From the NCBI RefSeq assembly GCF_010731595.1, contig NZ_AP022582.1, forward strand, positions 3,286,001 through 3,350,000: a stretch of DNA of 64,000 bases, in the 5' to 3' direction. This document shows positions 1 through 64,000 of this stretch, piece by piece (the first letter of the stretch is position 1; every line of letters begins with the position of its first letter). The position numbers were made by a program, and so were the translations under genes. This stretch comes from Mycobacterium seoulense (lineage in GTDB: Bacteria > Actinomycetota > Actinomycetes > Mycobacteriales > Mycobacteriaceae). Below the pieces are notes generated by a model. The model was given only the letters and a program-made list of their open reading frames with translations, ran no database searches and was not told the origin of the DNA.

Positions 1-630
1 GTTGTACTTCTTGACGTCGGCAACCGTTACATCCCACGGCTTTTGGGCGATCACCATGATACCCGCACCGAGTTCAGCGACGATGTCCATCGATTCAGGC
101 GACACCGAAGATGCGTATGTGCGGTTGCGCAGCGGAGCCAGCGGCTGGGGTCGAAGTTGCACGGGCGGCTGCTTCCAGAGTTCACCGTCCGACTCGATGA
201 CTCCCGTGTCGAAGGCGTTGAGGATGCCCTGTGCATACTCCTGGAAACGCTGGCGCGACTCCCCCATGTTCAGCCGGAAGCCCTCGAATTCGTGACGGCC
301 CAGGCCGCGGCCGATGCCGAGCAACAGACGACCGTTCGACAGGTGGTCAAGCACCGAGAGCTCCTCAGCGACCCGCAGCGGCTCATGCCACGGAAGCACC
401 ACCACCGAAGGTCCCAGCCGGACGTGCTTAGTCTTGGCCGCCAGATAAGTCAACAGCTGCAACGTGTTTGGCGACACGTCGTAGCCACCGAAGTGGTGCT
501 CGGCGATCCACAACGACTCGAAGCCCAGCGGCTCGGCCTGTTCTGCCAGCGCTATCTCATGCTTGTAAAGCGCCGAGTCGGAACGATCCTCGTCGGGATT
601 CTGAAAGAAGACACTCTTGCCAACATGCAT
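1..630 (-). CDS. Luciferase-like (LLM) flavin-dependent monooxygenase, 3' end beyond window
   Basis: The first 210 residues of a bacterial-luciferase-like TIM-barrel oxidoreductase that runs off the left edge. The N-terminus reads MHVGKSVFFQNPDEDRSDSA, followed by family motifs: WIAEHHF near residue 45, a segment PSVVVLPWHEPLRVAEE near 75, and LSNGRLLLGIGRG near 100. Such enzymes use FMNH2 or F420H2 to oxygenate ketones, sulfonates or other small substrates. The flavin reductase at 7325-7819 could supply FMNH2. A 20-bp palindrome (666-685) lies 36 bp upstream of the chosen ATG. The family is secure, but flavin type and substrate cannot be read from half a protein. Confidence 0.88.
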   Translation of the reverse strand, partial: MHVGKSVFFQNPDEDRSDSALYKHEIALAEQAEPLGFESLWIAEHHFGGYDVSPNTLQLLTYLAAKTKHVRLGPSVVVLPWHEPLRVAEELSVLDHLSNGRLLLGIGRGLGRHEFEGFRLNMGESRQRFQEYAQGILNAFDTGVIESDGELWKQPPVQLRPQPLAPLRNRTYASSVSPESMDIVAELGAGIMVIAQKPWDVTVADVKKYN

Positions 631-665
631 GTGCTTGACCTATCTGAAGTCCGATTGACGGCTAG

Positions 666-685
666 ATTCTACCATATAGTAGAAT
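666..685. promoter_or_regulatory. Palindromic operator, regulon site 1
   Basis: ATTCTACCATATAGTAGAAT: 7-bp arms ATTCTAC/GTAGAAT are exact reverse complements around a 6-bp AT-rich centre. It lies between the divergent LLM monooxygenase and amidohydrolase genes. The same pattern recurs at 7078, 7271, 10460 and 21530. The length and symmetry suit a TetR-type repressor dimer; the identity of the regulator is inferred. Confidence 0.72.
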
Positions 686-864
686 TTATTTGTCAATCCA
701 TCCACCCCTTAAGCGCTTTCCATACGGGTGAACGCTTCTCGGCGTACCAGATTCAAGCTGTTCGACGACCCTGTCGAGGGTCATCTGTGCGCCCCACCGG
801 CGGAGTAATCTACTTAGTACAAGAATCTGTGCCTCGCTAGAAAGCCATTGACGCGCGCCTGATC

Positions 865-907
865 GTTCTATAGGCTACCGATATGATGTTCTATAGGCTA
901 ACTATAT
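865..907. promoter_or_regulatory. Tandem direct repeat upstream of amidohydrolase
   Basis: GTTCTATAGGCTA occurs at 865-877 and again at 888-900, 23 bp apart. Each copy is followed by an AT-rich hexamer (CCGATAT and ACTATAT). TTCTAT resembles one half of the 20-bp palindrome at 666. The repeat ends 86 bp before the chosen start of the amidohydrolase gene. It may be a second operator or the promoter core. Confidence 0.45.
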
Positions 908-993
908 GAATGCTCGACGTGCTCTGGCCCTCTCGCCCCACGGCGCGAGCGCTGGGAACAAGATCAAACGAAATGGAATGGAGAGTGTGTGAC

Positions 994-2175
994 GTGACCA
1001 GCGAGCCTTATGGTCTGTGGGATGCAGACAATCACTTCTATGAGGTCCGGGACTGCTTCAGCCGTCATATCGAGTCCAAGTACAAGGATGTCGCGATCCA
1101 GGCCCGGATGCACCCCGATGGCAACGAATACTGGCATTGCGGTGACAAGGTTCTGACCTTCTGCAACGTCAAGTTCGACAAGACCGAGGCTCCGGGTTCG
1201 TTCAAGGAAATCCTGAATAATCCCGAGCTGGGCGGTTTCGACGATGCGCGGGACGAATCGTCGATGTTGCCGGCTTTCCATGACCAGCAGGCGCGGCTGG
1301 AGCTGATGGACAGCCAGAACGTCGAGGGCACGATCCTATTCCCGTCGATGGCGAATGGGATCGAGCAGGATCTGCTCGACAACCCCGAGGTGCTGTATGC
1401 CAACCTGAGGTCGTATAACCGCTGGGTCGAGGAAGACTGGGGCTTCGGCAGCAATGGCCGCATTTTCGGCACGGGGTGTCTGTCGCTGGCCGACGCGGAC
1501 CTGGCCGTGGAAGAACTGGACCGCCTGCTCAAGGCGGGCGTGAAAGTCGTCTATCTGCGACCGGCCCCGGGTGGCGGAGCACAGCCCTGTTCGATTGCCG
1601 ATCCCAAGTTCGACCCGTTCTGGGCGCGCCTCGAGGAGGCGAAAGTGCCGGTTGGGTTCCACGTGTCAGCCGGTTTCTTCGACGCGTCGACCGTGTGGGG
1701 CGAGAAGCCCCGGCCGGGAACGCGCGACACCTCGGCGTTGCAGTTCGCGATGTTCCACGTCGAGATTCCCATCATGACCACGCTCGCGGCGATGGTCCTG
1801 CACAATCTGTTCGGCCGCTTCCCGGGACTGCGGGTCATCAGCGTCGAGCATGGCTGTGGATGGGTCCCCTATCTGTTGAAGACGCTCAACAAGGCAGCGT
1901 GGTGGGGACGTTTTGGCGATTGGCCGGGCGGCACGCTCCCTGATCGCCCATCGGAGATGTTCAAGCGCAATGTCTATGTCGTTCCCTTTCACGAGGACAA
2001 CACGCCCGAACTGGTCAAGCGCATCGGCGCGAACCGCGTGTTGATGGGCTCGGATTATCCCCACGCGGAGGGGCTGGCCCAGCCAGCCGAATTCGCGGAG
2101 GGGCTCACCGACCTGGACCCGGGTTGCGTGCACCGGATCATGCGTGACAACCTGCGCGAGCTACTGATGAACTGA
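994..2175 (+). CDS. Amidohydrolase-2 (PF04909) family metal-dependent hydrolase/decarboxylase
   Basis: A 393-residue TIM-barrel protein of the ACMSD-like amidohydrolase-2 family. It shows the N-terminal metal motif DADNHFYE, a central block ISVEHGCGWVPYLL and the C-terminal metal block MGSDYPHAEGL. Members hydrolyse or decarboxylate ring-cleavage products and cyclic ketones in aromatic, terpenoid and steroid breakdown. I chose GTG 994 because GGAGAG lies 8 nt upstream and homologous motifs begin at once; an in-frame ATG at 973 and another start at 910 also exist. The gene is one of three paralogues in the window (also 5842 and 11743). A strong hairpin region follows its stop. Confidence 0.85.
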   Translation: MTSEPYGLWDADNHFYEVRDCFSRHIESKYKDVAIQARMHPDGNEYWHCGDKVLTFCNVKFDKTEAPGSFKEILNNPELGGFDDARDESSMLPAFHDQQARLELMDSQNVEGTILFPSMANGIEQDLLDNPEVLYANLRSYNRWVEEDWGFGSNGRIFGTGCLSLADADLAVEELDRLLKAGVKVVYLRPAPGGGAQPCSIADPKFDPFWARLEEAKVPVGFHVSAGFFDASTVWGEKPRPGTRDTSALQFAMFHVEIPIMTTLAAMVLHNLFGRFPGLRVISVEHGCGWVPYLLKTLNKAAWWGRFGDWPGGTLPDRPSEMFKRNVYVVPFHEDNTPELVKRIGANRVLMGSDYPHAEGLAQPAEFAEGLTDLDPGCVHRIMRDNLRELLMN

Positions 2176-2178
2176 ACC

Positions 2179-2246
2179 CCGGCAGTCGGCTGCCGGTTCG
2201 CCGTTAAGCCTGCCGCCACCTCGCGGCAGATATCTGCCGCGAGGTG
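2179..2246. terminator. Double hairpin, likely transcription terminator
   Basis: Two stem-loops follow the stop at 2175. The first is CCGGCAG-TCGG-CTGCCGG (2179-2196). The second (2217-2246) is a perfect 30-bp palindrome with 15-bp arms starting CACCTCGCGG and centred on GATATC. There is no T-run, which is usual for mycobacterial terminators. It separates this gene from the convergent enoyl-CoA hydratase operon. I see no gene in 2247-2457. Confidence 0.65.
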
Positions 2247-2457
2247 CAGGTGTTCGTGATGCGCAGCGTTGTAGTCGGGGCCTAGCTAGTTCTAAAACAG
2301 CACGGTGCCGAAGCGCGGCGAAGAAGGCGCGGACCTGCCGATCGGGAGACTTCCGATCCCTCATAACGGTGTAGCGGCAGACATCGGCGAGGACAAAGCC
2401 GGCCACGTCGATCGCGCGCACCATGACATGCGCGACATCAGCGCGGATCCTCATCGC

Positions 2458-3264
2458 TTAGCGTGCTTCCCATACGGGTGCACGCTTCTCGGCGAACGCG
2501 CGCGGCCCCTCCTTCGCGTCCTCGCTGGCAAGGAGTGCCTCGCCCTCCCGTGCGACTCTCGCCCACTTTGGTTCCTCGGCTTCGATGATGCGGTCATCGG
2601 CTCCGTAGGCCACGCGCTTGCTCGCCTGTACGGATAGCGGTGCATTCACGGCGATCTGCTCGGCGAGCTGCAGCGCATACTCCACCACCGTGCCGTCGGG
2701 CACGACCCTGTTCACCAATCCCCAACGTGCCGCCTCGGCAGCCGAAATCGGGTTGCCCGTATACAGCAGTTCGAGTGCGACCTTGCGCGGCAGCTGCTCG
2801 ACGATACGGAAGACGCCACCCGCACCGGCAATCAAACCGCGCTTCACCTCCGGCAGGCCGAATACGGCCCGCTCCTCCGCCACGACCAGGTCGCTCGCAA
2901 GCGCCAGCTCTGTGCCGCCGCCGAGCGCTGACCCGTTGACGGCGGCGATGACCGGCTTGTCGATGAAGTGATGGACGAGTCCGGCGAACCCCCATTCTGG
3001 ATGGTCCGGATGCAACACGCTCTCGCCGCGCGACAACGCCTTGAGGTCGGCCCCTGCGCAGAACGACTTGTCACCGGCACCGGTCACCACGACCGCCCAG
3101 ACTGTCGGATCCTGCTGCGCCGCCTCGAGCGCATCACCGACGGCCGTACTAACCGCTTGGTTCACCGCATTGCGGGCGTCGGGTCTGTTGATAGTGATGA
3201 CGAGGACCCGTCCGGACCTCCGGATGAGTGCCGCATTCGTGGTCACGGCCTCCGACGTTGTCAC
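2458..3264 (-). CDS. Enoyl-CoA hydratase/isomerase (crotonase) family protein
   Basis: A 268-residue crotonase-fold protein, probably hydrating a 2-enoyl-CoA in beta-oxidation. The oxyanion-hole segment is SFCAGADLKAL near residue 72. NGSALGGGTELALASD near 110 carries the first catalytic Glu position, and FGLPEVKRGLIAGAGG near 135 the second. The GTG start overlaps the thiolase stop by 4 nt (GTGA), so the longer upstream reading frame is rejected. It is the last gene of a leftward operon: amidohydrolase, acyl-CoA dehydrogenase, thiolase, hydratase. Confidence 0.9.
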   Translation of the reverse strand: MTTSEAVTTNAALIRRSGRVLVITINRPDARNAVNQAVSTAVGDALEAAQQDPTVWAVVVTGAGDKSFCAGADLKALSRGESVLHPDHPEWGFAGLVHHFIDKPVIAAVNGSALGGGTELALASDLVVAEERAVFGLPEVKRGLIAGAGGVFRIVEQLPRKVALELLYTGNPISAAEAARWGLVNRVVPDGTVVEYALQLAEQIAVNAPLSVQASKRVAYGADDRIIEAEEPKWARVAREGEALLASEDAKEGPRAFAEKRAPVWEAR

Positions 3265-4403
3265 ACCAGCTCCACGATGGTCGCGTTGGCCTGCCCGCCA
3301 CCTTCGCACATCGATTGCAGCCCATACCTGATGTTGTTCGCCCTCATGTGATGGATCATGGTCGTCAGCAGTCGGGCACCTGAGCCCCCGAGGGGATGGC
3401 CGAGCGCGATCGCGCCGCCGTTCGGGTTCAACAGCTTCTCGTCCGCGCCGATCTCGAGCTGCCATGCCATCGGCACCGGTGCAAACGCCTCGTTGATCTC
3501 GAACACCCCGATGTCGCCGACGTTAAGTCCAGACTTGCGCAGCGCCTTCTGGGTGGCAGGAATAGGTGCGGTGAGCATCAGGACCGGATCGGCGCCCGCG
3601 AGCACGGCGGTGTGCACGCGAGCGATCGGCGTGCAGCCGAGCTCCCGGGCCTTCTCCCCCGACATGATCAGCAGCGCCGCCGAGCCATCCGAGATTTGTG
3701 AGGCGTTGCCCGCGTGAATGACGCCGTCCTCCTTGAAGGCCGGCTTGAGACCAGCGAGCGTTTCTACCGAAGTTCCGCGCCGAATACCTTCATCGGCTGT
3801 CACGACGGAACCGTCGGCGCGTCGAATGGGCACAATCTGGTCATCGAAAACGTGCGAATCCTGTGCGGCCGCGGCCTTCTGGTGGGATTGAGCGGAGAAC
3901 TCGTCGAGTTGTGTTCGGCTCAGTCCCCAACGCTCGGCGACCAGCTCCGCTCCCACACCTTGATTTGGGATTCCGTAGCGTGCTTGAAACCGCTCGGGGA
4001 AAGGGCCGGCGCCGAATTCGGCCGCAGAACCGATGGTCACCTGGGACATCGACTCCACTCCCCCGGCGACCACGACGTCGTACTGCCCGGCGATCACGCC
4101 GGCGGCGGCGAAGTGCAAACTCTGCTGACTCGATCCGCATTGCCGATCGACCGTCACGCCGGTGACCGTGTCCGGCCATCCGGCAGTCAGCGCCGCGGTG
4201 CGTGCGATGTCACTGGACTGTTCGCCGATCTGGCCAACACAACCCCAGATCACGTCGTCGACGACGGCGGGATCGACGCCGGCTCGGTCCACCAGCGCGG
4301 CGAGTACTTGGGCGGATAGCTCCGCGGGGTGGACGTCGGCCAGCCCGCCGTTGCGCTTACCGACGGGCGATCGAACAGCCTCTACGATGTATGCGTCGAC
4401 CAT
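3261..4403 (-). CDS. Acetyl-CoA C-acyltransferase (thiolase, FadA family)
   Basis: A 380-residue thiolase that should cleave a 3-ketoacyl-CoA with CoA. The nucleophilic Cys lies in VTVDRQCGSSQQSLHFAA (near residue 90), the catalytic His in GGAIALGHPLGGSGAR (near 340), and the second Cys in SMCEGGGQANA near the C-terminus. ATG 4403 starts the family sequence MVDAYIVEAVRSPVGKRNG, with AGAAGGGAA about 9 nt upstream. It is translationally coupled to the hydratase by a 4-nt overlap. All three catalytic positions are intact. Confidence 0.93.
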   Translation of the reverse strand: MVDAYIVEAVRSPVGKRNGGLADVHPAELSAQVLAALVDRAGVDPAVVDDVIWGCVGQIGEQSSDIARTAALTAGWPDTVTGVTVDRQCGSSQQSLHFAAAGVIAGQYDVVVAGGVESMSQVTIGSAAEFGAGPFPERFQARYGIPNQGVGAELVAERWGLSRTQLDEFSAQSHQKAAAAQDSHVFDDQIVPIRRADGSVVTADEGIRRGTSVETLAGLKPAFKEDGVIHAGNASQISDGSAALLIMSGEKARELGCTPIARVHTAVLAGADPVLMLTAPIPATQKALRKSGLNVGDIGVFEINEAFAPVPMAWQLEIGADEKLLNPNGGAIALGHPLGGSGARLLTTMIHHMRANNIRYGLQSMCEGGGQANATIVELV

Positions 4404-4532
4404 GGAATGTGTTCCCTTCTTGCTTTGCGTTGAGGACGCGCCGATTCGATGTTTCTGCGAACGCCATTGCGTCACAGTTGCTTTGAGTGAGGCCAGTGCC
4501 CGAGAGCACTGGCAACTCGACGTGACAGGGAG

Positions 4533-5783
4533 TCAGAACTTATAGGCGCCCGACAGGAGATACTTGGCGATGGTGCGCCGCTGAACTTCTGGCGGACCCT
4601 CGCTGATTCTCGACACGCGTGTCGTGTGCCAGCCATGGATCATCGCCGCTTCGTTGCTCAGGCCGATCCCGCCCAGGATCTGCATTGACCGGTCGTACAC
4701 GCGGTACATCGCCTCGGCGACGAGCGCGTGGCTCATCGCGGACTCAAATCGTGCCTGATCCCCGGCGTCGTGCTTGCGCGCCACGTCGAGCGACGCCAAA
4801 CGCGAGGTGTAAATGTCAATGCAGTTGTCGGCAAGCATGTTTTGGATCGACTGATGCTCACTCAGCGTCTTGCCGAATGTTTTGCGTACCTTCGCATAGT
4901 CGACGGCCTTATCGTTCGCCCACCGGCCCAGACCGATCAGCCGCGCGAGCTTCGTCATCTTCAGCAGGCCAGAGCCCTCCATCGCGACACGGAAGCCCTC
5001 GCCAACTTCACCGAGCCGGTACTGATCCGGGATGCGGACGTCGTTGAAGGTGAGGATTGCTTCTTCGCCGCCGATTTCGTCGAACACCTTGACGATCGAG
5101 TACAGGTCGTATCCCGGAACATCGGTGGGCACGTAGAAGCCCGTCAATCCTCCCTTTCGCGCCGCAAAGCGCTCGCGGTCGGTGATGGCGAACGTGATCA
5201 AGAAGTCAGCGGTCGGAGCCCACGAGGCCCATTGCTTTGTGCCGTTGAGGACCCAGTGGCCTCCGTCACGGACAGCGGTGGTGGTCATCATCCAGGCGTC
5301 GGAGCCTGCGTCGGGCTCCGACATCGCAAATGATCCCTGTACCTCGCCGCGCAGGAGCTTGGGCACCAGATCAGCCTTAAGAGCGTCGGATGCGTAGGTC
5401 CACAACGCCGTCGGACCTGTGCTCGCGTGTGCGAGGACCTGGAAGGCCAGCTGCGTCTGGGGTGAGCCATACCGGTGACAGAGAGCCTCGAATACTTCGA
5501 AGTACAGTTCGGCACTCAGCCCGCCGCCGCCGAGTTCGGTAGGGCAGAACATCGTGTAGAAGCCGGCCTCGGCCGAAGCCATCCGCGCAGCCCGACGGGC
5601 CTGAACTACCTCGTCGGCGATGCGCCCGTCCTCGCGCCAGTACAGTCGCGGATCATGCAGAGCCGCCTCGATGGGTTGCTGAATTTTCGCGACTTCTCTG
5701 TCGATGAAGGCGAATAGCGCATCACACACCTCCTTGGCGCCCGGAGCGGCGGGCTCGATGTCGTGATTTGTTGCGACGGCCAC
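4533..5783 (-). CDS. Acyl-CoA dehydrogenase (FadE family)
   Basis: A 416-residue flavoprotein dehydrogenase with the family blocks FAMSEPDAGSDAWMM (near 150), HWVLNGTKQWAS (near 175) and the C-terminal RISEGPPEVQRR. There Glu occupies the position of the usual YEGT catalytic base. FGKTLSEHQSIQNMLAD is the FAD-binding helix region. It would introduce the alpha,beta double bond in the acyl-CoA handled by the downstream hydratase and thiolase. The GTG start has GGGAG about 8 nt upstream. The 129-bp gap to the thiolase is compatible with one operon. Confidence 0.92.
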   Translation of the reverse strand: MAVATNHDIEPAAPGAKEVCDALFAFIDREVAKIQQPIEAALHDPRLYWREDGRIADEVVQARRAARMASAEAGFYTMFCPTELGGGGLSAELYFEVFEALCHRYGSPQTQLAFQVLAHASTGPTALWTYASDALKADLVPKLLRGEVQGSFAMSEPDAGSDAWMMTTTAVRDGGHWVLNGTKQWASWAPTADFLITFAITDRERFAARKGGLTGFYVPTDVPGYDLYSIVKVFDEIGGEEAILTFNDVRIPDQYRLGEVGEGFRVAMEGSGLLKMTKLARLIGLGRWANDKAVDYAKVRKTFGKTLSEHQSIQNMLADNCIDIYTSRLASLDVARKHDAGDQARFESAMSHALVAEAMYRVYDRSMQILGGIGLSNEAAMIHGWHTTRVSRISEGPPEVQRRTIAKYLLSGAYKF

Positions 5784-5841
5784 CTAATCACTCCCTTGGA
5801 ACCTCGGTCTGGCCCATTTCGGACCAGACCGAGGCAAGTCG

Positions 5842-7029
5842 CTAATCCTGAAGACAGGCTTCTACGTCAATGTGATACAGGCGGGCCGCATTTTCGTAGA
5901 AGATCTTGCGGCACGCGTCGATGGGCAATTCGTTGAGCGTCTCGTCGACCACGTCGCGCGGAGACATCGCGGTCGAGGCCGGCCCGGGAGACAGGCTCGT
6001 CGGGTGGGGGAAGTCCGTCTCGAACATCAGGTTGTCGGCGTACGCCGCGCCCATGTAGCGCACGGTTTCGCGTTCGAACCAGTAAGTGGTGTAGATCTGG
6101 TTGCGGAAGTAGTGGCTGGGAAGTTCGCGATCCGGATGAGCCTTCGCAGCACCGGAGTTCTTCCAGTTCCAGTCGGCACTCTCGATCAGGTAGGGGATCC
6201 ACCCGAAGCCGCTTTCGACATTGACAAAGTTCAGGCCCGGGTATTTGTGACACACTCCGGACAGCAACAGCTCGGACACGTTCTCGCACAGACCCATCAA
6301 CGACATCGTGGTCTCCTGCGCGTAGTCGGCCGGGCCCTGGACGTCCTTGATCATGCGAACCCAGTCCTCTTCGGTCTGAGATTGATATCCGACATGGAAG
6401 TTAACGGAGAGCTGACGTTCCTCGGCCGCCTTCAGGATCGGGGCCCAATGGTCTTCCCGCAGGCGCGGCAGGCCCAACTTGTAGGGCTTGGCTATGAAGT
6501 TGATTCCGCGGTGCCCATTGTCGTGGCACCGGTTCATCTCCTTCACCGCCTCGTCCAGGTCCCAGAAGGGCAGCGTCGTAAGGCAAACGAACCGTTCCGG
6601 AGCCACAGAAGCGAACTCGGTCAGGAAGTCGTTGTAGGCGCGGATGCAATCCAAGACGAGTTCGGGCTCGTTGTAGCCCATGAAGGCGTCCATGGAAAAC
6701 GCCAGTAGGTTGGGGTACGGAACCTCGGCAGCGATCTTCATCGCGTCCATCCGCTTCACCCGCTCCTTGGCATCGAACGCGGCGGGGTCCGCCGTCTCCG
6801 CGGACGGCGGATGCTTTGGCGGATACTCGTGCCACCCGGCCATCGCATAGCCGGACACCCCGGACAGTCGGCGCCCCCCGATGATCCAGATGTCTTCGCC
6901 CCGGCGCTCGTCGAAGACCACCTTGGGAGCGAGCTCGCTCCACTTCGAAGGCAGCCGCGACGTCCACAGATCGGGCGGCTCGCTCAGATGTGTATCGGTA
7001 TCGATGATCGGCATCACTGGGGTGCTCAA
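5842..7029 (-). CDS. Amidohydrolase-2 family metal-dependent hydrolase
   Basis: A 395-residue ACMSD-type amidohydrolase. Metal-site blocks are IIDTDTHLSEPPDLW at the N-terminus, NFHVGYQ in the middle, NVESGFGWIPYLIE near 275 and FETDFPHPTSL near 345. I chose TTG 7029 because a perfect AAGGAGG (7038-7044) sits 8 nt upstream; a longer TTG start at 7059 would place that ribosome site inside the coding region. It is the first gene of the leftward beta-oxidation operon and lies directly behind the palindrome at 7078-7097. The role is probably hydrolysis of a ring or lactone intermediate before CoA-dependent degradation (inference). Confidence 0.88.
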   Translation of the reverse strand: MSTPVMPIIDTDTHLSEPPDLWTSRLPSKWSELAPKVVFDERRGEDIWIIGGRRLSGVSGYAMAGWHEYPPKHPPSAETADPAAFDAKERVKRMDAMKIAAEVPYPNLLAFSMDAFMGYNEPELVLDCIRAYNDFLTEFASVAPERFVCLTTLPFWDLDEAVKEMNRCHDNGHRGINFIAKPYKLGLPRLREDHWAPILKAAEERQLSVNFHVGYQSQTEEDWVRMIKDVQGPADYAQETTMSLMGLCENVSELLLSGVCHKYPGLNFVNVESGFGWIPYLIESADWNWKNSGAAKAHPDRELPSHYFRNQIYTTYWFERETVRYMGAAYADNLMFETDFPHPTSLSPGPASTAMSPRDVVDETLNELPIDACRKIFYENAARLYHIDVEACLQD

Positions 7030-7077
7030 TTGAGCAACCTCCTTCTCAGGCACGGCCAACTGCAGCAGCCAGATGAC

Positions 7078-7097
7078 TTTCTACTATATAGTCGAAA
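7078..7097. promoter_or_regulatory. Palindromic operator, regulon site 2
   Basis: TTTCTACTATATAGTCGAAA: arms TTTCTAC/GTCGAAA match at six of seven pairs around a TATATA centre. It lies 48 bp upstream of the TTG start of the amidohydrolase-led operon. The AT-rich centre could also be the -10 element, which would put a bound repressor on the promoter itself. Confidence 0.72.
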
Positions 7098-7270
7098 CTA
7101 GCATTTCGTTAGGACGGAACGCAACAAGCATCCGACGCCGTCGATCACGTCCGCGCAGCCTCGCTTGAGGGTCCGCGGCCGCGGGTGGCGGCCTACTGCC
7201 ACCGCATGCATTCGAGCGGCTGCCGGAGCCCGGTAAGCGACGCATGACGACCGAACACGCCAGCGCCGCT

Positions 7271-7290
7271 ATTCTACCTTGTGCTAGATT
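7271..7290. promoter_or_regulatory. Palindromic operator, regulon site 3
   Basis: ATTCTACCTTGTGCTAGATT has the two half-sites ATTCTAC and CTAGATT with the same 6-bp spacing as the other sites. It ends 34 bp upstream of the GTG start of the flavin reductase, and so supports that start over an upstream ATG at 7244 that would put the site inside the gene. Confidence 0.6.
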
Positions 7291-7324
7291 CTGTTGCCGT
7301 ACCGAATCTTGCCCGAAGGCTGCC

Positions 7325-7819
7325 GTGACTGCTTCGTCGTTCGACCACGCACTGCTGCGAGATGTATTCGCCTGTCACCCCACGGGAATCGTGTTCATCG
7401 GCGCCATGGTCGATTCCGCTCCGTGCGGAATGGCCCTCAGTGCGTTTACGCCCGTATCGCTTGCCCCGCCCCTGGTTTCGGTGTGCGTGCAGAACAGTTC
7501 GTCGACCTGGCCTCGCCTTCGCACGTGCGGCCGCCTTGGCATCAGCGTGCTGAGCCACGGTCACAGCGGCGCCGTCCCGTCACTGTCAGCGAAGACGGGC
7601 GGCCGCTTCTCCGGCGTCACGGTCGTCTCATCTCCGAGCGGCGCCGTTTTCCTTGGCGGGTGCAGTGTGTGGATCGAGGCCAGTCTTTACCAGGCCGTCG
7701 AGGCCGGGGATCACAGCATCGTCATATTGCAGATCACCGACATCACCCGGCATGACGATGTACAACCAATCGTTTTCTATCGCAGCCGGTGCCATGCGCT
7801 GGCCGTCGTCGAAGCGTGA
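7325..7819 (+). CDS. Flavin reductase family protein (FMN-binding split barrel)
   Basis: A 164-residue protein of the flavin-reductase-like family, the small partner of two-component monooxygenases, which supplies reduced FMN or FAD. Family signatures are LRDVFACHPTGIVFIGA near residue 15, GMALSAFTPVSLAPPLVSVCV near 40 (flavin-binding block), FSGVTV, and the terminal block AGDHSIVILQITDI. GTG 7325 follows GAAGG (7315-7319). The partner is probably the LLM monooxygenase at 1-630, which shares the upstream operator. A short gap leads to the co-directional SDR. Confidence 0.83.
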   Translation: MTASSFDHALLRDVFACHPTGIVFIGAMVDSAPCGMALSAFTPVSLAPPLVSVCVQNSSSTWPRLRTCGRLGISVLSHGHSGAVPSLSAKTGGRFSGVTVVSSPSGAVFLGGCSVWIEASLYQAVEAGDHSIVILQITDITRHDDVQPIVFYRSRCHALAVVEA

Positions 7820-7864
7820 ACCACCATCAAATCCGCCGTTCGGCATCATCAGGAAGGAACATTC

Positions 7865-8737
7865 ATGGCAGGAGTGCAGGATCGGGTCATCGTCGTCACC
7901 GGAGCCGGGGGCGGCTTGGGACGCGAGTATGCATTGACGCTCGCGCGAGAGGGTGCCAGCGTTGTGGTCAATGATCTCGGCGGGGCACGCGACGGCAGCG
8001 GCGCCGGGCAGAACATGGCCGACGATGTGGTCGAGGAGATCCTGGACGCCGGCGGGCGCGCAGTGGCCAACTACGACAGCGTGGCCGAGCCAGCGGGTGC
8101 CGAAAACATCATCAAGACCGCGCTCGATGAATTCGGCAAGATCGACGGCGTCGTCAGCAACGCGGGCATTTTGCGTGACGGCACCTTCCACAAGATGACG
8201 TTCGACAACTGGGACGCCGTGCAGAAGGTGCATCTCTACGGCGGGTACAACGTCATCCGCGCCGCGTGGCCGCACTTTCGCGAGCAGCACTTCGGCCGCG
8301 TGGTCGTCGCCACCTCGACCAGCGGGCTGTTCGGCAACTTCGGCCAGGCCAACTACGGCGCGGCCAAACTGGGACTTGTCGGGCTGATCAATACGCTTGC
8401 GCAGGAGGGCGCAAAATACGACATCATGGCCAACGCCGTGGCGCCCATCGCCGCGACGCGCATGACGCAGGACATCATGACACCGGAGGTCTTCGAGCGC
8501 TTGACACCCGAGTATGTCGCGCCCGTGGTGGGCTACCTGATGACGGAGGAGAACTCCGACAGCGCTTCGGTGTTCATCGTGGGCGGCGGCAAGGTGCAGC
8601 GCGCCGTGTTGTTCCAGACCGACGGCGTGACCTTCACCGGGGCGGCGCCGAGCATCGACGATGTTGCGGCGAAGTGGGACGAGATCACTGACGTCTCAGC
8701 CGCCAAGCTGGCCACCTTCGACGTCGACGCGCTCTAG
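7865..8737 (+). CDS. Short-chain dehydrogenase, (3R)-hydroxyacyl-CoA dehydrogenase type
   Basis: A 290-residue SDR resembling the dehydrogenase domain of peroxisomal multifunctional enzyme 2. The nucleotide-binding motif TGAGGGLGREYAL is at residue 13; VVVNDLGGARDGSG is typical of this subgroup. SNAGILRD follows near 97, and the catalytic Ser/Tyr/Lys lie in STSGLFGNFGQANYGAAK near 155. It should oxidise a 3-hydroxyacyl-CoA with NAD(P), the beta-oxidation step not covered by the leftward operon. ATG 7865 follows AGGAAGG. It ends in a strong bidirectional hairpin. Confidence 0.9.
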   Translation: MAGVQDRVIVVTGAGGGLGREYALTLAREGASVVVNDLGGARDGSGAGQNMADDVVEEILDAGGRAVANYDSVAEPAGAENIIKTALDEFGKIDGVVSNAGILRDGTFHKMTFDNWDAVQKVHLYGGYNVIRAAWPHFREQHFGRVVVATSTSGLFGNFGQANYGAAKLGLVGLINTLAQEGAKYDIMANAVAPIAATRMTQDIMTPEVFERLTPEYVAPVVGYLMTEENSDSASVFIVGGGKVQRAVLFQTDGVTFTGAAPSIDDVAAKWDEITDVSAAKLATFDVDAL

Positions 8738-8742
8738 ATGCA

Positions 8743-8789
8743 CGCCCGAGAGGGCCGCCACGGGTGCGACGCGGCGGCCCTCTCGGGCG
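8743..8789. terminator. Bidirectional terminator hairpin
   Basis: Perfect 17-bp arms (CGCCCGAGAGGGCCGCC at 8743-8759 and its reverse complement at 8773-8789) enclose a 13-nt loop. The hairpin fills the 52 bp between two convergent SDR genes and touches the stop codon of the leftward one. Confidence 0.85.
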
Positions 8790-9542
8790 TTACGCCTCGT
8801 AGCCGTCGGTGCCTGCCCGCGCTATCACGACCCGACCGATGACCGAGCGCGCCGACATCCTCAGCAGGAACTCGACCAAGGTCGCCACGTCTTCGGCCGG
8901 GATCATTTCCTCGGGCGCGATGCGGCCACGTACCCACTCCGACATGTCGGTGTCGACGTAGGCAGGCGCGATCGCGGTAGCAGATATGCCGGTGCCCGAC
9001 TCTTCGGCGTTCAGCGTGTCCACCAGCGAGGCAATCGCGGCCTTCGAGGCGCCGTACGCAGCCAGTTGGGCCTCGGCGTAGATGGCGGTGATCGAGGAAA
9101 GCACGATGATCTTGGCCCCCTCAGACGGATGCCGAGCGACCGCCGCGCGGAGCATCGGCAAGGCTTCCTGGATCAGGACGAAGGGGTTCCGGAAGTTGAC
9201 CGCGATGGTCTTGTCGAGTCGCTTCAGCGGGTAGTCGGCGATCAACCCTGCCGTACCGACGCCGGCATTGAGTATCAATGCCGACATGTCGCCGTATTCG
9301 TCACGGTGCCGCCGGATCAGACCGACCGGGGCATCCGGATCAGCGATGTCCGCGGCGACGGAAAGTACTGCAGGCGCGCCTAATTCGCGGAGTTCGTCGC
9401 GCACCGCCACCAGGGCTTCTTCGTTGCGAGCGGTGATGGTAAGCGCCATGTTCCGCTCGGCCAGGCGCCGTGCGATAGCCAATCCGATCCCGCGAGAGGC
9501 GCCGGTGATGAGGGCAGAACGCGCATGCGTGCCGTCGGCCAT
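8790..9542 (-). CDS. Short-chain dehydrogenase/reductase
   Basis: A 250-residue classical SDR with the Rossmann motif LITGASRGIGLAIAR at residue 10, LILNAGVG near 88 and the catalytic set VLSSITAIYAEAQLAAYGASK near 140-160. ATG 9542 shares one base with the stop of the upstream SDR (TGATG), so the two are translated in tandem. NAD(P)-linked alcohol/ketone conversion is expected; the substrate is unknown. Confidence 0.9.
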   Translation of the reverse strand: MADGTHARSALITGASRGIGLAIARRLAERNMALTITARNEEALVAVRDELRELGAPAVLSVAADIADPDAPVGLIRRHRDEYGDMSALILNAGVGTAGLIADYPLKRLDKTIAVNFRNPFVLIQEALPMLRAAVARHPSEGAKIIVLSSITAIYAEAQLAAYGASKAAIASLVDTLNAEESGTGISATAIAPAYVDTDMSEWVRGRIAPEEMIPAEDVATLVEFLLRMSARSVIGRVVIARAGTDGYEA

Positions 9543-10369
9543 CACGCTCGACTCGGGGACGTCTCGAACGCGGCGTCGATCTTTCGGAATCGGCGCGCGA
9601 TCGGCTCGCGGCACTCCTCGTGAGTGAACAAGTACAGCTCGTTGGAACCGATTGCGTCGACGACGATCTTCGCGGCGTCGTGGGGCGACACGATGCGGCC
9701 CGCAAATCCAGGGTCGTCGAAGTCAACATCGGAGGCGGCATTCGGACCGCCGAGGTGAGCCGGGCGATTGCGATGCGAGTGCTCGATGTTCGTCCCGACC
9801 TTCATCGGGCAGAGCACGCTGACCTTTACCAGCGATTCGCGCAGTTCACGATGCAGCGTCTCGGCGAGCGCCACAACACCGTACTTGGTGACCGAGTAGG
9901 GACCCAGTCCTGCATTGGCGACGAGGCCCGCGAACGATGCCGTGAAGATGATGTGCGCACTCCGGGCGGCCCGCACGATCGATGGGAGAAACACCTCGAC
10001 ACCATGAATGGGACCCCAGAGATTGACGCCGATCATCCACTCCCAGTCCTCGTGCGTTGCGTCGACCAGCGGCCCCGTGGCTCCCACGCCGGCGTTGAGG
10101 AACAAGATGTCGACGGGGCCGAAGTGCTGACTTGTGCGCGCTGCAAGGCTCTCGACGTCCGCACGCTTGGAGACGTCAGTACGGACTGGCAACACCTCGG
10201 TGCCGGCAGGCAGTTCCGCTGCAGCTGAGTTCAAAGCCGCCTGTTCGATGTCGGCCAGCACGAGCTTGCAACCCCGATCCGCCAGCCTTCGTGCCGTAGC
10301 CAAACCGATCCCGCTGGCGCCGCCGGTGATGACGGCGACTTTGCCCCTCAATGATTCACTCGAGCCCAT
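9542..10369 (-). CDS. Short-chain dehydrogenase/reductase
   Basis: A 275-residue SDR: VITGGASGIGLATARRLAD at residue 11, FLNAGVGATG near 88, the catalytic segment FTASFAGLVANAGLGPYSVTK near 145-165, and a long C-terminal part typical of the extended mycobacterial SDRs. ATG 10369 begins the conserved sequence MGSSESLRGKVAVITGG; an upstream start at 10432 is less likely. It is the first gene of a two-SDR leftward operon controlled by the palindrome at 10460-10479. Confidence 0.9.
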   Translation of the reverse strand: MGSSESLRGKVAVITGGASGIGLATARRLADRGCKLVLADIEQAALNSAAAELPAGTEVLPVRTDVSKRADVESLAARTSQHFGPVDILFLNAGVGATGPLVDATHEDWEWMIGVNLWGPIHGVEVFLPSIVRAARSAHIIFTASFAGLVANAGLGPYSVTKYGVVALAETLHRELRESLVKVSVLCPMKVGTNIEHSHRNRPAHLGGPNAASDVDFDDPGFAGRIVSPHDAAKIVVDAIGSNELYLFTHEECREPIARRFRKIDAAFETSPSRA

Positions 10370-10459
10370 GTGCTGACACCGTCCTTTGCTGGCACCGTGC
10401 GTGAACGCTGGGCGATCGGTATCGCGAGACACGCATCGAGAGATCGGTCGTGACCATAC

Positions 10460-10479
10460 TTTCTATATATCAGTAGATT
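10460..10479. promoter_or_regulatory. Palindromic operator, regulon site 4
   Basis: TTTCTATATATCAGTAGATT: half-sites TTTCTAT and GTAGATT with 6-bp spacing. It lies 90 bp upstream of the two-SDR operon (leftward) and 20 bp upstream of a small rightward reading frame. It is the site closest to the TetR gene at 10634-11236. Confidence 0.65.
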
Positions 10480-10523
10480 CTAGCTTAGGCTGGTGCGTAG
10501 TGACAACGAACTCTCAGGCGAGC
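10469..10523 (+). repeat. Promoter-leader repeat, copy A
   Basis: About 55 bp beginning TATCAGTAGATTC and running through GACAACGAACTCTCAG to GCGAGCG. It is repeated, with scattered substitutions and a 2-bp indel, at 27105-27158. It includes the right half of operator site 4 and the start of the small reading frame at 10500. Confidence 0.7.
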
Positions 10524-10637
10524 GACACTACCGAGACCGTGTTCTTCTGGGCGTCGCTGGGTGGGATGCCGAAAGAGTGGGCGCTGAGACATGTTCAGAC
10601 GATCGGCACGAAGCTCGCTTCCTTGCTGAAAGACTAA
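10500..10637 (+). pseudogene. Small reading frame, probable C-terminal remnant of an LLM monooxygenase
   Basis: A GTG-initiated frame of 45 residues. Its end (TVFFWASLGGMP, then WALRHVQTIGTKLASLL) resembles the C-terminal helix region of luciferase-like monooxygenases, in which a W-x-S-x-x-GMP segment precedes a helix. The first residues are unlike that family. The simplest reading is a deletion joining a promoter and start to the last codons of an LLM gene. It converges with, and overlaps by 4 nt, the end of the TetR gene. It could instead be a genuine small protein. Confidence 0.4.
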
Positions 10638-11236
10638 GCGGCGCCCAGACCGCGCAGCACGAAACCCAGCAGATAGTCGACCTCGTCGGTGACGTCTGTC
10701 GTCGACTTCTGGTGAAACCGGTCGAGAAGTGCGGCCTCGAAAGCCGCCCGAATCGACCGAGCATCCACCTCCGGACTGCACGCGGTGAAGATTCCTTCTG
10801 CTTTGCCTCGGTGAAGTATGGCGGCGATCGATGCCTGATCGGCCGCCATCCCGATTTCGAGTTCGCGCGCATAACCTGGAGTGCGCCGCAGTTCCTCGGA
10901 GTAGAAAATCGCCACCCTCTTGCGCTTGCGCGGATTCGACACCAGCTCGAACATGTGCGTCATCCACGACCGCAGGGCCTCCACCGGGGTTTCCGCGCGC
11001 GCCACTACCTCGCGCAGTTGCTCCTGCACCGCCTTGCGATCCCTCCGAAACATCTCCAACAGAAGATCGTGTTTGGTGCTGAAGTTCCGGTAGAAGGCCC
11101 GCGTGCCGAGACCGGCTTCATCGAGTATCTCGGTGATGGATGTCAGCGACTCGCCACTGCGATCCAAGCACCGGTAGGCAGCGTCGATGATGTGCTGTCG
11201 CTCCGATGAGCGACTGATCGTCCGAGTCTCAGCCAC
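10634..11236 (-). CDS. TetR/AcrR family transcriptional regulator
   Basis: A 200-residue regulator. The N-terminal helix-turn-helix spans roughly residues 10-60, with IIDAAYRCLDRSG, then SITEILDEAGLGTRAFYRNFSTKHDLLLEMF as DNA-binding and exit helices. The remainder is the ligand-binding domain (WMTHMFELVSNPRKRKRVAIFYSEELRR). It is the only intact regulator in the first 23 kb and lies beside operator site 4, so it is the best candidate to bind the repeated 20-bp palindrome. The GTG start overlaps the end of a CoA-transferase remnant by 8 bp, suggesting an old operon. Confidence 0.9.
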   Translation of the reverse strand: MAETRTISRSSERQHIIDAAYRCLDRSGESLTSITEILDEAGLGTRAFYRNFSTKHDLLLEMFRRDRKAVQEQLREVVARAETPVEALRSWMTHMFELVSNPRKRKRVAIFYSEELRRTPGYARELEIGMAADQASIAAILHRGKAEGIFTACSPEVDARSIRAAFEAALLDRFHQKSTTDVTDEVDYLLGFVLRGLGAA

Positions 11237-11540
11237 AATGGATTACACCGGCGTCCTGCCATTTCGCGATTGTTGCGTCATCGTAGCCGAACACCCGCAG
11301 CACCGCGACCGTGTGCCGCCCGGCCAGACGTCCGCCGGGCGCCCTGATCTCCGACCGACTCGGCCCGACCAGCGACGAAAACCGCAGGGGCGCCTCGAGC
11401 ATCAAACCCTCTGCCCCGCGGTCCGCCAGGAACTGCTTGCAGAACGCGCCGGGCAGCGTGGTGGACAGGTCGACGACGCGGATGCCAGCCAGCGGTGTCG
11501 TCGGTTCGGGGGCGGCAAGGGCGTCGGAGGTCGAGGGCAT
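11229..11540 (-). pseudogene. CaiB/BaiF CoA-transferase, internally deleted remnant
   Basis: A 103-residue frame that joins the two ends of a family III CoA-transferase. LAGIRVVDLSTTLPGAFCKQ is the usual N-terminus; GRHTVAVLRVFGYDDATIAK then WQDAGVI is the usual C-terminus. The roughly 300 residues between them, with the active site, are missing. The tandem CoA-transferase at 18658 starts and ends with closely similar sequence, so the missing part may have been deleted after duplication. The reading frame is open, but the product cannot be a working transferase. Confidence 0.7.
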
Positions 11541-11698
11541 TCGACGCGACTCCTGCGAAAGGTCGGTTTTCGGCACTGCATCGCATTCCGAGCCAATGTA
11601 CGTGGCTTGTGTCGCACAATAACCTGCCAGCGCTGGGGATTCAATCCGTCGATCGGTGGAATCGCCGTTGACATGTGACACCCAGCCTCCTAGCCTAG

Positions 11699-11715
11699 TG
11701 AAAAATGCTTTTTCA
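11699..11715. promoter_or_regulatory. Palindrome upstream of amidohydrolase operon
   Basis: TGAAAAATGCTTTTTCA: perfect 7-bp arms around TGC, ending 27 bp before the ATG at 11743. It differs from the 20-bp regulon palindrome, so the operon that follows may answer to another regulator. No matching site was noticed elsewhere in the window. Confidence 0.5.
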
Positions 11716-11742
11716 AAAGCCAGTACCCGGTTGGAGGCAGGC

Positions 11743-12882
11743 ATGACCAAGATCTGGACGAATTCTGGTGATTCACACTTTCTGGAACCCGACGATCTCT
11801 GGCAATCCCGGCTGCCGAAGCGGTTGGCCGAGTTGTGTCCGCGGTCGGAGAAGGATCCCGACGGTGAGTACGAGACGGTTTACGTCGACGGTCAGATCTT
11901 TCGGCGGAAGCTGCCGTCGTCGGCGATGGTGGCCTTCGTTGAGTTGGCCTCGAAGCCGCAGGGCCTGCGAGATGCCCGGGCGCGGCTCGGCGACTTGGAT
12001 CAGGAGGGCGTGTGGGGTGAGGTGATCTTTCCGTCGCTGGGCATGTGGGCCTCATCGTTCCGGACGCCGGAGCTGCTGAAGGCGTGCATGCGCGCGAGCA
12101 ATGAGTGGGCGCTTGAGGAGATCTGTGCGGTGTCACCGCGCTATGTGGTCACAGCGCAGGTCTCGACGCTGGTGGTGGACGACGCGGTGGAGGAACTGCA
12201 GTGGGCGGCCGGCAAGGGGTTCAAGGCGGTGTTCCTGCCGACGTCGCCGCACCCGAGCGCCCCGGACTGGCACCGCGACGACTGGGAGCCCTTATGGGCG
12301 GCGGCCGAGGAGGCCGGCATGGTGCTCGCGTTCCATATCGGCACCGATCCGGTGCCCGTGGAGGCCGGCAACAGTGTGACCGGCGGCGCGGGTCAGGTAT
12401 ATCGCGGCCCGGGTGGGGCCATCATGAACTACGCCGAGACGACATTCTCCGGGCAGCGGGCCACCATGAAGCTGGTGGCTTGCGGTGCACTGGACCGGCA
12501 TCCGAACTTGAAGGTGTTGATCTCTGAGGGCGGCGCGACGTGGGTTCCGTTTTTGGGTGACCGTCTGCTGGAGGGGTATCGCCAGCACCATATGGCGGTG
12601 CGGCCCAAGCTGAGCCGCAGCCCGAAGGAGATCCTCTACAGCCAGGTCTACGCGTCGTTCCAGCACGACGAGACCGCGGTGGCGGCCTTCGACCACATGG
12701 GGTATCGCAACGTGATGTTCGGCAGCGACTATCCGCACATGGAGGGCACGTTCGGCCACACCCAGGACACGCTTAAGACGCTGTTCGACGGGGTCAGCGA
12801 CGATACACGGCTGCGCATCACGCAGGGCGCGTTCTTCGAGCTGTTCCCCGACGTCCCGCCCGTACCAGCCGAAAGCATCTGA
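11743..12882 (+). CDS. Amidohydrolase-2 family metal-dependent hydrolase
   Basis: A 379-residue ACMSD-type amidohydrolase. Metal-binding blocks are SGDSHFLEPDDLW (residue 9), VLAFHIGTD near 205, VLISEGGATWVPFL near 265 and FGSDYPHMEGTFGH near 330. ATG 11743 follows GGAGG (11733-11737) at 5 nt; an upstream in-frame ATG at 11656 would include the palindrome at 11699. It heads a rightward gene series (thiolase-like, DUF35, small protein, SDR, aldehyde dehydrogenase, DUF2889). Hydrolysis or decarboxylation of a ring-derived intermediate is likely. Confidence 0.88.
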   Translation: MTKIWTNSGDSHFLEPDDLWQSRLPKRLAELCPRSEKDPDGEYETVYVDGQIFRRKLPSSAMVAFVELASKPQGLRDARARLGDLDQEGVWGEVIFPSLGMWASSFRTPELLKACMRASNEWALEEICAVSPRYVVTAQVSTLVVDDAVEELQWAAGKGFKAVFLPTSPHPSAPDWHRDDWEPLWAAAEEAGMVLAFHIGTDPVPVEAGNSVTGGAGQVYRGPGGAIMNYAETTFSGQRATMKLVACGALDRHPNLKVLISEGGATWVPFLGDRLLEGYRQHHMAVRPKLSRSPKEILYSQVYASFQHDETAVAAFDHMGYRNVMFGSDYPHMEGTFGHTQDTLKTLFDGVSDDTRLRITQGAFFELFPDVPPVPAESI

Positions 12883-12886
12883 ACTG

Positions 12887-14086
12887 GTGGGCAATTCGGA
12901 TGGTCTGCGTGACGTCGCCATCGTCGGAATTGGCGCGACGCCCTACTACAAGCGGGGCGGGTCGTTGCCGAAGACCGTAACCGAACTCGCCGGTGAGGCG
13001 ATCCTCGCCGCCTGTGAGGATGCCGGGCTATCGGTGCGCGACATCGACGGTTTTGCCTATTACTCGGGTGCCAGCGCCGGGTACGCCGAGAAGATGGACA
13101 CCGGCGATTTCGTGGAAACCCTCGGCATACCGGAGGTCCGGTTCACCGCGGCGCTGACCTCGGGCGGCGGTGGTTCGGCCGGGGCGATCGGGCTGGCGCG
13201 TGCGGCGATTGTCGCCGGCGATGCTTCTGTGGTCGTCACTGTGATGGCGTTGCAGCAGTCCAAACAGCGTCTGGGAGCGGTGTTCTCGGCGATGGAGCCC
13301 GACGCGATCAACTCGTTCCTGCAGCCGTCGGGGCTGTTCGGTCCGGGTCAGCTGATGTCGGTGTTGGCGCGTCGGCATATGCATCTCTACGGCACGCGGC
13401 GCGAGGCTTTCGCCGAGATCGCGATCTCGACGCGGGCCAATGCGCTGAACCGGCCCAAGGCGATTCACCGGGAACCACTGACGCTCGAAGACTATTTCAA
13501 CGCGCGGATGATCGCAGAACCGTTGTGCCTCTACGACTTCTGCCAGGAGACTGACGGTGCCGTCGCGGTGATCACGACGAGCGCCGACCGTGCCCGCGAT
13601 CTGCGCCAACCACCGGTCCCAGTGGTCGCCGCCGCCCATGGTGGAGTCAAGCAGTGGGGTCGCGCGTTCGCGTGGATGGGTATGCCCGATGAGTACTTCG
13701 CTTCCTCGGGTAACAAGCCGATCGCCGAGCGGCTCTACCGGCAGGCCGGGATCAGCGCCGCCGACATCGACGTGGCGCTGCTCTACGACCACTTCACCCC
13801 GATGGTGCTGATGCAACTCGAGGACTACGGATTCTGCGAGAAGGGGGAGGGCGGCGCGTTCGTGGAGAGCGGGGCGATTCGCTACGACGGCGGCTCGATC
13901 CCGCTCAACCCACACGGCGGTCAACTATCGGAGGCCTACATCGTTGGCATGACCCATATCATGGAAGGAGTCGAGCAGATGCGCGGCACCGCCATCAACC
14001 AGGTGACCGACGCCGAACTCGCGTTGATCACCGGGGGGCCGGCCAGTCTGCCGGTCAGCGGTCTGATCCTGGGGCGCGCCGCATGA
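12887..14086 (+). CDS. Thiolase-like protein (SCP2/Ltp type, possible aldolase subunit)
   Basis: A 399-residue thiolase-fold protein that lacks the nucleophilic Cys: the segment expected to carry it reads ALTSGGGGSAGAIGLARA near residue 90. Blocks ALLYDHFTPMVLMQLEDYGF (near 300) and LNPHGGQLSEAYIVGM (near 340) match the Ltp lipid-transfer-protein group. Steroid-degrading members such as Ltp2 are retro-aldolases that need a DUF35 partner. A DUF35 gene follows with a 4-nt overlap (ATGA), so a two-subunit aldolase or CoA-ester lyase is plausible. GTG 12887 starts 4 bp after the amidohydrolase stop. Confidence 0.85.
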   Translation: MGNSDGLRDVAIVGIGATPYYKRGGSLPKTVTELAGEAILAACEDAGLSVRDIDGFAYYSGASAGYAEKMDTGDFVETLGIPEVRFTAALTSGGGGSAGAIGLARAAIVAGDASVVVTVMALQQSKQRLGAVFSAMEPDAINSFLQPSGLFGPGQLMSVLARRHMHLYGTRREAFAEIAISTRANALNRPKAIHREPLTLEDYFNARMIAEPLCLYDFCQETDGAVAVITTSADRARDLRQPPVPVVAAAHGGVKQWGRAFAWMGMPDEYFASSGNKPIAERLYRQAGISAADIDVALLYDHFTPMVLMQLEDYGFCEKGEGGAFVESGAIRYDGGSIPLNPHGGQLSEAYIVGMTHIMEGVEQMRGTAINQVTDAELALITGGPASLPVSGLILGRAA

Positions 14087-14534
14087 GCGCGCCCCCGCCA
14101 CACTGGCGACAACCCTTCCCGGCGAGCACATCCGGATCGCGGTCAACAAACACACCGAACCGTTTTGGCAGGCAGCCAAAGAGCAACGTCTTGTCGCCCC
14201 GCAGTGCGCCGACTGCGGATCCTTCCGGCTGCCGCCCACACCGTTCTGCCCGGAATGCCAGTTCACGGCCGTCAACTGGGTTCAGCTGAGTGGCGATGCG
14301 ACCGTCTACAGCTTCGCGGTTGTGCACGGCATTCCCGGCATGCCCGAATTGACGTTGGTACCAGCGGTCGTCGACCTGCCCGACGCACCGGGTGCGCGAC
14401 TGGTGAGCAACGTCGTCGACATCGCGCCGACCGATTTGACGATCGGAATGGCGCTGCGCGTGGACTTTTCGCCCATCGCCGATGGCTGGATGCTTCCAAT
14501 TTTCCGGCCGTACAACGGAGCCACTGGTGGCTGA
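14083..14534 (+). pseudogene. DUF35/OB-fold zinc-ribbon protein with apparent 5' frameshift
   Basis: The body is a DUF35 (ChsH2-type) protein: a zinc ribbon with CADC and CPEC separated by 12 residues, then an OB-fold (YSFAVVHGIPGMP, VSNVVDIAPTDLTIGMALRV). The only credible start is ATG 14083, which overlaps the thiolase-like stop as ATGA. That frame goes off after about four codons, and the body frame has no ATG, GTG or TTG before the zinc ribbon. Adding one C to the CCCCC run at 14092-14096 gives a continuous N-terminus MSAPPATLATTLPGEH. This is either a real one-base deletion in a homopolymer or a sequencing error. Confidence 0.75.
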
Positions 14535-14739
14535 CGACGACAGCGCCCTGCACGAGAAACCGCTCGAATTTTTCGCCAGCATCGCCAACACCGGCGGCGA
14601 CTGTGACGGGCAGGCGATCCTGCCCGACAACGGGCGCTTCCGTGCCTGGTGCTCGTGCGGCAACTGGAGCGTCGAGGTCGACGACTCCGAAGACGGTTTG
14701 AGATTGGCACGCATCCACACCGGCAGCCCGCCGCACTGA
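14527..14739 (+). CDS. Conserved small hypothetical protein
   Basis: A 70-residue acidic protein whose GTG start overlaps the DUF35 stop by 8 bp. It contains WCSCGNWSVEVDD, a Cys-x-Cys pair flanked by Trp, with a third Cys in GGDCDG, so metal binding is possible. The function is not known to me. The tight coupling on both sides argues for a role in the same pathway as the thiolase-like/DUF35 pair. Confidence 0.65.
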   Translation: MADDDSALHEKPLEFFASIANTGGDCDGQAILPDNGRFRAWCSCGNWSVEVDDSEDGLRLARIHTGSPPH

Positions 14740-14757
14740 GGTCAGAGGAGAAAACTC

Positions 14758-15573
14758 GTGGGGAATCTCGAAGGCAGAGTCGCCTTCATCACCGGCGCGG
14801 CTCGAGGGCAAGGTCGCGCGCACGCCGTCCGCCTGGCCAGTGAAGGCGCCGACATCATCGGGCTGGACATCTGCGCCGACATCGACTCCATGGACTATCC
14901 CAACGCGACCCCCGCTGACCTCGAAGAGACAGTCAAGCTCGTTGAGGATCGTGGCCGACGAATTGTGGCCCGCCAAGCCGACGTTCGCGACGCCGACGCC
15001 GTCAACGCTGTTGTCCGCGAAGGTGTCGCCGAATTCGGGCGCCTGGACATCGTGGTGGCCAACGCCGGAATCGTGCGACTCAGTGAAGGCTCGAAGCGAC
15101 GCGAGATCTTCCGCGACATCATCGACGTGAACTTGGTCGGTGTGTGGAACACCGTCGAGGCGGCGATCCCCGCTCTGATCGACGGCGGCCGCGGCGGATC
15201 GATCGTGATCACCAGCTCGAGCGCTGGTTTGAAGGCCACCGGCACCGACCGTGCAGGTGGCCAGGCCTACGCCGCCGCCAAACGCGGTCTCGTAGCTTTG
15301 ATGCAGGTGTGGGCCAACCACCTTGGGCCACAATCAATCCGAGTCAACACCATCCACCCAACCGGGGTGGCTACCGGCATGGTGATGAACGAGACGATGG
15401 CCAAGCTATTCGAAGCCAACGACGCGGCGCTGACCGCCATGCAGAACGTCCTTCCGATACAGATCCTGCAACCCGAAGATGTCGCGGAAGCTGTCGCATG
15501 GCTGGTTTCCGACGCGGCCAAATTCATCACAGGCACCGCTTGGCCCCTCGACGCCGGCTTCGCGGTTCGGTAA
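14758..15573 (+). CDS. Mycofactocin-type SDR oxidoreductase
   Basis: A 271-residue SDR of the group tied to the redox cofactor mycofactocin. It begins GRVAFITGAARGQGRAHAVR with the characteristic ARGQGR glycine motif and has ADIIGLDICADID after strand 2. VVANAGIV follows near 100 and the catalytic SSSAGLKATGTDRAG then AYAAAK near 143-178. Members such as carveol dehydrogenase hold NAD tightly and pass electrons to mycofactocin. It probably oxidises a secondary or terpenoid-like alcohol. GTG 14758 follows GAGGAG. Confidence 0.88.
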   Translation: MGNLEGRVAFITGAARGQGRAHAVRLASEGADIIGLDICADIDSMDYPNATPADLEETVKLVEDRGRRIVARQADVRDADAVNAVVREGVAEFGRLDIVVANAGIVRLSEGSKRREIFRDIIDVNLVGVWNTVEAAIPALIDGGRGGSIVITSSSAGLKATGTDRAGGQAYAAAKRGLVALMQVWANHLGPQSIRVNTIHPTGVATGMVMNETMAKLFEANDAALTAMQNVLPIQILQPEDVAEAVAWLVSDAAKFITGTAWPLDAGFAVR

Positions 15574-15591
15574 CACACAACGGGAGAGCCA

Positions 15592-17055
15592 ATGATTACG
15601 TCGACACTTGCAACGCCGCGCCCGGAAGTCTCGCTGAGGATCGGCGGCGAAAAACGGCATACCGCGTCTGGAGGCACCTACCAACACATCAACCCGTGCG
15701 ATGGGACACCCGACGCCGAGATCCCCATGGCAGGCGCCGCCGAGATCGACGAGGCTGTCGAGGCCGCCCACGGCGCGTTTCTTGGTTGGCGGCAGACCAA
15801 TCCGGCCGAGCGCAGGCGTATTCTGATGCGCTTTGCAGACCTGATCGAGCAAAACACCGACGACTTCACCCGCCTCGGTACCTTTGACAACGGCACGCCG
15901 TCGGGGTTGGTGGGCGGGCTCGTCGCGATGTCGGTCGAGTGGACGCGTTACTACGCGGGTTGGGCCGACAAGATCAGCAGTGACATCGCGTCCTCGTTCC
16001 GAACCCACGGTGAGTTCAGCTATACACTCAGTCAGCCTTACGGGGTGATCGGCGTGATCATCACCTGGAACGGCCCCCTCATCTCCTTGGCGATGAAAGT
16101 GCCTGCGGCACTTGCCGCGGGCAACACCGTGGTGATCAAGCCGTCCGAGCTCACCCCTTTCAGCGCCAATCTGTACGCGGATCTCGCTGCAGAGGCCGGT
16201 ATTCCCGCCGGCGTCATCAACGTGGTTCCCGGATCCGCTGAAGCCGGGGCGAGGCTGGTCGCCCATCCGCTCGTCAAAAAAGTCACCTTTACCGGCGGCC
16301 CGGATACGGCGCGCAAGATCCTCTCGACCTGTGCCGAGCAGATCAAGCCGGCAGTCATGGAGCTCGGCGGCAAATCCGGCAACATCATCTTCGAGGACGC
16401 TGATCTTGACCTCGCCTGCGGCTACGGAACGATGATGTCGGTGGGCTTGATGAGCGGCCAGGGCTGCGCCCTTCCGACCCGAATGATCGTGGCAAGACCG
16501 CTCTATGACGACGTCATCGCGCGAGTCTCGGCGATCGCGTCGATGATCAAAGTGGGTGACCCGTTCGATCTGGACACCCTGAGCGGTCCTGTCGTGAATG
16601 AAGCAGCACTGGAGCGGATCGTGGGCATGATCGACCGCGCCAAACAGGACGGCGCACGATTGATCACGGGCGGTGAGCGCATCGGCGGTGACCTCGCGGA
16701 CGGATACTTCCTGCAGCCCACGGTGTTCGCAGACGTCGACCCCAATTCCGAACTGGCGCAAAAAGAGGTCTTCGGTCCGGTGCTGTCGATCATGCCGTTC
16801 GACACCGAAGACGAAGCCATCGAGATCGCGAACAGGACCCCCTACGGGCTGTCCGGGTGCCTGTTCACGAACAATCTCAAACGCGCCCACCGTGTCGTTG
16901 AAGCGCTCGAGACTGGAGAAGTCCTGATCAACGGCGCCATTAACCTGGGGGTGCACCGACCCTTCGGGGGTATCGGCATCAGCGGTATGGGCAAGGAAGG
17001 CGGTCGGCAAGGGCTGGACGAGTTCCTGTGGACCAAGAGCGTGAGCATCGCCTAA
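15592..17055 (+). CDS. Aldehyde dehydrogenase family protein
   Basis: A 487-residue NAD(P)-dependent aldehyde dehydrogenase. Blocks in order: GVIGVIITWNGPLISLAMK near 145, the NAD-loop VIKPSELTPF near 178, FTGGPDTARKIL near 230, the general base in VMELGGKSGN near 258, the nucleophile in SGQGCALPTR near 292 and the terminal EVFGPVLSIMPF near 390. Both catalytic residues are present. ATG 15592 follows GGGAGAG, 18 bp after the SDR stop. An aldehyde from alcohol oxidation or aldol cleavage by the preceding genes is the likely substrate. Confidence 0.92.
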   Translation: MITSTLATPRPEVSLRIGGEKRHTASGGTYQHINPCDGTPDAEIPMAGAAEIDEAVEAAHGAFLGWRQTNPAERRRILMRFADLIEQNTDDFTRLGTFDNGTPSGLVGGLVAMSVEWTRYYAGWADKISSDIASSFRTHGEFSYTLSQPYGVIGVIITWNGPLISLAMKVPAALAAGNTVVIKPSELTPFSANLYADLAAEAGIPAGVINVVPGSAEAGARLVAHPLVKKVTFTGGPDTARKILSTCAEQIKPAVMELGGKSGNIIFEDADLDLACGYGTMMSVGLMSGQGCALPTRMIVARPLYDDVIARVSAIASMIKVGDPFDLDTLSGPVVNEAALERIVGMIDRAKQDGARLITGGERIGGDLADGYFLQPTVFADVDPNSELAQKEVFGPVLSIMPFDTEDEAIEIANRTPYGLSGCLFTNNLKRAHRVVEALETGEVLINGAINLGVHRPFGGIGISGMGKEGGRQGLDEFLWTKSVSIA

Positions 17056-17066
17056 CTAGCCCAAGT

Positions 17067-18089
17067 ATGAGCGGAGACGACTTAGGCACGCCACGTTTCG
17101 GCCTGCACCCGTTGCATGGAATTCACGAGCCGACCCAAGGGACGCCGCGACTACTGCCTGGCTCAGTGCGGCGAACCAGCTCCATCGATATGACGCGCAA
17201 AACCGGCTCCATAGATCCGGTCTACTTGTCGGGCCGAGCACGCGACGTCAAGACGGCGTGCGACGGCACCACGACGGAGGTGGGCCACGCCCGCCTGGAA
17301 GCGACGGTCGAGACGTTCGCTCGGGTCGTTCAGCACCTCGAGGTCGAACCGATCGTTGCCAACATGAATCTCAGTGGGGCGCCGGCGATGAGCGGCTTTC
17401 GCGCTGCGGTTGACAAGGCCGCGCCCGATCTGCGGCGACGCCGCGACTTGCGCTATACGTTGCTCGATGATGTCCCCGTCGCCACACTCATCTCCGGTCA
17501 TGCGCTGTCAGCGTCGGGAGTGCTCGGAGTCGCAGCGAAGTCAGGTTATCTGCCGATCGCCGACCGGTGCGCCGGCTTCGTCACCGGCGGTCTGCTGATG
17601 ACCTCGTTCGAGGGCGGTGACCCCGCCGTCGTGACCGGCCCGCCGGCCCCTGCGCTCGAGGACCCGGCCGATCCACTCGCCTGGCACGCCATGGCCCCGC
17701 TGCCTGTTCACGGGATGCGACGACGGCGCCGACTTGACGTTCAACCCTGCTCGGATAGTTCAAAGGTGTCGATCAGTGCGATGTTTCGCGACAGCTATGT
17801 CCGCGCCGACAGCACCGAGACCATCATCCACGAATACACGCTCGATGCATCGGTAGATGCAGACACGGGGGTCATACTGCACTCGCAGGCGATACCCAGA
17901 GTTCTGCCTTGGCAGGAATGTCCAGGCGCCGTTGCGAGCGCAACTCGCATCACCGGAATGAGGCTGGACGAGCTGCACTTCCGGGTCCGCCAGGAGCTGG
18001 CCGGCACGTCGACGTGCACGCACCTGAACGATCTGCTGCGCAGCGTCGCCGATACCGCGGCGCTGATCCCGCTGCTGAGCACCCCCTGA
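17067..18089 (+). CDS. DUF2889 domain protein
   Basis: A 340-residue protein that I assign to DUF2889 from its core (RRTSSIDMT at about residue 35) and the terminal block CTHLNDLLRSVADTAALIPL. Proteins of this kind occur in actinobacterial catabolic clusters; their biochemical role is not established. ATG 17067 lies 11 bp after the aldehyde dehydrogenase stop, so it probably ends the same operon. Confidence 0.75.
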   Translation: MSGDDLGTPRFGLHPLHGIHEPTQGTPRLLPGSVRRTSSIDMTRKTGSIDPVYLSGRARDVKTACDGTTTEVGHARLEATVETFARVVQHLEVEPIVANMNLSGAPAMSGFRAAVDKAAPDLRRRRDLRYTLLDDVPVATLISGHALSASGVLGVAAKSGYLPIADRCAGFVTGGLLMTSFEGGDPAVVTGPPAPALEDPADPLAWHAMAPLPVHGMRRRRRLDVQPCSDSSKVSISAMFRDSYVRADSTETIIHEYTLDASVDADTGVILHSQAIPRVLPWQECPGAVASATRITGMRLDELHFRVRQELAGTSTCTHLNDLLRSVADTAALIPLLSTP

Positions 18090-18113
18090 GAACAACCGGC
18101 GAATGGACCATCA

Positions 18114-18290
18114 ATGCCCCTACCTTGAATTTCGACGTCTCCGACGTCATCGGCAGCGAACGGCTCACACAAGCGGCGTCAGCCTTCCTCCCGGCCCAAC
18201 CACTGGAGGCACCGGCGATCCTGGCACGTCTGGCGGGAGGGTTGTACGACAAGCACTACTGACACATGGAGATTCCCGGTCACACCCGAC
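18114..18290 (+). pseudogene. Alpha/beta-hydrolase N-terminal remnant
   Basis: About 55 codons aligning with the start of the intact hydrolase at 24503: SERLTQAASAFLP against GERLTQTAWAFLP, and LAGGLYDKHY against LAGGLYDKRY. A TGG codon has become TGA at 18260-18262, after which HMEIPGHT still matches HMQIDGHP before similarity stops. One base also appears to be missing near the ATG. The break coincides with the IS110 remnant that follows. Confidence 0.7.
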
Positions 18291-18291
18291 G

Positions 18292-18475
18292 TTCAATGGT
18301 GAAGTGCCGGTGTAGTTTCTGCGAGACTTGGCGTCCGTGTAGCGGTTCGGGTCGTCGCCGAACTCACCGAGCAGCCACTGATCCATTAGATTGTCGCCAG
18401 GCGTCCTCGTGCCCGATAGTGGTTGCACCACAAGATAAGTCGAAGACGGTCCGCCAACAGGTCCCCGACAGCGAT
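18292..18475 (-). mobile_element. IS110-family transposase remnant
   Basis: On the minus strand the sequence LLGEFGDDPNRYTDAKSRRN then YTGTSPL is the hallmark block of the IS110 transposase C-terminal domain. Upstream and downstream residues are scrambled and no start or catalytic DEDD domain remains. It abuts the truncated hydrolase. The 570 bp between 18089 and 18658 hold no intact gene. Confidence 0.7.
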
Positions 18476-18560
18476 GTCTTCGACGTGCGCACCCTCGCCG
18501 CGCATCTGGGTTGGGTCGATGGCGCTGCCTCGGGCGCCGGAGAGGCTCGCGAGTAATGTC

Positions 18561-18593
18561 TTGACAGTTCATCAAATGTTTTGACATTTAACC
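18561..18593 (+). promoter_or_regulatory. Repeated TTGACA elements around a small palindrome
   Basis: TTGACA occurs at 18561 and 18581, exactly 20 bp apart, with TCAAATGTTTTGA (perfect 5-bp arms) between and across the second copy. The first gene downstream is the tandem CoA-transferase at 18658. A sigma-70-type promoter overlapped by a repressor site is a reasonable reading; no clear -10 was seen. Confidence 0.4.
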
Positions 18594-18657
18594 GTTTCGG
18601 GTGTCATCCTGGCGTTACACACGTCACACCATGCGTCTTTCCCCATGAGGAGCGTTT

Positions 18658-21117
18658 ATGGCAGCAGTAACTCCGGCACCGGGCCGGCCGCCCCTCGCTG
18701 ATTTGCTGGTTGTCGATATGTCCACCACCCTGGCGGGCGCATACACCTCGCAGTTCCTCGCCGATTGCGGCGCCAACGTAATCCTGGTTGAACCGCCCGA
18801 CGGCAGCTCCCTCCGACAGCTCCCGGGATGGCCCGCGCTGCTACGCGGCAGACGTTCGGTCACCCTCGATGTCCACGAACCTGACGACCGTCAACGACTC
18901 TGGCAGCTGCTAGAAAACGCCGATGTGCTCGTGACGACCGCGCGGCCGGCGGACGGGAGCCGCCTCGGACTCACGCCCGAATTGGTGACACAGCGCTGCC
19001 CCAGACTTGTGCACGCGTCGATTACCGGGTGGGGGTCGAAAGGCCCGTGGCGAAACTACAAGGGCTGGGAAGCGTTGGTCCTGGCCAAGATCGGCATCAT
19101 GCACGAGAAGCGTGGCGTCACCCCACGAAGCGGGCCTGCCTACGTCTCGGCCCCCTATGCGTCTTGGGGCGCGGCCCACGCCGCCGTGCAAGGAATCCTG
19201 GCAGCATTGATCGAGCGGGATTCGAGCGGTCGCGGTCAAGTCGTCGAATCCAATCTCGTAACGGGCGTGGGGGCGAACGATACCTGGAACTGGTTCCACG
19301 AATTAGTGCTCGACCGGTATCCGGGCGCCTTCGAACCAGCGGGCGCGGTGTACGACGAACAGAGCCGCCCGCTGATCCCCCTGGTGTATTCGGTCTTGGC
19401 GGCCCCCACCAAAGACGGTCGCTGGTTGCAGTTCGCCCAGGTATCGCCGCGATTGATGCATGCCTGGCTAACAGAGCTCGACTTGTTGACCGAACTTGCG
19501 AACCCAAAATGGGAGGGTTTTCCCACGCTACCCACGCAAGAACTGCGCACGGAATTCTGGGACCTGATGATCGAGCGGGTCAGGGCGCGCACTCTCGCGG
19601 AATGGCAGCAGGCATTCGATGCAAACGAAAATCTAAGTGCCGAGATTTTCCGCACACCCAGCGAGTCACTGAACCATCCCCAGACTCTTCATCAAGGCCG
19701 AGCTGTGACTGTGGACGACCCCGAGCTTGGCCCGGTGCACCAGCCGTCGACGTTGATCCACTCCGATGGCCAGCCACTCGCGGCGTTGCGTCCAGCTCCG
19801 GGCGTAGGACAGCACAATGCGTCGGTGTGGGGGTTGCGCCGGGAGCCGCCCAACCTCCCTGCGGCCGGTGAGGTCGCTGCGGGACTTCCTCTACATGGGA
19901 CGACGATCCTCGAATTCGGTTCGATGTTCGCCGGGCCCTACGGCGCCACGCTGCTCACCGACCTCGGTGCGCGGGTAATCAAAGTCGAACCGCTCGACGG
20001 CGACAACATCCGAAACATGCTTCCGTTCCCGGAGGCTGGTGGTGCAAAGGTGCTGCAAGGCAAGGAAAGCTGCGCGGTCGACTTCACCAAACCAGAGGGG
20101 CTCAGCCTGATATACGAGCTGGTAAAGCGTTGCGACATCGTCGTTCAGTGCTTCCGCGGGCAAGCAGCTGAACGAGCCAAGATCGACGAAGCTACGCTCA
20201 AGGCGATAAACCCCGATTTGGTAGTCCTGAGCACCTCCGGCTACGGCCTCGATGGGCCATTCGGACATCGACCCGCGTACGCACCGTCCATCGCCGCGGC
20301 GTCCGGTCTGGCCGTTCTCGACAGCGGCGACGCAATGCACCCGCCGACCGACTTGGATGACCTGCACCGCACGGCCGCCACGCTGTTCTCCGGCGGAACG
20401 ATTTCTGCGGTGCAGGCCGACGGTATCGCCGCGCTGGGTGTCGCCTCCGCGTTGCTCGTGTGCCTTTACGCGAAGCGGCGCGGCATCGATATGCACCACA
20501 CCGAAACCACCATGCTGGGCACGGTTCAGAACGCCCTCATCTGGTCGAACGTCAGCTATCGCGACCAGCCGCCGGTGCCGACAGCCGACGCGGAGTTCCT
20601 CGGCCTCACGGCCCTCTACCGGCTGTACCGCGCCGCCGACGGTTGGGTGTTTCTCGCCGCTCCCCTGGCGCGAGAATGGGAACCTTTCGCGAAGGCTATG
20701 CAGGCCTACGTCGACCTGCTGGGCGACGAGCGCTTCGTCGATACCGCATCACGGGCACGCAACGACGATGTCTTGGCACGCGTCTTGGAACAGGTCTTCC
20801 TGACGAAGACCAAACTCGAGTGGGAGTACGAGCTGACCGCACAGGACGTCGGATGCGTCGAAGTCGCCGACCGCAATTCGGGCATCGTCCTGCAAAGCGA
20901 CACGTGCCGCGATGCTGGGTATTCGGTGGAAGCTGACAGTCCCATCTTCGACAAACATCTTCGGCTGGCACCGCTTTACCGGTTCTCCCGGTCGTTGACA
21001 AAGGCCAGCGGAGGCTGCACCGTGGGTCAGCACACGACCGCAATTCTGAGCGAGATCGGCATCGACGACAACCAGATCGCTGATCTGCGGTCGCGAGGGA
21101 TCATCGCATGCGGTTAA
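18658..21117 (+). CDS. Tandem two-domain CaiB/BaiF family III CoA-transferase
   Basis: An 819-residue fusion of two family III CoA-transferase domains. Domain A (about 10-390) begins LADLLVVDMSTTLAGAYTSQ; domain B (about 405-819) begins TTILEFGSMFAGPYGATLLT. These enzymes move CoA between carboxylic acids through an aspartyl-CoA anhydride. The segment that normally reads GYD...G has KGWEALVLAKIG in domain A (Glu instead of Asp) and PAYAPSIAAASG in domain B (Ala instead of Asp), so the usual nucleophile is missing from both. ATG 18658 follows GAGGAG. Whether the protein is catalytic, or acts as a CoA-ester-binding partner, is open. Confidence 0.88.
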   Translation: MAAVTPAPGRPPLADLLVVDMSTTLAGAYTSQFLADCGANVILVEPPDGSSLRQLPGWPALLRGRRSVTLDVHEPDDRQRLWQLLENADVLVTTARPADGSRLGLTPELVTQRCPRLVHASITGWGSKGPWRNYKGWEALVLAKIGIMHEKRGVTPRSGPAYVSAPYASWGAAHAAVQGILAALIERDSSGRGQVVESNLVTGVGANDTWNWFHELVLDRYPGAFEPAGAVYDEQSRPLIPLVYSVLAAPTKDGRWLQFAQVSPRLMHAWLTELDLLTELANPKWEGFPTLPTQELRTEFWDLMIERVRARTLAEWQQAFDANENLSAEIFRTPSESLNHPQTLHQGRAVTVDDPELGPVHQPSTLIHSDGQPLAALRPAPGVGQHNASVWGLRREPPNLPAAGEVAAGLPLHGTTILEFGSMFAGPYGATLLTDLGARVIKVEPLDGDNIRNMLPFPEAGGAKVLQGKESCAVDFTKPEGLSLIYELVKRCDIVVQCFRGQAAERAKIDEATLKAINPDLVVLSTSGYGLDGPFGHRPAYAPSIAAASGLAVLDSGDAMHPPTDLDDLHRTAATLFSGGTISAVQADGIAALGVASALLVCLYAKRRGIDMHHTETTMLGTVQNALIWSNVSYRDQPPVPTADAEFLGLTALYRLYRAADGWVFLAAPLAREWEPFAKAMQAYVDLLGDERFVDTASRARNDDVLARVLEQVFLTKTKLEWEYELTAQDVGCVEVADRNSGIVLQSDTCRDAGYSVEADSPIFDKHLRLAPLYRFSRSLTKASGGCTVGQHTTAILSEIGIDDNQIADLRSRGIIACG

Positions 21118-21189
21118 AGGTGTCGACGGGCTTGTTGCGTTGCCGTGTGTGGCGCCAAGCCGGCGACATCGGCCACGATAGTGGCTCAC

Positions 21190-21334
21190 GCTCCGCCAGC
21201 GCAGCAACGAAGACACCAATCGTTTTCTGCGGCAGTACTTCCCGGACAACACCACCCTGAACGCGTATACCGTCGAGCGTCCACTCGCAGTCGAGTACAA
21301 GATCAATCAGCCCACGCTGGCCTGTCGGTGGTGA
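21190..21334 (+). mobile_element. IS30-family transposase C-terminal remnant
   Basis: A frame reading SNEDTNRFLRQYFPDNTTL and onward to a TGA at 21334 matches the end of the IS30-type integrase core (the SNENTNGLLRQYFPKGT-like block). Only the last 45 codons remain. It sits between the CoA-transferase and the AveC-like gene, in an otherwise gene-free 475 bp. Confidence 0.65.
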
Positions 21335-21369
21335 TCACTTGTTCCTGTTCTACGACAGATTCTCTGCGC

Positions 21370-21386
21370 AATTAGCTAAGCTAGTT
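21370..21386. promoter_or_regulatory. Near-perfect 17-bp palindrome
   Basis: AATTAGCTAAGCTAGTT pairs at seven of eight positions around a central A. It lies between the IS30 remnant and the AveC-like gene, 144 bp upstream of operator site 5. Possible binding site; nothing else supports it. Confidence 0.35.
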
Positions 21387-21529
21387 GACCTCTCCGCGAT
21401 ATAGGCATCTCAAATCTCGCCTAGGGCAGCAGCTCTCGCGCACTCGGTTTCGGCCCGCCTGAGAAAAGGACGACGGACAGATTCGGCGCCGCGCCGATGG
21501 CACTCACGCTCACCAGCGCTATTGATAAT

Positions 21530-21549
21530 TTTCTAATAAATGGTAGATT
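21530..21549. promoter_or_regulatory. Palindromic operator, regulon site 5
   Basis: TTTCTAATAAATGGTAGATT: half-sites TTTCTAA and GTAGATT with 6-bp spacing, as at 10460. It lies 43 bp upstream of the AveC-like gene and ties that gene to the catabolic island 10-20 kb away. Confidence 0.65.
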
Positions 21550-21592
21550 CTAACTCTCGGACGGTTATCGCGATAACGCAAGGAGGCGTTGT

Positions 21593-22726
21593 ATGGCTGC
21601 GGTCGAAGTTGAACCGTCGCGTGGGTGGTCCGTTGCCGCCAAGACGAAGAGGGCGCCGCGGGTCCGCACCATCCCCCCGATCGTTGTGTGGGCGACAGTC
21701 GGTGCGACGTTTGTCGGCCTGGCCATCTATGTCGCGGCGAGCTGGATCCTGGGGGGGCGCGCCACACCGACACCGATCGGTGACCACAACCCCGACTTGG
21801 GTAACGACCTTAAATTCTGCATTGCGTTCCAGGTGTTCACGGTGATCACGGTCGTCGGCACCCTGGTTTACGTAGGACGTCAGTGTATTCGCGAAAGGCG
21901 CTTGACGTTTGACGCCATCCTTATCATCGCCTATCTGCTGCTAATCCAATGGGATCCGATCCTCAACTACATCCTGCCGCAGTTCTCATACTCGTCGTTG
22001 ATGGTGAACTTTGGCTCGTGGACAACCGACATGCCCGGGTGGGTGTCCCCGCGTGGCAACCTCATGCCCGAGCCCACCATCCTCATCGGGGTCGGCTTCA
22101 TCTGGAGCGCTGCGCTGTGCATGATCGGGTGCGCGTTCCTGCGCAAATTTGTGATGAGGCGGTGGCCACAGACAGGCAAGCTGGGCGTTATTGCATGGTC
22201 GATTGCCTTCATGGCAGTCATGGATCTCAACGAGGTGGCCCTCACCAGTTTGCACGTCATTGCATATCCAGACACCGTCGGCTGGTTGACGCTGTTGAAG
22301 GGCACGACCCATCAGTTCCCTCTTTACGAACCGATCGTGTGGGGCGCCCTTGGCTGGGCGCCGTTGATGGTGCTGCGGTTCTACCGCGATGATCGCGGTC
22401 AGTCGGTGGTCGAGCGGGGCGTGGAGCGGCTCAATGTATCCAGCAAGACCAAGGCCGCCCTGCAGATCCTGGCCGTCGCCGCCGTGACCAACATCGGGTA
22501 CTTCGCCTACAACATCGTGTTCATTTGGATTGGCCTGCAAAACGATAACGACAACTGGGAGATGTACCCCTCCCATCTGAGAAATGGGATGTGCGGTCAG
22601 GGAACGCCTTATCTCTGCCCGGACCCGGCGCATGGGCGGCCGATACCGACCGGCGGTCAGCCAGGTTCGCCGAACGACATTCCTGGCGACGGCAGCACGT
22701 GGGTCGATCTCTACCTAGGCCGATAG
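21593..22726 (+). CDS. AveC-like integral membrane protein
   Basis: A 377-residue polytopic membrane protein. Hydrophobic segments are visible near residues 28-50, 80-100, 112-130, 165-185, 200-220, 250-265 and 295-315, with a hydrophilic Pro/Gly-rich tail. It resembles the AveC family, named for the spiroketal-forming step in avermectin synthesis and widespread in mycobacteria without known function. The segment LLLIQWDPILNYILPQFSYS is typical. ATG 21593 follows AAGGAGG. The regulon palindrome upstream suggests co-expression with the monooxygenase/SDR genes. Assignment rests on recalled family resemblance. Confidence 0.72.
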   Translation: MAAVEVEPSRGWSVAAKTKRAPRVRTIPPIVVWATVGATFVGLAIYVAASWILGGRATPTPIGDHNPDLGNDLKFCIAFQVFTVITVVGTLVYVGRQCIRERRLTFDAILIIAYLLLIQWDPILNYILPQFSYSSLMVNFGSWTTDMPGWVSPRGNLMPEPTILIGVGFIWSAALCMIGCAFLRKFVMRRWPQTGKLGVIAWSIAFMAVMDLNEVALTSLHVIAYPDTVGWLTLLKGTTHQFPLYEPIVWGALGWAPLMVLRFYRDDRGQSVVERGVERLNVSSKTKAALQILAVAAVTNIGYFAYNIVFIWIGLQNDNDNWEMYPSHLRNGMCGQGTPYLCPDPAHGRPIPTGGQPGSPNDIPGDGSTWVDLYLGR

Positions 22727-23059
22727 CGCCATCGGGTAGAGGGCTACTCCAGCCCTTGGGCAGTCATCGAAGGGGAATAGGACCTCGCGGACGAGTCCAG
22801 GATTGCTTCTATGCAAACAACAACGAATCGGTCAACGGCTCCTACGTCGTCGGTTGATAAACATCCTGCCGGAGACGAGCTCGAGGCAGTGCTCGGCGCC
22901 TGGCGTCCCGGTTACCTGGGCTGACTAAGCGGCCGACCACTTCCGCGATCATGCGGCGCTCGAAGCTGTCGACCTGACCGGGTCGCCGACGGAGTTGACC
23001 GTGGCTTGGCGCGGGCGGCCCTGGAGGTGGGCCGCCACGGTCGTCGCGCTACGGAGATG

Positions 23060-23272
23060 CCTTTCCAGGTTCTCACCGAGCGCGAGTAAACCGCCAACGT
23101 CGCCATCGCGAGCACAACTCCTTCTCGAGCTGGACCAAGACCTTCACCGATCTGCGGCTGTGCGCGGCGATCGTGGACCGTTTGACGTTCGCCAGCAACA
23201 TCATTGAGACCGGCACCGAGTCCTACCGACTAGCGAACGCCCGCGCGGTGCGGGATAAGGCGTGGCAGCAGA
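23060..23272 (+). mobile_element. IS21-type IstB ATPase C-terminal remnant
   Basis: The frame SFSSWTKTFTDLRLCAAIVD, then RLTFASNIIETGTESYRLAN, matches the C-terminus of IS21 helper ATPases (the AAxxDRLxxxxxxIxxxGxSYR pattern). The ATP-binding part is missing. The rest of the 750-bp gap (22727-23475) shows no gene I recognise; 23280-23470 is non-coding-looking sequence of unknown origin. Confidence 0.6.
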
Positions 23273-23475
23273 ATTGTTCGCAGGGTTCGATCAGTTCGGT
23301 GGTGAATCCGTTCGGGTGCAGCACCGTAATGGTCAGTGCAACGAAGGAGCGAAGCGGCTCATGTCAGGGCGAAGGCCTATGTATGTCGAGTCCTGATCCG
23401 GGATTAGCTCGTCGGGTCCTTCCGGGGTCTGGGAGCGGCGCACTCACAGTCTGGTTCGGAAGGCGAGAGACCCGC

Positions 23476-24396
23476 CTACCTGTCTGCGTGGTTATATGCG
23501 GGATTGCGGCCGGCGATCGCGGCAAGGATGTCCCCTGGATCGATGCCCCACCGCTGCGGGGCGCGGGGGCTCCACGCCAGCGAAAGGACGTAGGGCGGCG
23601 GTGGTTCGCCGAACGGGCGCACCGCGAACGCTGGGTCGTCGAATACCCGCCACGGCCCGCCGGCCTCTAGGCTCAGCGACGGAATCACGGTGCGATGAGT
23701 GCGGATCCGGCTTGCCATCGCGGCCACGTCGAGGCTGTCAATGCGGTCGAACCGTGTCACGCTGTGGCAGACCATGAAGTGGTGCAGGTTGTTGAGCACC
23801 GAGGGGAACGGCGTATCGGGCGGCAGTGTCACTTCACGTCGGGCGAGGTCCCCCCAGTCGATGTGGTCACGCGCGGCGAGCGGGTCGTCGCCGCGCATGA
23901 CGAGCACGTAGTCGAAAACGGCCACCTGCTGGTACGGCAGCCCGGCGCAGTCGGACGTCGGGTTCACCAATGCGAAATCCAGCGTGCCGGCCGCAAGCCG
24001 GCGCGGCAGCTGGTCCGGTTCAACGAGTTGAACCTCGACATTCGACGTTGTCAGGTCGCGCAGCGCATCCACCGTGCGGTCTAAGACCGTCGGTGGCGAA
24101 AGATGAAATGCGCCAACCGTTATTGCGAGCGCTTCATACCCTAACGATCGCGCGTAGTCGCCCAGCGAGTCAGCATGACGCACGACTTCAGCAGCTCGTT
24201 CGCAAAGCGCTAAACCCGCGGCCGTCAGGCGCACGTCATGGTGTTCGCGAATGAACAAGTCCACCCCGAGTTCGGTCTCCAGCGCCCGCACGGCGCGGCT
24301 GACCGGTGCCGGGGTCAGATGCAAACGCTGGGCTGCCCGGCCGAAGTGCTGCTCTTCAGCGACCGCGACAAAACAACGCAGGTGGCGCAGTTCCAT
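23476..24396 (-). CDS. LysR-family transcriptional regulator
   Basis: A 306-residue LysR regulator. The winged-helix domain fills residues 1-60: MELRHLRCFVAVAEEQHFGR, then AAQRLHLTPAPVSRAVRALE. The substrate-binding domain follows, with VGAFHLSPPTVLDRTVDALR near 95. ATG 24396 begins the standard LysR N-terminus; 36 extra codons upstream are not family-like. It is divergent from the hydrolase at 24503 with 106 bp between them, the usual arrangement for a LysR protein controlling its neighbour. Confidence 0.9.
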   Translation of the reverse strand: MELRHLRCFVAVAEEQHFGRAAQRLHLTPAPVSRAVRALETELGVDLFIREHHDVRLTAAGLALCERAAEVVRHADSLGDYARSLGYEALAITVGAFHLSPPTVLDRTVDALRDLTTSNVEVQLVEPDQLPRRLAAGTLDFALVNPTSDCAGLPYQQVAVFDYVLVMRGDDPLAARDHIDWGDLARREVTLPPDTPFPSVLNNLHHFMVCHSVTRFDRIDSLDVAAMASRIRTHRTVIPSLSLEAGGPWRVFDDPAFAVRPFGEPPPPYVLSLAWSPRAPQRWGIDPGDILAAIAGRNPAYNHADR

Positions 24397-24502
24397 GGCG
24401 CCAGTTTGACACTCGACACTCGTCGCGCGCTGCGGTTTACGCAACGTTGGGATGCACAAAACGCACTGGACATCGGTAGCTGCGGTTTGAACAATTTGTG
24501 CC

Positions 24503-25456
24503 ATGCCAACGCCATTGACGTTCGAAGTGACGGCCAGTATCGAGACCGGTGAGCGGCTGACCCAGACGGCATGGGCCTTCCTGCCGCCGCGGCCGGCTGG
24601 TGCGGTCGCGGCGCTCTTGTGTCTGGCCGGCGGGCTCTACGACAAGCGCTATTGGCACATGCAGATTGACGGGCACCCCGGCTACAGCTTCGGAGAGCAC
24701 CTGGCCGCCGCTGGCTATATCGTCCTCGCCCTGGACCACCTCGCCGTCGGCGAGAGCACTGACCCAATCGCATCCGGCCAGCTAGGGCTGGAGTTGCTGG
24801 CTGCCGGCGACGCGGAGGTGGCCCGGCAGGTCCGTGAAGGCCTGCGCAATGGCGATCTCATCGACGGCGTTTCGCCGCTGGCCGGCCCTCTGGTCGGTGT
24901 AGGCCACTCAATGGGCGCATGCCTGACCACGATGGTGCAGGCCAACACCGGTATCTACGACGCGGTGGTGTTGCTCGGGTACGGGGTACAAGTCACCAAC
25001 ATTTACCAAGAAACAACAGATGCCGCCGATCTCGAAAGCCGGGTCCAGCAATCAATGTCGCTGGCTTGCCAGCTCTCGGGTGCCAGTCCGCAGGACAGCC
25101 ACATGACCGTTCCGCGGTCATATCTTGAGGGCCTGTTCTATGCCGGAGAGGTACCACAGCAGGTGATCGACGCCGACACCGCCGCGCAAAGTCGGGTGCC
25201 GGTGCGCGCGGGCGCCGAGGTCGCCACGCCGGGATTCGTCGAGCGCTACGCGCCACAGGTGAATGTTCCAGTGTTCCTAGGATTCGGCGCAGCGATTGAC
25301 GTGTCGCCCAATTCGTACGCCGAACCTGCCAACTATACGGGCTCTGCTGACGTGACACTGCACCTCGTGCCGAAGTCAGGTCACTGCCACAACTTCGCCA
25401 GCCACCGTTACGAGCTGTGGGATCGCATCGCCGCGTGGGTTCCGACGGTGACTTGA
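24503..25456 (+). CDS. Alpha/beta-hydrolase family protein
   Basis: A 317-residue serine hydrolase. The nucleophile elbow is VGVGHSMGACLTTM (GHSMG, near residue 134), preceded by the oxyanion segment CLAGGLYDKRYWHMQIDGHP near 38. A likely acid/His pair is in the C-terminal part, with the His in KSGHCHNFASHR near 293. An ester or thioester of the neighbouring catabolic genes may be the substrate. A broken paralogue remains at 18114. It is probably regulated by the divergent LysR gene. Confidence 0.85.
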   Translation: MPTPLTFEVTASIETGERLTQTAWAFLPPRPAGAVAALLCLAGGLYDKRYWHMQIDGHPGYSFGEHLAAAGYIVLALDHLAVGESTDPIASGQLGLELLAAGDAEVARQVREGLRNGDLIDGVSPLAGPLVGVGHSMGACLTTMVQANTGIYDAVVLLGYGVQVTNIYQETTDAADLESRVQQSMSLACQLSGASPQDSHMTVPRSYLEGLFYAGEVPQQVIDADTAAQSRVPVRAGAEVATPGFVERYAPQVNVPVFLGFGAAIDVSPNSYAEPANYTGSADVTLHLVPKSGHCHNFASHRYELWDRIAAWVPTVT

Positions 25457-25819
25457 CGATCTGCTCATGCCGCCGACCGCCGGCCGACGTAAGTGTGCTG
25501 CTGGAAGAAAGCGCCGATACAAACAGAGTCCTCCCGCGGGACCTTCTTGCGCATCGAGGAATCGCACGCCGCGCCCGCCATATCGAGCAGTTCGGCCTTG
25601 CCCGTGGTACGGCGTCCGTCGGGCCGACTGCGACGATGGCGGGTGCGTCCGGATCTAGGAGCGATCCCTCAAGCACGAGCATCCTCGGATAGGAGCGTCG
25701 TCGATCGCCGCGTCGGATGCGCCGTAGCCGGTCCCGTCGGCGTCTTCGGAGGTCTTTGCATTCGCTGTTTCGGCTGCGTCGACTATTATCTGTGGCTCCT
25801 CCAATTATCTTGGCAAGAA
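25457..25819. other. Intergenic stretch without a recognised gene
   Basis: No reading frame here carries motifs I recognise. On the minus strand a short run, FLDAQEGPAGGLCLYRRFLP (around 25480-25565), looks protein-like but is broken in both directions. It may be another gene remnant. Confidence 0.4.
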
Positions 25820-26674
25820 CTAAAAGTCATGAGTTACCACTCTCGAACCAGACCAACCTGGGTCACAGAGGCCACGTGATTGCCGCCCACCGAAGAGCCG
25901 GCCCATACAGAACGCCCTGCCTTCCGAGGCACTGGGCGACACCTGCTCGAGGAGCAGCCACTCATCAATGCGGAAGGGGCGATGAAACCATAGACAATGA
26001 TCGAGGGTGAACGTCTTGATATCGCGATGGGGCTTGATTTCGTGGGGCGTAAAGGCGCTCATCAACAATGTCAGGCCAGCGACACATGTGGCGATGGCAC
26101 TGTGGACCGCTTGGGGAGCGTCGAAGGGTGCCGATGTCCGCACCCATTGGCGCGACAGCGTACCCCGGCCGGTTGTCGTGAGAGGTCCGCGCACATGCGA
26201 ATCCGGGTACCAGTCGACTTCCAGAGAAGACCATCGTCGATAGAATTCCGGCCAGTCCTCGGGAAATGGACGCAGGCCCGCGCCAGCCGACGGAGGACCG
26301 TCGACAGCCTCGGCAGCCAGTTGATGCTCCGGTCCGTTTTCTGGAACGTGGAACGCGGCCTGCTGGGAAAGCAGCTGTCGACCCTGCTGCTCGGCTATGA
26401 CCCGCCGGTTGGACAGCGAGCCGGAGTCGCGCAACCGCTCGACGTGAAATTCAATCGGCGGCCCGATTAGCCCCGTGGAGAGGAAGTGGGTCTGAACAGA
26501 GTGCGGGACACGTTTTTCCTCGACGGTCTTGGCCGCTGCCATCAGAGCTTGACCCGCGGCCTGTCCGCCGAAGACCCGAGGCATACCAATGTCGGGCGTG
26601 ATCCCTACGTAGCAATCGCTTGCGACGAGTCGGACGTCAAGCAGGTCGATCAAGGAGGCGACAGTGGCGACCAC
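25820..26674 (-). CDS. TesB-type acyl-CoA thioesterase with frameshifted C-terminus
   Basis: A double-hotdog acyl-CoA thioesterase II: RVFGGQAAGQALMAA near residue 33, VHSVQTHFLSTG-type block (VPHSVQTHFLSTG) near 56, and the C-terminal LDHCLWFHRPFRIDEWLLLE near 225. The last family block should read GRLFG, then VASVTQ.GLVR. That sequence, GGNHVASVTQVGLVREW, is present but one base out of frame, beginning at the GGG run near 25884-25888, with its own TAA at 25834-25836. The annotated frame instead ends in 20 unrelated residues. Core catalytic parts are upstream of the shift, so activity is uncertain rather than excluded. Confidence 0.8.
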   Translation of the reverse strand: MVATVASLIDLLDVRLVASDCYVGITPDIGMPRVFGGQAAGQALMAAAKTVEEKRVPHSVQTHFLSTGLIGPPIEFHVERLRDSGSLSNRRVIAEQQGRQLLSQQAAFHVPENGPEHQLAAEAVDGPPSAGAGLRPFPEDWPEFYRRWSSLEVDWYPDSHVRGPLTTTGRGTLSRQWVRTSAPFDAPQAVHSAIATCVAGLTLLMSAFTPHEIKPHRDIKTFTLDHCLWFHRPFRIDEWLLLEQVSPSASEGRAFCMGRLFGGRQSRGLCDPGWSGSRVVTHDF

Positions 26675-27036
26675 TTAACTGCCCTCTCGCAGCTCGGATT
26701 TCCGAGTGGCGTGCGCGATGCCCGCTGCGCGTGTACAAGTCACAACACGCCTCTGAGATGTCCGCCCGCTTGCCCTGCAACCTTTTCACGGACCCCGAAT
26801 CTACTGCAGAAAATTACGGTATACCGGCGCAGACGAGATAATCCAGCCCTTCCGAATTCGCGTCACCCGGAACTGATCGCCTGCAGCGGCCGATAGCGCA
26901 GTTCGCGATGGCAGCAACATGTTTGAGCGTCAAAGGTGGTACCCAGCCTGTCGCCGCCAAGCGTACGCGGGCCTCCATGCGCATCCAGAGATCGAGTGAA
27001 TACTTTCACGAGGTCGGCGCGTTGCCCATAAGACAG

Positions 27037-27062
27037 ATATATAATATATATATATATATATA
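27037..27062. repeat. AT-only tract with (AT)n run
   Basis: Twenty-six consecutive A/T bases, of which 27044-27062 is an uninterrupted AT alternation of 19 bp. This is striking in a GC-rich mycobacterial background. It lies in a 494-bp gene-free stretch (26675-27168). Confidence 0.85.
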
Positions 27063-27104
27063 GTTGGATGATCTAGATGCTGGGCGTGACGGGGTGACCG
27101 CGGT

Positions 27105-27158
27105 ATCAGTAGATTCCAACTCAGGCTAGTACAGCGCGACAACGAACTCTCAGAGGCG
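27105..27158 (+). repeat. Promoter-leader repeat, copy B
   Basis: Shares TATCAGTAGATTC, AGGCT and GACAACGAACTCTCAG with copy A at 10469-10523. Only the right half of the operator survives (GTAGATT, 27109-27115), the start codon equivalent has become GCG, and the following gene is absent: the convergent CoA-transferase ends 10 bp further on. A rearrangement scar. Confidence 0.65.
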
Positions 27159-27168
27159 AGCGGCCACC

Positions 27169-28398
27169 TTAAGCGATGACGCCTTCCATCTTGAGCTCGC
27201 CGAACGTGACATCGTCAACCCCGATCTCGCGCAGGATGGCGTCGGTGTGTTCGGCGAATTGCGGCGCCCGCTTCGATGGGACAGTCGCAACGTCGAACTG
27301 AACCGGATTCGCCACCAGCTTGCGCCGAATACCCTGCGCGTCAACGACTTCGACGATCCCACCGTTGGCGACCAGGTCCTCGTCGTTGGCGAGGTCCCAG
27401 CTGTCCTGCCACACCGTCCACGCGCCACTACATCCGTTGAGCCGTCGCTCGCATTCGTCGAGGGGATACCGGCCGATCAACTCCGCGACGATCCGACATG
27501 CGGAGTGGATATTCTCGGCGATACCGTCGATTGTCGCAAAGCGCTTGTCCGCGGCGGCTTCCGGGCTGCCCATGCACATGCAGAACTCCGACCAATAAGA
27601 CAACGGGTCGAGCATTGTCAACTGAATGAACCGGCCGTCGCGCGTGCGGTAGCTCGCGACCAGCGGATTGCCTGCCATGGGCGTGTCGAGTTCCACCTTT
27701 GGCAGGTGCCCGCCGCTCATCAGCGCCATGTTGACATCGAACTGCGTCGCCCATGCCCCGACGCCCAGCAGTGACACGTCGATCACCGACGGTTGTCCGG
27801 ACATGCGACGCCGGTAGAGCGCGGCGGCCACGCCGCCCGCGATAGCCAGCCCGCCGACGTTGTCGCCATACGCACCGCACGGCATATAGGTCGGTCGATC
27901 GGCGAGGCACGGCGTCGCGCCGTCTGCACTTCCTCCCCTCGCCCAAAATGCGGTGGAGTCATAACCCGGCCGGTCCCTGCCAGGACCACGACCGCCGAAT
28001 CCACTACCCACCACGTAGATGATGTCGGGATTGATGCTCCGAACATCATCGACATCGATACGCAACTTGGACCGGACAACAGGCAGGTGGTTGGTGAGGA
28101 CGACGTCGCTGCGCCGGAGCAGCGCCTCCAAGATTGGCCGCGCCAACGGGGATGTCAGACCCAGCCCGATACTCCGCTTACCTCGATTGGGTGCCTCGAT
28201 GTGGGGTGTGAACTGGCTCGATTGCTCTGACGACTCGCCGTGCGACGCCATGAAAAGCTGACGCTGGGCATCGCCCGTCAGCGGATTCTCCACCTTGATG
28301 ACGTCAGCACCCCAGTCGGCGAGTATGGCACCTGCCGACGGCACGAAGGTGAACTGCGCTATTTCCAGGACTCGTACGCCCGTCAGGGGTTTATCCAT
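27169..28398 (-). CDS. CaiB/BaiF family III CoA-transferase
   Basis: A 409-residue single-domain CoA-transferase. The N-terminus is PLTGVRVLEIAQFTFVPSAG; GADVIKVENPLTGD near 29 binds CoA; the active-site Asp is in RPGYDSTAFWARGG near 145. YRTRDGRFIQLTMLD and the terminal EHTDAILREIGVDD then FGELKMEGVI are typical. It activates a carboxylic acid by transfer from another CoA ester. Unlike the tandem enzyme at 18658 it keeps the nucleophile. It lies 69 bp downstream of an acyl-CoA dehydrogenase on the same strand, a likely pair in acid catabolism. Confidence 0.92.
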   Translation of the reverse strand: MDKPLTGVRVLEIAQFTFVPSAGAILADWGADVIKVENPLTGDAQRQLFMASHGESSEQSSQFTPHIEAPNRGKRSIGLGLTSPLARPILEALLRRSDVVLTNHLPVVRSKLRIDVDDVRSINPDIIYVVGSGFGGRGPGRDRPGYDSTAFWARGGSADGATPCLADRPTYMPCGAYGDNVGGLAIAGGVAAALYRRRMSGQPSVIDVSLLGVGAWATQFDVNMALMSGGHLPKVELDTPMAGNPLVASYRTRDGRFIQLTMLDPLSYWSEFCMCMGSPEAAADKRFATIDGIAENIHSACRIVAELIGRYPLDECERRLNGCSGAWTVWQDSWDLANDEDLVANGGIVEVVDAQGIRRKLVANPVQFDVATVPSKRAPQFAEHTDAILREIGVDDVTFGELKMEGVIA

Positions 28399-28467
28399 AT
28401 CGACACCCTCTTGATCTCGATCAACTGGTCGCAGATGTGTAGCGACGTCATGTCGTCTGCTGCGAAG

Positions 28468-29610
28468 TCAAAGCCCGAGGTCACGCCCGATCAGGTCCTT
28501 CATGATCTCGGTCGTCCCCCCGAGGATGGTCTGGATGCGTACGTCCGCGTAGTCGTTGGTCACCCGGTACTCCCTCATGTAGCCGTAGCCGCCGTGAAGC
28601 TGCACGCAGCCGTCGACGACCTTCTTCGCAACTTCCGTGCACCACCACTTGGCCTTTGCCGCCTCGACCGCCGATAGGTCGCCCTCGACGACGGCGGCCA
28701 GGCATCGGTCGATGTACTGCTCGGAGACTTCGAGTTCGGTATCCATCTCGGCCAGCAAGAATCTGTTGTGCTGGAAGCTGCCGATGGACTGACCGAACGC
28801 TTTGCGATCCTTCGCATATTGCAGCGTCTGACGCCAGGTCTCGCGGGCGCCGGCAATCGCGGAGATAGCAATCGACAGTCGCTCAGAGGGAAGGTTGTGC
28901 ATCAGATGGTAGAACCCGCGGCCTTCTTCGCCCAAGACATTCGCCACGGGCACCCGAACGTTCTCAAAATGCAACTCGGCAGTGTCGTGTGTGTGCAGAC
29001 CGAGCTTGTCGAGCTTGCGACCGCGGATGAAGCCCGGCATGTCACGCTCCACCACAAGGAGCGAGAACCCCCGGTGGCCGGCAGAGGGATCGGTTCGCGT
29101 CACGACGACGACGAGATCTGCGTTGATTCCCGAGGAGATGAAGGTCTTCGACCCGTTCAGGACCCATTCGTCGCCCTCCCGCACCGCGGTGGTGCGGATC
29201 CCGGCAAGGTCGCTACCCGCACCCGGCTCGGTCATCGCAATCGCGACGATGGTTTGTCCGCTAACGATTCCCGGCAGCCAACGGCGCTTCTGCTCATCAG
29301 TCGCCAAAGACTTGAAATACGGGCCAACAACGTCGTTTTGAAGCGTGAGAGCGGGGACGCGGGTTCCGAACTTCGACAGCTCCTCGTTGATCACCGCGTT
29401 GAAGCGGAAGTCGTCGCTGCCGCCACCGCCATACTCCTCAGGCATATTGAAGCCGATCAGACCGTATTTGCCGGCGGCGATGAACGCTGATCGGTCAACG
29501 ATGCGCCGCATCTCCCATTCGTCGGCGTAAGGCGCGACCTCACGTTCGATGAAGTTCTTAGTCGTCGCACGGAGTTGCTCGTGCTCGGCACTGAAAATGA
29601 GACGTCTCAT
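28468..29610 (-). CDS. Acyl-CoA dehydrogenase
   Basis: A 380-residue FadE-type flavoprotein. Signatures: IAMTEPGAGSDLAGIRTTAV near 125, EWVLNGSKTFISSG near 148, QLHGGYGYMREY near 345 and the terminal ILGGTTEIMKDLIGRD. The YEGT Glu is replaced here by Gly, as in isovaleryl-CoA-dehydrogenase-like members that place the catalytic Glu elsewhere. It is co-directional with the CoA-transferase downstream, so the two may activate and then dehydrogenate the same acid. The start ATG 29610 gives a standard-length protein. Confidence 0.92.
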   Translation of the reverse strand: MRRLIFSAEHEQLRATTKNFIEREVAPYADEWEMRRIVDRSAFIAAGKYGLIGFNMPEEYGGGGSDDFRFNAVINEELSKFGTRVPALTLQNDVVGPYFKSLATDEQKRRWLPGIVSGQTIVAIAMTEPGAGSDLAGIRTTAVREGDEWVLNGSKTFISSGINADLVVVVTRTDPSAGHRGFSLLVVERDMPGFIRGRKLDKLGLHTHDTAELHFENVRVPVANVLGEEGRGFYHLMHNLPSERLSIAISAIAGARETWRQTLQYAKDRKAFGQSIGSFQHNRFLLAEMDTELEVSEQYIDRCLAAVVEGDLSAVEAAKAKWWCTEVAKKVVDGCVQLHGGYGYMREYRVTNDYADVRIQTILGGTTEIMKDLIGRDLGL

Positions 29611-29878
29611 CCGATATCCTCTGCGCTTCGTCAGCGGTCCGTCATGCGGCTGTCGCGTAGTTCGTCGGCATGCCCGCCGGCCAGATTTTTGGTTTCTAAA
29701 CAGATTAGACTAGCGAGTCGAATTTGCCTACGTCCCTGTTCCCTCTTATTCGGCTTCTCGCGATCACAAACCACGCCGACGTGCGGCATGCGATGCTCGT
29801 GCCTCTCCGCCAACGTCTCGACGGGTGCGTCGACCGATGATGACGTGCCGAGTTGGAAGGTGGGGCCAGCGTCGCAAC

Positions 29879-30020
29879 TGCGCGGCCGGGCCCGCTCTGC
29901 GGGCCAGGATCGTGGCGGCGTGCGCCGACGGTGGCAGCAACGTCGAGGCCGCCGATCACTTGGAGTTGGATCGGAACACGTTTTCCAAGTCGCGCAACCG
30001 TTTCGCCGCCAAGCGCCTGG
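29879..30020 (+). mobile_element. IS630-type transposase N-terminal remnant
   Basis: ALRARIVAACADGGSNVEAA then LDRNTFSKSRNRFAAKRL matches the helix-turn-helix at the start of IS630-family transposases (the LDRNTVxKWRxRF pattern). No DDE domain follows. It lies in the 640-bp gap between the acyl-CoA dehydrogenase and the small gene at 30255; the rest of that gap has no recognised feature. Confidence 0.62.
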
Positions 30021-30254
30021 CCTACCAGAGCGCACTGGCCGTCGCTCGATCGATGGTGCTGTTCCTCAAACGCCCAGGTGGACAGTCGCAGGACCGAGCT
30101 CGCCTCCGCTTGGCACAATTGCATCATCGACGGATTGCATCGTAGGCATCGATCACCTCACCAATAACCAGATAATTATTTAGTTATATAGAACAACGCC
30201 ATCCTGTCGCTTATATGATGGGCCCCAGAGGCGCGTACAGGGATGGAGATGACG

Positions 30255-30575
30255 ATGACGGACTTCGTCGAAGGAACGGCCCAAATACGGACGGACCGCG
30301 ACAGGTTGGATGAGGACGACCACGACCTGCTGACGTTCGTGGAGGCCGGTGAACGGCTACGAATCGAAATTGCCTCCGTCCAATGCCAGCTTGAACAATG
30401 CCGGCGGCTCGGCACTCCGCAAGAGGTTGATTCGGCGCAGAGGCGTCTGGATGCGTTACGCGCAGCCGCTCAACGCAACTCCGCGCAACCCATCAACGAC
30501 GAGAACTTCGAGAAATTCTTCGGCTACCCGGGTAAGGCGCGGCGGAATGCGTCCGCTGGCGATGAACCGCGCTAA
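30255..30575 (+). CDS. Small acidic hypothetical protein, probable coiled coil
   Basis: A 106-residue protein. Residues 10-85 are rich in Asp, Glu, Gln, Arg and Leu with heptad-like spacing (LLTFVEAGERLRIEIASVQC), followed by DENFEKFFGYPGKARR. ATG 30255 is favoured by GGAG at 30244-30247; an upstream in-frame ATG at 30243 is possible. An AT-rich promoter-like stretch lies at 30170-30220. I do not recognise a family. Confidence 0.5.
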   Translation: MTDFVEGTAQIRTDRDRLDEDDHDLLTFVEAGERLRIEIASVQCQLEQCRRLGTPQEVDSAQRRLDALRAAAQRNSAQPINDENFEKFFGYPGKARRNASAGDEPR

Positions 30576-31021
30576 TACCTCGCAGCGGCGAGAACTCACC
30601 CCCGCTCGGACGGCGGGCAGGCTACACGGTTTCGGCAGCTTTGATTATGGGCGACGCGCCGTAAGAACGCGGGAGCTCATCAAGGCAGCAGCTTGACCGC
30701 AACGCAAGTCGCGCTGGCGCCAAGTGTGCGACTAGCCCCCAATTGCCGCACCGCAATCGCGGCACCGTTAGCGGCATGAAGCCGGCTGCGGAATCCGCGA
30801 TTGCCCCGGCTCAGCGCCGACCGCGCGGTTGGTTGGCCCATGCGCCACTCCGTCGGGGTGGAACGACCGCCGAGGCGTTCTGCGTCGATCAGGAGGTCGC
30901 AGTTTACTTCTCGAGCTCACACGTTGACGACACGCCTTGAGCGATCGCCTGAGCGGCCAGCTTCGTTGTGTCTCAATAGGGTTGAGATGGTTTTACTGCG
31001 TGACTAGGAAGGAATCTTATC
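30576..31021. other. Intergenic stretch upstream of malic enzyme
   Basis: No supported gene. Small open frames on the plus strand (for example around 30743-30940) have no family signature and no good ribosome site. The malic enzyme promoter is probably in the last 100 bp. Confidence 0.4.
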
Positions 31022-32689
31022 GTGTCTGACCAAACACGCGGTGAAGCAAGGCTTCTTGATGCTCTGACCACCAAGGGCACCGCCTTCACCGAGCAGGAGC
31101 GGCGCGAGCTTGGACTTTTGGGCCTGCTACCCACGGCAGTCAAAACTCTCGACGAGCAAGCCGAGCACTGCTGGCGTGAATTCTGTTCGCGCCGTGACGA
31201 TCTTGACAAACACATCTATCTTCGCGCTTTGCAGGACCGCAACGAGACGTTGTTCTACCGCGTGCTGCACGACCACATTCGCGAAAGCCTGCCGATCGTC
31301 TACACCCCCACGGTTGGCGAGGCGTGCCAGCGCTTCAGCGAAATCTACCGACGGCCAAGGGGTTTGTTTATATCGTATCCCGACCACGATCGTCTTGATG
31401 AGATCTTGAGCAATAGGCCCCGACGTGACGTTGACGTCATTGTGGTGACCGACGGGCAGCGGATCCTAGGTCTGGGCGATCAGGGCATCGGCGGTATGGG
31501 GATCCCGATCGGCAAGCTCTCGCTCTACACACTTATCGGCGGAATCGACCCCGCGCGAACCCTGCCGATCGTGCTCGACGTCGGCACCGACAACGTCGAG
31601 CTCCTCGACGATCCGCTGTATCTCGGTTGGCGTCACCGGCGGATCGCCGACGATGAGTACTACGCATTCATCGACACATTCGTCAGCGCGGTCCAACAAC
31701 AGCTCCCCGACGTGCTCCTCCAGTGGGAGGACTTCGCAACCGCGCATGCACAGCCGATCCTGGACCGCTATCGCGACCGGCTGCTCACCTTTAATGACGA
31801 CATCCAAGGGACCGCCGCGGTGACTCTTGGCGCGCTGCACGGCGCAGCGAAGGTGGCCGGCCGACCGCTGTCGGAGCAGCAGGTCGTGATGCTAGGTGCG
31901 GGCTCAGCCGGTATCGGTGTCCTGGACATGATCCGGCGGGAGATGGTCAACGAGGGCCTGTCCGAAGAGGATGCTCGACAACGGATCTGGGTCGTCGATG
32001 TGATTGGGCTACTCACTGACGATCGCGCCGACCTCACAGATGGCCAGCGTGACTTCGCGCAACCTGCCGGGCGGGTGGCAGGTTGGGGGCTGAAGGGCCG
32101 CGCTCAGCTCAAGGATGTCGTGCACAACGTCGACGTCGGAGTTCTTCTGGGCCTGTCCACCGCCGCGGGCGCCTTCACCGAAGACATCGTGCGGGAAATG
32201 GCCGGCAAGACCCAGCGGCCCATCATCTTTCCGCTGTCCAATCCGACAAGTCGCGCCGAGGCGCACCCCGCCGAACTGGACCGTTGGACCGACGGACGTG
32301 CCCTGATCGCCACCGGCTCACCCTTTGCGCCGGTGGAGCGCGACGGCACCACACGTCCGATCGCCCAATGCAACAACGTCTACATCTTCCCCGCAGTAGG
32401 GCTCGCAGTCACCGCCGCGCAGGCGACCCGGGTAACCGACGACATGATGCGCGTCGCCGCCGCGACGTTGGGAGACCTGTCACCGGCGCTAAACGACCCC
32501 GACAAACCGCTGCTGCCGGAGTGGGCGGACGTGCCCGACGTCGCCGTCCGGATCGCCCACGCGGTGGCCAAGCAAGCGGTAGCCGACGGCGTGGCCCCCG
32601 AACGCCGCGACCAAGAACTCGCGCAACGGATCACACAGGTGCGGTGGACACCCAAATATCCCGGCACCGCCGACGAACCGGATCAGTGA
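31022..32689 (+). CDS. mez: NAD(P)-dependent malic enzyme (oxaloacetate-decarboxylating)
   Basis: A 555-residue malic enzyme of the large SfcA/eukaryotic type: malate + NAD(P) to pyruvate + CO2 + NAD(P)H. Key blocks: LPIVYTPTVGEACQRFSEIY with the catalytic Tyr near residue 95; WEDFATAHAQPILDRYRD and FNDDIQGTAAVTLGAL near 240-265 with metal-binding Glu/Asp; the NAD fold VVMLGAGSAGIGVLDM near 290; and IIFPLSNPTSRAEAHP near 405. GTG 31022 follows GGAAGGAA. It links lipid catabolism to pyruvate and NAD(P)H supply. The window does not show its usual genomic neighbours. Confidence 0.94.
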   Translation: MSDQTRGEARLLDALTTKGTAFTEQERRELGLLGLLPTAVKTLDEQAEHCWREFCSRRDDLDKHIYLRALQDRNETLFYRVLHDHIRESLPIVYTPTVGEACQRFSEIYRRPRGLFISYPDHDRLDEILSNRPRRDVDVIVVTDGQRILGLGDQGIGGMGIPIGKLSLYTLIGGIDPARTLPIVLDVGTDNVELLDDPLYLGWRHRRIADDEYYAFIDTFVSAVQQQLPDVLLQWEDFATAHAQPILDRYRDRLLTFNDDIQGTAAVTLGALHGAAKVAGRPLSEQQVVMLGAGSAGIGVLDMIRREMVNEGLSEEDARQRIWVVDVIGLLTDDRADLTDGQRDFAQPAGRVAGWGLKGRAQLKDVVHNVDVGVLLGLSTAAGAFTEDIVREMAGKTQRPIIFPLSNPTSRAEAHPAELDRWTDGRALIATGSPFAPVERDGTTRPIAQCNNVYIFPAVGLAVTAAQATRVTDDMMRVAAATLGDLSPALNDPDKPLLPEWADVPDVAVRIAHAVAKQAVADGVAPERRDQELAQRITQVRWTPKYPGTADEPDQ

Positions 32690-32789
32690 CACAACGCCAC
32701 ATGCGGCGCTCGTCTGCCAGCAGTTGACACTCGGTATACGCCCTCGGGCCTGGAGGCGCCGGTGGATCGGTCACATCGGCGCTGAAGTT

Positions 32790-33407
32790 TTATCCGTTTG
32801 TTGGTGTGCGGACCGCGGGCAGGATCAGGGTATCGATCACCTCGCGCACAAAATTCGCGTCCACGCTTTGTCCGCGGGCAACCTGCAGCAGACCCATCGC
32901 CAAGAGTACGTCTGCCACCAGTGACCAGTCGCGACCGGCCGCTATTTCGCCGCGGTCGGCGGCTTGCGCCAGGATCGCGGTAATCGTGCGTTTGCCTTTG
33001 CCGAGCATGAGGTCATCGAGCGCCGAGGCGAGTTCGGGTTCGTGTGCGGCTTCCATAGCGACTCGCAGCACCAGGTCGTTGCTGACCAGGTTGCTGTCGG
33101 TGCGTTTGACGCGTTCGACGAGGGCGTCCAGATCGCCTTCCAGGCTGCCCGTATCGGGGACGTCGACGCTGCAGAGGTCGGGGCGCCAGTACACCAATGC
33201 GTCGGTCATCAGCGCGGCTTTGGAGGACCAGCGCCGGTAGATGGCGGCCTTGCCCACACCTGCCCGTGCCGCTATGTCATTCATGTTGGTGGCGTGATAC
33301 CCGTGTTCTGTCAAGGCCGCTAGGGCGGCGTTGAGAATGGCCGGATCGCGGGACCGGTCCAGGCGCCCCTCGGTGCGTTGCCGCAGTTTTGATTCCGCTT
33401 CTGTCAT
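32790..33407 (-). CDS. TetR-family transcriptional regulator
   Basis: A 205-residue regulator: HTH region ILNAALAALTEHGYHATNMN, then DIAARAGVGKAAIYRRWSSK near residues 20-60, and a C-terminal TetR_C-like domain with LVERVKRTDSNLVSNDLVLR. ATG 33407 gives the usual short N-terminus. An in-frame ATG at 33473 overlaps the stop of the truncated mmpL as ATGA and would add 22 residues, suggesting translational coupling. It probably controls the adjacent lipid-transport genes, although the neighbouring mmpL is itself broken. Confidence 0.88.
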   Translation of the reverse strand: MTEAESKLRQRTEGRLDRSRDPAILNAALAALTEHGYHATNMNDIAARAGVGKAAIYRRWSSKAALMTDALVYWRPDLCSVDVPDTGSLEGDLDALVERVKRTDSNLVSNDLVLRVAMEAAHEPELASALDDLMLGKGKRTITAILAQAADRGEIAAGRDWSLVADVLLAMGLLQVARGQSVDANFVREVIDTLILPAVRTPTNG

Positions 33408-33469
33408 GGGCCCTGATCCGTCAACCGACAACCTTGTCGTCGACAGTGTGACAGACCGGCAGGTGAGTT

Positions 33470-35842
33470 TCATGGGGCCGTCAGCTGCGGGATGGGCGCC
33501 GTGTGCTCCTCGTCCGTGGCGCGCGGGGCCCGCTTGGTGCGGTAGGTGTTGAGGGGCCACCAGAACCAATGCCCGAGCGCGGCGGCGATCGACGGGGTCA
33601 TGAACGAGCGCACGATCAGGGTGTCGACCAGAAGACCCAGGCCGATGGTGGTGCCCAGCTGTCCGATCACGCGCAGCTCGCTGACGATCATCGACATCAT
33701 GGTGAATGCGAACACCATGCCGGCCGCGGTGACCACCCGTCCGGAGGCGCCCATGCCGCGGATGATTCCGGTGTTGAGCCCGGCGTGGATTTCCTCCTTG
33801 AGCCGGGACACCACCAGCAGGTTGTAGTCCGAGCCCACCGCGAGCAGGATCACGATCGACAGCGGCAACACGATCCATTGCATGCCCAGGCCGATGATGT
33901 CCTGCCAGAGCAGGACCGACAGGCCGCAGGCGGTGCCCAGTGAGGCGGCGACCGTGCCGACAATGACCAGTGCGGCCACCAGGCTGCGGGTGATGAGCAG
34001 CATGATGCCGAAGATCAGGATCAGCGCGGCGATCCCGGCGACCATCAGGTCAATGTTCACCCCCGCTTGCATGTCGCTGTACATCGATGCCATCCCGGCC
34101 AGATATACCTTCGAGGTTTCCAGCGGGGTGCCCTTGATGGCGTCGGCGACGGCGTCCTTGATGCCCTTGACATGTTTGATGCCGTCGACGGTGGCGGGGT
34201 CGCCTTGGTGGGTGATGATGAACCGGACGGCCTTGCCGTCGGGCGAGACGAACATCTTCAGGCCGCGTTCGAAGTCGGGGCTCTTGAAGACTTCCGGTGG
34301 CAGATAGAACGAGTCATCGTTTTTGGCTTCGTCGAAGTATTGCCCCATCAGGGTGGAGCCTTCGGCGGCTTCTTGCTGGTGGGCCTGGATGCCGGCCATC
34401 GTGCTGTGGGTGGAGAGCATGAAGTCGCGCATCGTCTTCATCGTGTCGATCATCGACGGGAAATCGGCCAGCAGCTGTGGCATCGACTGGTCGAGACGGT
34501 CGAGATCACCGCCGAGCCCTTCGATTTGGTCGGCGAGTTCGTCGATTCCGTCCAGGGCGTCGAAGACCGACCGCAGCGACCAGCAGATGGGGATGTCGAA
34601 GCAGTGCCGCTCCCAGTAGAAGTAGGAGCGGACGGGCCGCCACATGTCTTCGAAATCCGCCATCCTGTCGCGTAATTGGTTGGTGGTGTCCACCATGTCG
34701 TGGGTCCTGCCCACCATGCTGTGCGTGGTCGCGGTGAGCTCGCGCATCACGCTATACATGTGTTCCATGGTGGCGATCGTCTTACCCAGCTCGTCGGCCT
34801 GCTCGAGCATGTGAGCCATGTTGTCGTTCATGAACTTCGCCGTTTGCAGCGTCCCGGAGTTCTGCATCGCGATCTGAAACGGGATCGAACTGTGCTCGAT
34901 CGGCGCCCCCAGCGGCCGGGTGATGGTCTGCACCCGCTCGATACCACGCAGGTGGAACACGCTCTTGGCGATCCTGTCGACGACCAGCATGTCCGCCGGG
35001 TCCCGCAGGTCGTGGTCGGCCTCGACCATCAACATTTCGGGATTCATGCGAGCCTGGGAGAAGTGCCGATCAGCGGCCGCATACGCAACATTGGCGGGCA
35101 TATTCGGCGGTGTGAATTTTTGATCGTTGTAATTGGGCACGTAGGTCATCAGGCTGACGAAACCGATGATGGCGATCATCACCGTCACGACGATGATCGG
35201 TAGCGGCCAGCGCACCACGGCGGTCCCGACCTTGCGCCAATTGCGCTTGGAGAGATTGCCTTTCGGGTCGAAGAGCCCGAATCGCGAGCCCACCGCGAGG
35301 ACGGCCGGCGCCAGGGTCAGCGCCGAGGTCACGATCACCAACAGCGCAATCGCGCACGGCAGACCCATGGTCTGGAAATACGGCAACCGGGTCGCCGTCA
35401 GGCACACACAGGCGCCCACAATGGTCAAACCCGAACCCAAGATCACATGCGACACGCCCTGATAGGCCGTATAGAAGGCTTCTTCTCGATCCTGGCCCAG
35501 GGCCCGAGCCTCGTGATAGCGACCCAATAGAAAGATGATGTAATCGGTGCCCGCCGCGATGCTCAGCATGGTCACCATGCTCACCGCGTACGGGGTCAGG
35601 CCGATGATGTTCAGGTCGCCTGCGGTGGCCGTAACACCTTGTGCGGCAAATAGTTCGATGCCGATCACCACGAGGCATAGGATGGTCGTGCCGATCGAGC
35701 GGTAGACGAGCAGCAGCATCCCCAAGATGACGCCGATCGAGACCAGCGCCATGGTTGCCATGCTCTTGTGCCCGACGACGCTGACATCGGCGTTGAGTAT
35801 GGTGTTGCCGGCCACATACGCCTAGACACCCGGCGGCGCGGG
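33470..35842 (-). pseudogene. 5'-truncated mmpL with in-frame nonsense codon
   Basis: An RND-type MmpL transporter lacking its first transmembrane helix and first periplasmic domain. Similarity to the intact mmpL at 37452 begins at PAPPGV, then TAG (35822-35824) stands where the intact protein has Lys in PAPPGVKAY, followed by AYVAGNTIL. A TAA precedes PAPPGV. Downstream the frame is open for 781 codons. Both conserved Asp-Tyr motifs are present (AAGTDYIIFLLGRYHEA and AVGSDYNLLVVSRLKEE). A shortened protein from GTG 35815 would miss about 200 residues, so transport is very unlikely. Confidence 0.8.
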
Positions 35843-35885
35843 TTAGAACCGATGAATTCGTGACTTCAAGGCGGTCCAGGGGTAG

Positions 35886-36563
35886 TCACACGCGGGTGCG
35901 ACGGGCAAGTTTCGCCTGGTCAACGATGACCAGCGTCTTGCCTTCTCGATAGATCCACCCACGTTGGGTGAAGTCCGAGAGGGCTTTGTTGACCGTTTCG
36001 CGCGACGAGCCGACCAGTTGGGCGAGTTCTTTCTGGGTCAGTTCAAGCTGGACGCTGAGCGTCTTTTCGGTGGACGTTCCGAACCGGCTGGTCAGGTCGA
36101 GGAGTTGCTTGGCCACCCGGCCCGGCGCATCGGTGAAGATCAAGTCGCACAGCGTGTCGTTGGTGCGCCGCAGCCGCCGCGCCAGCACCCGCAACAGCTG
36201 TTGTGCGACGTCAGGGTAGGCGGCGATCCAGGTCCGAAGTGCACGACGATCCATCCGTAGCGCGGTCACGTCGGTCAAGGTCGTCACCGTCGACGTTCTC
36301 GGGCCGGGATCGAAGAGGGCGAGCTCGCCGAACATGTCGGTGGGGCCCAGCACGGTAATCAATGTTTCACGGCCGTCGGTTGCTGTCTGATGGATCGTCA
36401 CTTTGCCTGCCAGCACGATGTACAGGTCGACCCCGGGCTCCCCTTGTGTGAAGACGGTGCATTTCGGCGGGAATGAAACCTGCTGTAGCTCGCCAACCAA
36501 CGCTGCCGCAGCGTCGGGAGGAACGCCCTGCAGGATTCCGGCTCGCATCAACGCGTCTTGCAC
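35886..36563 (-). CDS. Crp/Fnr-family regulator, Crp paralogue
   Basis: A 225-residue cyclic-nucleotide-type regulator close to mycobacterial Crp. The cNMP-binding beta-roll is residues 1-120 (FTQGEPGVDLYIVLAGKVTI, DMFGELALFDPGPRTSTVTT), with LLRVLARRLRRTNDTLCDLI as the dimer helix. The winged HTH is LTQKELAQLVGSSRETVNKA. GTG 36563 with AGGGG 7 nt upstream gives the same start and length as the family; the frame upstream of it belongs to a decayed gene. It sits directly in front of the truncated mmpL. A second Crp besides the housekeeping one is likely. Confidence 0.9.
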   Translation of the reverse strand: MQDALMRAGILQGVPPDAAAALVGELQQVSFPPKCTVFTQGEPGVDLYIVLAGKVTIHQTATDGRETLITVLGPTDMFGELALFDPGPRTSTVTTLTDVTALRMDRRALRTWIAAYPDVAQQLLRVLARRLRRTNDTLCDLIFTDAPGRVAKQLLDLTSRFGTSTEKTLSVQLELTQKELAQLVGSSRETVNKALSDFTQRGWIYREGKTLVIVDQAKLARRTRV

Positions 36564-37120
36564 TGAAGCACCCCTCTGGTTTGCATCCCAATCTGCTAAA
36601 GACTGCCCGGCCGGTGGCCAGTACGCCCGTCGGTCGACATGGGTGGAGCGCAGGCTTGAACTCTCCTGGACGCCTGACCAATTCCAGACCGACATATCGT
36701 CGGGCGGGTAGTGGTCGCAGGTCTCGGTGAAATGCGCTGCGAAACCTTTGTTCTTGAAGAATCGCTTCGCCCGACTCGGCCACTTTCACGCGAGCTGCTC
36801 GTGAACGCGTCGGTGGCCTTGTGCTCCGAATCGGCCCGCCGGCGGTTGTAGTTCATCGAGTAGAACCTGTCGCTGTGGCCCCGGGGCCCGGGTTGCACCT
36901 CAGGTGAGTTGTTCTCATCGTCAACCCTGTAACGCTCGTAGTAGACCGGTTCGACGTCGCGTGCAGTGGCCAGGAGTTGCTCTGCGATGCAGGTGGTCTG
37001 GGCATAAGGTGCGAATCAGGTAGTCGTCGGTGGCGCCCGCCACGGTCGCCGAGGCCAACGCCACTGCGTTTGCGAGGGAAGCCACCAATTCAGTGAGCTT
37101 GCGCGCCAAAGCCGCGGGTG
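36564..37120 (-). pseudogene. Decayed unidentified gene
   Basis: Protein-like sequence on the minus strand is split over three frames: ALARKLTELVASLANAVALA (37010-37115), then VEPVYYERYRVDDENN and HSDRFYSMNYNRRRADSEHK (36800-37000), then FFKNKGFAAHFTETCDHYPP then DDMSVWNWSGVQ (36660-36765). The pieces are in order and could belong to one protein with at least two frameshifts. I do not recognise the family. It lies between the DUF732 gene and crp. Confidence 0.4.
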
Positions 37121-37128
37121 TCTCCCGC

Positions 37129-37455
37129 CTACTGAGTAGCCACATCGAAACGCCGCAGCTGATCAGGACAGTAAGTCCCCAGCGCTGCGGCGAGGAACTG
37201 CCAGGCTTGCCCGGTGGTGGCGCCATGCGCGAGGTTGCTGCCGACGAATGTGGCTGAAGCATAGACATCCTTGTCGATTCCGCGTTGCAGCCGCTCACAG
37301 GTGGTCTTGCCGATCCAGGCGTTGTGGTCCCGCTGCCCGTAGATGCCGTAGGTGTGCAGCTCGTTGCCGAAGTCGGTGTCGGGGTCGGTGGCCGCGGGTG
37401 CAGCCACTATCACCGATGTGAGAGTCGTCGCGACGAATGCGGCCAACAACCTCAT
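37129..37455 (-). CDS. DUF732 small secreted protein
   Basis: A 108-residue protein with an N-terminal signal peptide ([20 protein letters not shown], cleavage probably near APA-AT). The DUF732 core has two Cys that likely pair (TTCERL and GTYCPDQL) and the motif [22 protein letters not shown] block. ATG 37455 overlaps the mmpL stop by 4 nt, so it is the third gene of the mmpS-mmpL operon. DUF732 proteins occur beside MmpL and type VII systems; an accessory role in export at the envelope is possible. Confidence 0.8.
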
Positions 37456-40361
37456 GGCGTCACTCCGAACGCTGAATCCGTGTGCAAGCGTTCGACTTTG
37501 GGCCATGGGGCGGGCAAAGGGCGCACCCGCACCCGCTGCGGCCACCAGTACCACCGCCCCAGCAGGGTGGCGATCGCCGGCGTCATGAACGACCGGACTA
37601 TCACGGTGTCGAAGATCAATCCCAGGCCGATGGTGGTGCCGACCTGACCGATCACCCGCAGCTCGCCGACCGCCATGGTCATCATCGTGAAGGCGAACAG
37701 CATCGCGGCGGCGGTGACCACCGGACCGCTCCCGCCCAGGGTGCGGATAATGCCTGTCCGGACGCCCGCGGTGACTTCCTCCTTCAATCGTGAGATCACC
37801 AGCAGGTTGTAGTCAGCGCCTACGGCAAGCTGGATGATCATCGCCATGGGCAGCACCATCCAGTGCAGTTCGAGCCCAATGATGTGCTCCCACAGCAGTA
37901 CTGAGATGCCGAATGAAGCACACAACGACATCACCACCGCGCCGACGATCACCGCCGCCGCAATAATGGCCCGGGTGATGATCAGCATGATCAGGAAGAT
38001 CAGCGCGAGCGCGGCGATACCCGCGATCATCAGATCGTACTTCGTGCCGTCGGCCATGTCTTTGAAGGTCGATGCGGTGCCGCCCAGGTAGATTCGTGCC
38101 CCCTCCAGCGGTGTGCCCTTGAGCGCCTCTTTGGCGGCTTGCTTGATGGCATCGATCTTCTCGATGCCCTCTGGCGACATCGGATCACCCTCGTGGGCGA
38201 TGATGAATCGCACCGCGTTCCCGTTCGGGGACACGAATTGCTTGATGCCACGCTTGAAGTCCGCGTTGTCGAAGGCTTCCGGCGGCAAATAGAAGGAGTC
38301 GTCGTTCTTTGCTGCGTCGAACGCCTCCCCCATCGCCTGGGAATTCTGCTGCATCTCGGCGGTCTGCTGCTGCATCCCCTTCTGTGTCTGGTACATCGTC
38401 AGCATCATCTGCTTGACCGATTTCATCGCGTTGATCATGGCCGGCATCAACGCAACCATCTGCGGCATCAGGGAATTCAGCCGCTCCATGTCCGGGATCA
38501 AGTCCTGGATACTGTCGGTCATCGAGTCGATGCCGTCGAGCGCGTCGAACATCGAACGCAACGCCCAGCAGACCGGGATGTCGTAGCAGTGGCGCTCCCA
38601 GTAGAGGTAGCTGCGTAGCGGCCGGAAGAAGTCATCGAAATTCGCCAGCTGGTCGCGCACTTGGGCGAGCGTGACGGACATGTCCTTCATCTTGGTCACC
38701 ATGTTGCTGGTGGTCTCGGCCATCTGGACCGTGATGCCTTGCATCTTCTCCATCGTGTCGATGTTCGTCTGCATGACTGCGGCTTGTTTGAGCATGTCGG
38801 CCGTCCGGTCACCTTGGTATTGCTCATTGAGCTTGCTCAACATGCTCTGCTGGGACAGGGCGTAGGGGATCGTGCTGTGGTCGATGGGCTGCCCGTCGGG
38901 CCGCGTGATCGTCTGGACGCGCCCGATCCCGGGCACCTTGAACACCGCCTTGGCGATCTTGTTGATCACCAGAAAGTTGGCCGGGTTCCGCAGATCGTGA
39001 TCCGTCTCGATCATCAGCATCTCCGGGTTGAGCCGGGCCGGGGCGAAGTGCCGCTCGGCTGCTGCGTAGCCCTGGCTCGACGGGATGCTCGCCGGCAGAA
39101 ACTTACGGTCGTCATAACTCGTTTTGTAGCTGGGCAAAGCGATCAGCCCGATCAGCGAGATCGCCAGGCTGGCAGCCAGAATCGGTCCGGGCCAACGCAC
39201 CACCGCGGCACCGATCTTGCGCCAGCCGCGCGAGCGCAAAGCACGTTTGGGATCAAGCAGGCCAAACTTGCTTGCCACCACCACTAACGCTGCTCCGAAG
39301 GTCATCGCGAACGCGACCATCACGAGCATGCCAATGGCCAACGGCACACCGAGTGTCTGGAAGTACGGCAGCCGAGTGAAGCTCAGGCAGAACGTGGCCC
39401 CCGCAATCGTGAGCCCGGAGCCGACGATGACGTGGGCCGTGGTGCCGAACATGGTGTAGTACGCCGATTCTCGATCCTGCCCGAGGCTGCGCGCCTCCTG
39501 ATAGCGGCCGATCAGGAAGACCGCGTAATCGACCGCGATGGCGATGGCCAGCGTCACCACGAGGCTGGTGGCGAATGTCGAGAGCCCGATGATGTTGTGA
39601 TAGCCCAGGAATGCGATCGTCCCGCGGACGGTTGCGACGCTGATCCCGAGCGTTGCCATGATCAGCAGGGTCGTGATGATGGAGCGGAAGAACGCCAACA
39701 GCATGACCACGATGACCACCATGGTCAGTTTTTCCACGGACTTCATGCTGCTGTGGCCGATCGCTTGCTGCTCGGCGGCCAACGCCGCACCGCCGGTGAG
39801 ATAGGCCTTCACGCCGGGGGGTGCCGGGATCTGGTCGATGATCTTGTGCACGGCTGCCACCGAGTCGTTGGCCTTGGCCTCGCCCTGGTTGCCAACCAGG
39901 TTGATCTGCGCGTACGCGGCCTTTCCGTCGCCGCTTTGCACGCCCGAGGCGGTCAGCGGGTCGCTCCAGAAATCCTGGACGTGCTCGACGTGCGCGGTGT
40001 CGGCGCGCAAGGCGGCGACCAGCTTCCCGTAATACTCACGCGCCTGCGGACCCAGCCGGTCCTTACCTTCGAGCACAATCATCGCCGAGCTGTCGGAACT
40101 GTATTCCTCGAACACCCGCCCGATCCGTTGCATGGCCACAGCCGCGGGCGCGCCCTTCGGGCTCATCGACACCGAGCGCAACTCACCGACCTTCTCGAGC
40201 TGCGGAGTCGAGACGTTCAGGAAGACGGCCAACCCAATCCAGGCAACGATGATCGGCACCGAGAGCTTGCGCATCACCAGCGCGATGCCCCCGAAATGCG
40301 CGCGAGGGTGGACCGGCACCCGGAGCTCCTCGGTCACCGCCTCCGACACCGGCGCGCTCAT
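37452..40361 (-). CDS. MmpL-family RND lipid transporter
   Basis: A full-length 969-residue MmpL inner-membrane transporter driven by the proton motive force. Helix 1 is near residues 28-48 ([16 protein letters not shown]); the first periplasmic domain runs to [12 protein letters not shown]; five helices follow, with [20 protein letters not shown] near 275. A second periplasmic domain carries a long Met/Gln-rich helical hairpin (about 480-690), and the last helix bundle contains [17 protein letters not shown] near 840. The ATG overlaps the mmpS stop by 4 nt. Export of a methyl-branched or glycosylated lipid is inferred from the family and the nearby acyl-AMP ligase. Confidence 0.94.
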
Positions 40362-40786
40362 GCCGACTTCACGATGCAGTACGTCTGGGCGTTGTACCCG
40401 TCGACTACGCGCTCAGCGCGCAGTTGGTCATCGACATAGACGCGACAGCCGAGGGAGTCGGCATCACCTTGTGCGACCAGCGTCGCGGAGACCGATGGAT
40501 CTGTTGTGGACAGGGTCAACGACCAGGGCAGGGCGACGTTACTCACCCGCTGCGGAAGCGCTTTGAGGTCGGTGTAGTTGATGTCGACGACCGCACCGGC
40601 GGGACCGGAGACCTCGTAACGCACCACCTTTGGGTTGAATCGCTTGGCGTCTCCGGCGAAGTTCATCGGCGCCACCAGCACCGGGTCCGAGCCGAAGATG
40701 CTCCGGATCCGGCTGACGGCCACACCACCGAGGGCGATGACCACCACCATCGTCAACGGCAGCCAAACACGTTGGAGCACTTTCAA
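40358..40786 (-). CDS. MmpS-family membrane protein
   Basis: A 142-residue MmpS accessory protein: one N-terminal helix ([20 protein letters not shown]) and a periplasmic beta-rich domain with [19 protein letters not shown] and a Cys pair ([21 protein letters not shown]). MmpS proteins assist their cognate MmpL. First gene of the mmpS-mmpL-DUF732 operon, divergent from a TetR gene 186 bp away. Confidence 0.93.
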
Positions 40787-40972
40787 TTCAACCCCTCCCT
40801 ACGGCCGCATGCCTCCCTCAGCAACAGCCGGTCGGCAGTCTGAACCTATACGATCGTTTGAGTTCAATCAACCGAAGGGTAGAGTATGTGAGCGGGACAA
40901 CGTCGCCGCCGTCAGGGTGGTCCAAGTCACCATGCGTTCTGGGGGTAACCTGCACGAAAGGAGGCGTTCGGA

Positions 40973-41560
40973 ATGGCCAAACCAGTGGCTGCTCGCGGTT
41001 TCGCGCGCGAGCGCGTGCTTGACGCGGCCCTTGAGCTGTTCGCCCAACATGGCATTCGCGGCACTTCCATCCAAATGATCGCCGCGCGGCTCGGCGTTAC
41101 CAAAGCCTCGGTCTACTACCAATTCCAGTCCAAGGACGACATCGTTCTTGCAGTCGCCGAGCCGATATTCGATGACCTCGCACACATTCAGCGCATCGCC
41201 GACATGCTCCCCACGCCGCAAGCGCGCCGCGATGTCGCCCTGAGCGGTGTCGTCGACCTTGTCATCCGACACCGCCAAGTGGCCAACGTCGTCTACGGCG
41301 ATCCGGTCATGACCGAGCTGATCAACACCCACCCAGATCTCCACCACATTGTCGACAGCTTCACCGATCTGCTGCTCGGCGCTCGAAGAACCGACTCCGA
41401 TCTGGTGGCCATGACAATGCTCACCGCCGGGATCTATGGATGTGCGGCCGACTCGCGCCTGCGCGGCATCACCGACGACGACCTGCGGGATATGTTGCAG
41501 GATATCGTCAAGATCTTCACCGCTGCGCTATCGGCGCACTGCCAAACTGGGCCCCGGTAG
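40973..41560 (+). CDS. TetR-family transcriptional regulator
   Basis: A 195-residue regulator with the HTH at residues 12-58: RERVLDAALELFAQHGIRGT, then MIAARLGVTKASVYYQFQSK. The C-terminal domain has LINTHPDLHHIVDSFTDLLL. ATG 40973 follows AAAGGAGG. The gene is divergent from mmpS across 186 bp, the standard layout for a repressor of an mmpS-mmpL operon. The intergenic segment has CGATCG in TATACGATCGTTTGAG near 40848-40861, but no convincing long palindrome. Confidence 0.9.
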   Translation: MAKPVAARGFARERVLDAALELFAQHGIRGTSIQMIAARLGVTKASVYYQFQSKDDIVLAVAEPIFDDLAHIQRIADMLPTPQARRDVALSGVVDLVIRHRQVANVVYGDPVMTELINTHPDLHHIVDSFTDLLLGARRTDSDLVAMTMLTAGIYGCAADSRLRGITDDDLRDMLQDIVKIFTAALSAHCQTGPR

Positions 41561-41880
41561 CAAGTGGCGCAATAGCGCCGCGCGGCTTTCATCGGCTCAA
41601 TCCGATCGGCCTCGTGGGTCGGCCCTCACATCCGCTCGGCACCAATAAGAACATTTGTCAGAATCGCCTGCAGCAGCGCAAAGTTCACTCAATCAGTTCG
41701 GACGTGACGGGAAATCGATTCCAACCAGATCGCGCCCCGCATATCCGCCACCCTCCACCAGTGCTGGGTCCACCAACCGAAGACGCGTGCTGTCACAAAC
41801 GCCGCGCGGCAGTGGGTGTGATGGTTTTCACTGCTCTCCGAGAGGGTGCAGATCCTTAGCGCAGCTATATTCTGCTCGTC
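41561..41880. other. Intergenic stretch before acyl-AMP ligase
   Basis: No supported gene. Plus-strand open frames here lack ribosome sites and recognisable domains. The ligase promoter is expected close to 41840-41870 (AGCTATATTCTG). Confidence 0.4.
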
Positions 41881-43746
41881 GTGGTCGACGATCCATTGGT
41901 GCGCAACGGCATTGGCAGTGAAGTTGGCGATCTCGCGGAATATGTTCTTGCCGATGGCACTATTGTGCTGCCCGAGGGCGTGACCCTGACTTCATTCCTC
42001 GACCGCAACCGGGCGGCTTTCGGCGACCAGCGTTCCTATCGCTTCATCGACTACGCCAGGGTGCGCGACGGCCTCGCCGTCGACCTGAGTTGGAACGATC
42101 TATGGTCACAAGTGCGCGCGATTGGCGCCCGGTTGCAACACGTCACCTCGCCCGGTGACCGGGTGGCGATCGTTGCACCGCAAGGTTTGCACTACGTTGC
42201 TGCCTTCTTCGCCGCAATCCACGCCGGCAACGTCGCGGTCCCACTTTTCGCGCCGACTCTGTCCGGACACGCCCAGCGGTTAGCGGCAGTGCTGGCAGAC
42301 GCTCGACCCGCCGCAGTGTTGACCACCACCGCGGCCGCCGAGCCGATCCGCACGTTTATCAGGACGCTGCCACCACAAGCACGTCCGCGATTGATCGCCG
42401 TCGATGCAGTCCCAGAATCACTGGGCGCGACATTTTTCGACGTGACCCGTGACAGCGATGATGTGGCGTATCTGCAATACACATCAGGGTCGACGCGCAC
42501 GCCGGCCGGGGTGGAGATCACCCACCGCGCCGTGTGCACCAACGTCATACAGATGATCCTCGCGGGCGGACTTGACCTCAAAATCCGTAGCGTGAGCTGG
42601 CTGCCCCTGTATCACGACATGGGTCTGATAATGATCATGTTCCCCGCACTGTTCGGAGAGTCCATCACGCTGATGGACCCCATGGCCTTCCTCCGGCGGC
42701 CCTACCGATGGATCAAGCAGCTGGGCGCTGAGGCCCGGTACGGGCGGACGTTTGCGGCCGCTCCGAACTTCGCCTTCGAACTGACCGCCGAACGTGGTCT
42801 CCCCCCACAAGGCGAGACCCTCGACCTGAGCAACGTCGTCTGCCTGCTCAACGGATCCGAGCCGGTGACGATGTCGGCCATCGACAAATTCACCAACGCC
42901 TTCGCCCCCTACGGTCTGCCGGCCGCGGCGATCAAGCCGTCCTACGGAATGGCGGAAGCAACCCTCTCGGTGGCCAGCATCGCCCAAGACGCCAAGGCGA
43001 GTGCAATCTGTTTGGATCGTGAGCAGCTCGGCGCCGGCCGGGCGATTCCCGTCGCCGCGACAAGCCCAGGCGCCGTCTCCCACGTCTCGTGTGGCCAACC
43101 GATCCCCAATCAGTGGGCGGTGATTACCGACACCGACGGGGCCGAAGTTCCCGACCGCATGATCGGGCAAATCTGGTTGCACGGTAATAATATTGGCCGC
43201 GGGTACTTCGGCCGCGCAGATGAAACACAGCGCGTATTCGCCAATAAGCTGCAATCGCGACTCCAACACGGCAGCCACGCCGAGGGGGCCCCCGACAACG
43301 GATACTGGCTGGCAACCGGAGACCTCGGCGTTTACATCGACGGCGAACTGTATCTCACCGGGCGGATCAAAGACCTCATCATCATCGACGGCCGCAACCA
43401 CTACCCCCACGACATCGAAACCACGGTCAGCGACGCCTCGGCCGCCATCCGCAGCGGGTACGTCGCCGCGTTCTCCGTTCCCCGCGAGGCGATTGAATCG
43501 TCCGATGACCGCACCGGAGAACAGGTCGTCATCGTGGCCGAACGCGCAGCCGGTGCCGGGCGCGCGGACCCTGCCCCGATCCTCAACGCTGTGCGCGCCG
43601 CGATCGCACGACAGCATCACATCCGTGTCGCCGACATCAAACTCGTAGCCGCTGGTGCGATTCCCCGCACCACAAGCGGCAAGCTCGCGCGCAACGCCTG
43701 CCGGGCCGATTACCTCGCCGGGCGGTTCCACCCCAGCCAAGAATGA
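41881..43746 (+). CDS. Fatty-acyl-AMP ligase (FadD32-type)
   Basis: A 621-residue acyl-adenylating enzyme of the FAAL class. It would activate a fatty acid as acyl-AMP and hand it to a polyketide synthase or acyl carrier protein. Motifs: P-loop YLQYTSGSTRTPAGVEITH near 200, SWLPLYHDMGLIM near 240, YGMAEATLS near 360, YWLATGDLGVYIDGELYLTG near 480 and the C-terminal Lys region IPRTTSGKLARNACR near 600. No partner synthase is visible in the window; the nearby mmpS-mmpL operon would fit lipid export. GTG 41881 is the only start that gives the family N-terminus. Confidence 0.93.
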   Translation: MVDDPLVRNGIGSEVGDLAEYVLADGTIVLPEGVTLTSFLDRNRAAFGDQRSYRFIDYARVRDGLAVDLSWNDLWSQVRAIGARLQHVTSPGDRVAIVAPQGLHYVAAFFAAIHAGNVAVPLFAPTLSGHAQRLAAVLADARPAAVLTTTAAAEPIRTFIRTLPPQARPRLIAVDAVPESLGATFFDVTRDSDDVAYLQYTSGSTRTPAGVEITHRAVCTNVIQMILAGGLDLKIRSVSWLPLYHDMGLIMIMFPALFGESITLMDPMAFLRRPYRWIKQLGAEARYGRTFAAAPNFAFELTAERGLPPQGETLDLSNVVCLLNGSEPVTMSAIDKFTNAFAPYGLPAAAIKPSYGMAEATLSVASIAQDAKASAICLDREQLGAGRAIPVAATSPGAVSHVSCGQPIPNQWAVITDTDGAEVPDRMIGQIWLHGNNIGRGYFGRADETQRVFANKLQSRLQHGSHAEGAPDNGYWLATGDLGVYIDGELYLTGRIKDLIIIDGRNHYPHDIETTVSDASAAIRSGYVAAFSVPREAIESSDDRTGEQVVIVAERAAGAGRADPAPILNAVRAAIARQHHIRVADIKLVAAGAIPRTTSGKLARNACRADYLAGRFHPSQE

Positions 43747-43790
43747 GCTCAGACGCATTCAGTTCTCACTTCTTCTGAAGGCGAATCTCC

Positions 43791-44124
43791 ATGGCAACCG
43801 ACTACGACCAACCACGCTCCAACCCTGAAGACCCAGAAAAGGATTCACTCGGCGTGCTGCGCCTCGCACGCGAAGCTGCCAGGATTCGCTTTTCAGCGAG
43901 GACATCGACACCGCCGAACCCTCGAGCTGCCGGGCGCCGACCTCTCCCGTGACGCACTCCAAACCCAGGTTCTCCCTCAACAAGTCGATGAATCTACTTG
44001 TGCCCATTGCTATCTGGTGCAGCACAAACGCCGATTGGCCAGCAACATCCATGCCCAACCCATATGCACCGATTGCGACCAACCACCACCCTCACACCCA
44101 GGGGCCTCACCGAAACGCCGCTGA
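43791..44124 (+). pseudogene. DUF4193 gene with frameshifts
   Basis: Starts MATDYDQPRSN and DSLGVLRLAREAARIRFS, as DUF4193 proteins do (MATDYDAPR...). It continues in a second frame as EDIDTAEP, and in a third frame as LELPGADLSRDALQTQVLPQ then CAHCYLVQHKRRLASN and ICTDC to a TGA at 44122. The third part holds the zinc-binding Cys pairs. Two shifts, near 43879 and near 43920, break it. ATG 43791 has GAAGGCGA upstream. DUF4193 genes are single-copy and conserved in mycobacteria, so this may be an extra copy. Confidence 0.7.
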
Positions 44125-44309
44125 CGTCCGCACTACTTCGAGCCAAGCCGGGACCTGTCGCGCCGGCGATATCCCCGACCGCATGCCCTCCCGCCGTTCC
44201 ACGATGGTGCGCGCGGCGCTGGCCAAGATCAGCGCCGATCTTTTCGCCGATCCTGGCCGGTAACAGGCGACGCATGACGGTCAAAGTGGGCGCCACTCAC
44301 GGCGACAGC

Positions 44310-44543
44310 TCATGGCTTGATCCCATAACCCTCGCCATCGTCGGCCAGGTAGGTGACCACATACCACCGTCGATGCGGCTCCACGCTGTTGTCGTACTCC
44401 TCGGTCGCGGTCGCCCGCTCGAGCCGAACGTCCGTCAGTCCCGGATTGTGCACGCGGACATAGTCTTCGAGCTCGGCGAGCAACGCGTCGCCCGTCAGTG
44501 TCGTATCCGCGAGCGCCTTCGCCTCGCGCTTGGCCCAACTCAC
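44310..44543 (-). CDS. Small hypothetical protein
   Basis: A 77-residue protein, MSWAKREAKALADTTLTGDA then LLAELEDYVRVHNPGLTDVR, with a beta-rich end (RWYVVTYLADDGEGYGI). The GTG start has GGGGCAAGA upstream. Codon usage and composition look like a real gene, and the long plus-strand frame across it has no domain content. I do not recognise the family. Confidence 0.55.
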   Translation of the reverse strand: MSWAKREAKALADTTLTGDALLAELEDYVRVHNPGLTDVRLERATATEEYDNSVEPHRRWYVVTYLADDGEGYGIKP

Positions 44544-44591
44544 GCGTTACATCTTGCCCCGGCCAATGCGGCCGGCGGCCGACCCGTGGGG

Positions 44592-44732
44592 TTAGGTTGC
44601 CATCCGACCGTCGAGCACAATGCCCAACCGAACGGCGCCGCCCCTGCGGTGCACGCCCTCGATACGGACCTCGATGTCTGGCCGCCGCGGCTTGCTGGCG
44701 GTCGACGTGGCCGGGTTGTCGAAGGTGATCAT
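44592..44732 (-). CDS. Very small hypothetical protein
   Basis: A 46-residue basic protein beginning MITFDNPATSTASKPRRPDI and ending in VRLGIVLDGRMAT. The ATG is preceded by GAGAGAGGAG about 7 nt away, a strong ribosome site, which is the main reason to call it. It lies 48 bp upstream of, and co-directional with, the 77-residue gene at 44310. Function unknown. Confidence 0.5.
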   Translation of the reverse strand: MITFDNPATSTASKPRRPDIEVRIEGVHRRGGAVRLGIVLDGRMAT

Positions 44733-44816
44733 CGGCGATCTCCTCTCTCGCTAGGCCCCCGCTCTATTCAGGGTGCGACACGTATACCGACTATTGGGGG
44801 TGCGACACGATCACGA

Positions 44817-46292
44817 TTAGGGCAAGACGGTGTGCATCAGCATCACGTCGTACGCCGACCACAGCGACAGGTTGAAGTACAGGTCGCGCCCCGACGACCA
44901 CGGGTGGATCATCGGCGCGTAGATGCCACCCGGCATCGAGAACGACGACACCAGCGGTTGCTCCGGGCTCCACGGCCCCTGCGGGGTCGGGGCGGTGCGT
45001 GCCACCACGTCGTTGCTGCCGCCGTTGGTGTAAAGCACCAGATACTGCTTGAGGTAGTTGTTGTACTGGGCCGACATCTCGCCCACCGGCCCCGGGAAGA
45101 TCGGTGTGGCCGCACCCGGATTGTTCGGGACCCAGCGGCCGCCCTCGTCGCCGTTCCAGTACTGGTACTTGGTGAGGTCGGGCAGCTGACCCGGGGGCAC
45201 GCGCGACAGGAAGGCCGCGCCACCGCGTCCCGATGGGGTCCCGAACTGGTAGAGGTAACCGTCGTTGCCCTTCATGAACGCACCCATCTGGAAGTTCTCG
45301 TTGCCAGGAGTGAACCCGGCTCCCGGGATGGCGTCCGCTGAGGCGGTGCGGATCGAGGTGGGAAAGATCCCCCAGTTCTGGCCGTTGTCGTTGGACCGCG
45401 CGATCGCCGAGTAGTTCGTCGACCATTCGCCGTCGCGGCCCCACTGCCGGATGGACATGTAGCTCATGTACTGCGTCCGGCCGATCGCGATGCCGGCGGT
45501 GGGAATGATCCCGGTCTCGTGGGCAGCCTTGTGGATGGTGTTGACGACCTGCTTGGACAGGCTCGGCGCCCACACCGGTGAACCCGAGTACCGGTCGTTG
45601 GGGACGCCTTCGGCGATGTGGATGCCGTGCGACAGATCATGGTCCGAGCTGCGGAAGAGTGTGTTGTAGCGCCACTGCTGGCCCTTGACCTTGCAGTAGC
45701 CGAAGGTGTCACCGAAGGCCATCAGCACCTGGCGGTTCGCCGGATCCCCGTTGTCCCAGGCGATTCCGAGGTCGGTACCGGAGATGCTGAACCGCTGCAG
45801 AGTCTTGTTCGGGCCGTCGGGCCCGGTCACCCAGTCGACCAGCGACGTCGGCGCCCCCGCGATCGAGGGGGGCGGCGCCGGCGCGGGTTGCGGCGGCGGG
45901 ACCGGGGCCGCGTTCGGCTGCAACTGACCGGCGTTCGGCGGCTGTGCGAGGCCGGGGGCCGGCGGATTGGGACCGGGCGGTAACACCTCCGCCTGCGGCC
46001 TCATCGGGGCGACCTGCCGAGGGATCGCCGGCTTGAGGAACGACGAGATCAGCGGGCCCAGTTTGGGCAGCGGCGCCTGGTCGTTGGCGTGGCTGGGTCT
46101 GCGCCCGGTGGGTGGCTGGACGACCGGCTGGGGTGCGGGCATCGCCGGCGGCGCGGCGGGTGGGTCGACGTTCGCTTCCGGCGCGCCGCATGGGGTGGCA
46201 TTGGCCGACGGTGCGGGACCGACCACGTAGACGAGTCCGACAGCGGCCGCCGACGCCATCGATAGCGACACACTTCGAAGAATCGCCGACAT
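44817..46292 (-). CDS. DUF4185 secreted protein, endo-D-arabinanase-like
   Basis: A 491-residue secreted protein: a signal peptide (SVSLSMASAAAVGLVYVVGP, cleavage near ANA-TP), then a Pro/Ala-rich linker of about 110 residues, then a DUF4185 domain from about residue 150. The domain begins SLVDWVTGPDGPNKTLQRFS and contains ADTFGYCKVKGQQW-like sequence (MAFGDTFGYCK) and NTLFRSSDHDLSHGIHI. DUF4185 proteins have been described as endo-D-arabinanases acting on mycobacterial arabinogalactan/lipoarabinomannan, so cell-wall arabinan turnover is the best guess. ATG 46292 follows AAAGGTGT. Confidence 0.85.
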   Translation of the reverse strand: MSAILRSVSLSMASAAAVGLVYVVGPAPSANATPCGAPEANVDPPAAPPAMPAPQPVVQPPTGRRPSHANDQAPLPKLGPLISSFLKPAIPRQVAPMRPQAEVLPPGPNPPAPGLAQPPNAGQLQPNAAPVPPPQPAPAPPPSIAGAPTSLVDWVTGPDGPNKTLQRFSISGTDLGIAWDNGDPANRQVLMAFGDTFGYCKVKGQQWRYNTLFRSSDHDLSHGIHIAEGVPNDRYSGSPVWAPSLSKQVVNTIHKAAHETGIIPTAGIAIGRTQYMSYMSIRQWGRDGEWSTNYSAIARSNDNGQNWGIFPTSIRTASADAIPGAGFTPGNENFQMGAFMKGNDGYLYQFGTPSGRGGAAFLSRVPPGQLPDLTKYQYWNGDEGGRWVPNNPGAATPIFPGPVGEMSAQYNNYLKQYLVLYTNGGSNDVVARTAPTPQGPWSPEQPLVSSFSMPGGIYAPMIHPWSSGRDLYFNLSLWSAYDVMLMHTVLP

Positions 46293-46640
46293 GTAACACC
46301 TTTCGAGCGGCGGGACACCGCATTGACGTCCGCAGTTGGCTCATGTGACGATAGTGATCAGCGCGGCAGTTGTGACTAGTGATGCGACGATAGGTACGCA
46401 TCCGTGACCGTGTCGCAACGCAGCCCGCCCCCGGTCATCACCCGCCCGATCGCAGTGACCGCGCAGGCGCGTGCCTGACCGCCACGGAGCATCTCGCCGA
46501 ACACCGTGCGATGGGCCCCTGGGGCCAGGTACGCTCCCATCCGCCAGCACACCCGTCATCGCCGTCGGCTAGCGCTGCGGCCAACCCCGGCAAACACGGC
46601 CCGGCTGCCCGGGTGCGCGGCCCGCCAAGGAGGGCGACCG
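46293..46640. other. Intergenic stretch between divergent genes
   Basis: No supported gene. It contains the promoters of the DUF4185 gene (leftward) and the transporter (rightward). A longer in-frame start for the transporter at 46506 exists but lacks family similarity before 46641. Confidence 0.5.
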
Positions 46641-48044
46641 ATGACTGTGCGTAATGATCTGCGCGGCAAGCTGATCCAAAGCCCAGCGTATCTTCGCCGC
46701 GTGGTCGCCGCGTCCATGGCGGGCACGGTGGTGGAATGGTACGAATTCTTCCTCTACGGCACCGCCGCCACCCTGGTCTTCAGCAAAGTGTTCTTCCCCC
46801 GGGGCGGCAACGAGCTCGACGCGATCCTGGCCGCCTTCGTGACCTATGCGGTGGGCTTCGCCGCCCGCCCCCTCGGCGGCATCGTCTTCGGCCAGTTCGG
46901 CGACCGGTACGGCCGAAAAAAACTGCTGCAGCTCAGCCTGCTGCTGGTCGGCGTCTCCACGTTCGCGATGGGCTGCCTGCCCACCTTCGCCCAGATCGGC
47001 TACTGGGCCCCGGCGTTGCTGGTGGTGCTGCGCTTCCTGCAGGGCTTCGCCGTCGGCGGCGAGTGGGGCGGGGCGATCCTGCTGGTCGCCGAGCACAGCC
47101 CGAAGTCCCACCGCGGGTTCTGGGCCAGCTGGCCGCAGGCCGGCGTCCCCGGCGGGAACATGCTCGCCACCGTGGTGCTGCTGGTGCTCACCTCGACGCT
47201 CTCGGATGCGGCGTTCCTGGGCTGGGGCTGGCGCGTGGGGTTCTGGCTGTCCGCGGTCGTGGTCCTGATCGGTTACTACATCCGCACCAAGGTGACCGAC
47301 GCGCCGATCTTCTACGAAGCGCAGCGTCAGGACGACCGCATCAACGCCAGCCGCCTCGGAGTTATCGAGGTGCTAAAGCGCTATCCGCGTGGCGTTTTCA
47401 CCGCCATGGGCATGCGCCTCGGCGAGAACACCATGTACTACCTCGTCGTCACCTTCTCCATCACCTATCTGAAGGTCCACGTGCACGCCGACACCAAGAC
47501 GATCCTGTGGTGGCTGCTGGCCGCGCACGCCGTCCACTTCGCCGTCATCCCGCTGGCCGGCAGCCTCAGCGATCGATTGGGCAGGCGGCCAATCTATTTC
47601 ATCGGCGCGCTCTGCGCGTGCACCTGGGGCTTCTTCGCGTTCCCGATGATGAACAGCGGACGCAACGCCGTCATCATGTCGGCGATCGTCATCGGTCTGG
47701 TCTTTCACGGCCTGATGTACGCGGTCCAGCCGGCGGCCATGGCCGAGATGTTCCCCACCCGCATGCGGTATTCGGGGGTTTCCCTCGGTTACCAGGTCAC
47801 CTCGATCTTGGCCGGTTCGCTGGCGCCGATCATCGCGGTTCGCCTGCTCGAGACCTACCGGTCCGCGGTGCCCATCGCGTGGTACCTGGCCGCAACCGCC
47901 GCGGTGAGCGCCCTGGCCGTCCTCGCCGCCGCCGAGACCAAGGGCATCGACTTGGCCGCCCTCGACTCCGCCGACGCCCGCAGACAACGGACCGATGCGG
48001 CGCTCCGATCGGACGGCAGCGAGCTCGTCGAGGGCGCCATCTGA
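46641..48044 (+). CDS. MFS transporter, metabolite:H+ symporter (MHS) family
   Basis: A 467-residue 12-helix permease of the MHS group (relatives carry alpha-ketoglutarate, shikimate or proline with protons). Signatures: VVAASMAGTVVEWYEFFLYG at residue 19, the loop motif FGQFGDRYGRKKLL near 88, RFLQGFAVGGEWGGAILLVA near 133, and the repeated motif AGSLSDRLGRRPIYF near 305. ATG 46641 follows AAGGAGGG. The substrate cannot be told from sequence. Confidence 0.92.
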   Translation: MTVRNDLRGKLIQSPAYLRRVVAASMAGTVVEWYEFFLYGTAATLVFSKVFFPRGGNELDAILAAFVTYAVGFAARPLGGIVFGQFGDRYGRKKLLQLSLLLVGVSTFAMGCLPTFAQIGYWAPALLVVLRFLQGFAVGGEWGGAILLVAEHSPKSHRGFWASWPQAGVPGGNMLATVVLLVLTSTLSDAAFLGWGWRVGFWLSAVVVLIGYYIRTKVTDAPIFYEAQRQDDRINASRLGVIEVLKRYPRGVFTAMGMRLGENTMYYLVVTFSITYLKVHVHADTKTILWWLLAAHAVHFAVIPLAGSLSDRLGRRPIYFIGALCACTWGFFAFPMMNSGRNAVIMSAIVIGLVFHGLMYAVQPAAMAEMFPTRMRYSGVSLGYQVTSILAGSLAPIIAVRLLETYRSAVPIAWYLAATAAVSALAVLAAAETKGIDLAALDSADARRQRTDAALRSDGSELVEGAI

Positions 48045-48270
48045 ACCCGTGTGCGACGCCGTCACGCGTAACCCGCATGTTTGTCCGCCGCGGTACGGGG
48101 CAATGTTCCATGAGAGGCGCACGCGTCGGCCGGCCTTCGCGTTCGCCTAGGTCCCGTCGGTTCAGCCCGAGAGCCGACGGGGCCGCCCTCATTTTGCGGG
48201 CCCTCCTTAACCATGACCCGCTCGCGGATACGACCCAACGACGAGGCCGTCCAGGAGTAGCCTGCGGCGT

Positions 48271-49509
48271 ATGGATGGCTCAGCCGGCATCTGGATCCTG
48301 GGCGGCCGCCAAACCGATTTCGCCCGCAACCTCACCAGAGAGGGCCGCGACTTCGCCGCCCTGACCGCCGAGATCGTCGAGGCCACGCTGGCCTCGGCCA
48401 AGATCAACGCCGCCGACATCGAAGTGGTCCACGTGGCGAACGCCTTCGGTGAGATGTTCGCCCGCCAGGGTCACCTCGGGGCGATGCCCGCGACGGTCTG
48501 CCCCGATCTCTGGGACACCCCGGCCTCCCGGCACGAGGCCGCGTGCGCGTCGGGCAGCGTCGCCGCCCTGTCCGCGATGGCCGATCTGCGGTCCGGTGCC
48601 TATGACACCGCGCTGGTGGTGGGCATCGAGCTCGAGAAGACCGTGCCCGGTGACACCGCGGCGCAACACCTGGGAGCGGCAGCGTGGACGGGTCACGAGG
48701 GGGCCGACGCGCGGTACGTGTGGCCGTCGATGTTCGCCACGGTCGCCGACGAATACGACCGACGCTACGGCTTGGACGACGCACATCTGCGCGCCATTGC
48801 GCAGCTGAACTTCGCGAACGCCCGGCGTAACCCCAACGCTCAGACCCGGGCATGGACGGTCCCGGACCCCATCACGGACGACGACACCACCAACCCCGTC
48901 ACCGAGGGCCGGTTGCGGCGCTTTGACTGCAGCCAAATGACCGACGGTGCCGCAGGATTGGTGTTGGTCGGGGATGCCTATCTGCGCGATCACCCGGATG
49001 CGCGCCCGATCGGCCGCATCGAGGGTTGGGGGCACCGGACGGTGGGGCTGGGCCTGCGGCAGAAGCTGGACCGAGCCGCGGACGACCCCTACATCCTTCC
49101 GCACGTGCGGGCCGCGGTGCACGATGCGTTGCGGCGCGCCCGGCTGACGCTCGACCACGTCGACGGCTACGAGGTGCACGACTGTTTCACGCCCAGCGAG
49201 TACCTGGCCATCGACCACATCGGGTTGACCGGCCCCGGTGAGTCCTGGAAGGCCATCGAAAACGGCGAGATCGAGCTCGGCGGCCGGCTCCCCATCAATC
49301 CCAGCGGCGGCCTCATCGGCGGCGGCCACCCGGTCGGGGCCTCCGGCGTGCGCATGCTGCTCGACGCGGCCAAACAGGTCAGTGGCGCGGCCGGCGAGTA
49401 TCAGGTCGACGGGGCGAGGACGTTCGGCACCCTCAATTTCGGCGGCAGCACCGCCACCACCGTGAGTTTCGTTGTCGCCACGGCGGAAGGCGCGCGACAT
49501 GGACGTTGA
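48271..49509 (+). CDS. Thiolase-family acetyl-CoA acetyltransferase, Rv0914c-like
   Basis: A 412-residue thiolase of the SCP2/acetyltransferase type. The nucleophile is in RHEAACASGSVAALSAMADL near residue 90; the His is in LINPSGG, GGGHPVGASGVRM near 350; CFTPSEYLAIDHIGL near 310 is typical. It matches the position and kind of Rv0914c and marks the left end of the conserved block. Its stop overlaps the carotenoid oxygenase start by 11 bp, so the two are co-transcribed. Confidence 0.9.
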   Translation: MDGSAGIWILGGRQTDFARNLTREGRDFAALTAEIVEATLASAKINAADIEVVHVANAFGEMFARQGHLGAMPATVCPDLWDTPASRHEAACASGSVAALSAMADLRSGAYDTALVVGIELEKTVPGDTAAQHLGAAAWTGHEGADARYVWPSMFATVADEYDRRYGLDDAHLRAIAQLNFANARRNPNAQTRAWTVPDPITDDDTTNPVTEGRLRRFDCSQMTDGAAGLVLVGDAYLRDHPDARPIGRIEGWGHRTVGLGLRQKLDRAADDPYILPHVRAAVHDALRRARLTLDHVDGYEVHDCFTPSEYLAIDHIGLTGPGESWKAIENGEIELGGRLPINPSGGLIGGGHPVGASGVRMLLDAAKQVSGAAGEYQVDGARTFGTLNFGGSTATTVSFVVATAEGARHGR

Positions 49510-51026
49510 GCTCGTCGGCAAGTTCTTGTCCACACTGCCCGAAGACGACGACCACCCCTACCGCACCGGGCCGTGGCGTCCCCAGACCACCGAGTGGAAC
49601 ACCGACGACCTCACCGCCGTGGAAGGGCAGATCCCGCACGACCTGGATGGCATCTACCTGCGGAACACCGAAAATCCGCTGCACCCCGCCCTGAAGACGT
49701 ATCACCCCTTCGACGGCGACGGCATGCTGCACATCGTCGGATTCCGCGATGGAAAAGCCTTCTATCGCAACCGCTTTGTGCGCACCGACGGCTTCCTGGC
49801 GGAGAACGAGGCCGGTGAGCCACTCTGGCCGGGGCTGGCCGAGCCCGTGCAGTTGGCCAAGCGCAAGGACGGCTGGGGCGCTCGCACCCTGATGAAGGAC
49901 GCGTCGAGCACCGACGTCATCGTGCACCGGGGCGTCGCGCTGACCAGCTTCTACCAGTGCGGCGACCTCTACCGCGTCAATCCGTGGTCGGGTGAAACCC
50001 TGGGCAAGGAGACCTGGAACGGGCGCTTCCCCACCGAGTGGGGTGTGTCCGCGCACCCGAAGGTGGACAGCAGAACCGGTGAACTGCTGTTCTTCAATTA
50101 CAGCAAGCGCGACCCGTACATGCGCTACGGCGTGGTCGACGAGAACGGCGAGCTCGTCCACTACGTCGACATCCCCCTGCCCGGGCCGCGGCTGCCGCAC
50201 GACATGGCATTCACCGAGAACTATGTGATTCTCAACGACTTTCCGTTGTTCTGGGACCCCGTCCTGCTCGAGCAGGACGTGCACCTGCCGGGCTTTCACC
50301 CCGACCTGCCGTCGCGTTTCGCGGTCCTGCCCCGCCGCGGCGGAACCGGGGACATCCGATGGTTCGAGGCGGACCCCACGTTCGTGTTGCACTTCGTCAA
50401 CGCCTACGAGGACGGTGACGAGATCGTGCTCGACGGCTTCTTCGAGGGCGACCCTTCGCCGATTGACCACGGTGGCACCAAGTGGGACAAGCTGTTCCGG
50501 TTCCTGGCGCTGGATCGGCTGCAATCCCGGCTGCACCGGTGGCGTTTCAACCTGGCCACCGGCGCCGTGCGCGAGGAGCGGCTGTCGGAGTCGGTCACCG
50601 AGTTCGGGACCATCAACCCCGACTACGCCGCAAGCGACTACCGCTACGCCTATGCCGCCACGGGCAAACCGGGCTGGTTCCTTTTCGACGGGCTGGTCAA
50701 ACACGATCTGCGCACCGGTAGCCAACAGGAATTCTCCTTCGGCGACGGCGTCTACGGCAGCGAGACGGCGATGGCGCCGCGGCGCGGTGCCACCGGCGAG
50801 TGCCACCGGCGAGGACGACGGCTACCTGATCACCTTGACCACCGACATGAATACCGACGCCTCGTATTGCGTGGTTCTCGACGCCGCGCGCGTGGCCGAC
50901 GGCCCGGTATGCAGAATTCAACTGCCGGAGCGCATTTCCAGCGGCACCCATGCGACGTGGGCGCCCGGCGAGCAGCTCCGGCGCTGGGACACCGCGGAGT
51001 CGGCGGCGACCGCGGTCGGGCTGTGA
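49499..51026 (+). pseudogene. Carotenoid oxygenase (Rv0913c-like), frameshifted by a 13-bp duplication
   Basis: A retinal-pigment-epithelium-65/carotenoid-cleavage dioxygenase: IPHDLDGIYLRNTENP near residue 43, FDGDGMLHIVGFRDG near 75, iron-ligand His in EWGVSAHPKVD, RLPHDMAFTENY and FVLHFVNAYEDGDEIVLDGF. A tandem duplication at 50787-50812 shifts the frame after MAPRRGATGE. The original continuation EDDGYLITLTTDMNTDAS, then RISSGTHATWAPGE to TGA at 51024-51026, lies in the next frame and holds the fourth His. The shifted frame instead runs into the downstream glyoxalase-like gene. As read, the enzyme lacks one of four iron ligands. Confidence 0.88.
50787..50812 (+). repeat. Perfect 13-bp tandem duplication
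   Basis: GTGCCACCGGCGA at 50787-50799 is repeated without spacer at 50800-50812. Removing one copy restores the carotenoid oxygenase reading frame to its natural stop. Confidence 0.95.
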
Positions 51027-51508
51027 TGGACGTCCACAAGCCCCGCCGGACCACGCACTGGCCGATGCAGCTGGCGTCGATCGGCGGCATTCGCTTCGCG
51101 CGCCGGTCGTCGAACTTCCAAGAGGCGGTGCGGTTTTACCGCGAGCTGGTGGGGTTGCCGCTCTACGAGACGTTCGGCGACAGCTACGGCAGCAACGGCG
51201 CGATCTTCGGCCTGCCCAGCTGGAACCTGACCCTGGAGATCGTGGAATCCGTCGAGCCCGTCGCGGTGGACCCCCACGAACAGCTGTGCCTGTACTTCCC
51301 CGACCGGCAGGCGCAGCAGGCGGCGATCGTCCGCCTGCAAGCGGCGGGCATCGAACCGGTCGAACAGCATCCGTACTGGGAGGCGACGGGCGCGATCACC
51401 TACCGCGACCCCGACGGCCGCGAAATCGTGTTCGCCCCGTTCGTGTTCGGCGTCAACGAGCCCGCCGACAGCTCCGCGTCGGGGACACACGAGTTCCCGT
51501 CGCCGTAG
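51026..51508 (+). CDS. Glyoxalase/VOC-fold protein
   Basis: A 160-residue vicinal-oxygen-chelate protein. The segment SIGGIRFARRSSNFQEAVRF then YRELVGLPLYETFG is the usual first beta-alpha-beta unit; EQHPYWEATGAITYRDPDGR then EIVFAP is the metal-side C-terminal unit. ATG 51026 shares one base with the natural stop of the carotenoid oxygenase (TGATG). Because of the upstream duplication the same frame also reads continuously from 49499, giving a theoretical 670-residue fusion. Reaction unknown; dioxygenase or lyase possible. Confidence 0.85.
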   Translation: MDVHKPRRTTHWPMQLASIGGIRFARRSSNFQEAVRFYRELVGLPLYETFGDSYGSNGAIFGLPSWNLTLEIVESVEPVAVDPHEQLCLYFPDRQAQQAAIVRLQAAGIEPVEQHPYWEATGAITYRDPDGREIVFAPFVFGVNEPADSSASGTHEFPSP

Positions 51509-51513
51509 AGACC

Positions 51514-51948
51514 TCAGCGACCGGACCGACCGGAAGCCAGCGCCGCGACGACGGCGGCGATCGAACACACCACCGCACAGACCGCCGCGATCGCGGCGAC
51601 GTAGAGGCCGTATTGGGCCGACACCGGCGGATTGACGTTGAGCTTGTAGTACCACACCGTCAGGGCGACGATGAGCAAGGAAATCACCAGCGCCGCAACC
51701 GAAGCGAGCCGCACCGCCAGGCCGCGACCCACCATCGCCCCGGTCACCAGCAGCGCCGAGGACAACAGCACGATGAGCTGGCCGGCGCCGAACCCCCGCG
51801 GAAGTTCCAAGTTGCCGTGAGCGCCCCCGATGCCGCTGGCCCAGCCCCCGCCGTTGACCGCCGTCGTCAGCCAGGGCAGCCACGCGCTGGCCGAGATCAC
51901 CAGCGCGAAAAGCGCCACCAGCCAACCAGGGCGCAGCCGGCGAGTCAT
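51514..51948 (-). CDS. Small integral membrane protein, Rv0912-like
   Basis: A 144-residue protein with four hydrophobic segments: WLVALFALVISASAWLPWL near 9, LIVLLSSALLVTGAMVG near 58, VAALVISLLIVALTVWYY near 80 and YVAAIAAVCAVVCSIAAVVA near 115. It matches M. tuberculosis Rv0912 in position and type. Convergent with the glyoxalase-like gene (5 bp between stops). Function unknown. Confidence 0.8.
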   Translation of the reverse strand: MTRRLRPGWLVALFALVISASAWLPWLTTAVNGGGWASGIGGAHGNLELPRGFGAGQLIVLLSSALLVTGAMVGRGLAVRLASVAALVISLLIVALTVWYYKLNVNPPVSAQYGLYVAAIAAVCAVVCSIAAVVAALASGRSGR

Positions 51949-52012
51949 GTCAGCGAGATTAGCCGACCGGGGACCGGCCCCGTGGGCGTCACGCTAGCGT
52001 GGCGCTGCTCGG

Positions 52013-52486
52013 TCAGCGGTGGCCGCCGCCGGAACCGTTCATGCCGGGGTCGGGCCGAGTGAACACCGTGACGAAGTTCTGCAGCGACGTGTCGATGTCG
52101 CCGCGCAGCGCGGCGGCGACGATCATGCCGATCGGCCCGAACAGTGCCGGGCCACCGAGGTGGACGTCGAAGCTGACGACGGAGCCCTCCTCGGCGGGCT
52201 GAACTTTGGCCATGAGTTTGACCTTGACGCCACCGACGCCGTCGCCGTTGAGCGTCATGCCCTCCGGTGGCTTGTACCGAACGACCGTCCACCTGATCCG
52301 GTTGTACATGCCCTTGACTTCGACGATCGACTCCACGACCGTGCCCTTGTCGATGTCGTCGGGCAGTGTGCTGCGCCACACCCGGTGGATGGTCAGCCAG
52401 TCCTTGTACCGGGACAGGTCGGAGGCATGCTTCCAGGCCACCTCGGGTGGCAGCGGGACGTCGATGGATCCGGAGAGTTTCGCCAT
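52013..52486 (-). CDS. SRPBCC-family protein, Rv0910-like toxin
   Basis: A 157-residue START/SRPBCC-fold protein: MAKLSGSIDVPLPPEVAWKH, then HRVWRSTLPDDIDKGTVVES and PPEGMTLNGDGVGGVKVKL. Nearly every block is shared with M. tuberculosis Rv0910, annotated as the toxin of the Rv0909/Rv0910 toxin-antitoxin pair. It lies 4 bp downstream of the antitoxin gene. The toxin assignment comes from the family; an SRPBCC fold more often binds a hydrophobic ligand. Confidence 0.88.
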   Translation of the reverse strand: MAKLSGSIDVPLPPEVAWKHASDLSRYKDWLTIHRVWRSTLPDDIDKGTVVESIVEVKGMYNRIRWTVVRYKPPEGMTLNGDGVGGVKVKLMAKVQPAEEGSVVSFDVHLGGPALFGPIGMIVAAALRGDIDTSLQNFVTVFTRPDPGMNGSGGGHR

Positions 52487-52490
52487 GAGC

Positions 52491-52679
52491 TCAGTCCTGG
52501 TGGTCGCCTTGTGCCGCCGATTCGGCCGCCTTCTTGGCCTGTTCCTGCACTTTGTGGATGGTGTCGGAGTACTTGCCCTGCGTCTTGTCGTCGACGAATT
52601 CGCCGGCCTTGTCGATCGCCGTCTCGACCTTGTCGGCGTTCTGCGACAACAGTTCTTTGGCCTTGTCCAGGAATCCCAT
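52491..52679 (-). CDS. Rv0909-like antitoxin
   Basis: A 62-residue, highly charged helical protein: [20 protein letters not shown], then [20 protein letters not shown]. This matches Rv0909, the partner of Rv0910. ATG 52679 is preceded by GGAAAGGACGG. Antitoxin-first order with a 4-bp gap to the SRPBCC gene is the classic toxin-antitoxin arrangement. Confidence 0.85.
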
Positions 52680-52747
52680 GTACCCGTCCTTTCCCCGCCG
52701 AAATCCTACTTGCCCGGTGAAAGCCGGCCGGCGGGCGATCCGAGTGG

Positions 52748-55120
52748 TCAGCGCCACAACCGCGGGTGCACGCCCAGGATCCGGGCGCGGATCCACCACA
52801 TCGCCTCGACCGCGGCGGCACCCAGGACGCCGACCCCCACGGCGGCCGACGTCACCGCCACATTGGACGGGTCGAGCAAGAATGCCTTGCGGGCCAGCGG
52901 CAGGCTGAAGATCACCACGTAGGCCAGGCCGGACCCGGCGACCAGCGCGATCCGCCACCACTGGTAGGGGCGCGCGACCACCGCGAGCACCCACAGCGCC
53001 GTCATCAGCAGCGTGATCAGCGCCGCGGTGGACGCCTGCTCCTGTTGCTGGAACGTCGCGTGCCGGCCGTGGTAGGCCAGCAGGTAGGAGGCGAAGGTTG
53101 CGGTGCCGACGATCAGCCCGGAGGGCAGCGCCGAACTGAGCACCCGCCGCACGAAGCCGGGATTGGCGCGTTCGTTGTTGGGGGCGAGCGACAGGATGAA
53201 CGCCGGGATCCCGATGGTGAACCACGCGGCGATGGTGACGTGGATCGGCTGGAACGGGTACAGCAAGGGATCGGCCTTGAGCGGCTTGGCGAACAGGCAC
53301 TCGATGCCGACCAGCAGCGCCAGCAGCACCGAGTAGACGGTCTTGGTCAAGAACAGGTTGGCGACCCGCTCGATGTTGCCGATCACCCGACGGCCCTCGC
53401 CGACGACATACGGGAGGGTGGCAAACCTATTGTCCAGCAACACGATCTGCGCGACGGCTCGCGACGCCGGGCTGCCGGCGCCCATCGCCACACCGATGTC
53501 GGCATCTTTGAGCGCCAGCACGTCGTTGACGCCGTCGCCGGTCATCGCGACGGTGTGCCCGTGCGACTGCAGGGCGTGCACGATCGCCCGCTTCTGGTCC
53601 GGCCGCACCCGGCCGAAGGTCGTGTAGGTGTCCAGCGTGTCGGCCAGTTGCGTGGCGTCCGACGGCAGCCGGCGCGCGTCCATCGTCTCGCCGCGCAGCC
53701 CGAGCTTTCCGGCGACCGCGCCGACCGACACCGCGTTGTCGCCGGAGATCACCTTCACCGAAACACCTTGCTCGGCAAAGTAATCCAGCGTTTGCGCGGC
53801 GTCCGGGCGCACCCTCTGCTCGAGGACCACCAGCGCGACGGGTGTGACGCGGCCCGGCGCGCCCGGGTGGTCGACGGCCACGTCACCGGTGCCCACGAGC
53901 AGCACCCGCAACCCCTGCGCGCCGATCCGCTCGGCTTGTTCGGCAGCCGCCGACGCCGGCTCGAGCAGCACATCCGGCGCCCCGATCACCCAGTTGCCGC
54001 GCTCGCCGAAGGACACCCCGCTCCACTTGGTGGCCGACTTGAACGGCGCGGTCGCCGTGGCGATCCAGTCGGGTGGCCGTTGATAGGCCTCGGCGATCGC
54101 CTGCATGCTGGCGTTGGGTCGCGGGTCGGCGGCGGCCAACGCCGCCAACGCGTCGGTGACCGTGTGCTGCTGTGCCGCTTCGAGTTCCTCGACACGCGCG
54201 ACGCGCATGCCGTTTTCGGTCAGGGTGCCCGTCTTGTCCGCGCAGACCACGTCGACCCGGGCGAGCCCCTCGATGGCGGGCAGCTCCTGCACCAGGCATC
54301 GACGCTGGCCGAGCCGGATCACCCCGACGGCGAACGCGACCGACGTCAGCAGCACAAGGCCTTCGGGCACCATCGGCACCAGCGCACCCACCGTCCGCAG
54401 CACCGACTGCCGCCAGCCCACGTGGGTGGTGAACATTTGGGTGTAGATCGTCAGCAGACCGGCTGGCACCAGCAGGTAGGTGATGAACTGCAGGATCCGG
54501 TTGATGCCGTTGCGCAGTTCGGATTTGACCAGGGTGAACCTGCTGGCCTCCTCGGCGAGCCTGGCGGCGTAGGCCTGCGGCCCGACCTTCGTGGCGCGGT
54601 AGGCACCCGACCCGGCGACGACGAAGCTCCCCGACATCACCACATCGCCGGGGGCTTTGGCGACCGGGTCGGCCTCGCCGGTCAGCAGCGACTCGTCGAC
54701 CTCGAGACTCGTCTCCTCGACGATCTGACCGTCGACCACGACTTGGTCGCCCGGTCCCAGTTCGATGATGTCGTCGAGCACCACTTCGGCAGGCAACCGG
54801 GTTTGGGTCCCGGAATGCCTGCGCACCAACGGTTTCGCCTGCCCGACGATGGCCAACGCGTCCAGCGTCCGTTTGGCCCGGATCTCCTGGACCATGCCGA
54901 TGACGCTGTTGGCGACGATGAGCAGGCCGAACATCCCGTTGATCAGCGAGCCCGTCGCGAGCACGATCAGCAGCAACACCCCCAGGATCGCGTTGATCCG
55001 GGTGAAGACGTTGGCCCGCACGATGTCCGGGATGCTGCGGGTGGCGCGCTCCCGGACCGCGTTGCTCTTGCCTTCGGCGACCCGCTGCGCAACCTCGGCG
55101 TCGGTCAGTCCGGCGATCAT
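52748..55120 (-). CDS. ctpE: P-type cation ATPase CtpE
   Basis: A 790-residue P-type ATPase. A-domain motif [13 protein letters not shown] near 165; helix 4 [20 protein letters not shown] near 265; phosphorylation site [14 protein letters not shown] near 310; N-domain [11 protein letters not shown] near 385; P-domain hinge [20 protein letters not shown] near 545; then six C-terminal helices. Mycobacterial CtpE has been reported as a calcium transporter. ATG 55120 overlaps the stop of the upstream lipoprotein gene by 4 nt (ATGA), so a longer start is rejected. Same strand and order as Rv0907-Rv0908. Confidence 0.96.
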
Positions 55121-56703
55121 CGGGTGAACGTTCCCAGCTTGTCCGAGTCGTAGTACTCCAGGTTCAAGGTAGTGGCCGGCGAACCGGAAAACGTGGCCTT
55201 GGAAATCGTTCCGGGTGGGGCGTTTTCGTCGGTCAATCCGAAGGTGAAGGTGTCGCCGTCCCAATGCGTCAGGGTGACCATCCGGTTCTTCGGGCCCATC
55301 GCAATGTGCAGCGCGCCGTCATGCTCGGTGACGACGGCCGGGCCCCAGTAGTCGCTGGCGTAGACGCCGGCGTAATCGCCGAGCGGCCTGGCCGGGGCCG
55401 GGTTGGCCGGTGGCTGCTTGCCGACCAGCGAGCCCTCCGGATTGTTCAGCCAGCCGATCGCCTTCTGGTACAGGGCTCCCCAGTCCTCGCGGATTTGGCC
55501 GTACTCGACGAGATCCATGAATTCGGCGGTCAGCGTTTCGGGGATGCCGTAGGGCGCGCCATTCGTCAGCGCGACGATGCCCAGGTCCTCCGAGGGCATG
55601 ACCACGAAGTTCGTCGCGGCCCCCAGATCGAAGGCGCCGGAATGGCTGTATTCGGTGCGCCCCGAGGAATCCACCGAGGCGTTGAACCCGTATCCGTAGA
55701 ACCCGGTGCGCGCCTTGGGTGTGGTCGCGGGCGCCGAGACCATCTGCGGGCTGGTGGCGGCCAGCAGGGATTCCGGTGAGGCGATCCGCCGGCCGTCGTA
55801 AGTTCCGTTGCCCAGCAACATCATCAACCAGCGGGCCATGTCGTTGACCGACGAGCTCACGCCGCCCGCGGGCGACTGGGGATCCGGGTCCCGCTGGAAT
55901 CGAGCCTCCCACTTGCCGGCCGTCTTGACGTGATTGACCGCGCGGTTGGGCCTTGCGACGAAGTCGGCGAAGCGCGAGCTGGTCGACGTCATTCCCAGGG
56001 GGCGGTAGAGCACCTCGTCGGACAGGTCCTCCCACGACTTGCCCGCGGCGGCGGCCACCGCCTCGGCGGCGGCGGTCACGCCGTAGTTGGTGTAGGCATA
56101 GCTGATCCGAAAGGGCCCCAGCGGCAGGTACTTCAGCCGTTCGAGGGTCTGACGACGGTCGTAGCCCAGGTCTTCCAGTTTGTCACCGGCGTGGTCGGGC
56201 AGCCCGGAGCGATGCGAGTACAGGTCGCCGACGGTGACATGGCTGGTGACGTAGGGATCGCCGAGGATGAACCACGGCAGCTTGGACGCCACCGGGGTGT
56301 CCCATGCGACGACGTTGTCGCTGACCTCGTGCGCGACCACCGTCGAACCGACCGATTTGGACACCGAGGCCAGCTGGAAGACGGTGTCGGCGTCCACCCG
56401 GTTGTCCTGCCCCTGCCCCTTGGTCGCGTCCTTGACGCCGAATCCCTTGGCGTACAGCACCTTTCCCCCGTGCACGATGGCGACGGCCATTCCCGGGACG
56501 CCGGTGCTCTTCATCAGGTCGCCGACCAGGCCATCGACCTTTGCGACCGCCTCGTCGATGCGCCCGGCGGGAATCGCCACACCGGACACCTCGTTGGGCG
56601 GTGCGTCGGAGAGCGCGGGCGGGCTGGACACCGGTTGCGCGGGCCCACATCCGGTCATGCCCAGCAGCACGGTGACAGCGGCCGCGGCCGCGCGTTTCGT
56701 CAT
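55117..56703 (-). CDS. Beta-lactamase/serine hydrolase-fold lipoprotein, Rv0907-like
   Basis: A 528-residue exported protein: signal peptide with lipobox-like LLGMTGC (Cys near residue 19), then a class C beta-lactamase/D-alanyl carboxypeptidase domain. SxxK is in [17 protein letters not shown] near 110, YxN in [16 protein letters not shown] near 205 and the third motif in [11 protein letters not shown] near 355. A C-terminal beta domain follows from about 430. Peptidoglycan or ester hydrolysis in the envelope is expected. Translationally coupled to ctpE. Confidence 0.92.
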
Positions 56704-56741
56704 GGCGGAACTCTAGCCCGCTACGGGTGCCGGGCCCCGGA

Positions 56742-57854
56742 TCAGAGCCGCCACCAGGGATTCGATTTCACCGCAGCGGAGGGATCGATGCGTTGGCCGG
56801 GGGCGGGAACCGCCACCTCGACCCGTGCCGGCGCCGCGGCCGCGAGCAGACGTTCGACCGGCTCGGCCCACGGATGGGGGGCCAGCCGGAAGGTGCCCCA
56901 GTGGATCGGCACGAGCAGCCCCGCGTCGGTGAGGTCCAGATGCGCCCGGACCGCCTCCTCGGGGTTCATGTGGACGTCCGGCCACGCGGTGTTGTAGGCG
57001 CCGATGGGCAGCAGCGTCAGGTCGAACGGTCCGTGGTCGGCGCCGCTCTGCGCGAAGCTCTTGGTGTAGCCGGTGTCGCCGCCGAAATACGCGCGGTGGT
57101 TCGGGCCGATGAACGCCCACGACGCCCACAGTGTGGTGTTGCGGTCCAGGAATCGGCCCGAAAAGTGCCGGGCCGGAAGGCAAGTCACGATGAGCTCGTC
57201 GACCCGGCCGCTCTCATGCCAGTCGAGCTCGATGATGCGATGCTCCGGTATCCCCCAGGCGCGCAGGTGCGCGCCGACACCGAGCGGCACGAAGAACGGC
57301 GCCCGCTGCGTGCGGGCCAACGCGAGCACGGTGTCGATATCGAGGTGGTCGTAGTGGTCGTGGCTGATCACCACCGCGTCGACGGCGGGCAGCCCTTCCA
57401 GTTGCACCGGCGGCGGGTGGAGCCGCTGCGGCCCCACGATGTCCGACGGTGAACAGCGATTGCTCCACACCGGGTCGGTGAGCACCCGGTAACCGTCGAT
57501 TTCCAGCAGCGCCGTGGAGTGGCCGAACCAGCTGACGGCGAGCCGGCGGGGATCGCCGTCGAAGAGCGCCGGCGCGGCCAACGGGATCGGCGCCGCCGGC
57601 CGGCTCACGCCACGGTTGCCGATCAGGTCCCACGCGACGAGCCGCATCTCCTCGCGATTCATCGCGATATCGGAGCCGGGGTCGAGGTTGACGAAGACGC
57701 CGTCGCGGCAGTTCGGTGATCCCTGCGTCACCGCCCTGATCGCGGCGGGGTGGGCGCCGAGCGCCGCCGGTGCGCCGTGCAGCGCCCTCACCAGCCAGCT
57801 GCCGGCCGCCAGCGACGCCGTGCCGGCGGCCAGCCGCAGCGCCCCCCGCAGCAT
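56742..57854 (-). CDS. Metallo-beta-lactamase-fold hydrolase, Rv0906-like
   Basis: A 370-residue protein with an N-terminal hydrophobic segment and an MBL domain of the NAPE-phospholipase-D/UlaG type. AVVISHDHYDHLDIDT near 165 carries the HxHxDH zinc motif; LPARHFSGR near 215, YFGGDTGYTKSF near 245 and VPIHWGTFRLAPHPW near 320 supply the other ligands. A phosphodiesterase acting on lipids is possible. The ATG lies 5 bp from the end of echA6, so the genes are co-transcribed. Confidence 0.93.
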   Translation of the reverse strand: MLRGALRLAAGTASLAAGSWLVRALHGAPAALGAHPAAIRAVTQGSPNCRDGVFVNLDPGSDIAMNREEMRLVAWDLIGNRGVSRPAAPIPLAAPALFDGDPRRLAVSWFGHSTALLEIDGYRVLTDPVWSNRCSPSDIVGPQRLHPPPVQLEGLPAVDAVVISHDHYDHLDIDTVLALARTQRAPFFVPLGVGAHLRAWGIPEHRIIELDWHESGRVDELIVTCLPARHFSGRFLDRNTTLWASWAFIGPNHRAYFGGDTGYTKSFAQSGADHGPFDLTLLPIGAYNTAWPDVHMNPEEAVRAHLDLTDAGLLVPIHWGTFRLAPHPWAEPVERLLAAAAPARVEVAVPAPGQRIDPSAAVKSNPWWRL

Positions 57855-57859
57855 GGCTC

Positions 57860-58591
57860 TCAGGCCCCCTGGAACTTCGGCGGTCGCTTCTCGATGCGGG
57901 CGACCTGGGCTTCGATGACGTCCTGGCTGCCCCAGGCCTTGTCGAAGAGCTCCTTGTGCACGGGCCAGGGCTCCTCGATGGAACCGTCGTCGTTGAGCAC
58001 CCGCTTCGCGTGCTGAATCGCCAGCGGCGCCAGGCCGGCGATCTCGGTCGCCCAGGCCTGCGCATCGGCGAGCGTGCCCGCTCGGTTGGCCAGCCCGGTC
58101 TGCAGCGCCACCTCGGCGGTCAGCTTCTCGGCGGCCAGCAGCATCGCGCGGGCCCGGCCGTGACCGACCAGCGACGCCAGCCGCCGAATGCTCCAGTTAT
58201 CAAGCGCCAGGCCGTATTTCGCCGTCGGAAACTGGAAAAACGCCTCCGGCGCGACGACCCTTAGATCGCATTGCATGGCCAGCTGCAGCCCGGCGCCGAT
58301 GGCGGGGCCGTTGATGGCGCCGATCACCGGTATCGGCGTGGCGTCCAAGACCTTGTGCAACTCGACGAGCCGGTCGGGATAGTCGGCGGCGAAGGCGTCG
58401 CCGCTGAGGTCGGCGCCGGCGCAGAACACGGTGCCCTGGCCGGTCAGGACGATCGCGCGGGTCGCCCCGTCGCCCGCCTTCAGCACGGCCTCCCGCAACT
58501 CCTCGACCAGCTGCGAATTCAGGGCGTTGCGGCGCTCGGGACGCTGCAACTCGATGGTCAGCACGGCTTCGGCCTGGGTAACACCGATCAT
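57860..58591 (-). CDS. echA6: Enoyl-CoA hydratase-like protein EchA6
   Basis: A 243-residue crotonase-fold protein, the same length as M. tuberculosis EchA6. [13 protein letters not shown] near 57 and [20 protein letters not shown] near 95 form the oxyanion hole. The catalytic Glu positions are not kept (GLQL instead of Gxx[11 protein letters not shown] at the second). EchA6 of M. tuberculosis is described as a non-catalytic acyl-CoA binding protein that feeds mycolic acid synthesis. Divergent from accD3 across 27 bp. Confidence 0.94.
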
Positions 58592-58618
58592 GGCTGCCAC
58601 CCTATATAGCCTCGTGTC

Positions 58619-60091
58619 GTGAGTCGTATTACGGCTGCTCAGCTGCGCGACGCGGTGCTGGACGAGGGCTCCTTCATCCGATGGGACAGCGAGCCGGTCG
58701 CCGTGCCGGTCGGCGAGGAATATTCCCGGGAGCTGGCCGCCGCGCGGGCGGCCACCGGCCTGGACGAATCGGTGCTGACCGGCGAGGGCCGCATCGTCGG
58801 GCGCCGGGTGGCGGTGGTGGTCTGCGAGTTCGGCTTCCTGGGCGGCTCGATCGGGGTGGCGGCCGCCGAACGGATCACCGCGGCGGTGCGGCGGGCGACC
58901 GCCGAGCGCCTGCCGCTGCTGGCCTCGCCGAGCTCCGGCGGCACCCGCATGCAGGAGGGCACGGTCGCCTTCCTGCAGATGGTGAAGATCGCCGCCGCCG
59001 TCCGGCTGCACACGCAGGCCCACCTGCCCTACCTCGTCTACCTGCGCAACCCGACGACCGGCGGGGTGTTCGCGTCATGGGGATCGCTGGGCCACGTGAC
59101 GGTCGCCGAGCCGGACGCCCTCATCGGCTTCCTCGGGCCCCGGGTGTACCAGCTGCTCTACGGCGAACCCTTCCCCGAAGGAGTCCAGACGGCCGAGAAC
59201 CTGCGGCGCCACGGCGTGCTCGACGACGTCGTTCCGCTCGAGGGGCTGCGGCGGATGCTCGACCGCGCGCTCACGGTCATCGCCGACCCGCCCGGGCCCC
59301 TGCCCCCGGCGGCCCCGCCCGAACCGGTACCCGACGTCCCGGCGTGGGACTCGGTGGTGGCGTCGCGACGCCCGGACCGGCCCGGTGTCGGGCTGTTGCT
59401 GCGCCACGGCACCACCGACCGGGTGCTGTTGTCGGGGACCGGGCACGGAGATGCGGCGACCACCCTGCTGGCGCTGGCCCGCTTCGCCGGCCAGCCCGCG
59501 GTGGTGCTCGGGCAGCAGCGGGTGACGGGCGGGATGGTGGGCCCCGCGTCGCTGCGCGAGGCCCGGCGGGGCATGGCGCTGGCGGCCGAGCTGCGGCTGC
59601 CCTTGGTGCTGGTGATCGACACCGCGGGCCCCGCGCTGTCGGCCGAGGCCGAACAGGGCGGGCTCGCCGGACAGATCGCCCGGTGCCTGGCCGAGCTGGT
59701 GACCCTGGACACCCCGACGGTCTCGGTGCTGCTCGGCCAGGGCAGCGGCGGGCCCGCGCTGGCGATGGTGCCCGCCGACCGGGTGCTGTGCGCGCTGCAC
59801 GGGTGGCTGGCTCCGCTCCCGCCGGAAGGCGCGAGCGCGATCGTCTTCCGCGACACCGCGCACGCCGCCGAACTCGCTGCGACACAGGGCATCCGGTCGG
59901 CGGACCTGCTGGCGTCGGGCATCGTCGACGCCATCGTGCCGGAGCATCCCGACGCGGCCGACGAACCGGTCGAGTTCTGCCAGCGACTCTCGCGCGCCAT
60001 CGCGGCCGAGGTGCACGGGCTGCGCGCGCTGCCCGCCGGCGAGCGGCTGGCCACCCGGTTGCAGCGCTACCGGCGCATCGGCGTGCCCTGA
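58619..60091 (+). CDS. accD3: Acetyl/propionyl-CoA carboxylase carboxyltransferase AccD3
   Basis: A 490-residue carboxyltransferase with both crotonase-like halves in one chain: [20 protein letters not shown] near 98, [20 protein letters not shown] near 140 (N-half, CoA side), and [20 protein letters not shown] near 360 (C-half). Matches AccD3 (Rv0904c) in length and order. The biotin carboxylase partner is elsewhere; the acyl substrate of AccD3 is not settled. GTG 58619 gives the conserved start [19 protein letters not shown]. Confidence 0.95.
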
Positions 60092-60133
60092 GCTCCACGC
60101 CGTAAAACGTGACCGCGGTTTATCTCTCGCGAG

Positions 60134-60685
60134 TCATCCCTGCGGCAGCCCGAGGTAGCGCTGAATGGTCGGGCCGAGCCAGTCGACGATCTCGTCGCGG
60201 GTCATCTCTACGACCGGAGGAAGACGTAACACGAAGCGGCACAACGCCATTCCCAGGATCTGCGTGGCAATGAGGCCGGCGCGCACACCGACTTCCGCCG
60301 CGGGCACGAGCGAGCTCACCAGCGGCCGGATCTGGTTCCCGAAAATCTCGTGCATCCGTTGTGCGGCTTCGCCGTTGGTGGCGCTGGACCGCAGCAGGAT
60401 CACCAGCGCCTCGTCGCCCTCCCAGCGTTCGAGAAAGTGCCGCACCAGCGACCGTCCGACCTGCGTCGGGTCCGTCGCGGCGAAGTCGGGAAACCGGAGG
60501 TCGAACTCGGCCGCCGCGGCGAACAACTTGTCCTTGCTGCCGTAGTACCGCATGACCATCGCCGGGTCGATCCCCGCGTCCGCGGCGATGGCCCGGATCG
60601 TCGCCCCCTGGAACCCGACCGCGCCGAACCGCTCGCGGGCCGCCGCCAGGATCGCCGCCTTGGTTTCGTCCGATGATCGCCTCAT
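60134..60685 (-). CDS. TetR-family regulator
   Basis: A 183-residue repressor: HTH in AAILAAARERFGAVGFQGAT, then IRAIAADAGIDPAMVMRYYG then SKDKLFAAA (residues 9-58); C-terminal domain FLERWEGDEALVILLRSSAT. Its ATG lies inside the left end of a 32-bp inverted repeat shared with the divergent FAD-monooxygenase, so it very likely controls both genes. It interrupts the accD3-prrA order seen in M. tuberculosis and so is part of a small insertion. Confidence 0.92.
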   Translation of the reverse strand: MRRSSDETKAAILAAARERFGAVGFQGATIRAIAADAGIDPAMVMRYYGSKDKLFAAAAEFDLRFPDFAATDPTQVGRSLVRHFLERWEGDEALVILLRSSATNGEAAQRMHEIFGNQIRPLVSSLVPAAEVGVRAGLIATQILGMALCRFVLRLPPVVEMTRDEIVDWLGPTIQRYLGLPQG

Positions 60686-60716
60686 GTCAACAATTGTAGG
60701 CCAACAACTGTTGACA
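60685..60716. promoter_or_regulatory. 32-bp TetR operator
   Basis: Arms TGTCAACAATTGT (60685-60697) and ACAACTGTTGACA (60704-60716) are reverse complements except one pair, around AGGCCA. TTGACA at 60711 may also be the -35 of the rightward promoter. A third partial copy, CCAACAAGCGTTGAC, lies at 60749-60763 just before the monooxygenase start. Confidence 0.85.
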
Positions 60717-60787
60717 TAGTGCAAGCGGCGCGCCAGCATGGAGTTATGCCAACAAGCGTTGACTAACCCCTTAGAGAGGAGCCCGCC

Positions 60788-61930
60788 ATGAAAGACACCG
60801 ACGTCCTGGTGGTCGGCGCAGGCCCTACCGGCCTCACGCTCGCCGCCGCGCTGCTCGTCCGCGGGATTCGCGTGACTCTGGTCGACCAGGTGGCGGAAGG
60901 CGCCAACACCTCGCGCGCCGCCGCCGTCAACGCCCGCACCCTCGAGGTGCTCGGAGAGCTCGATGTGGCCCGGCGCATGGTCAAGGCGGGCCTGATCGCG
61001 CCGCGATTCACCATGCGGGAGGGCGAGCGCATCCTGTTCCCCGTCGACTTCAGCGAGCTCCCGACGGAGCATCCGTACACCCTGATGCTCTCCCAGGCCG
61101 ACACGGAGCGCCTGCTGCTCGAGCGACTCCAGGAGCTGGGCGGTGACGTGGTGCGCCCCAAGGCGCTGCGCCACATCACCCAGGACGCCAGCGGTGTGAC
61201 CGCCACGTTCGACGACAACGACACCGTCAGGGCCCGCTACGCCGTCGGGGCGGATGGCATGCACAGCACCGTTCGTGCCGAAGCCGGAATCGGCTTCGCC
61301 GGTGGGGAATTCGCCGAGTCCTTCACGCTCGCCGACGTGCGGGTGACCGGCGAGGCGCCCCGCGACGAGGTGATCCTGTTCTACGCCAAAGACGGACTGA
61401 CGGTGCTGGCGCCGCTGCCCGGCGACCTCTTCCGCGTCGTCGCGCCGACCGCCGACGCGCCGCAGCTGCCGTCGGCGCAGTTCGTGCAGGCGCTGCTGGA
61501 CACCCGGGGCTTCGGGCCGGGGCGGACGGTCGTCACCGAGCTGGTGTGGGGGTCGCGGTTCCACATCCATCACCGCGTCGCCGACAGCTACCGGGCGGGC
61601 CGATTGTTGCTGGCCGGCGACGCGGCCCATGTGCACAGCCCGGCCGGGGGCCAGGGCATGAACCTCGGGATCACCGACGCGGTGGCGCTGGCCGATGCGC
61701 TCGCCGAGGTCCTGCAGGGCGGCCCGGACGCCGCGCTGGACGCCTACAGCGCCACGCAGCGCCGACGCGCCGAGCGGGTGCTACAACTGACCGGACGGCT
61801 GACCCGGGTCGCGACGCTGCCGCGTCCGCTGCGCCCCCTGCGCAACACGGGAATGCGCCTGGCCGCCGAGGTTCCAGCGGTGCGACGGCAGCTGGCCGTG
61901 CGGTTGAGCGGGCTCGCAACGGAGCGATGA
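60788..61930 (+). CDS. FAD-dependent aromatic-type monooxygenase
   Basis: A 380-residue class A flavoprotein monooxygenase (PHBH/TetX type). FAD motifs: DVLVVGAGPTGLTLAAAL at residue 5, YAVGADGMHSTVRAEAG near 155, and LLLAGDAAHVHSPAGGQGMN near 275. It would hydroxylate an aromatic or polyketide-like substrate with NAD(P)H and O2; drug-inactivating relatives exist. ATG 60788 follows GAGAGGAG. Controlled by the divergent TetR. Confidence 0.93.
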   Translation: MKDTDVLVVGAGPTGLTLAAALLVRGIRVTLVDQVAEGANTSRAAAVNARTLEVLGELDVARRMVKAGLIAPRFTMREGERILFPVDFSELPTEHPYTLMLSQADTERLLLERLQELGGDVVRPKALRHITQDASGVTATFDDNDTVRARYAVGADGMHSTVRAEAGIGFAGGEFAESFTLADVRVTGEAPRDEVILFYAKDGLTVLAPLPGDLFRVVAPTADAPQLPSAQFVQALLDTRGFGPGRTVVTELVWGSRFHIHHRVADSYRAGRLLLAGDAAHVHSPAGGQGMNLGITDAVALADALAEVLQGGPDAALDAYSATQRRRAERVLQLTGRLTRVATLPRPLRPLRNTGMRLAAEVPAVRRQLAVRLSGLATER

Positions 61931-62139
61931 AAGCCGCGCGGCGCCAACGGAACCGCCGGGCCCGCTAACGCCCCTCGCCTGACACCGCGCCCCAGCGGAC
62001 GCGAATAGCAAACCCCCGCAACATGTTTCGGTGCCGACCAGAGGACATCACCGGCCAGTCGCGGCGCAGCGTCGAAAACGTAACCTTTTGGGCACCGGCG
62101 GCCCGGCCACGGCGCCGCCGCGATCGGCAATCAGGCAAA

Positions 62140-62850
62140 ATGGGCGGCATGGACACTGCTGGGACCTCACCCCGCGTCTTGGTCGTCGACGACGACTCCG
62201 ACGTGCTCGCCTCGCTGGAACGCGGCCTGCGGCTGTCCGGATTCGAGGTGTCGACCGCGGTCGACGGCGCGGAAGCCTTGCGCAGCGCCACCGAGACCCG
62301 GCCGGATGCGATCGTGCTCGACATCAACATGCCCGTGCTGGACGGCGTCAGCGTCGTGACGGCGCTGCGGGCCATGGACAACGACGTCCCGGTCTGCGTG
62401 CTGTCCGCGCGCAGCTCGGTCGACGACCGGGTGGCCGGCCTCGAGGCCGGCGCCGACGACTACCTGGTCAAACCCTTTGTGTTGGCCGAGCTCGTCGCGC
62501 GGGTGAAGGCGCTGCTGCGCCGCCGCGGCGCGACCGCGACCTCCTCCTCGGAAACCATCACCGTGGGCCCGCTGGAGGTGGACATCCCCGGCCGGCGGGC
62601 CCGGGTCAACGGCGTCGACGTCGACCTGACCAAGCGGGAGTTCGACCTGCTGGCGGTGCTGGCCGAGCACAAGACCGCGGTGCTGTCCCGCGCGCAGCTC
62701 TTGGAGCTGGTGTGGGGCTACGACTTCGCCGCCGACACCAACGTCGTCGACGTGTTCATCGGGTACCTGCGCCGCAAGCTGGAGGCCAATGGCGGTCCCC
62801 GGCTGCTGCACACCGTCCGAGGAGTTGGGTTCGTACTGCGCATGCAGTAG
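62140..62850 (+). CDS. prrA: Two-component response regulator PrrA
   Basis: A 236-residue OmpR-class response regulator. The receiver has the acidic pair in [18 protein letters not shown], the phospho-acceptor Asp in [16 protein letters not shown] and the Lys in [20 protein letters not shown]. The winged-helix output domain holds [20 protein letters not shown] and [17 protein letters not shown]. Agrees almost residue for residue with my recollection of M. tuberculosis PrrA. ATG 62140 ([11 protein letters not shown]) matches that protein's length; ATG 62149 is the alternative. Fourteen bases separate it from prrB. Confidence 0.97.
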
Positions 62851-62864
62851 CCAGTCGAGCGGCC

Positions 62865-64000
62865 ATGAATGTTCTGTCCCGAATTTTGACGCGTACGCCC
62901 TCGCTACGGGCCCGGGTTGTGGTCGCGACGGTCATCGGCGCCGCAATTCCCGTGCTCATCGTCGGCGTCGTCGTCTGGGTGGGCATCACCAACGACCGCA
63001 AGGAGCGGCTGGACCGCCGGCTCGACGAGGCCGCGGGATTCGCGATCCCCTTCCTGCCGCGCGGTCTCGACGAGATTCCGCGCTCCCCCAACGACAACGA
63101 CGCCATCATGACGATCCGCCGGGGCGACCTGGTCAAGTCGAACTCCGACGTGACGCTGCCCCAGCTGGGCGTCGACTACGCCGACGCCTATGTCAAAGGC
63201 GTGCGATACCGGGTGCGGACGGTGGAGATTCCCGCGCCAGAGCCCACGTCGCTGGCCGTCGGCGCGACGTACGACGCGACCCTCGCCGAGACCAACAACC
63301 TGCACCGCCGGGTGCTGCTGATCTGCAGCTTCGCCATCGTCGCGGCGGCGGTGTTCGCCTGGTTGTTGGCCGCTTTCGCCGTGCGGCCCTTCAAACAGCT
63401 CGCGCAGCAGACCCGGTCGATCGACGCCGGCGACGAGGCGCCGCGCGTGGAGGTACACGGCGCCACCGAGGCCGTCGAGATCGCCGAAGCCATGCGGGGC
63501 ATGCTGCAGCGCATCTGGAACGAGCAGAACCGGACCAAGGAGGCGCTCGCTTCGGCCCGCGACTTCGCCGCCGTGTCCTCGCACGAGCTGCGCACGCCGT
63601 TGACCGCGATGCGCACCAACCTCGAGGTGCTGTCCACCCTGGACATGACCGACGACCAACGCAAAGAGGTGCTGAGCGACGTCATCCGCACCCAGTCGCG
63701 GATCGAGGCCACCCTGAGCGCCCTCGAGCGGCTGGCCCAGGGCGAACTGTCGACGTCCGACGATCACGTGCCGGTCGACATCACCGAGCTGCTCGACCGC
63801 GCCGCCCACGACGCGATGCGCATCTACCCCGACCTCGACGTGTCGCTGGTGCCGTCGCCGACGTGCATCATCGTCGGGTTACCGGCCGGGTTGCGCCTGG
63901 CGGTGGACAACGCGATCGCCAACGCCGTCAAGCACGGTGGTGCCACCCGCGTGCAGCTCTCGGCGGTCAGCTCGCGCGCCGGGGTGGAGATCGCCATCGA
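62865..64000 (+). CDS. prrB: Sensor histidine kinase PrrB, 3' end beyond window
   Basis: The first 378 residues of the PrrA partner kinase. Helix 1 VVVATVIGAAIPVLIVGVVV near 18; a short extracytoplasmic domain (about 45-145); helix 2 VLLICSFAIVAAAVFAWLLA near 150; a HAMP region; the phospho-acceptor in FAAVSSHELRTPLTAMRTN near 240; the N-box in LRLAVDNAIANAVKHGG near 345. The ATP-lid and G-boxes lie past the right edge. PrrAB is an essential system in M. tuberculosis linked to growth and nitrogen/redox adaptation. Confidence 0.96.
   Translation, partial: MNVLSRILTRTPSLRARVVVATVIGAAIPVLIVGVVVWVGITNDRKERLDRRLDEAAGFAIPFLPRGLDEIPRSPNDNDAIMTIRRGDLVKSNSDVTLPQLGVDYADAYVKGVRYRVRTVEIPAPEPTSLAVGATYDATLAETNNLHRRVLLICSFAIVAAAVFAWLLAAFAVRPFKQLAQQTRSIDAGDEAPRVEVHGATEAVEIAEAMRGMLQRIWNEQNRTKEALASARDFAAVSSHELRTPLTAMRTNLEVLSTLDMTDDQRKEVLSDVIRTQSRIEATLSALERLAQGELSTSDDHVPVDITELLDRAAHDAMRIYPDLDVSLVPSPTCIIVGLPAGLRLAVDNAIANAVKHGGATRVQLSAVSSRAGVEIAI

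Follow-up and report, generated by a model that had tools for sequence, protein, structure and literature searches.

A clustered palindrome in Mycobacterium seoulense is probably the operator of a TetR repressor encoded just outside the analysed window

Introduction

A 20-bp palindrome recurs in front of catabolic-looking genes of Mycobacterium seoulense, and the question is which regulator reads it. The window, that is, the whole stretch of 64,000 nucleotides analysed (positions 3,286,001 to 3,350,000 of NZ_AP022582.1), had been read from its sequence alone. That reading placed palindromes at 666, 7078, 7271, 10460 and 21530, distinguished them from the KstR and KstR2 operators and gave them to the nearby TetR gene at 10634. 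Coordinates are those of the window unless given as genome positions; G000 is the genome of the window, and G098 and G224 are two other genomes with orthologous clusters.

Results

The palindromes form a cluster-specific set

All five palindromes are real and are found as 20-mers at these coordinates, each agreeing with the pattern WTTCTAN-N6-STMGAWW without a mismatch. They do lie ahead of transcription units and partly in divergent gaps, those at 7078 and 7271 sharing one gap and that at 666 lying in another. With up to two mismatches, both strands of the window contain 23 matches against 4.07 expected, a number reached by 0 of 100 dinucleotide shuffles of the window. A genome-wide scan, proposed with the sequence-only reading as a check, gave matches that were clustered rather than random. 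The exact pattern occurs at eight distinct places in the whole 5.53-Mb genome, all between 3,274,598 and 3,307,549 (33 kb), five in the window and three just before it; one-mismatch places number seven further distinct ones at 3,209,017-3,286,807 and 14 elsewhere in the genome. Sites at 805, 822, 7286, 21340 and 21545 and the pair 29685/29702 had been overlooked.

A refined 24-bp motif, ANWWTCTR-N8-YAGAWWNT, spans about 110 kb and stands ahead of 25 called gene heads. When at most one mismatch was allowed, its places fell inside the cluster in 20 of 21 cases in G000, 12 of 14 in G098 and 18 of 19 in G224. The 41 G000 sites were scored with a matrix trained on that same region; the matrix was also retrained on G098 and G224 sites only, themselves chosen with the first matrix. 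Both the count of 41 and that of 31 (G000 sites of at least 16 bits) include an AT repeat at 27041 (26.1 bits), regarded as a false match. For sites of at least 16 bits, the centre fell inside a called gene in 1/31 (G000), 0/19 (G098) and 0/28 (G224) cases, in spans that are 73-85% coding, and the median distance to the facing start was 87-97 bp; three such G000 sites have no facing start within 600 bp. Site scans covered 198 genomes of the genus and a further set of individual genomes, and the exact motif was absent from 184 of the 198. These data support the prediction that the palindromes are a cluster-specific, regulon-like operator set.

We considered whether they could instead be a repeat or mobile element in the DNA, or belong to promoters. 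Promoter duplication does occur, as the pairs at genome positions 3248214/231 and 3315685/702 appear to be duplicates of a single ancestral region. Yet flanks and centres vary between sites, with mainly the half-sites kept, and the copies are nearly all intergenic, facing starts at the short median distance given above, so that we regard this explanation as extremely unlikely.

Sites, genes and conservation

The predicted operator at 664..687 (30.4 bits, exact to the 24-bp motif; counterparts at G224 2008152 and G098 4279666) lies ahead of an LLM (luciferase-like) monooxygenase on the minus strand, the 5' part of which occupies 1..630 (PF00296, 194.8 bits) and which extends to genome position 3285524; among the 25 NCBIfam models listed for this protein, none scored above its cut-off. 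A tandem pair of predicted operators, 805-828 and 822-845, 17 bp apart, precedes a PF04909 amidohydrolase (994..2175, plus strand), and its counterpart in G224 (1970286/1970303) precedes the orthologous gene c65. The predicted operator at 7076..7099 (27.4 bits) is ahead of another PF04909 amidohydrolase (5842..7029, minus strand, start 7029); genes for an acyl-CoA dehydrogenase (4533..5783), a thiolase (3261..4403) and an enoyl-CoA hydratase (2458..3264) lie on the same strand. Facing the other way, a predicted tandem pair 17 bp apart (7269-7292 and 7286-7309; counterparts at G224 2012921/2012938 and G098 4275536/4275553) precedes a flavin reductase (PF01613; 7325..7819, plus strand), with an SDR oxidoreductase at 7865..8737 (plus strand). 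Two further SDR genes on the minus strand (8790..9542 and 9542..10369) have the predicted operator at 10458..10481 (28.9 bits) ahead of their start at 10369. The AveC-like membrane protein gene (PF17198; 21593..22726, plus strand), one of three in the cluster, is preceded by a predicted tandem pair, strong at 21528-21551 and weak at 21545-21568, again 17 bp apart, and 165 bp before the strong site by a weak one at 21340..21363 (16.5 bits; also in G224, at 13.7 bits). Outside the region 666-21549, a predicted tandem pair at 29685-29708 and 29702-29725 (counterparts at G224 2018365/2018382 and G098 4269727/4269744) is ahead of an acyl-CoA dehydrogenase (28468..29610) and a family III CoA-transferase (27169..28398), both on the minus strand.

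The cluster as a whole encodes redox enzymes (LLM oxidoreductases, flavin reductase, P450, Rieske oxygenase, epoxide hydrolase and mycofactocin-coupled SDRs), enzymes of CoA metabolism (CoA ligases, CoA-transferases, acyl-CoA dehydrogenases, hydratases and thiolase), PF04909 amidohydrolases and AveC-like membrane proteins. NCBIfam named none of three proteins above cut-off, namely the regulator TetR-A described below, the first LLM and the Rieske protein, and returned no match to the AveC-like protein or to a 120-aa EthD-sized protein; regulator and mce genes other than those run through Pfam were named by eye. Judged by these annotations, the pathway looks catabolic and its genes fit the breakdown of a cyclic, lipid-like compound, a cyclic or terpenoid substrate being possible. 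The claim that the sites tie the named catabolic genes together stands for most of them; the amidohydrolase at 11743, the thiolase-like gene at 12887 and the aldehyde dehydrogenase at 15592 have no regulon site ahead.

In G098 and G224, sites stand ahead of the same genes: the 25 G000 heads have a reciprocal best match for 18 in G098 (14 with a site) and for 21 in G224 (19 with a site), and 14 heads are common to the three genomes. Between genomes, half-sites are 93-94% identical, centres 62-76% and flanks 53-63%, the flank value being a low estimate because it was computed ungapped. This comparison kept pairs with a flank alignment score of at least 60 (23 with G224 and 10 with G098, of 31 G000 sites each), a few of which are mis-paired or paralogous (3278101 with 4299183; 3228652 with 1968544; 3315685 and 3248214, both with 2018365 and with 4269744).

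Seventeen site pairs are spaced exactly 17 bp apart and have a half-site in common. A third half-site at +17 was found at 26 of 156 site-ends, compared with a mean of 1.1 and a maximum of 6 at the other offsets tested. The averaged right-half profile has no peak at +17, which is seen in the thresholded count alone, because the third half-site sits on a minority of site-ends.

TetR10634 has a module and a palindrome of its own

The TetR gene at 10634..11236 (minus strand; TetR10634) encodes an intact TetR protein of 200 residues (PF00440 only). It had been called the only intact local regulator, which holds inside 666-21549 but not beyond, where a LysR gene lies at 23476-24396 and more regulators are found within 100 kb. 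It was the presumed binder of the palindromes and controller of the gene set. Its 3' end is 153 bp from the site at 10460, and the cluster region of G224 also contains a 74% ortholog (c52). However, the site at 10460 points to the SDR genes and lies behind TetR10634 rather than in its promoter, and it persists in G098 and G224 without an adjacent TetR; in G224, at least about 2.6 kb separates c52 from the nearest sites. Genomes with no more than one place carry orthologs at 73-85% identity: G051 and G117 have one place each, and G183, with two copies of the gene, has none. In G098 a 68% ortholog is 3.9 Mb from the site cluster. TetR10634 stays with the amidohydrolase module in 8 of 8 ortholog loci fetched, and the gap between the two contains another palindrome in 10 of 10 loci (those eight, G000 and G224). 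In the window this is TGAAAAATGCTTTTTCA (11699..11715), the sole exact copy in the genome, ahead of the amidohydrolase gene at 11743..12882 (plus strand). The recognition-helix region of TetR10634 also looks different. Read from sequence comparison, its assignment to the TTCTA/TAGAA sites is very probably wrong, and we consider it highly improbable that it controls the gene set. TetR10634 is predicted to regulate a separate module: as a second switch, it would act through TGAAAAW-N3-WTTTTCA, its predicted operator, on the amidohydrolase module next to it. This module (11743-17055) also takes in the thiolase-like gene at 12887 and the aldehyde dehydrogenase at 15592.

TetR-A is the favoured regulator

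By eye, eight further regulator-like genes, the LysR included, lie within 100 kb, and Pfam confirms a GntR, two TetRs and the LysR. LysR a142 and the TetR-like a54, a80, a147 and a153 were rejected, because one or both of the other gene sets lack a full-length ortholog of each; TetR a90 is 60-61% identical to b73 and c79, neither of which has a site ahead. The GntR/FCD regulator at genome position 3217301 could read the sites, since it is at the cluster edge in G000, G098 and G224 and is 91% identical. Yet its distribution across the genus speaks against it: 57 of 396 genomes contain it (E <=1e-100), and 26 of the 29 GntR genomes among the 198 scanned have no exact site, G165 having one, and G000 and G098 having arrays. 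Its promoter has no site of at least 11 bits in G098 or G224, and in G000 just a 14.6-bit one over the start codon. This reading is therefore very unlikely.

TetR-A (genome 3,274,748-3,275,383, plus strand) is encoded 10.6 kb before the window start. It has 212 residues and one TetR_N unit, with PF00440 (62 bits) and PF17932 (58.3 bits) both above cut-off. Among 396 genus genomes, three contain it at 86-100% identity, and all three have a site array, a co-occurrence that is confounded because the whole cluster co-occurs; a further search of 148 relatives at E <=1e-55 returned only its own genome. In all three genomes with TetR-A, a site lies in the TetR-A promoter (3274596 in G000, 4294318 in G098, 1996566 in G224), its centre 130-140 bp before the start. 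More distant homologs (41-49%) in G140, G293, a Rhodococcus plasmid and four roseobacter plasmids each have a matching site beside them. Of eight plasmid homologs examined, three had no convincing site, those of Polaromonas (40%), R. ruber (43%) and R. opacus PD630 (47%), with best scores before the TetR gene of 11.2, 17.3 and 17.0 bits, AT-rich or poorly matched. Close relatives of TetR-A were also seen in metagenomes (P0102-P0106). We conclude that the palindromes are probably operators of a single TetR repressor, TetR-A.

A different regulator encoded elsewhere might also be considered, for example an orthologue of the M. tuberculosis gene Rv0767c. In the account of phytosterol-grown Mycobacterium (PMC6593523), a palindromic 'motif X' is reported for this orthologue and, like the present sites, precedes P450s, SDRs and aldehyde dehydrogenases, a likeness of gene context only. 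The operator described here, however, accompanies TetR-A homologs in several taxa. Moreover, an orthologue of Rv0767c is expected to be widespread, whereas the exact motif is missing from all but 14 of the 198 genus genomes scanned. A regulator of this kind is thus quite improbable, and TetR-A remains our favoured candidate.

The sites differ from the KstR and KstR2 operators

KstR2 (Rv3557c) has the operator AnCAAGnnCTTGnT, to which the G000, G098 and G224 regions contain 0 matches, and KstR2 shares only 24-26% identity with TetR-A. The KstR consensus is given as TnnAACnnGTTnnA, with the core TAGAAC-N2-GTTCTA (PMC1995591). As had been proposed, the pattern differs from it: none of the five sites has AAC-N2-GTT. 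TnnAACnnGTTnnA matches six times in 210 kb of G000, one match being near a site (3264179), twice in G098, with none near, and three times in G224, one near (1985640); the near matches in G000 and G224, which are counterparts, are the only ones within 40 bp of a site.

Discussion

In the proposed mechanism, a TetR-A dimer would bind each operator and thereby silence the cluster; at tandem sites, two dimers would lie on almost opposite sides of the helix and use the middle element jointly. The AlphaFold model of TetR-A (pLDDT 89.6) is close in fold to FadR, AibR and KstR2. KstR2 and FadR are released by a CoA thioester, and a CoA thioester derived from the growth substrate may likewise release TetR-A. 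The fold match does not settle the effector, since the c-di-AMP sensor DarR matches as closely as FadR and KstR2.

The arrangement resembles that of KstR (Rv3574), as described in PMC1995591, in which one TetR repressor controls many operons of lipid-ring catabolism and its own gene through a short palindrome. AtuR/RdmA, MftR and EdcR are TetR repressors too, acting on gene sets for terpenes, mycofactocin or steroids, and an AtuA-like gene, as annotated, is present in 3 of 4 roseobacter clusters. Their operators, in the forms quoted from the respective sources, do not match the present sites: AGCAAGCGCTTGG for AtuR/RdmA (PMC9973270), T-N2-GGCA-N5-TGCC-N2-A for MftR (PMC8728441) and TnnCnnTACnAnTnGTAnnGnnA for EdcR (PMC8700777). 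By sequence, the best PDB match to TetR-A is Mce3R, the double TetR of M. tuberculosis (9b7y; 58.4 bits in two stretches). Unlike members of the Mce3R subfamily, TetR-A is a single TetR rather than two units in one chain; double TetRs, 427-466 aa long, occur among its homologs, namely in G140, G293, the Rhodococcus plasmid and a Sulfitobacter plasmid, and translated homologs at 42-49% have two TetR units per chain. Mce3R operators are described as 25-bp, asymmetric and non-palindromic (PMC11667970), whereas the sites here are inverted repeats, a difference that is drawn from the published description.

A joint reading of these observations can be offered tentatively, at somewhat less than even confidence. 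TTCTA(A)-N-(T)TAGAA may be an old operator class that extends from mycobacteria and Rhodococcus as far as roseobacters and is read both by single TetRs such as TetR-A and by Mce3R-like double TetRs. Overlapping arrays with a 17-bp pitch may have grown out of it in the mycobacterial cluster, with adjacent dimers having one half-site in common. These arrays would drive a large pathway, so far undescribed, which would act on a cyclic compound resembling a terpenoid or steroid and make use of AveC-like membrane proteins.

Literature searches on AveC with mycobacterial catabolism and on the motif letters found no account of this system. A large catabolic regulon for which no description was found in the literature thus has a named candidate regulator-operator pair, with TetR-A taking the place of the obvious but very probably wrong neighbour, TetR10634. 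Three AveC-like genes are placed behind one shared operator type. The occurrence of this operator beside Mce3R-like double TetRs is also relevant to the way in which single and tandem TetRs recognise related sequences.

Distribution of the palindrome in the genome

The sequence-only reading had proposed a regulon marked by five palindromes of the form WTTCTAN-N6-STMGAWW (window 666, 7078, 7271, 10460 and 21530). All five were exact matches at these coordinates, and the window held 23 matches with at most two mismatches, against 4.07 expected, a count reached in none of 100 shuffles. The M. seoulense genome (G000) is a single contig of 5,531,300 bases, and the window spans 3,286,001-3,350,000 of it. 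Across this whole genome, the exact pattern occurred at eight distinct places, every one within 3,274,598-3,307,549, a clustered and not a random distribution. Allowing one mismatch added seven distinct places at 3,209,017-3,286,807 and 14 elsewhere in the genome with a chance-like scatter. The palindrome observation is confirmed and extended by these scans.

A matrix grown from 14 sites refined the motif to ANWWTCTR-N8-YAGAWWNT. The final matrix gave 41 sites of at least 11 bits (score against the matrix) in 210 kb around the window; 11 control stretches from this genome, 20 kb each and 220 kb in all, gave none. Because the first matrix had been trained on the same G000 region that it scored, a second version was trained exclusively on sites from two other genomes. 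With it, the original five sites scored 21.8-32.6 bits, and 29 positions within 3.203-3.316 Mb reached at least 14 bits; neither the remainder of the 210 kb nor the control DNA, where the maximum was 12.7, had any. One high scorer (26 bits), at window 27041-27064, is a simple AT repeat and was regarded as a false match.

Conservation of the sites in orthologous clusters

The exact refined motif was present in 14 of 198 genus genomes, at seven places in G000, five in the genome G098 and one in each of 12 others. G098 contains a compact orthologous cluster (4,267,483-4,319,949; proteins mostly 75-95% identical), which holds 22 of the 23 sites of at least 11 bits in the 160 kb fetched. A third genome, G224, with an orthologous cluster at about 1,947,136-2,018,382, was added through a search with TetR-A, a TetR encoded 10.6 kb before the window. 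With one mismatch allowed, the clusters contained 20 of the 21 places in G000, 12 of 14 in G098 and 18 of 19 in G224; five comparison genomes had 0-6 places. Among 25 gene heads of G000 (first genes of units with a site of at least 16 bits within 420 bp), 18 had a reciprocal best hit in G098 (14 with a site, four without) and 21 in G224 (19 with, two without), and for 14 both ortholog and site were found in all three genomes. The regulon idea holds.

Genes that by eye resemble an mce operon flank the cluster (G000, about 3,192,962-3,202,522; G098, 4,323,478-4,332,891); their proteins are only 54-63% identical between the two genomes, compared with 75-95% for most cluster proteins.

Evidence for an operator role

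Sites of at least 16 bits were centred in called genes in 1 of 31 cases in G000, 0 of 19 in G098 and 0 of 28 in G224, the coding share of the site spans being 73%, 85% and 74%, respectively. In the same order, the nearest start lay at a median of 95, 87 and 96.5 bp. Half-sites were 93% identical between G000 and G224 (23 pairs) and 94% between G000 and G098 (10 pairs), as against 76% and 62% for the 8-bp centres and 63% and 53% for the ungapped flanks. Since half-sites are kept more than centres and flanks, the pattern is that of dimer contact and not of a repeat, and the palindromes are predicted dimer-contact operators rather than a repeat element.

Pairs of sites offset by exactly 17 bp were found six times in G000, four in G098 and seven in G224. 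When both ends of the 78 sites were counted, 26 of the 156 ends had a third half-site at +17; the remaining offsets between 9 and 99 bp had 1.1 on average and 6 at most. The middle element of such pairs, YAGAWTCTR, serves both neighbouring sites and contains two triplets about 5 bp apart, i.e. half a helical turn, so that, from the inferred geometry, two dimers could occupy nearly opposite faces of the DNA at tandem sites. Near-identical tandem operators at window 29685-29725, before an acyl-CoA dehydrogenase gene, and at G000 3,248,214-3,248,254, before an LLM gene, belong to two promoters that look like copies of one duplicated promoter.

TetR10634 belongs to a separate module

The TetR at window 10634-11236 (-), TetR10634, had been proposed as the binder of the palindromes; this assignment is very probably wrong. 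Its orthologs (73-85%) occur in the genomes G051, G183 (two copies) and G117, which have 0-1 places, and an identical copy is found in the record Mycobacterium sp. 4858 (L047). The G098 ortholog (68%) lies at 364,532, far from the sites at 4.27-4.31 Mb, and that of G224 (74%) does fall within the cluster region, with the nearest listed site about 2.6 kb away. Site 10460 is kept before SDR genes in both genomes without an adjoining TetR. In eight fetched ortholog loci (of which L048 and L100 are probably one contig), TetR10634 was always accompanied by an 88-94% identical amidohydrolase and a thiolase-like protein. The gap before this amidohydrolase held a palindrome with at most two mismatches to TGAAAAA-N3-TTTTTCA in all 10 loci considered (the eight fetched, G000 and G224), and seven of the eight fetched loci had a second copy with at most three. 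G000 has one exact copy (window 11699-11715) and one with two mismatches. A separate module with its own palindrome means that two regulons meet in the window.

Adjoining TetR10634, window 11229-11540 (-) appears by eye to be what remains of the N-terminal part of a family III CoA-transferase; seven other loci have at its place a full-length CoA-transferase, 47-50% identical to the protein encoded at 18658-21117.

TetR-A as the predicted regulator

TetR-A (3,274,748-3,275,383, +; L031:14748-15386) carries TetR_N and TetR_C_24 domains, and in G000, G224 and G098 a site is centred 130-140 bp before its start. Three of 396 genus genomes encode it at 86-100% identity. Two of these are the array genomes of the 198-genome site scan; the third, G224, was identified with TetR-A and then shown to have an array. 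The site scan covered those 198 of the 396, plus G224 and G293. TetR-A fits as the regulator of the sites and is their predicted binder. The only other compared regulator conserved at about 90% across the three gene sets, the GntR at 3217301, was rejected: it is present in 57 of 396 genomes, and 26 of the 29 that belong to the 198 lack an exact site.

More distant homologs were also examined. The genus genomes G140 and G293 encode 49% homologs, both double TetRs, and the gaps before them hold CGATTCTAACCTAATTCAGATTCG (17.2 bits) and TTATTCTAACCTAATTCAGATTAG (18.6 bits), each of which outscores every other site in the 40 kb fetched from its genome. Three proteins related to that of G140 at 78% share this site. 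In its recognition-helix region TetR-A looks like the double TetRs, unlike TetR10634. Eight of 68 plasmid homolog records were examined. The Rhodococcus sp. DK180 plasmid pDK3 (L122; 47% homolog) has GAATTCTAACCTAATCCAGATTAG between the genes for its CoA-transferase and TetR and, further on, two sites offset by 17 bp. On four roseobacter plasmids, which are mutually related and hence not independent cases, TTCTAAC-N4-GTTAGA adjoins a TetR (41-43% to TetR-A; the one that was translated is a double TetR), and a second gap holds AAATCAAACAYATGTTAGAAAA. Three other plasmid homologs had no convincing site. Catabolic clusters lie beside the TetR-A homologs with TTCTAA/TTAGAA palindromes (L122, L123, L127-L129), and among the four roseobacter plasmids (L123, L127-L129) an AtuA-like gene is annotated on three, while all four carry genes for biotin-dependent carboxylases.

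Gene content and possible effector

By domain searches, the cluster encodes CoA ligases, family III CoA-transferases, acyl-CoA dehydrogenases, hydratases, thiolases, an acetoacetate-decarboxylase-like protein and PF04909 amidohydrolases, together with a flavin reductase, a P450, a Rieske oxygenase, an epoxide hydrolase, mycofactocin-coupled SDRs, a CbbQ/NorQ-type AAA protein with a VWA partner and three AveC-like proteins. Several LLM oxidoreductases are also present, two in F420 subfamilies above cut-off. Not all of these genes have a site of their own. From its predicted functions, the set looks like a pathway that would oxidize a cyclic substrate, open its ring and degrade it by beta-oxidation. 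The predicted model of TetR-A (pLDDT 89.6, pTM 0.82) is close to FadR, AibR and KstR2. DarR ties with these, so a CoA-thioester effector, suggested by gene set and fold group, is only a guess.

Relation to known systems

None of the motifs of KstR, AtuR/RdmA, MftR and EdcR, as given in the parts of the sources available, equals the refined motif, and the KstR2 motif was absent from the regions scanned. The text passages of PMC4482099, PMC3511530 and PMC2277422 contained no matching motif. The comparison covered motifs printed as letters; motif X (PMC6593523) is given in a figure only, and the motif logos of PMC4482099 are images. No description of the regulon was found in the open-access literature searched, which is not proof of absence.

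KstR-type elements occur in the vicinity. At G000 3,264,128-3,264,259 (L031 4128-4259), a KstR-like site, TATAACGTGTTCGA, lies 27 bp from a predicted TetR-A site, both preceding an AveC-like gene. This stretch is identical to G224 in DNA and protein amid neighbours mostly 88-97% identical, which suggests a recent exchange. Good KstR-type palindromes at 3,140,163, 3,159,602 and 3,177,006 lie 26-63 kb before the cluster; a KstR-controlled gene set may therefore lie nearby.

The nearest solved sequence to TetR-A is Mce3R, whose operator is described, in the part of the source available, as asymmetric, unlike the palindromic sites. As a kind, the gene set is a new predicted TetR regulon, distinguished by its 17-bp arrays with shared half-sites and by a predicted operator shared with double TetRs across phyla.
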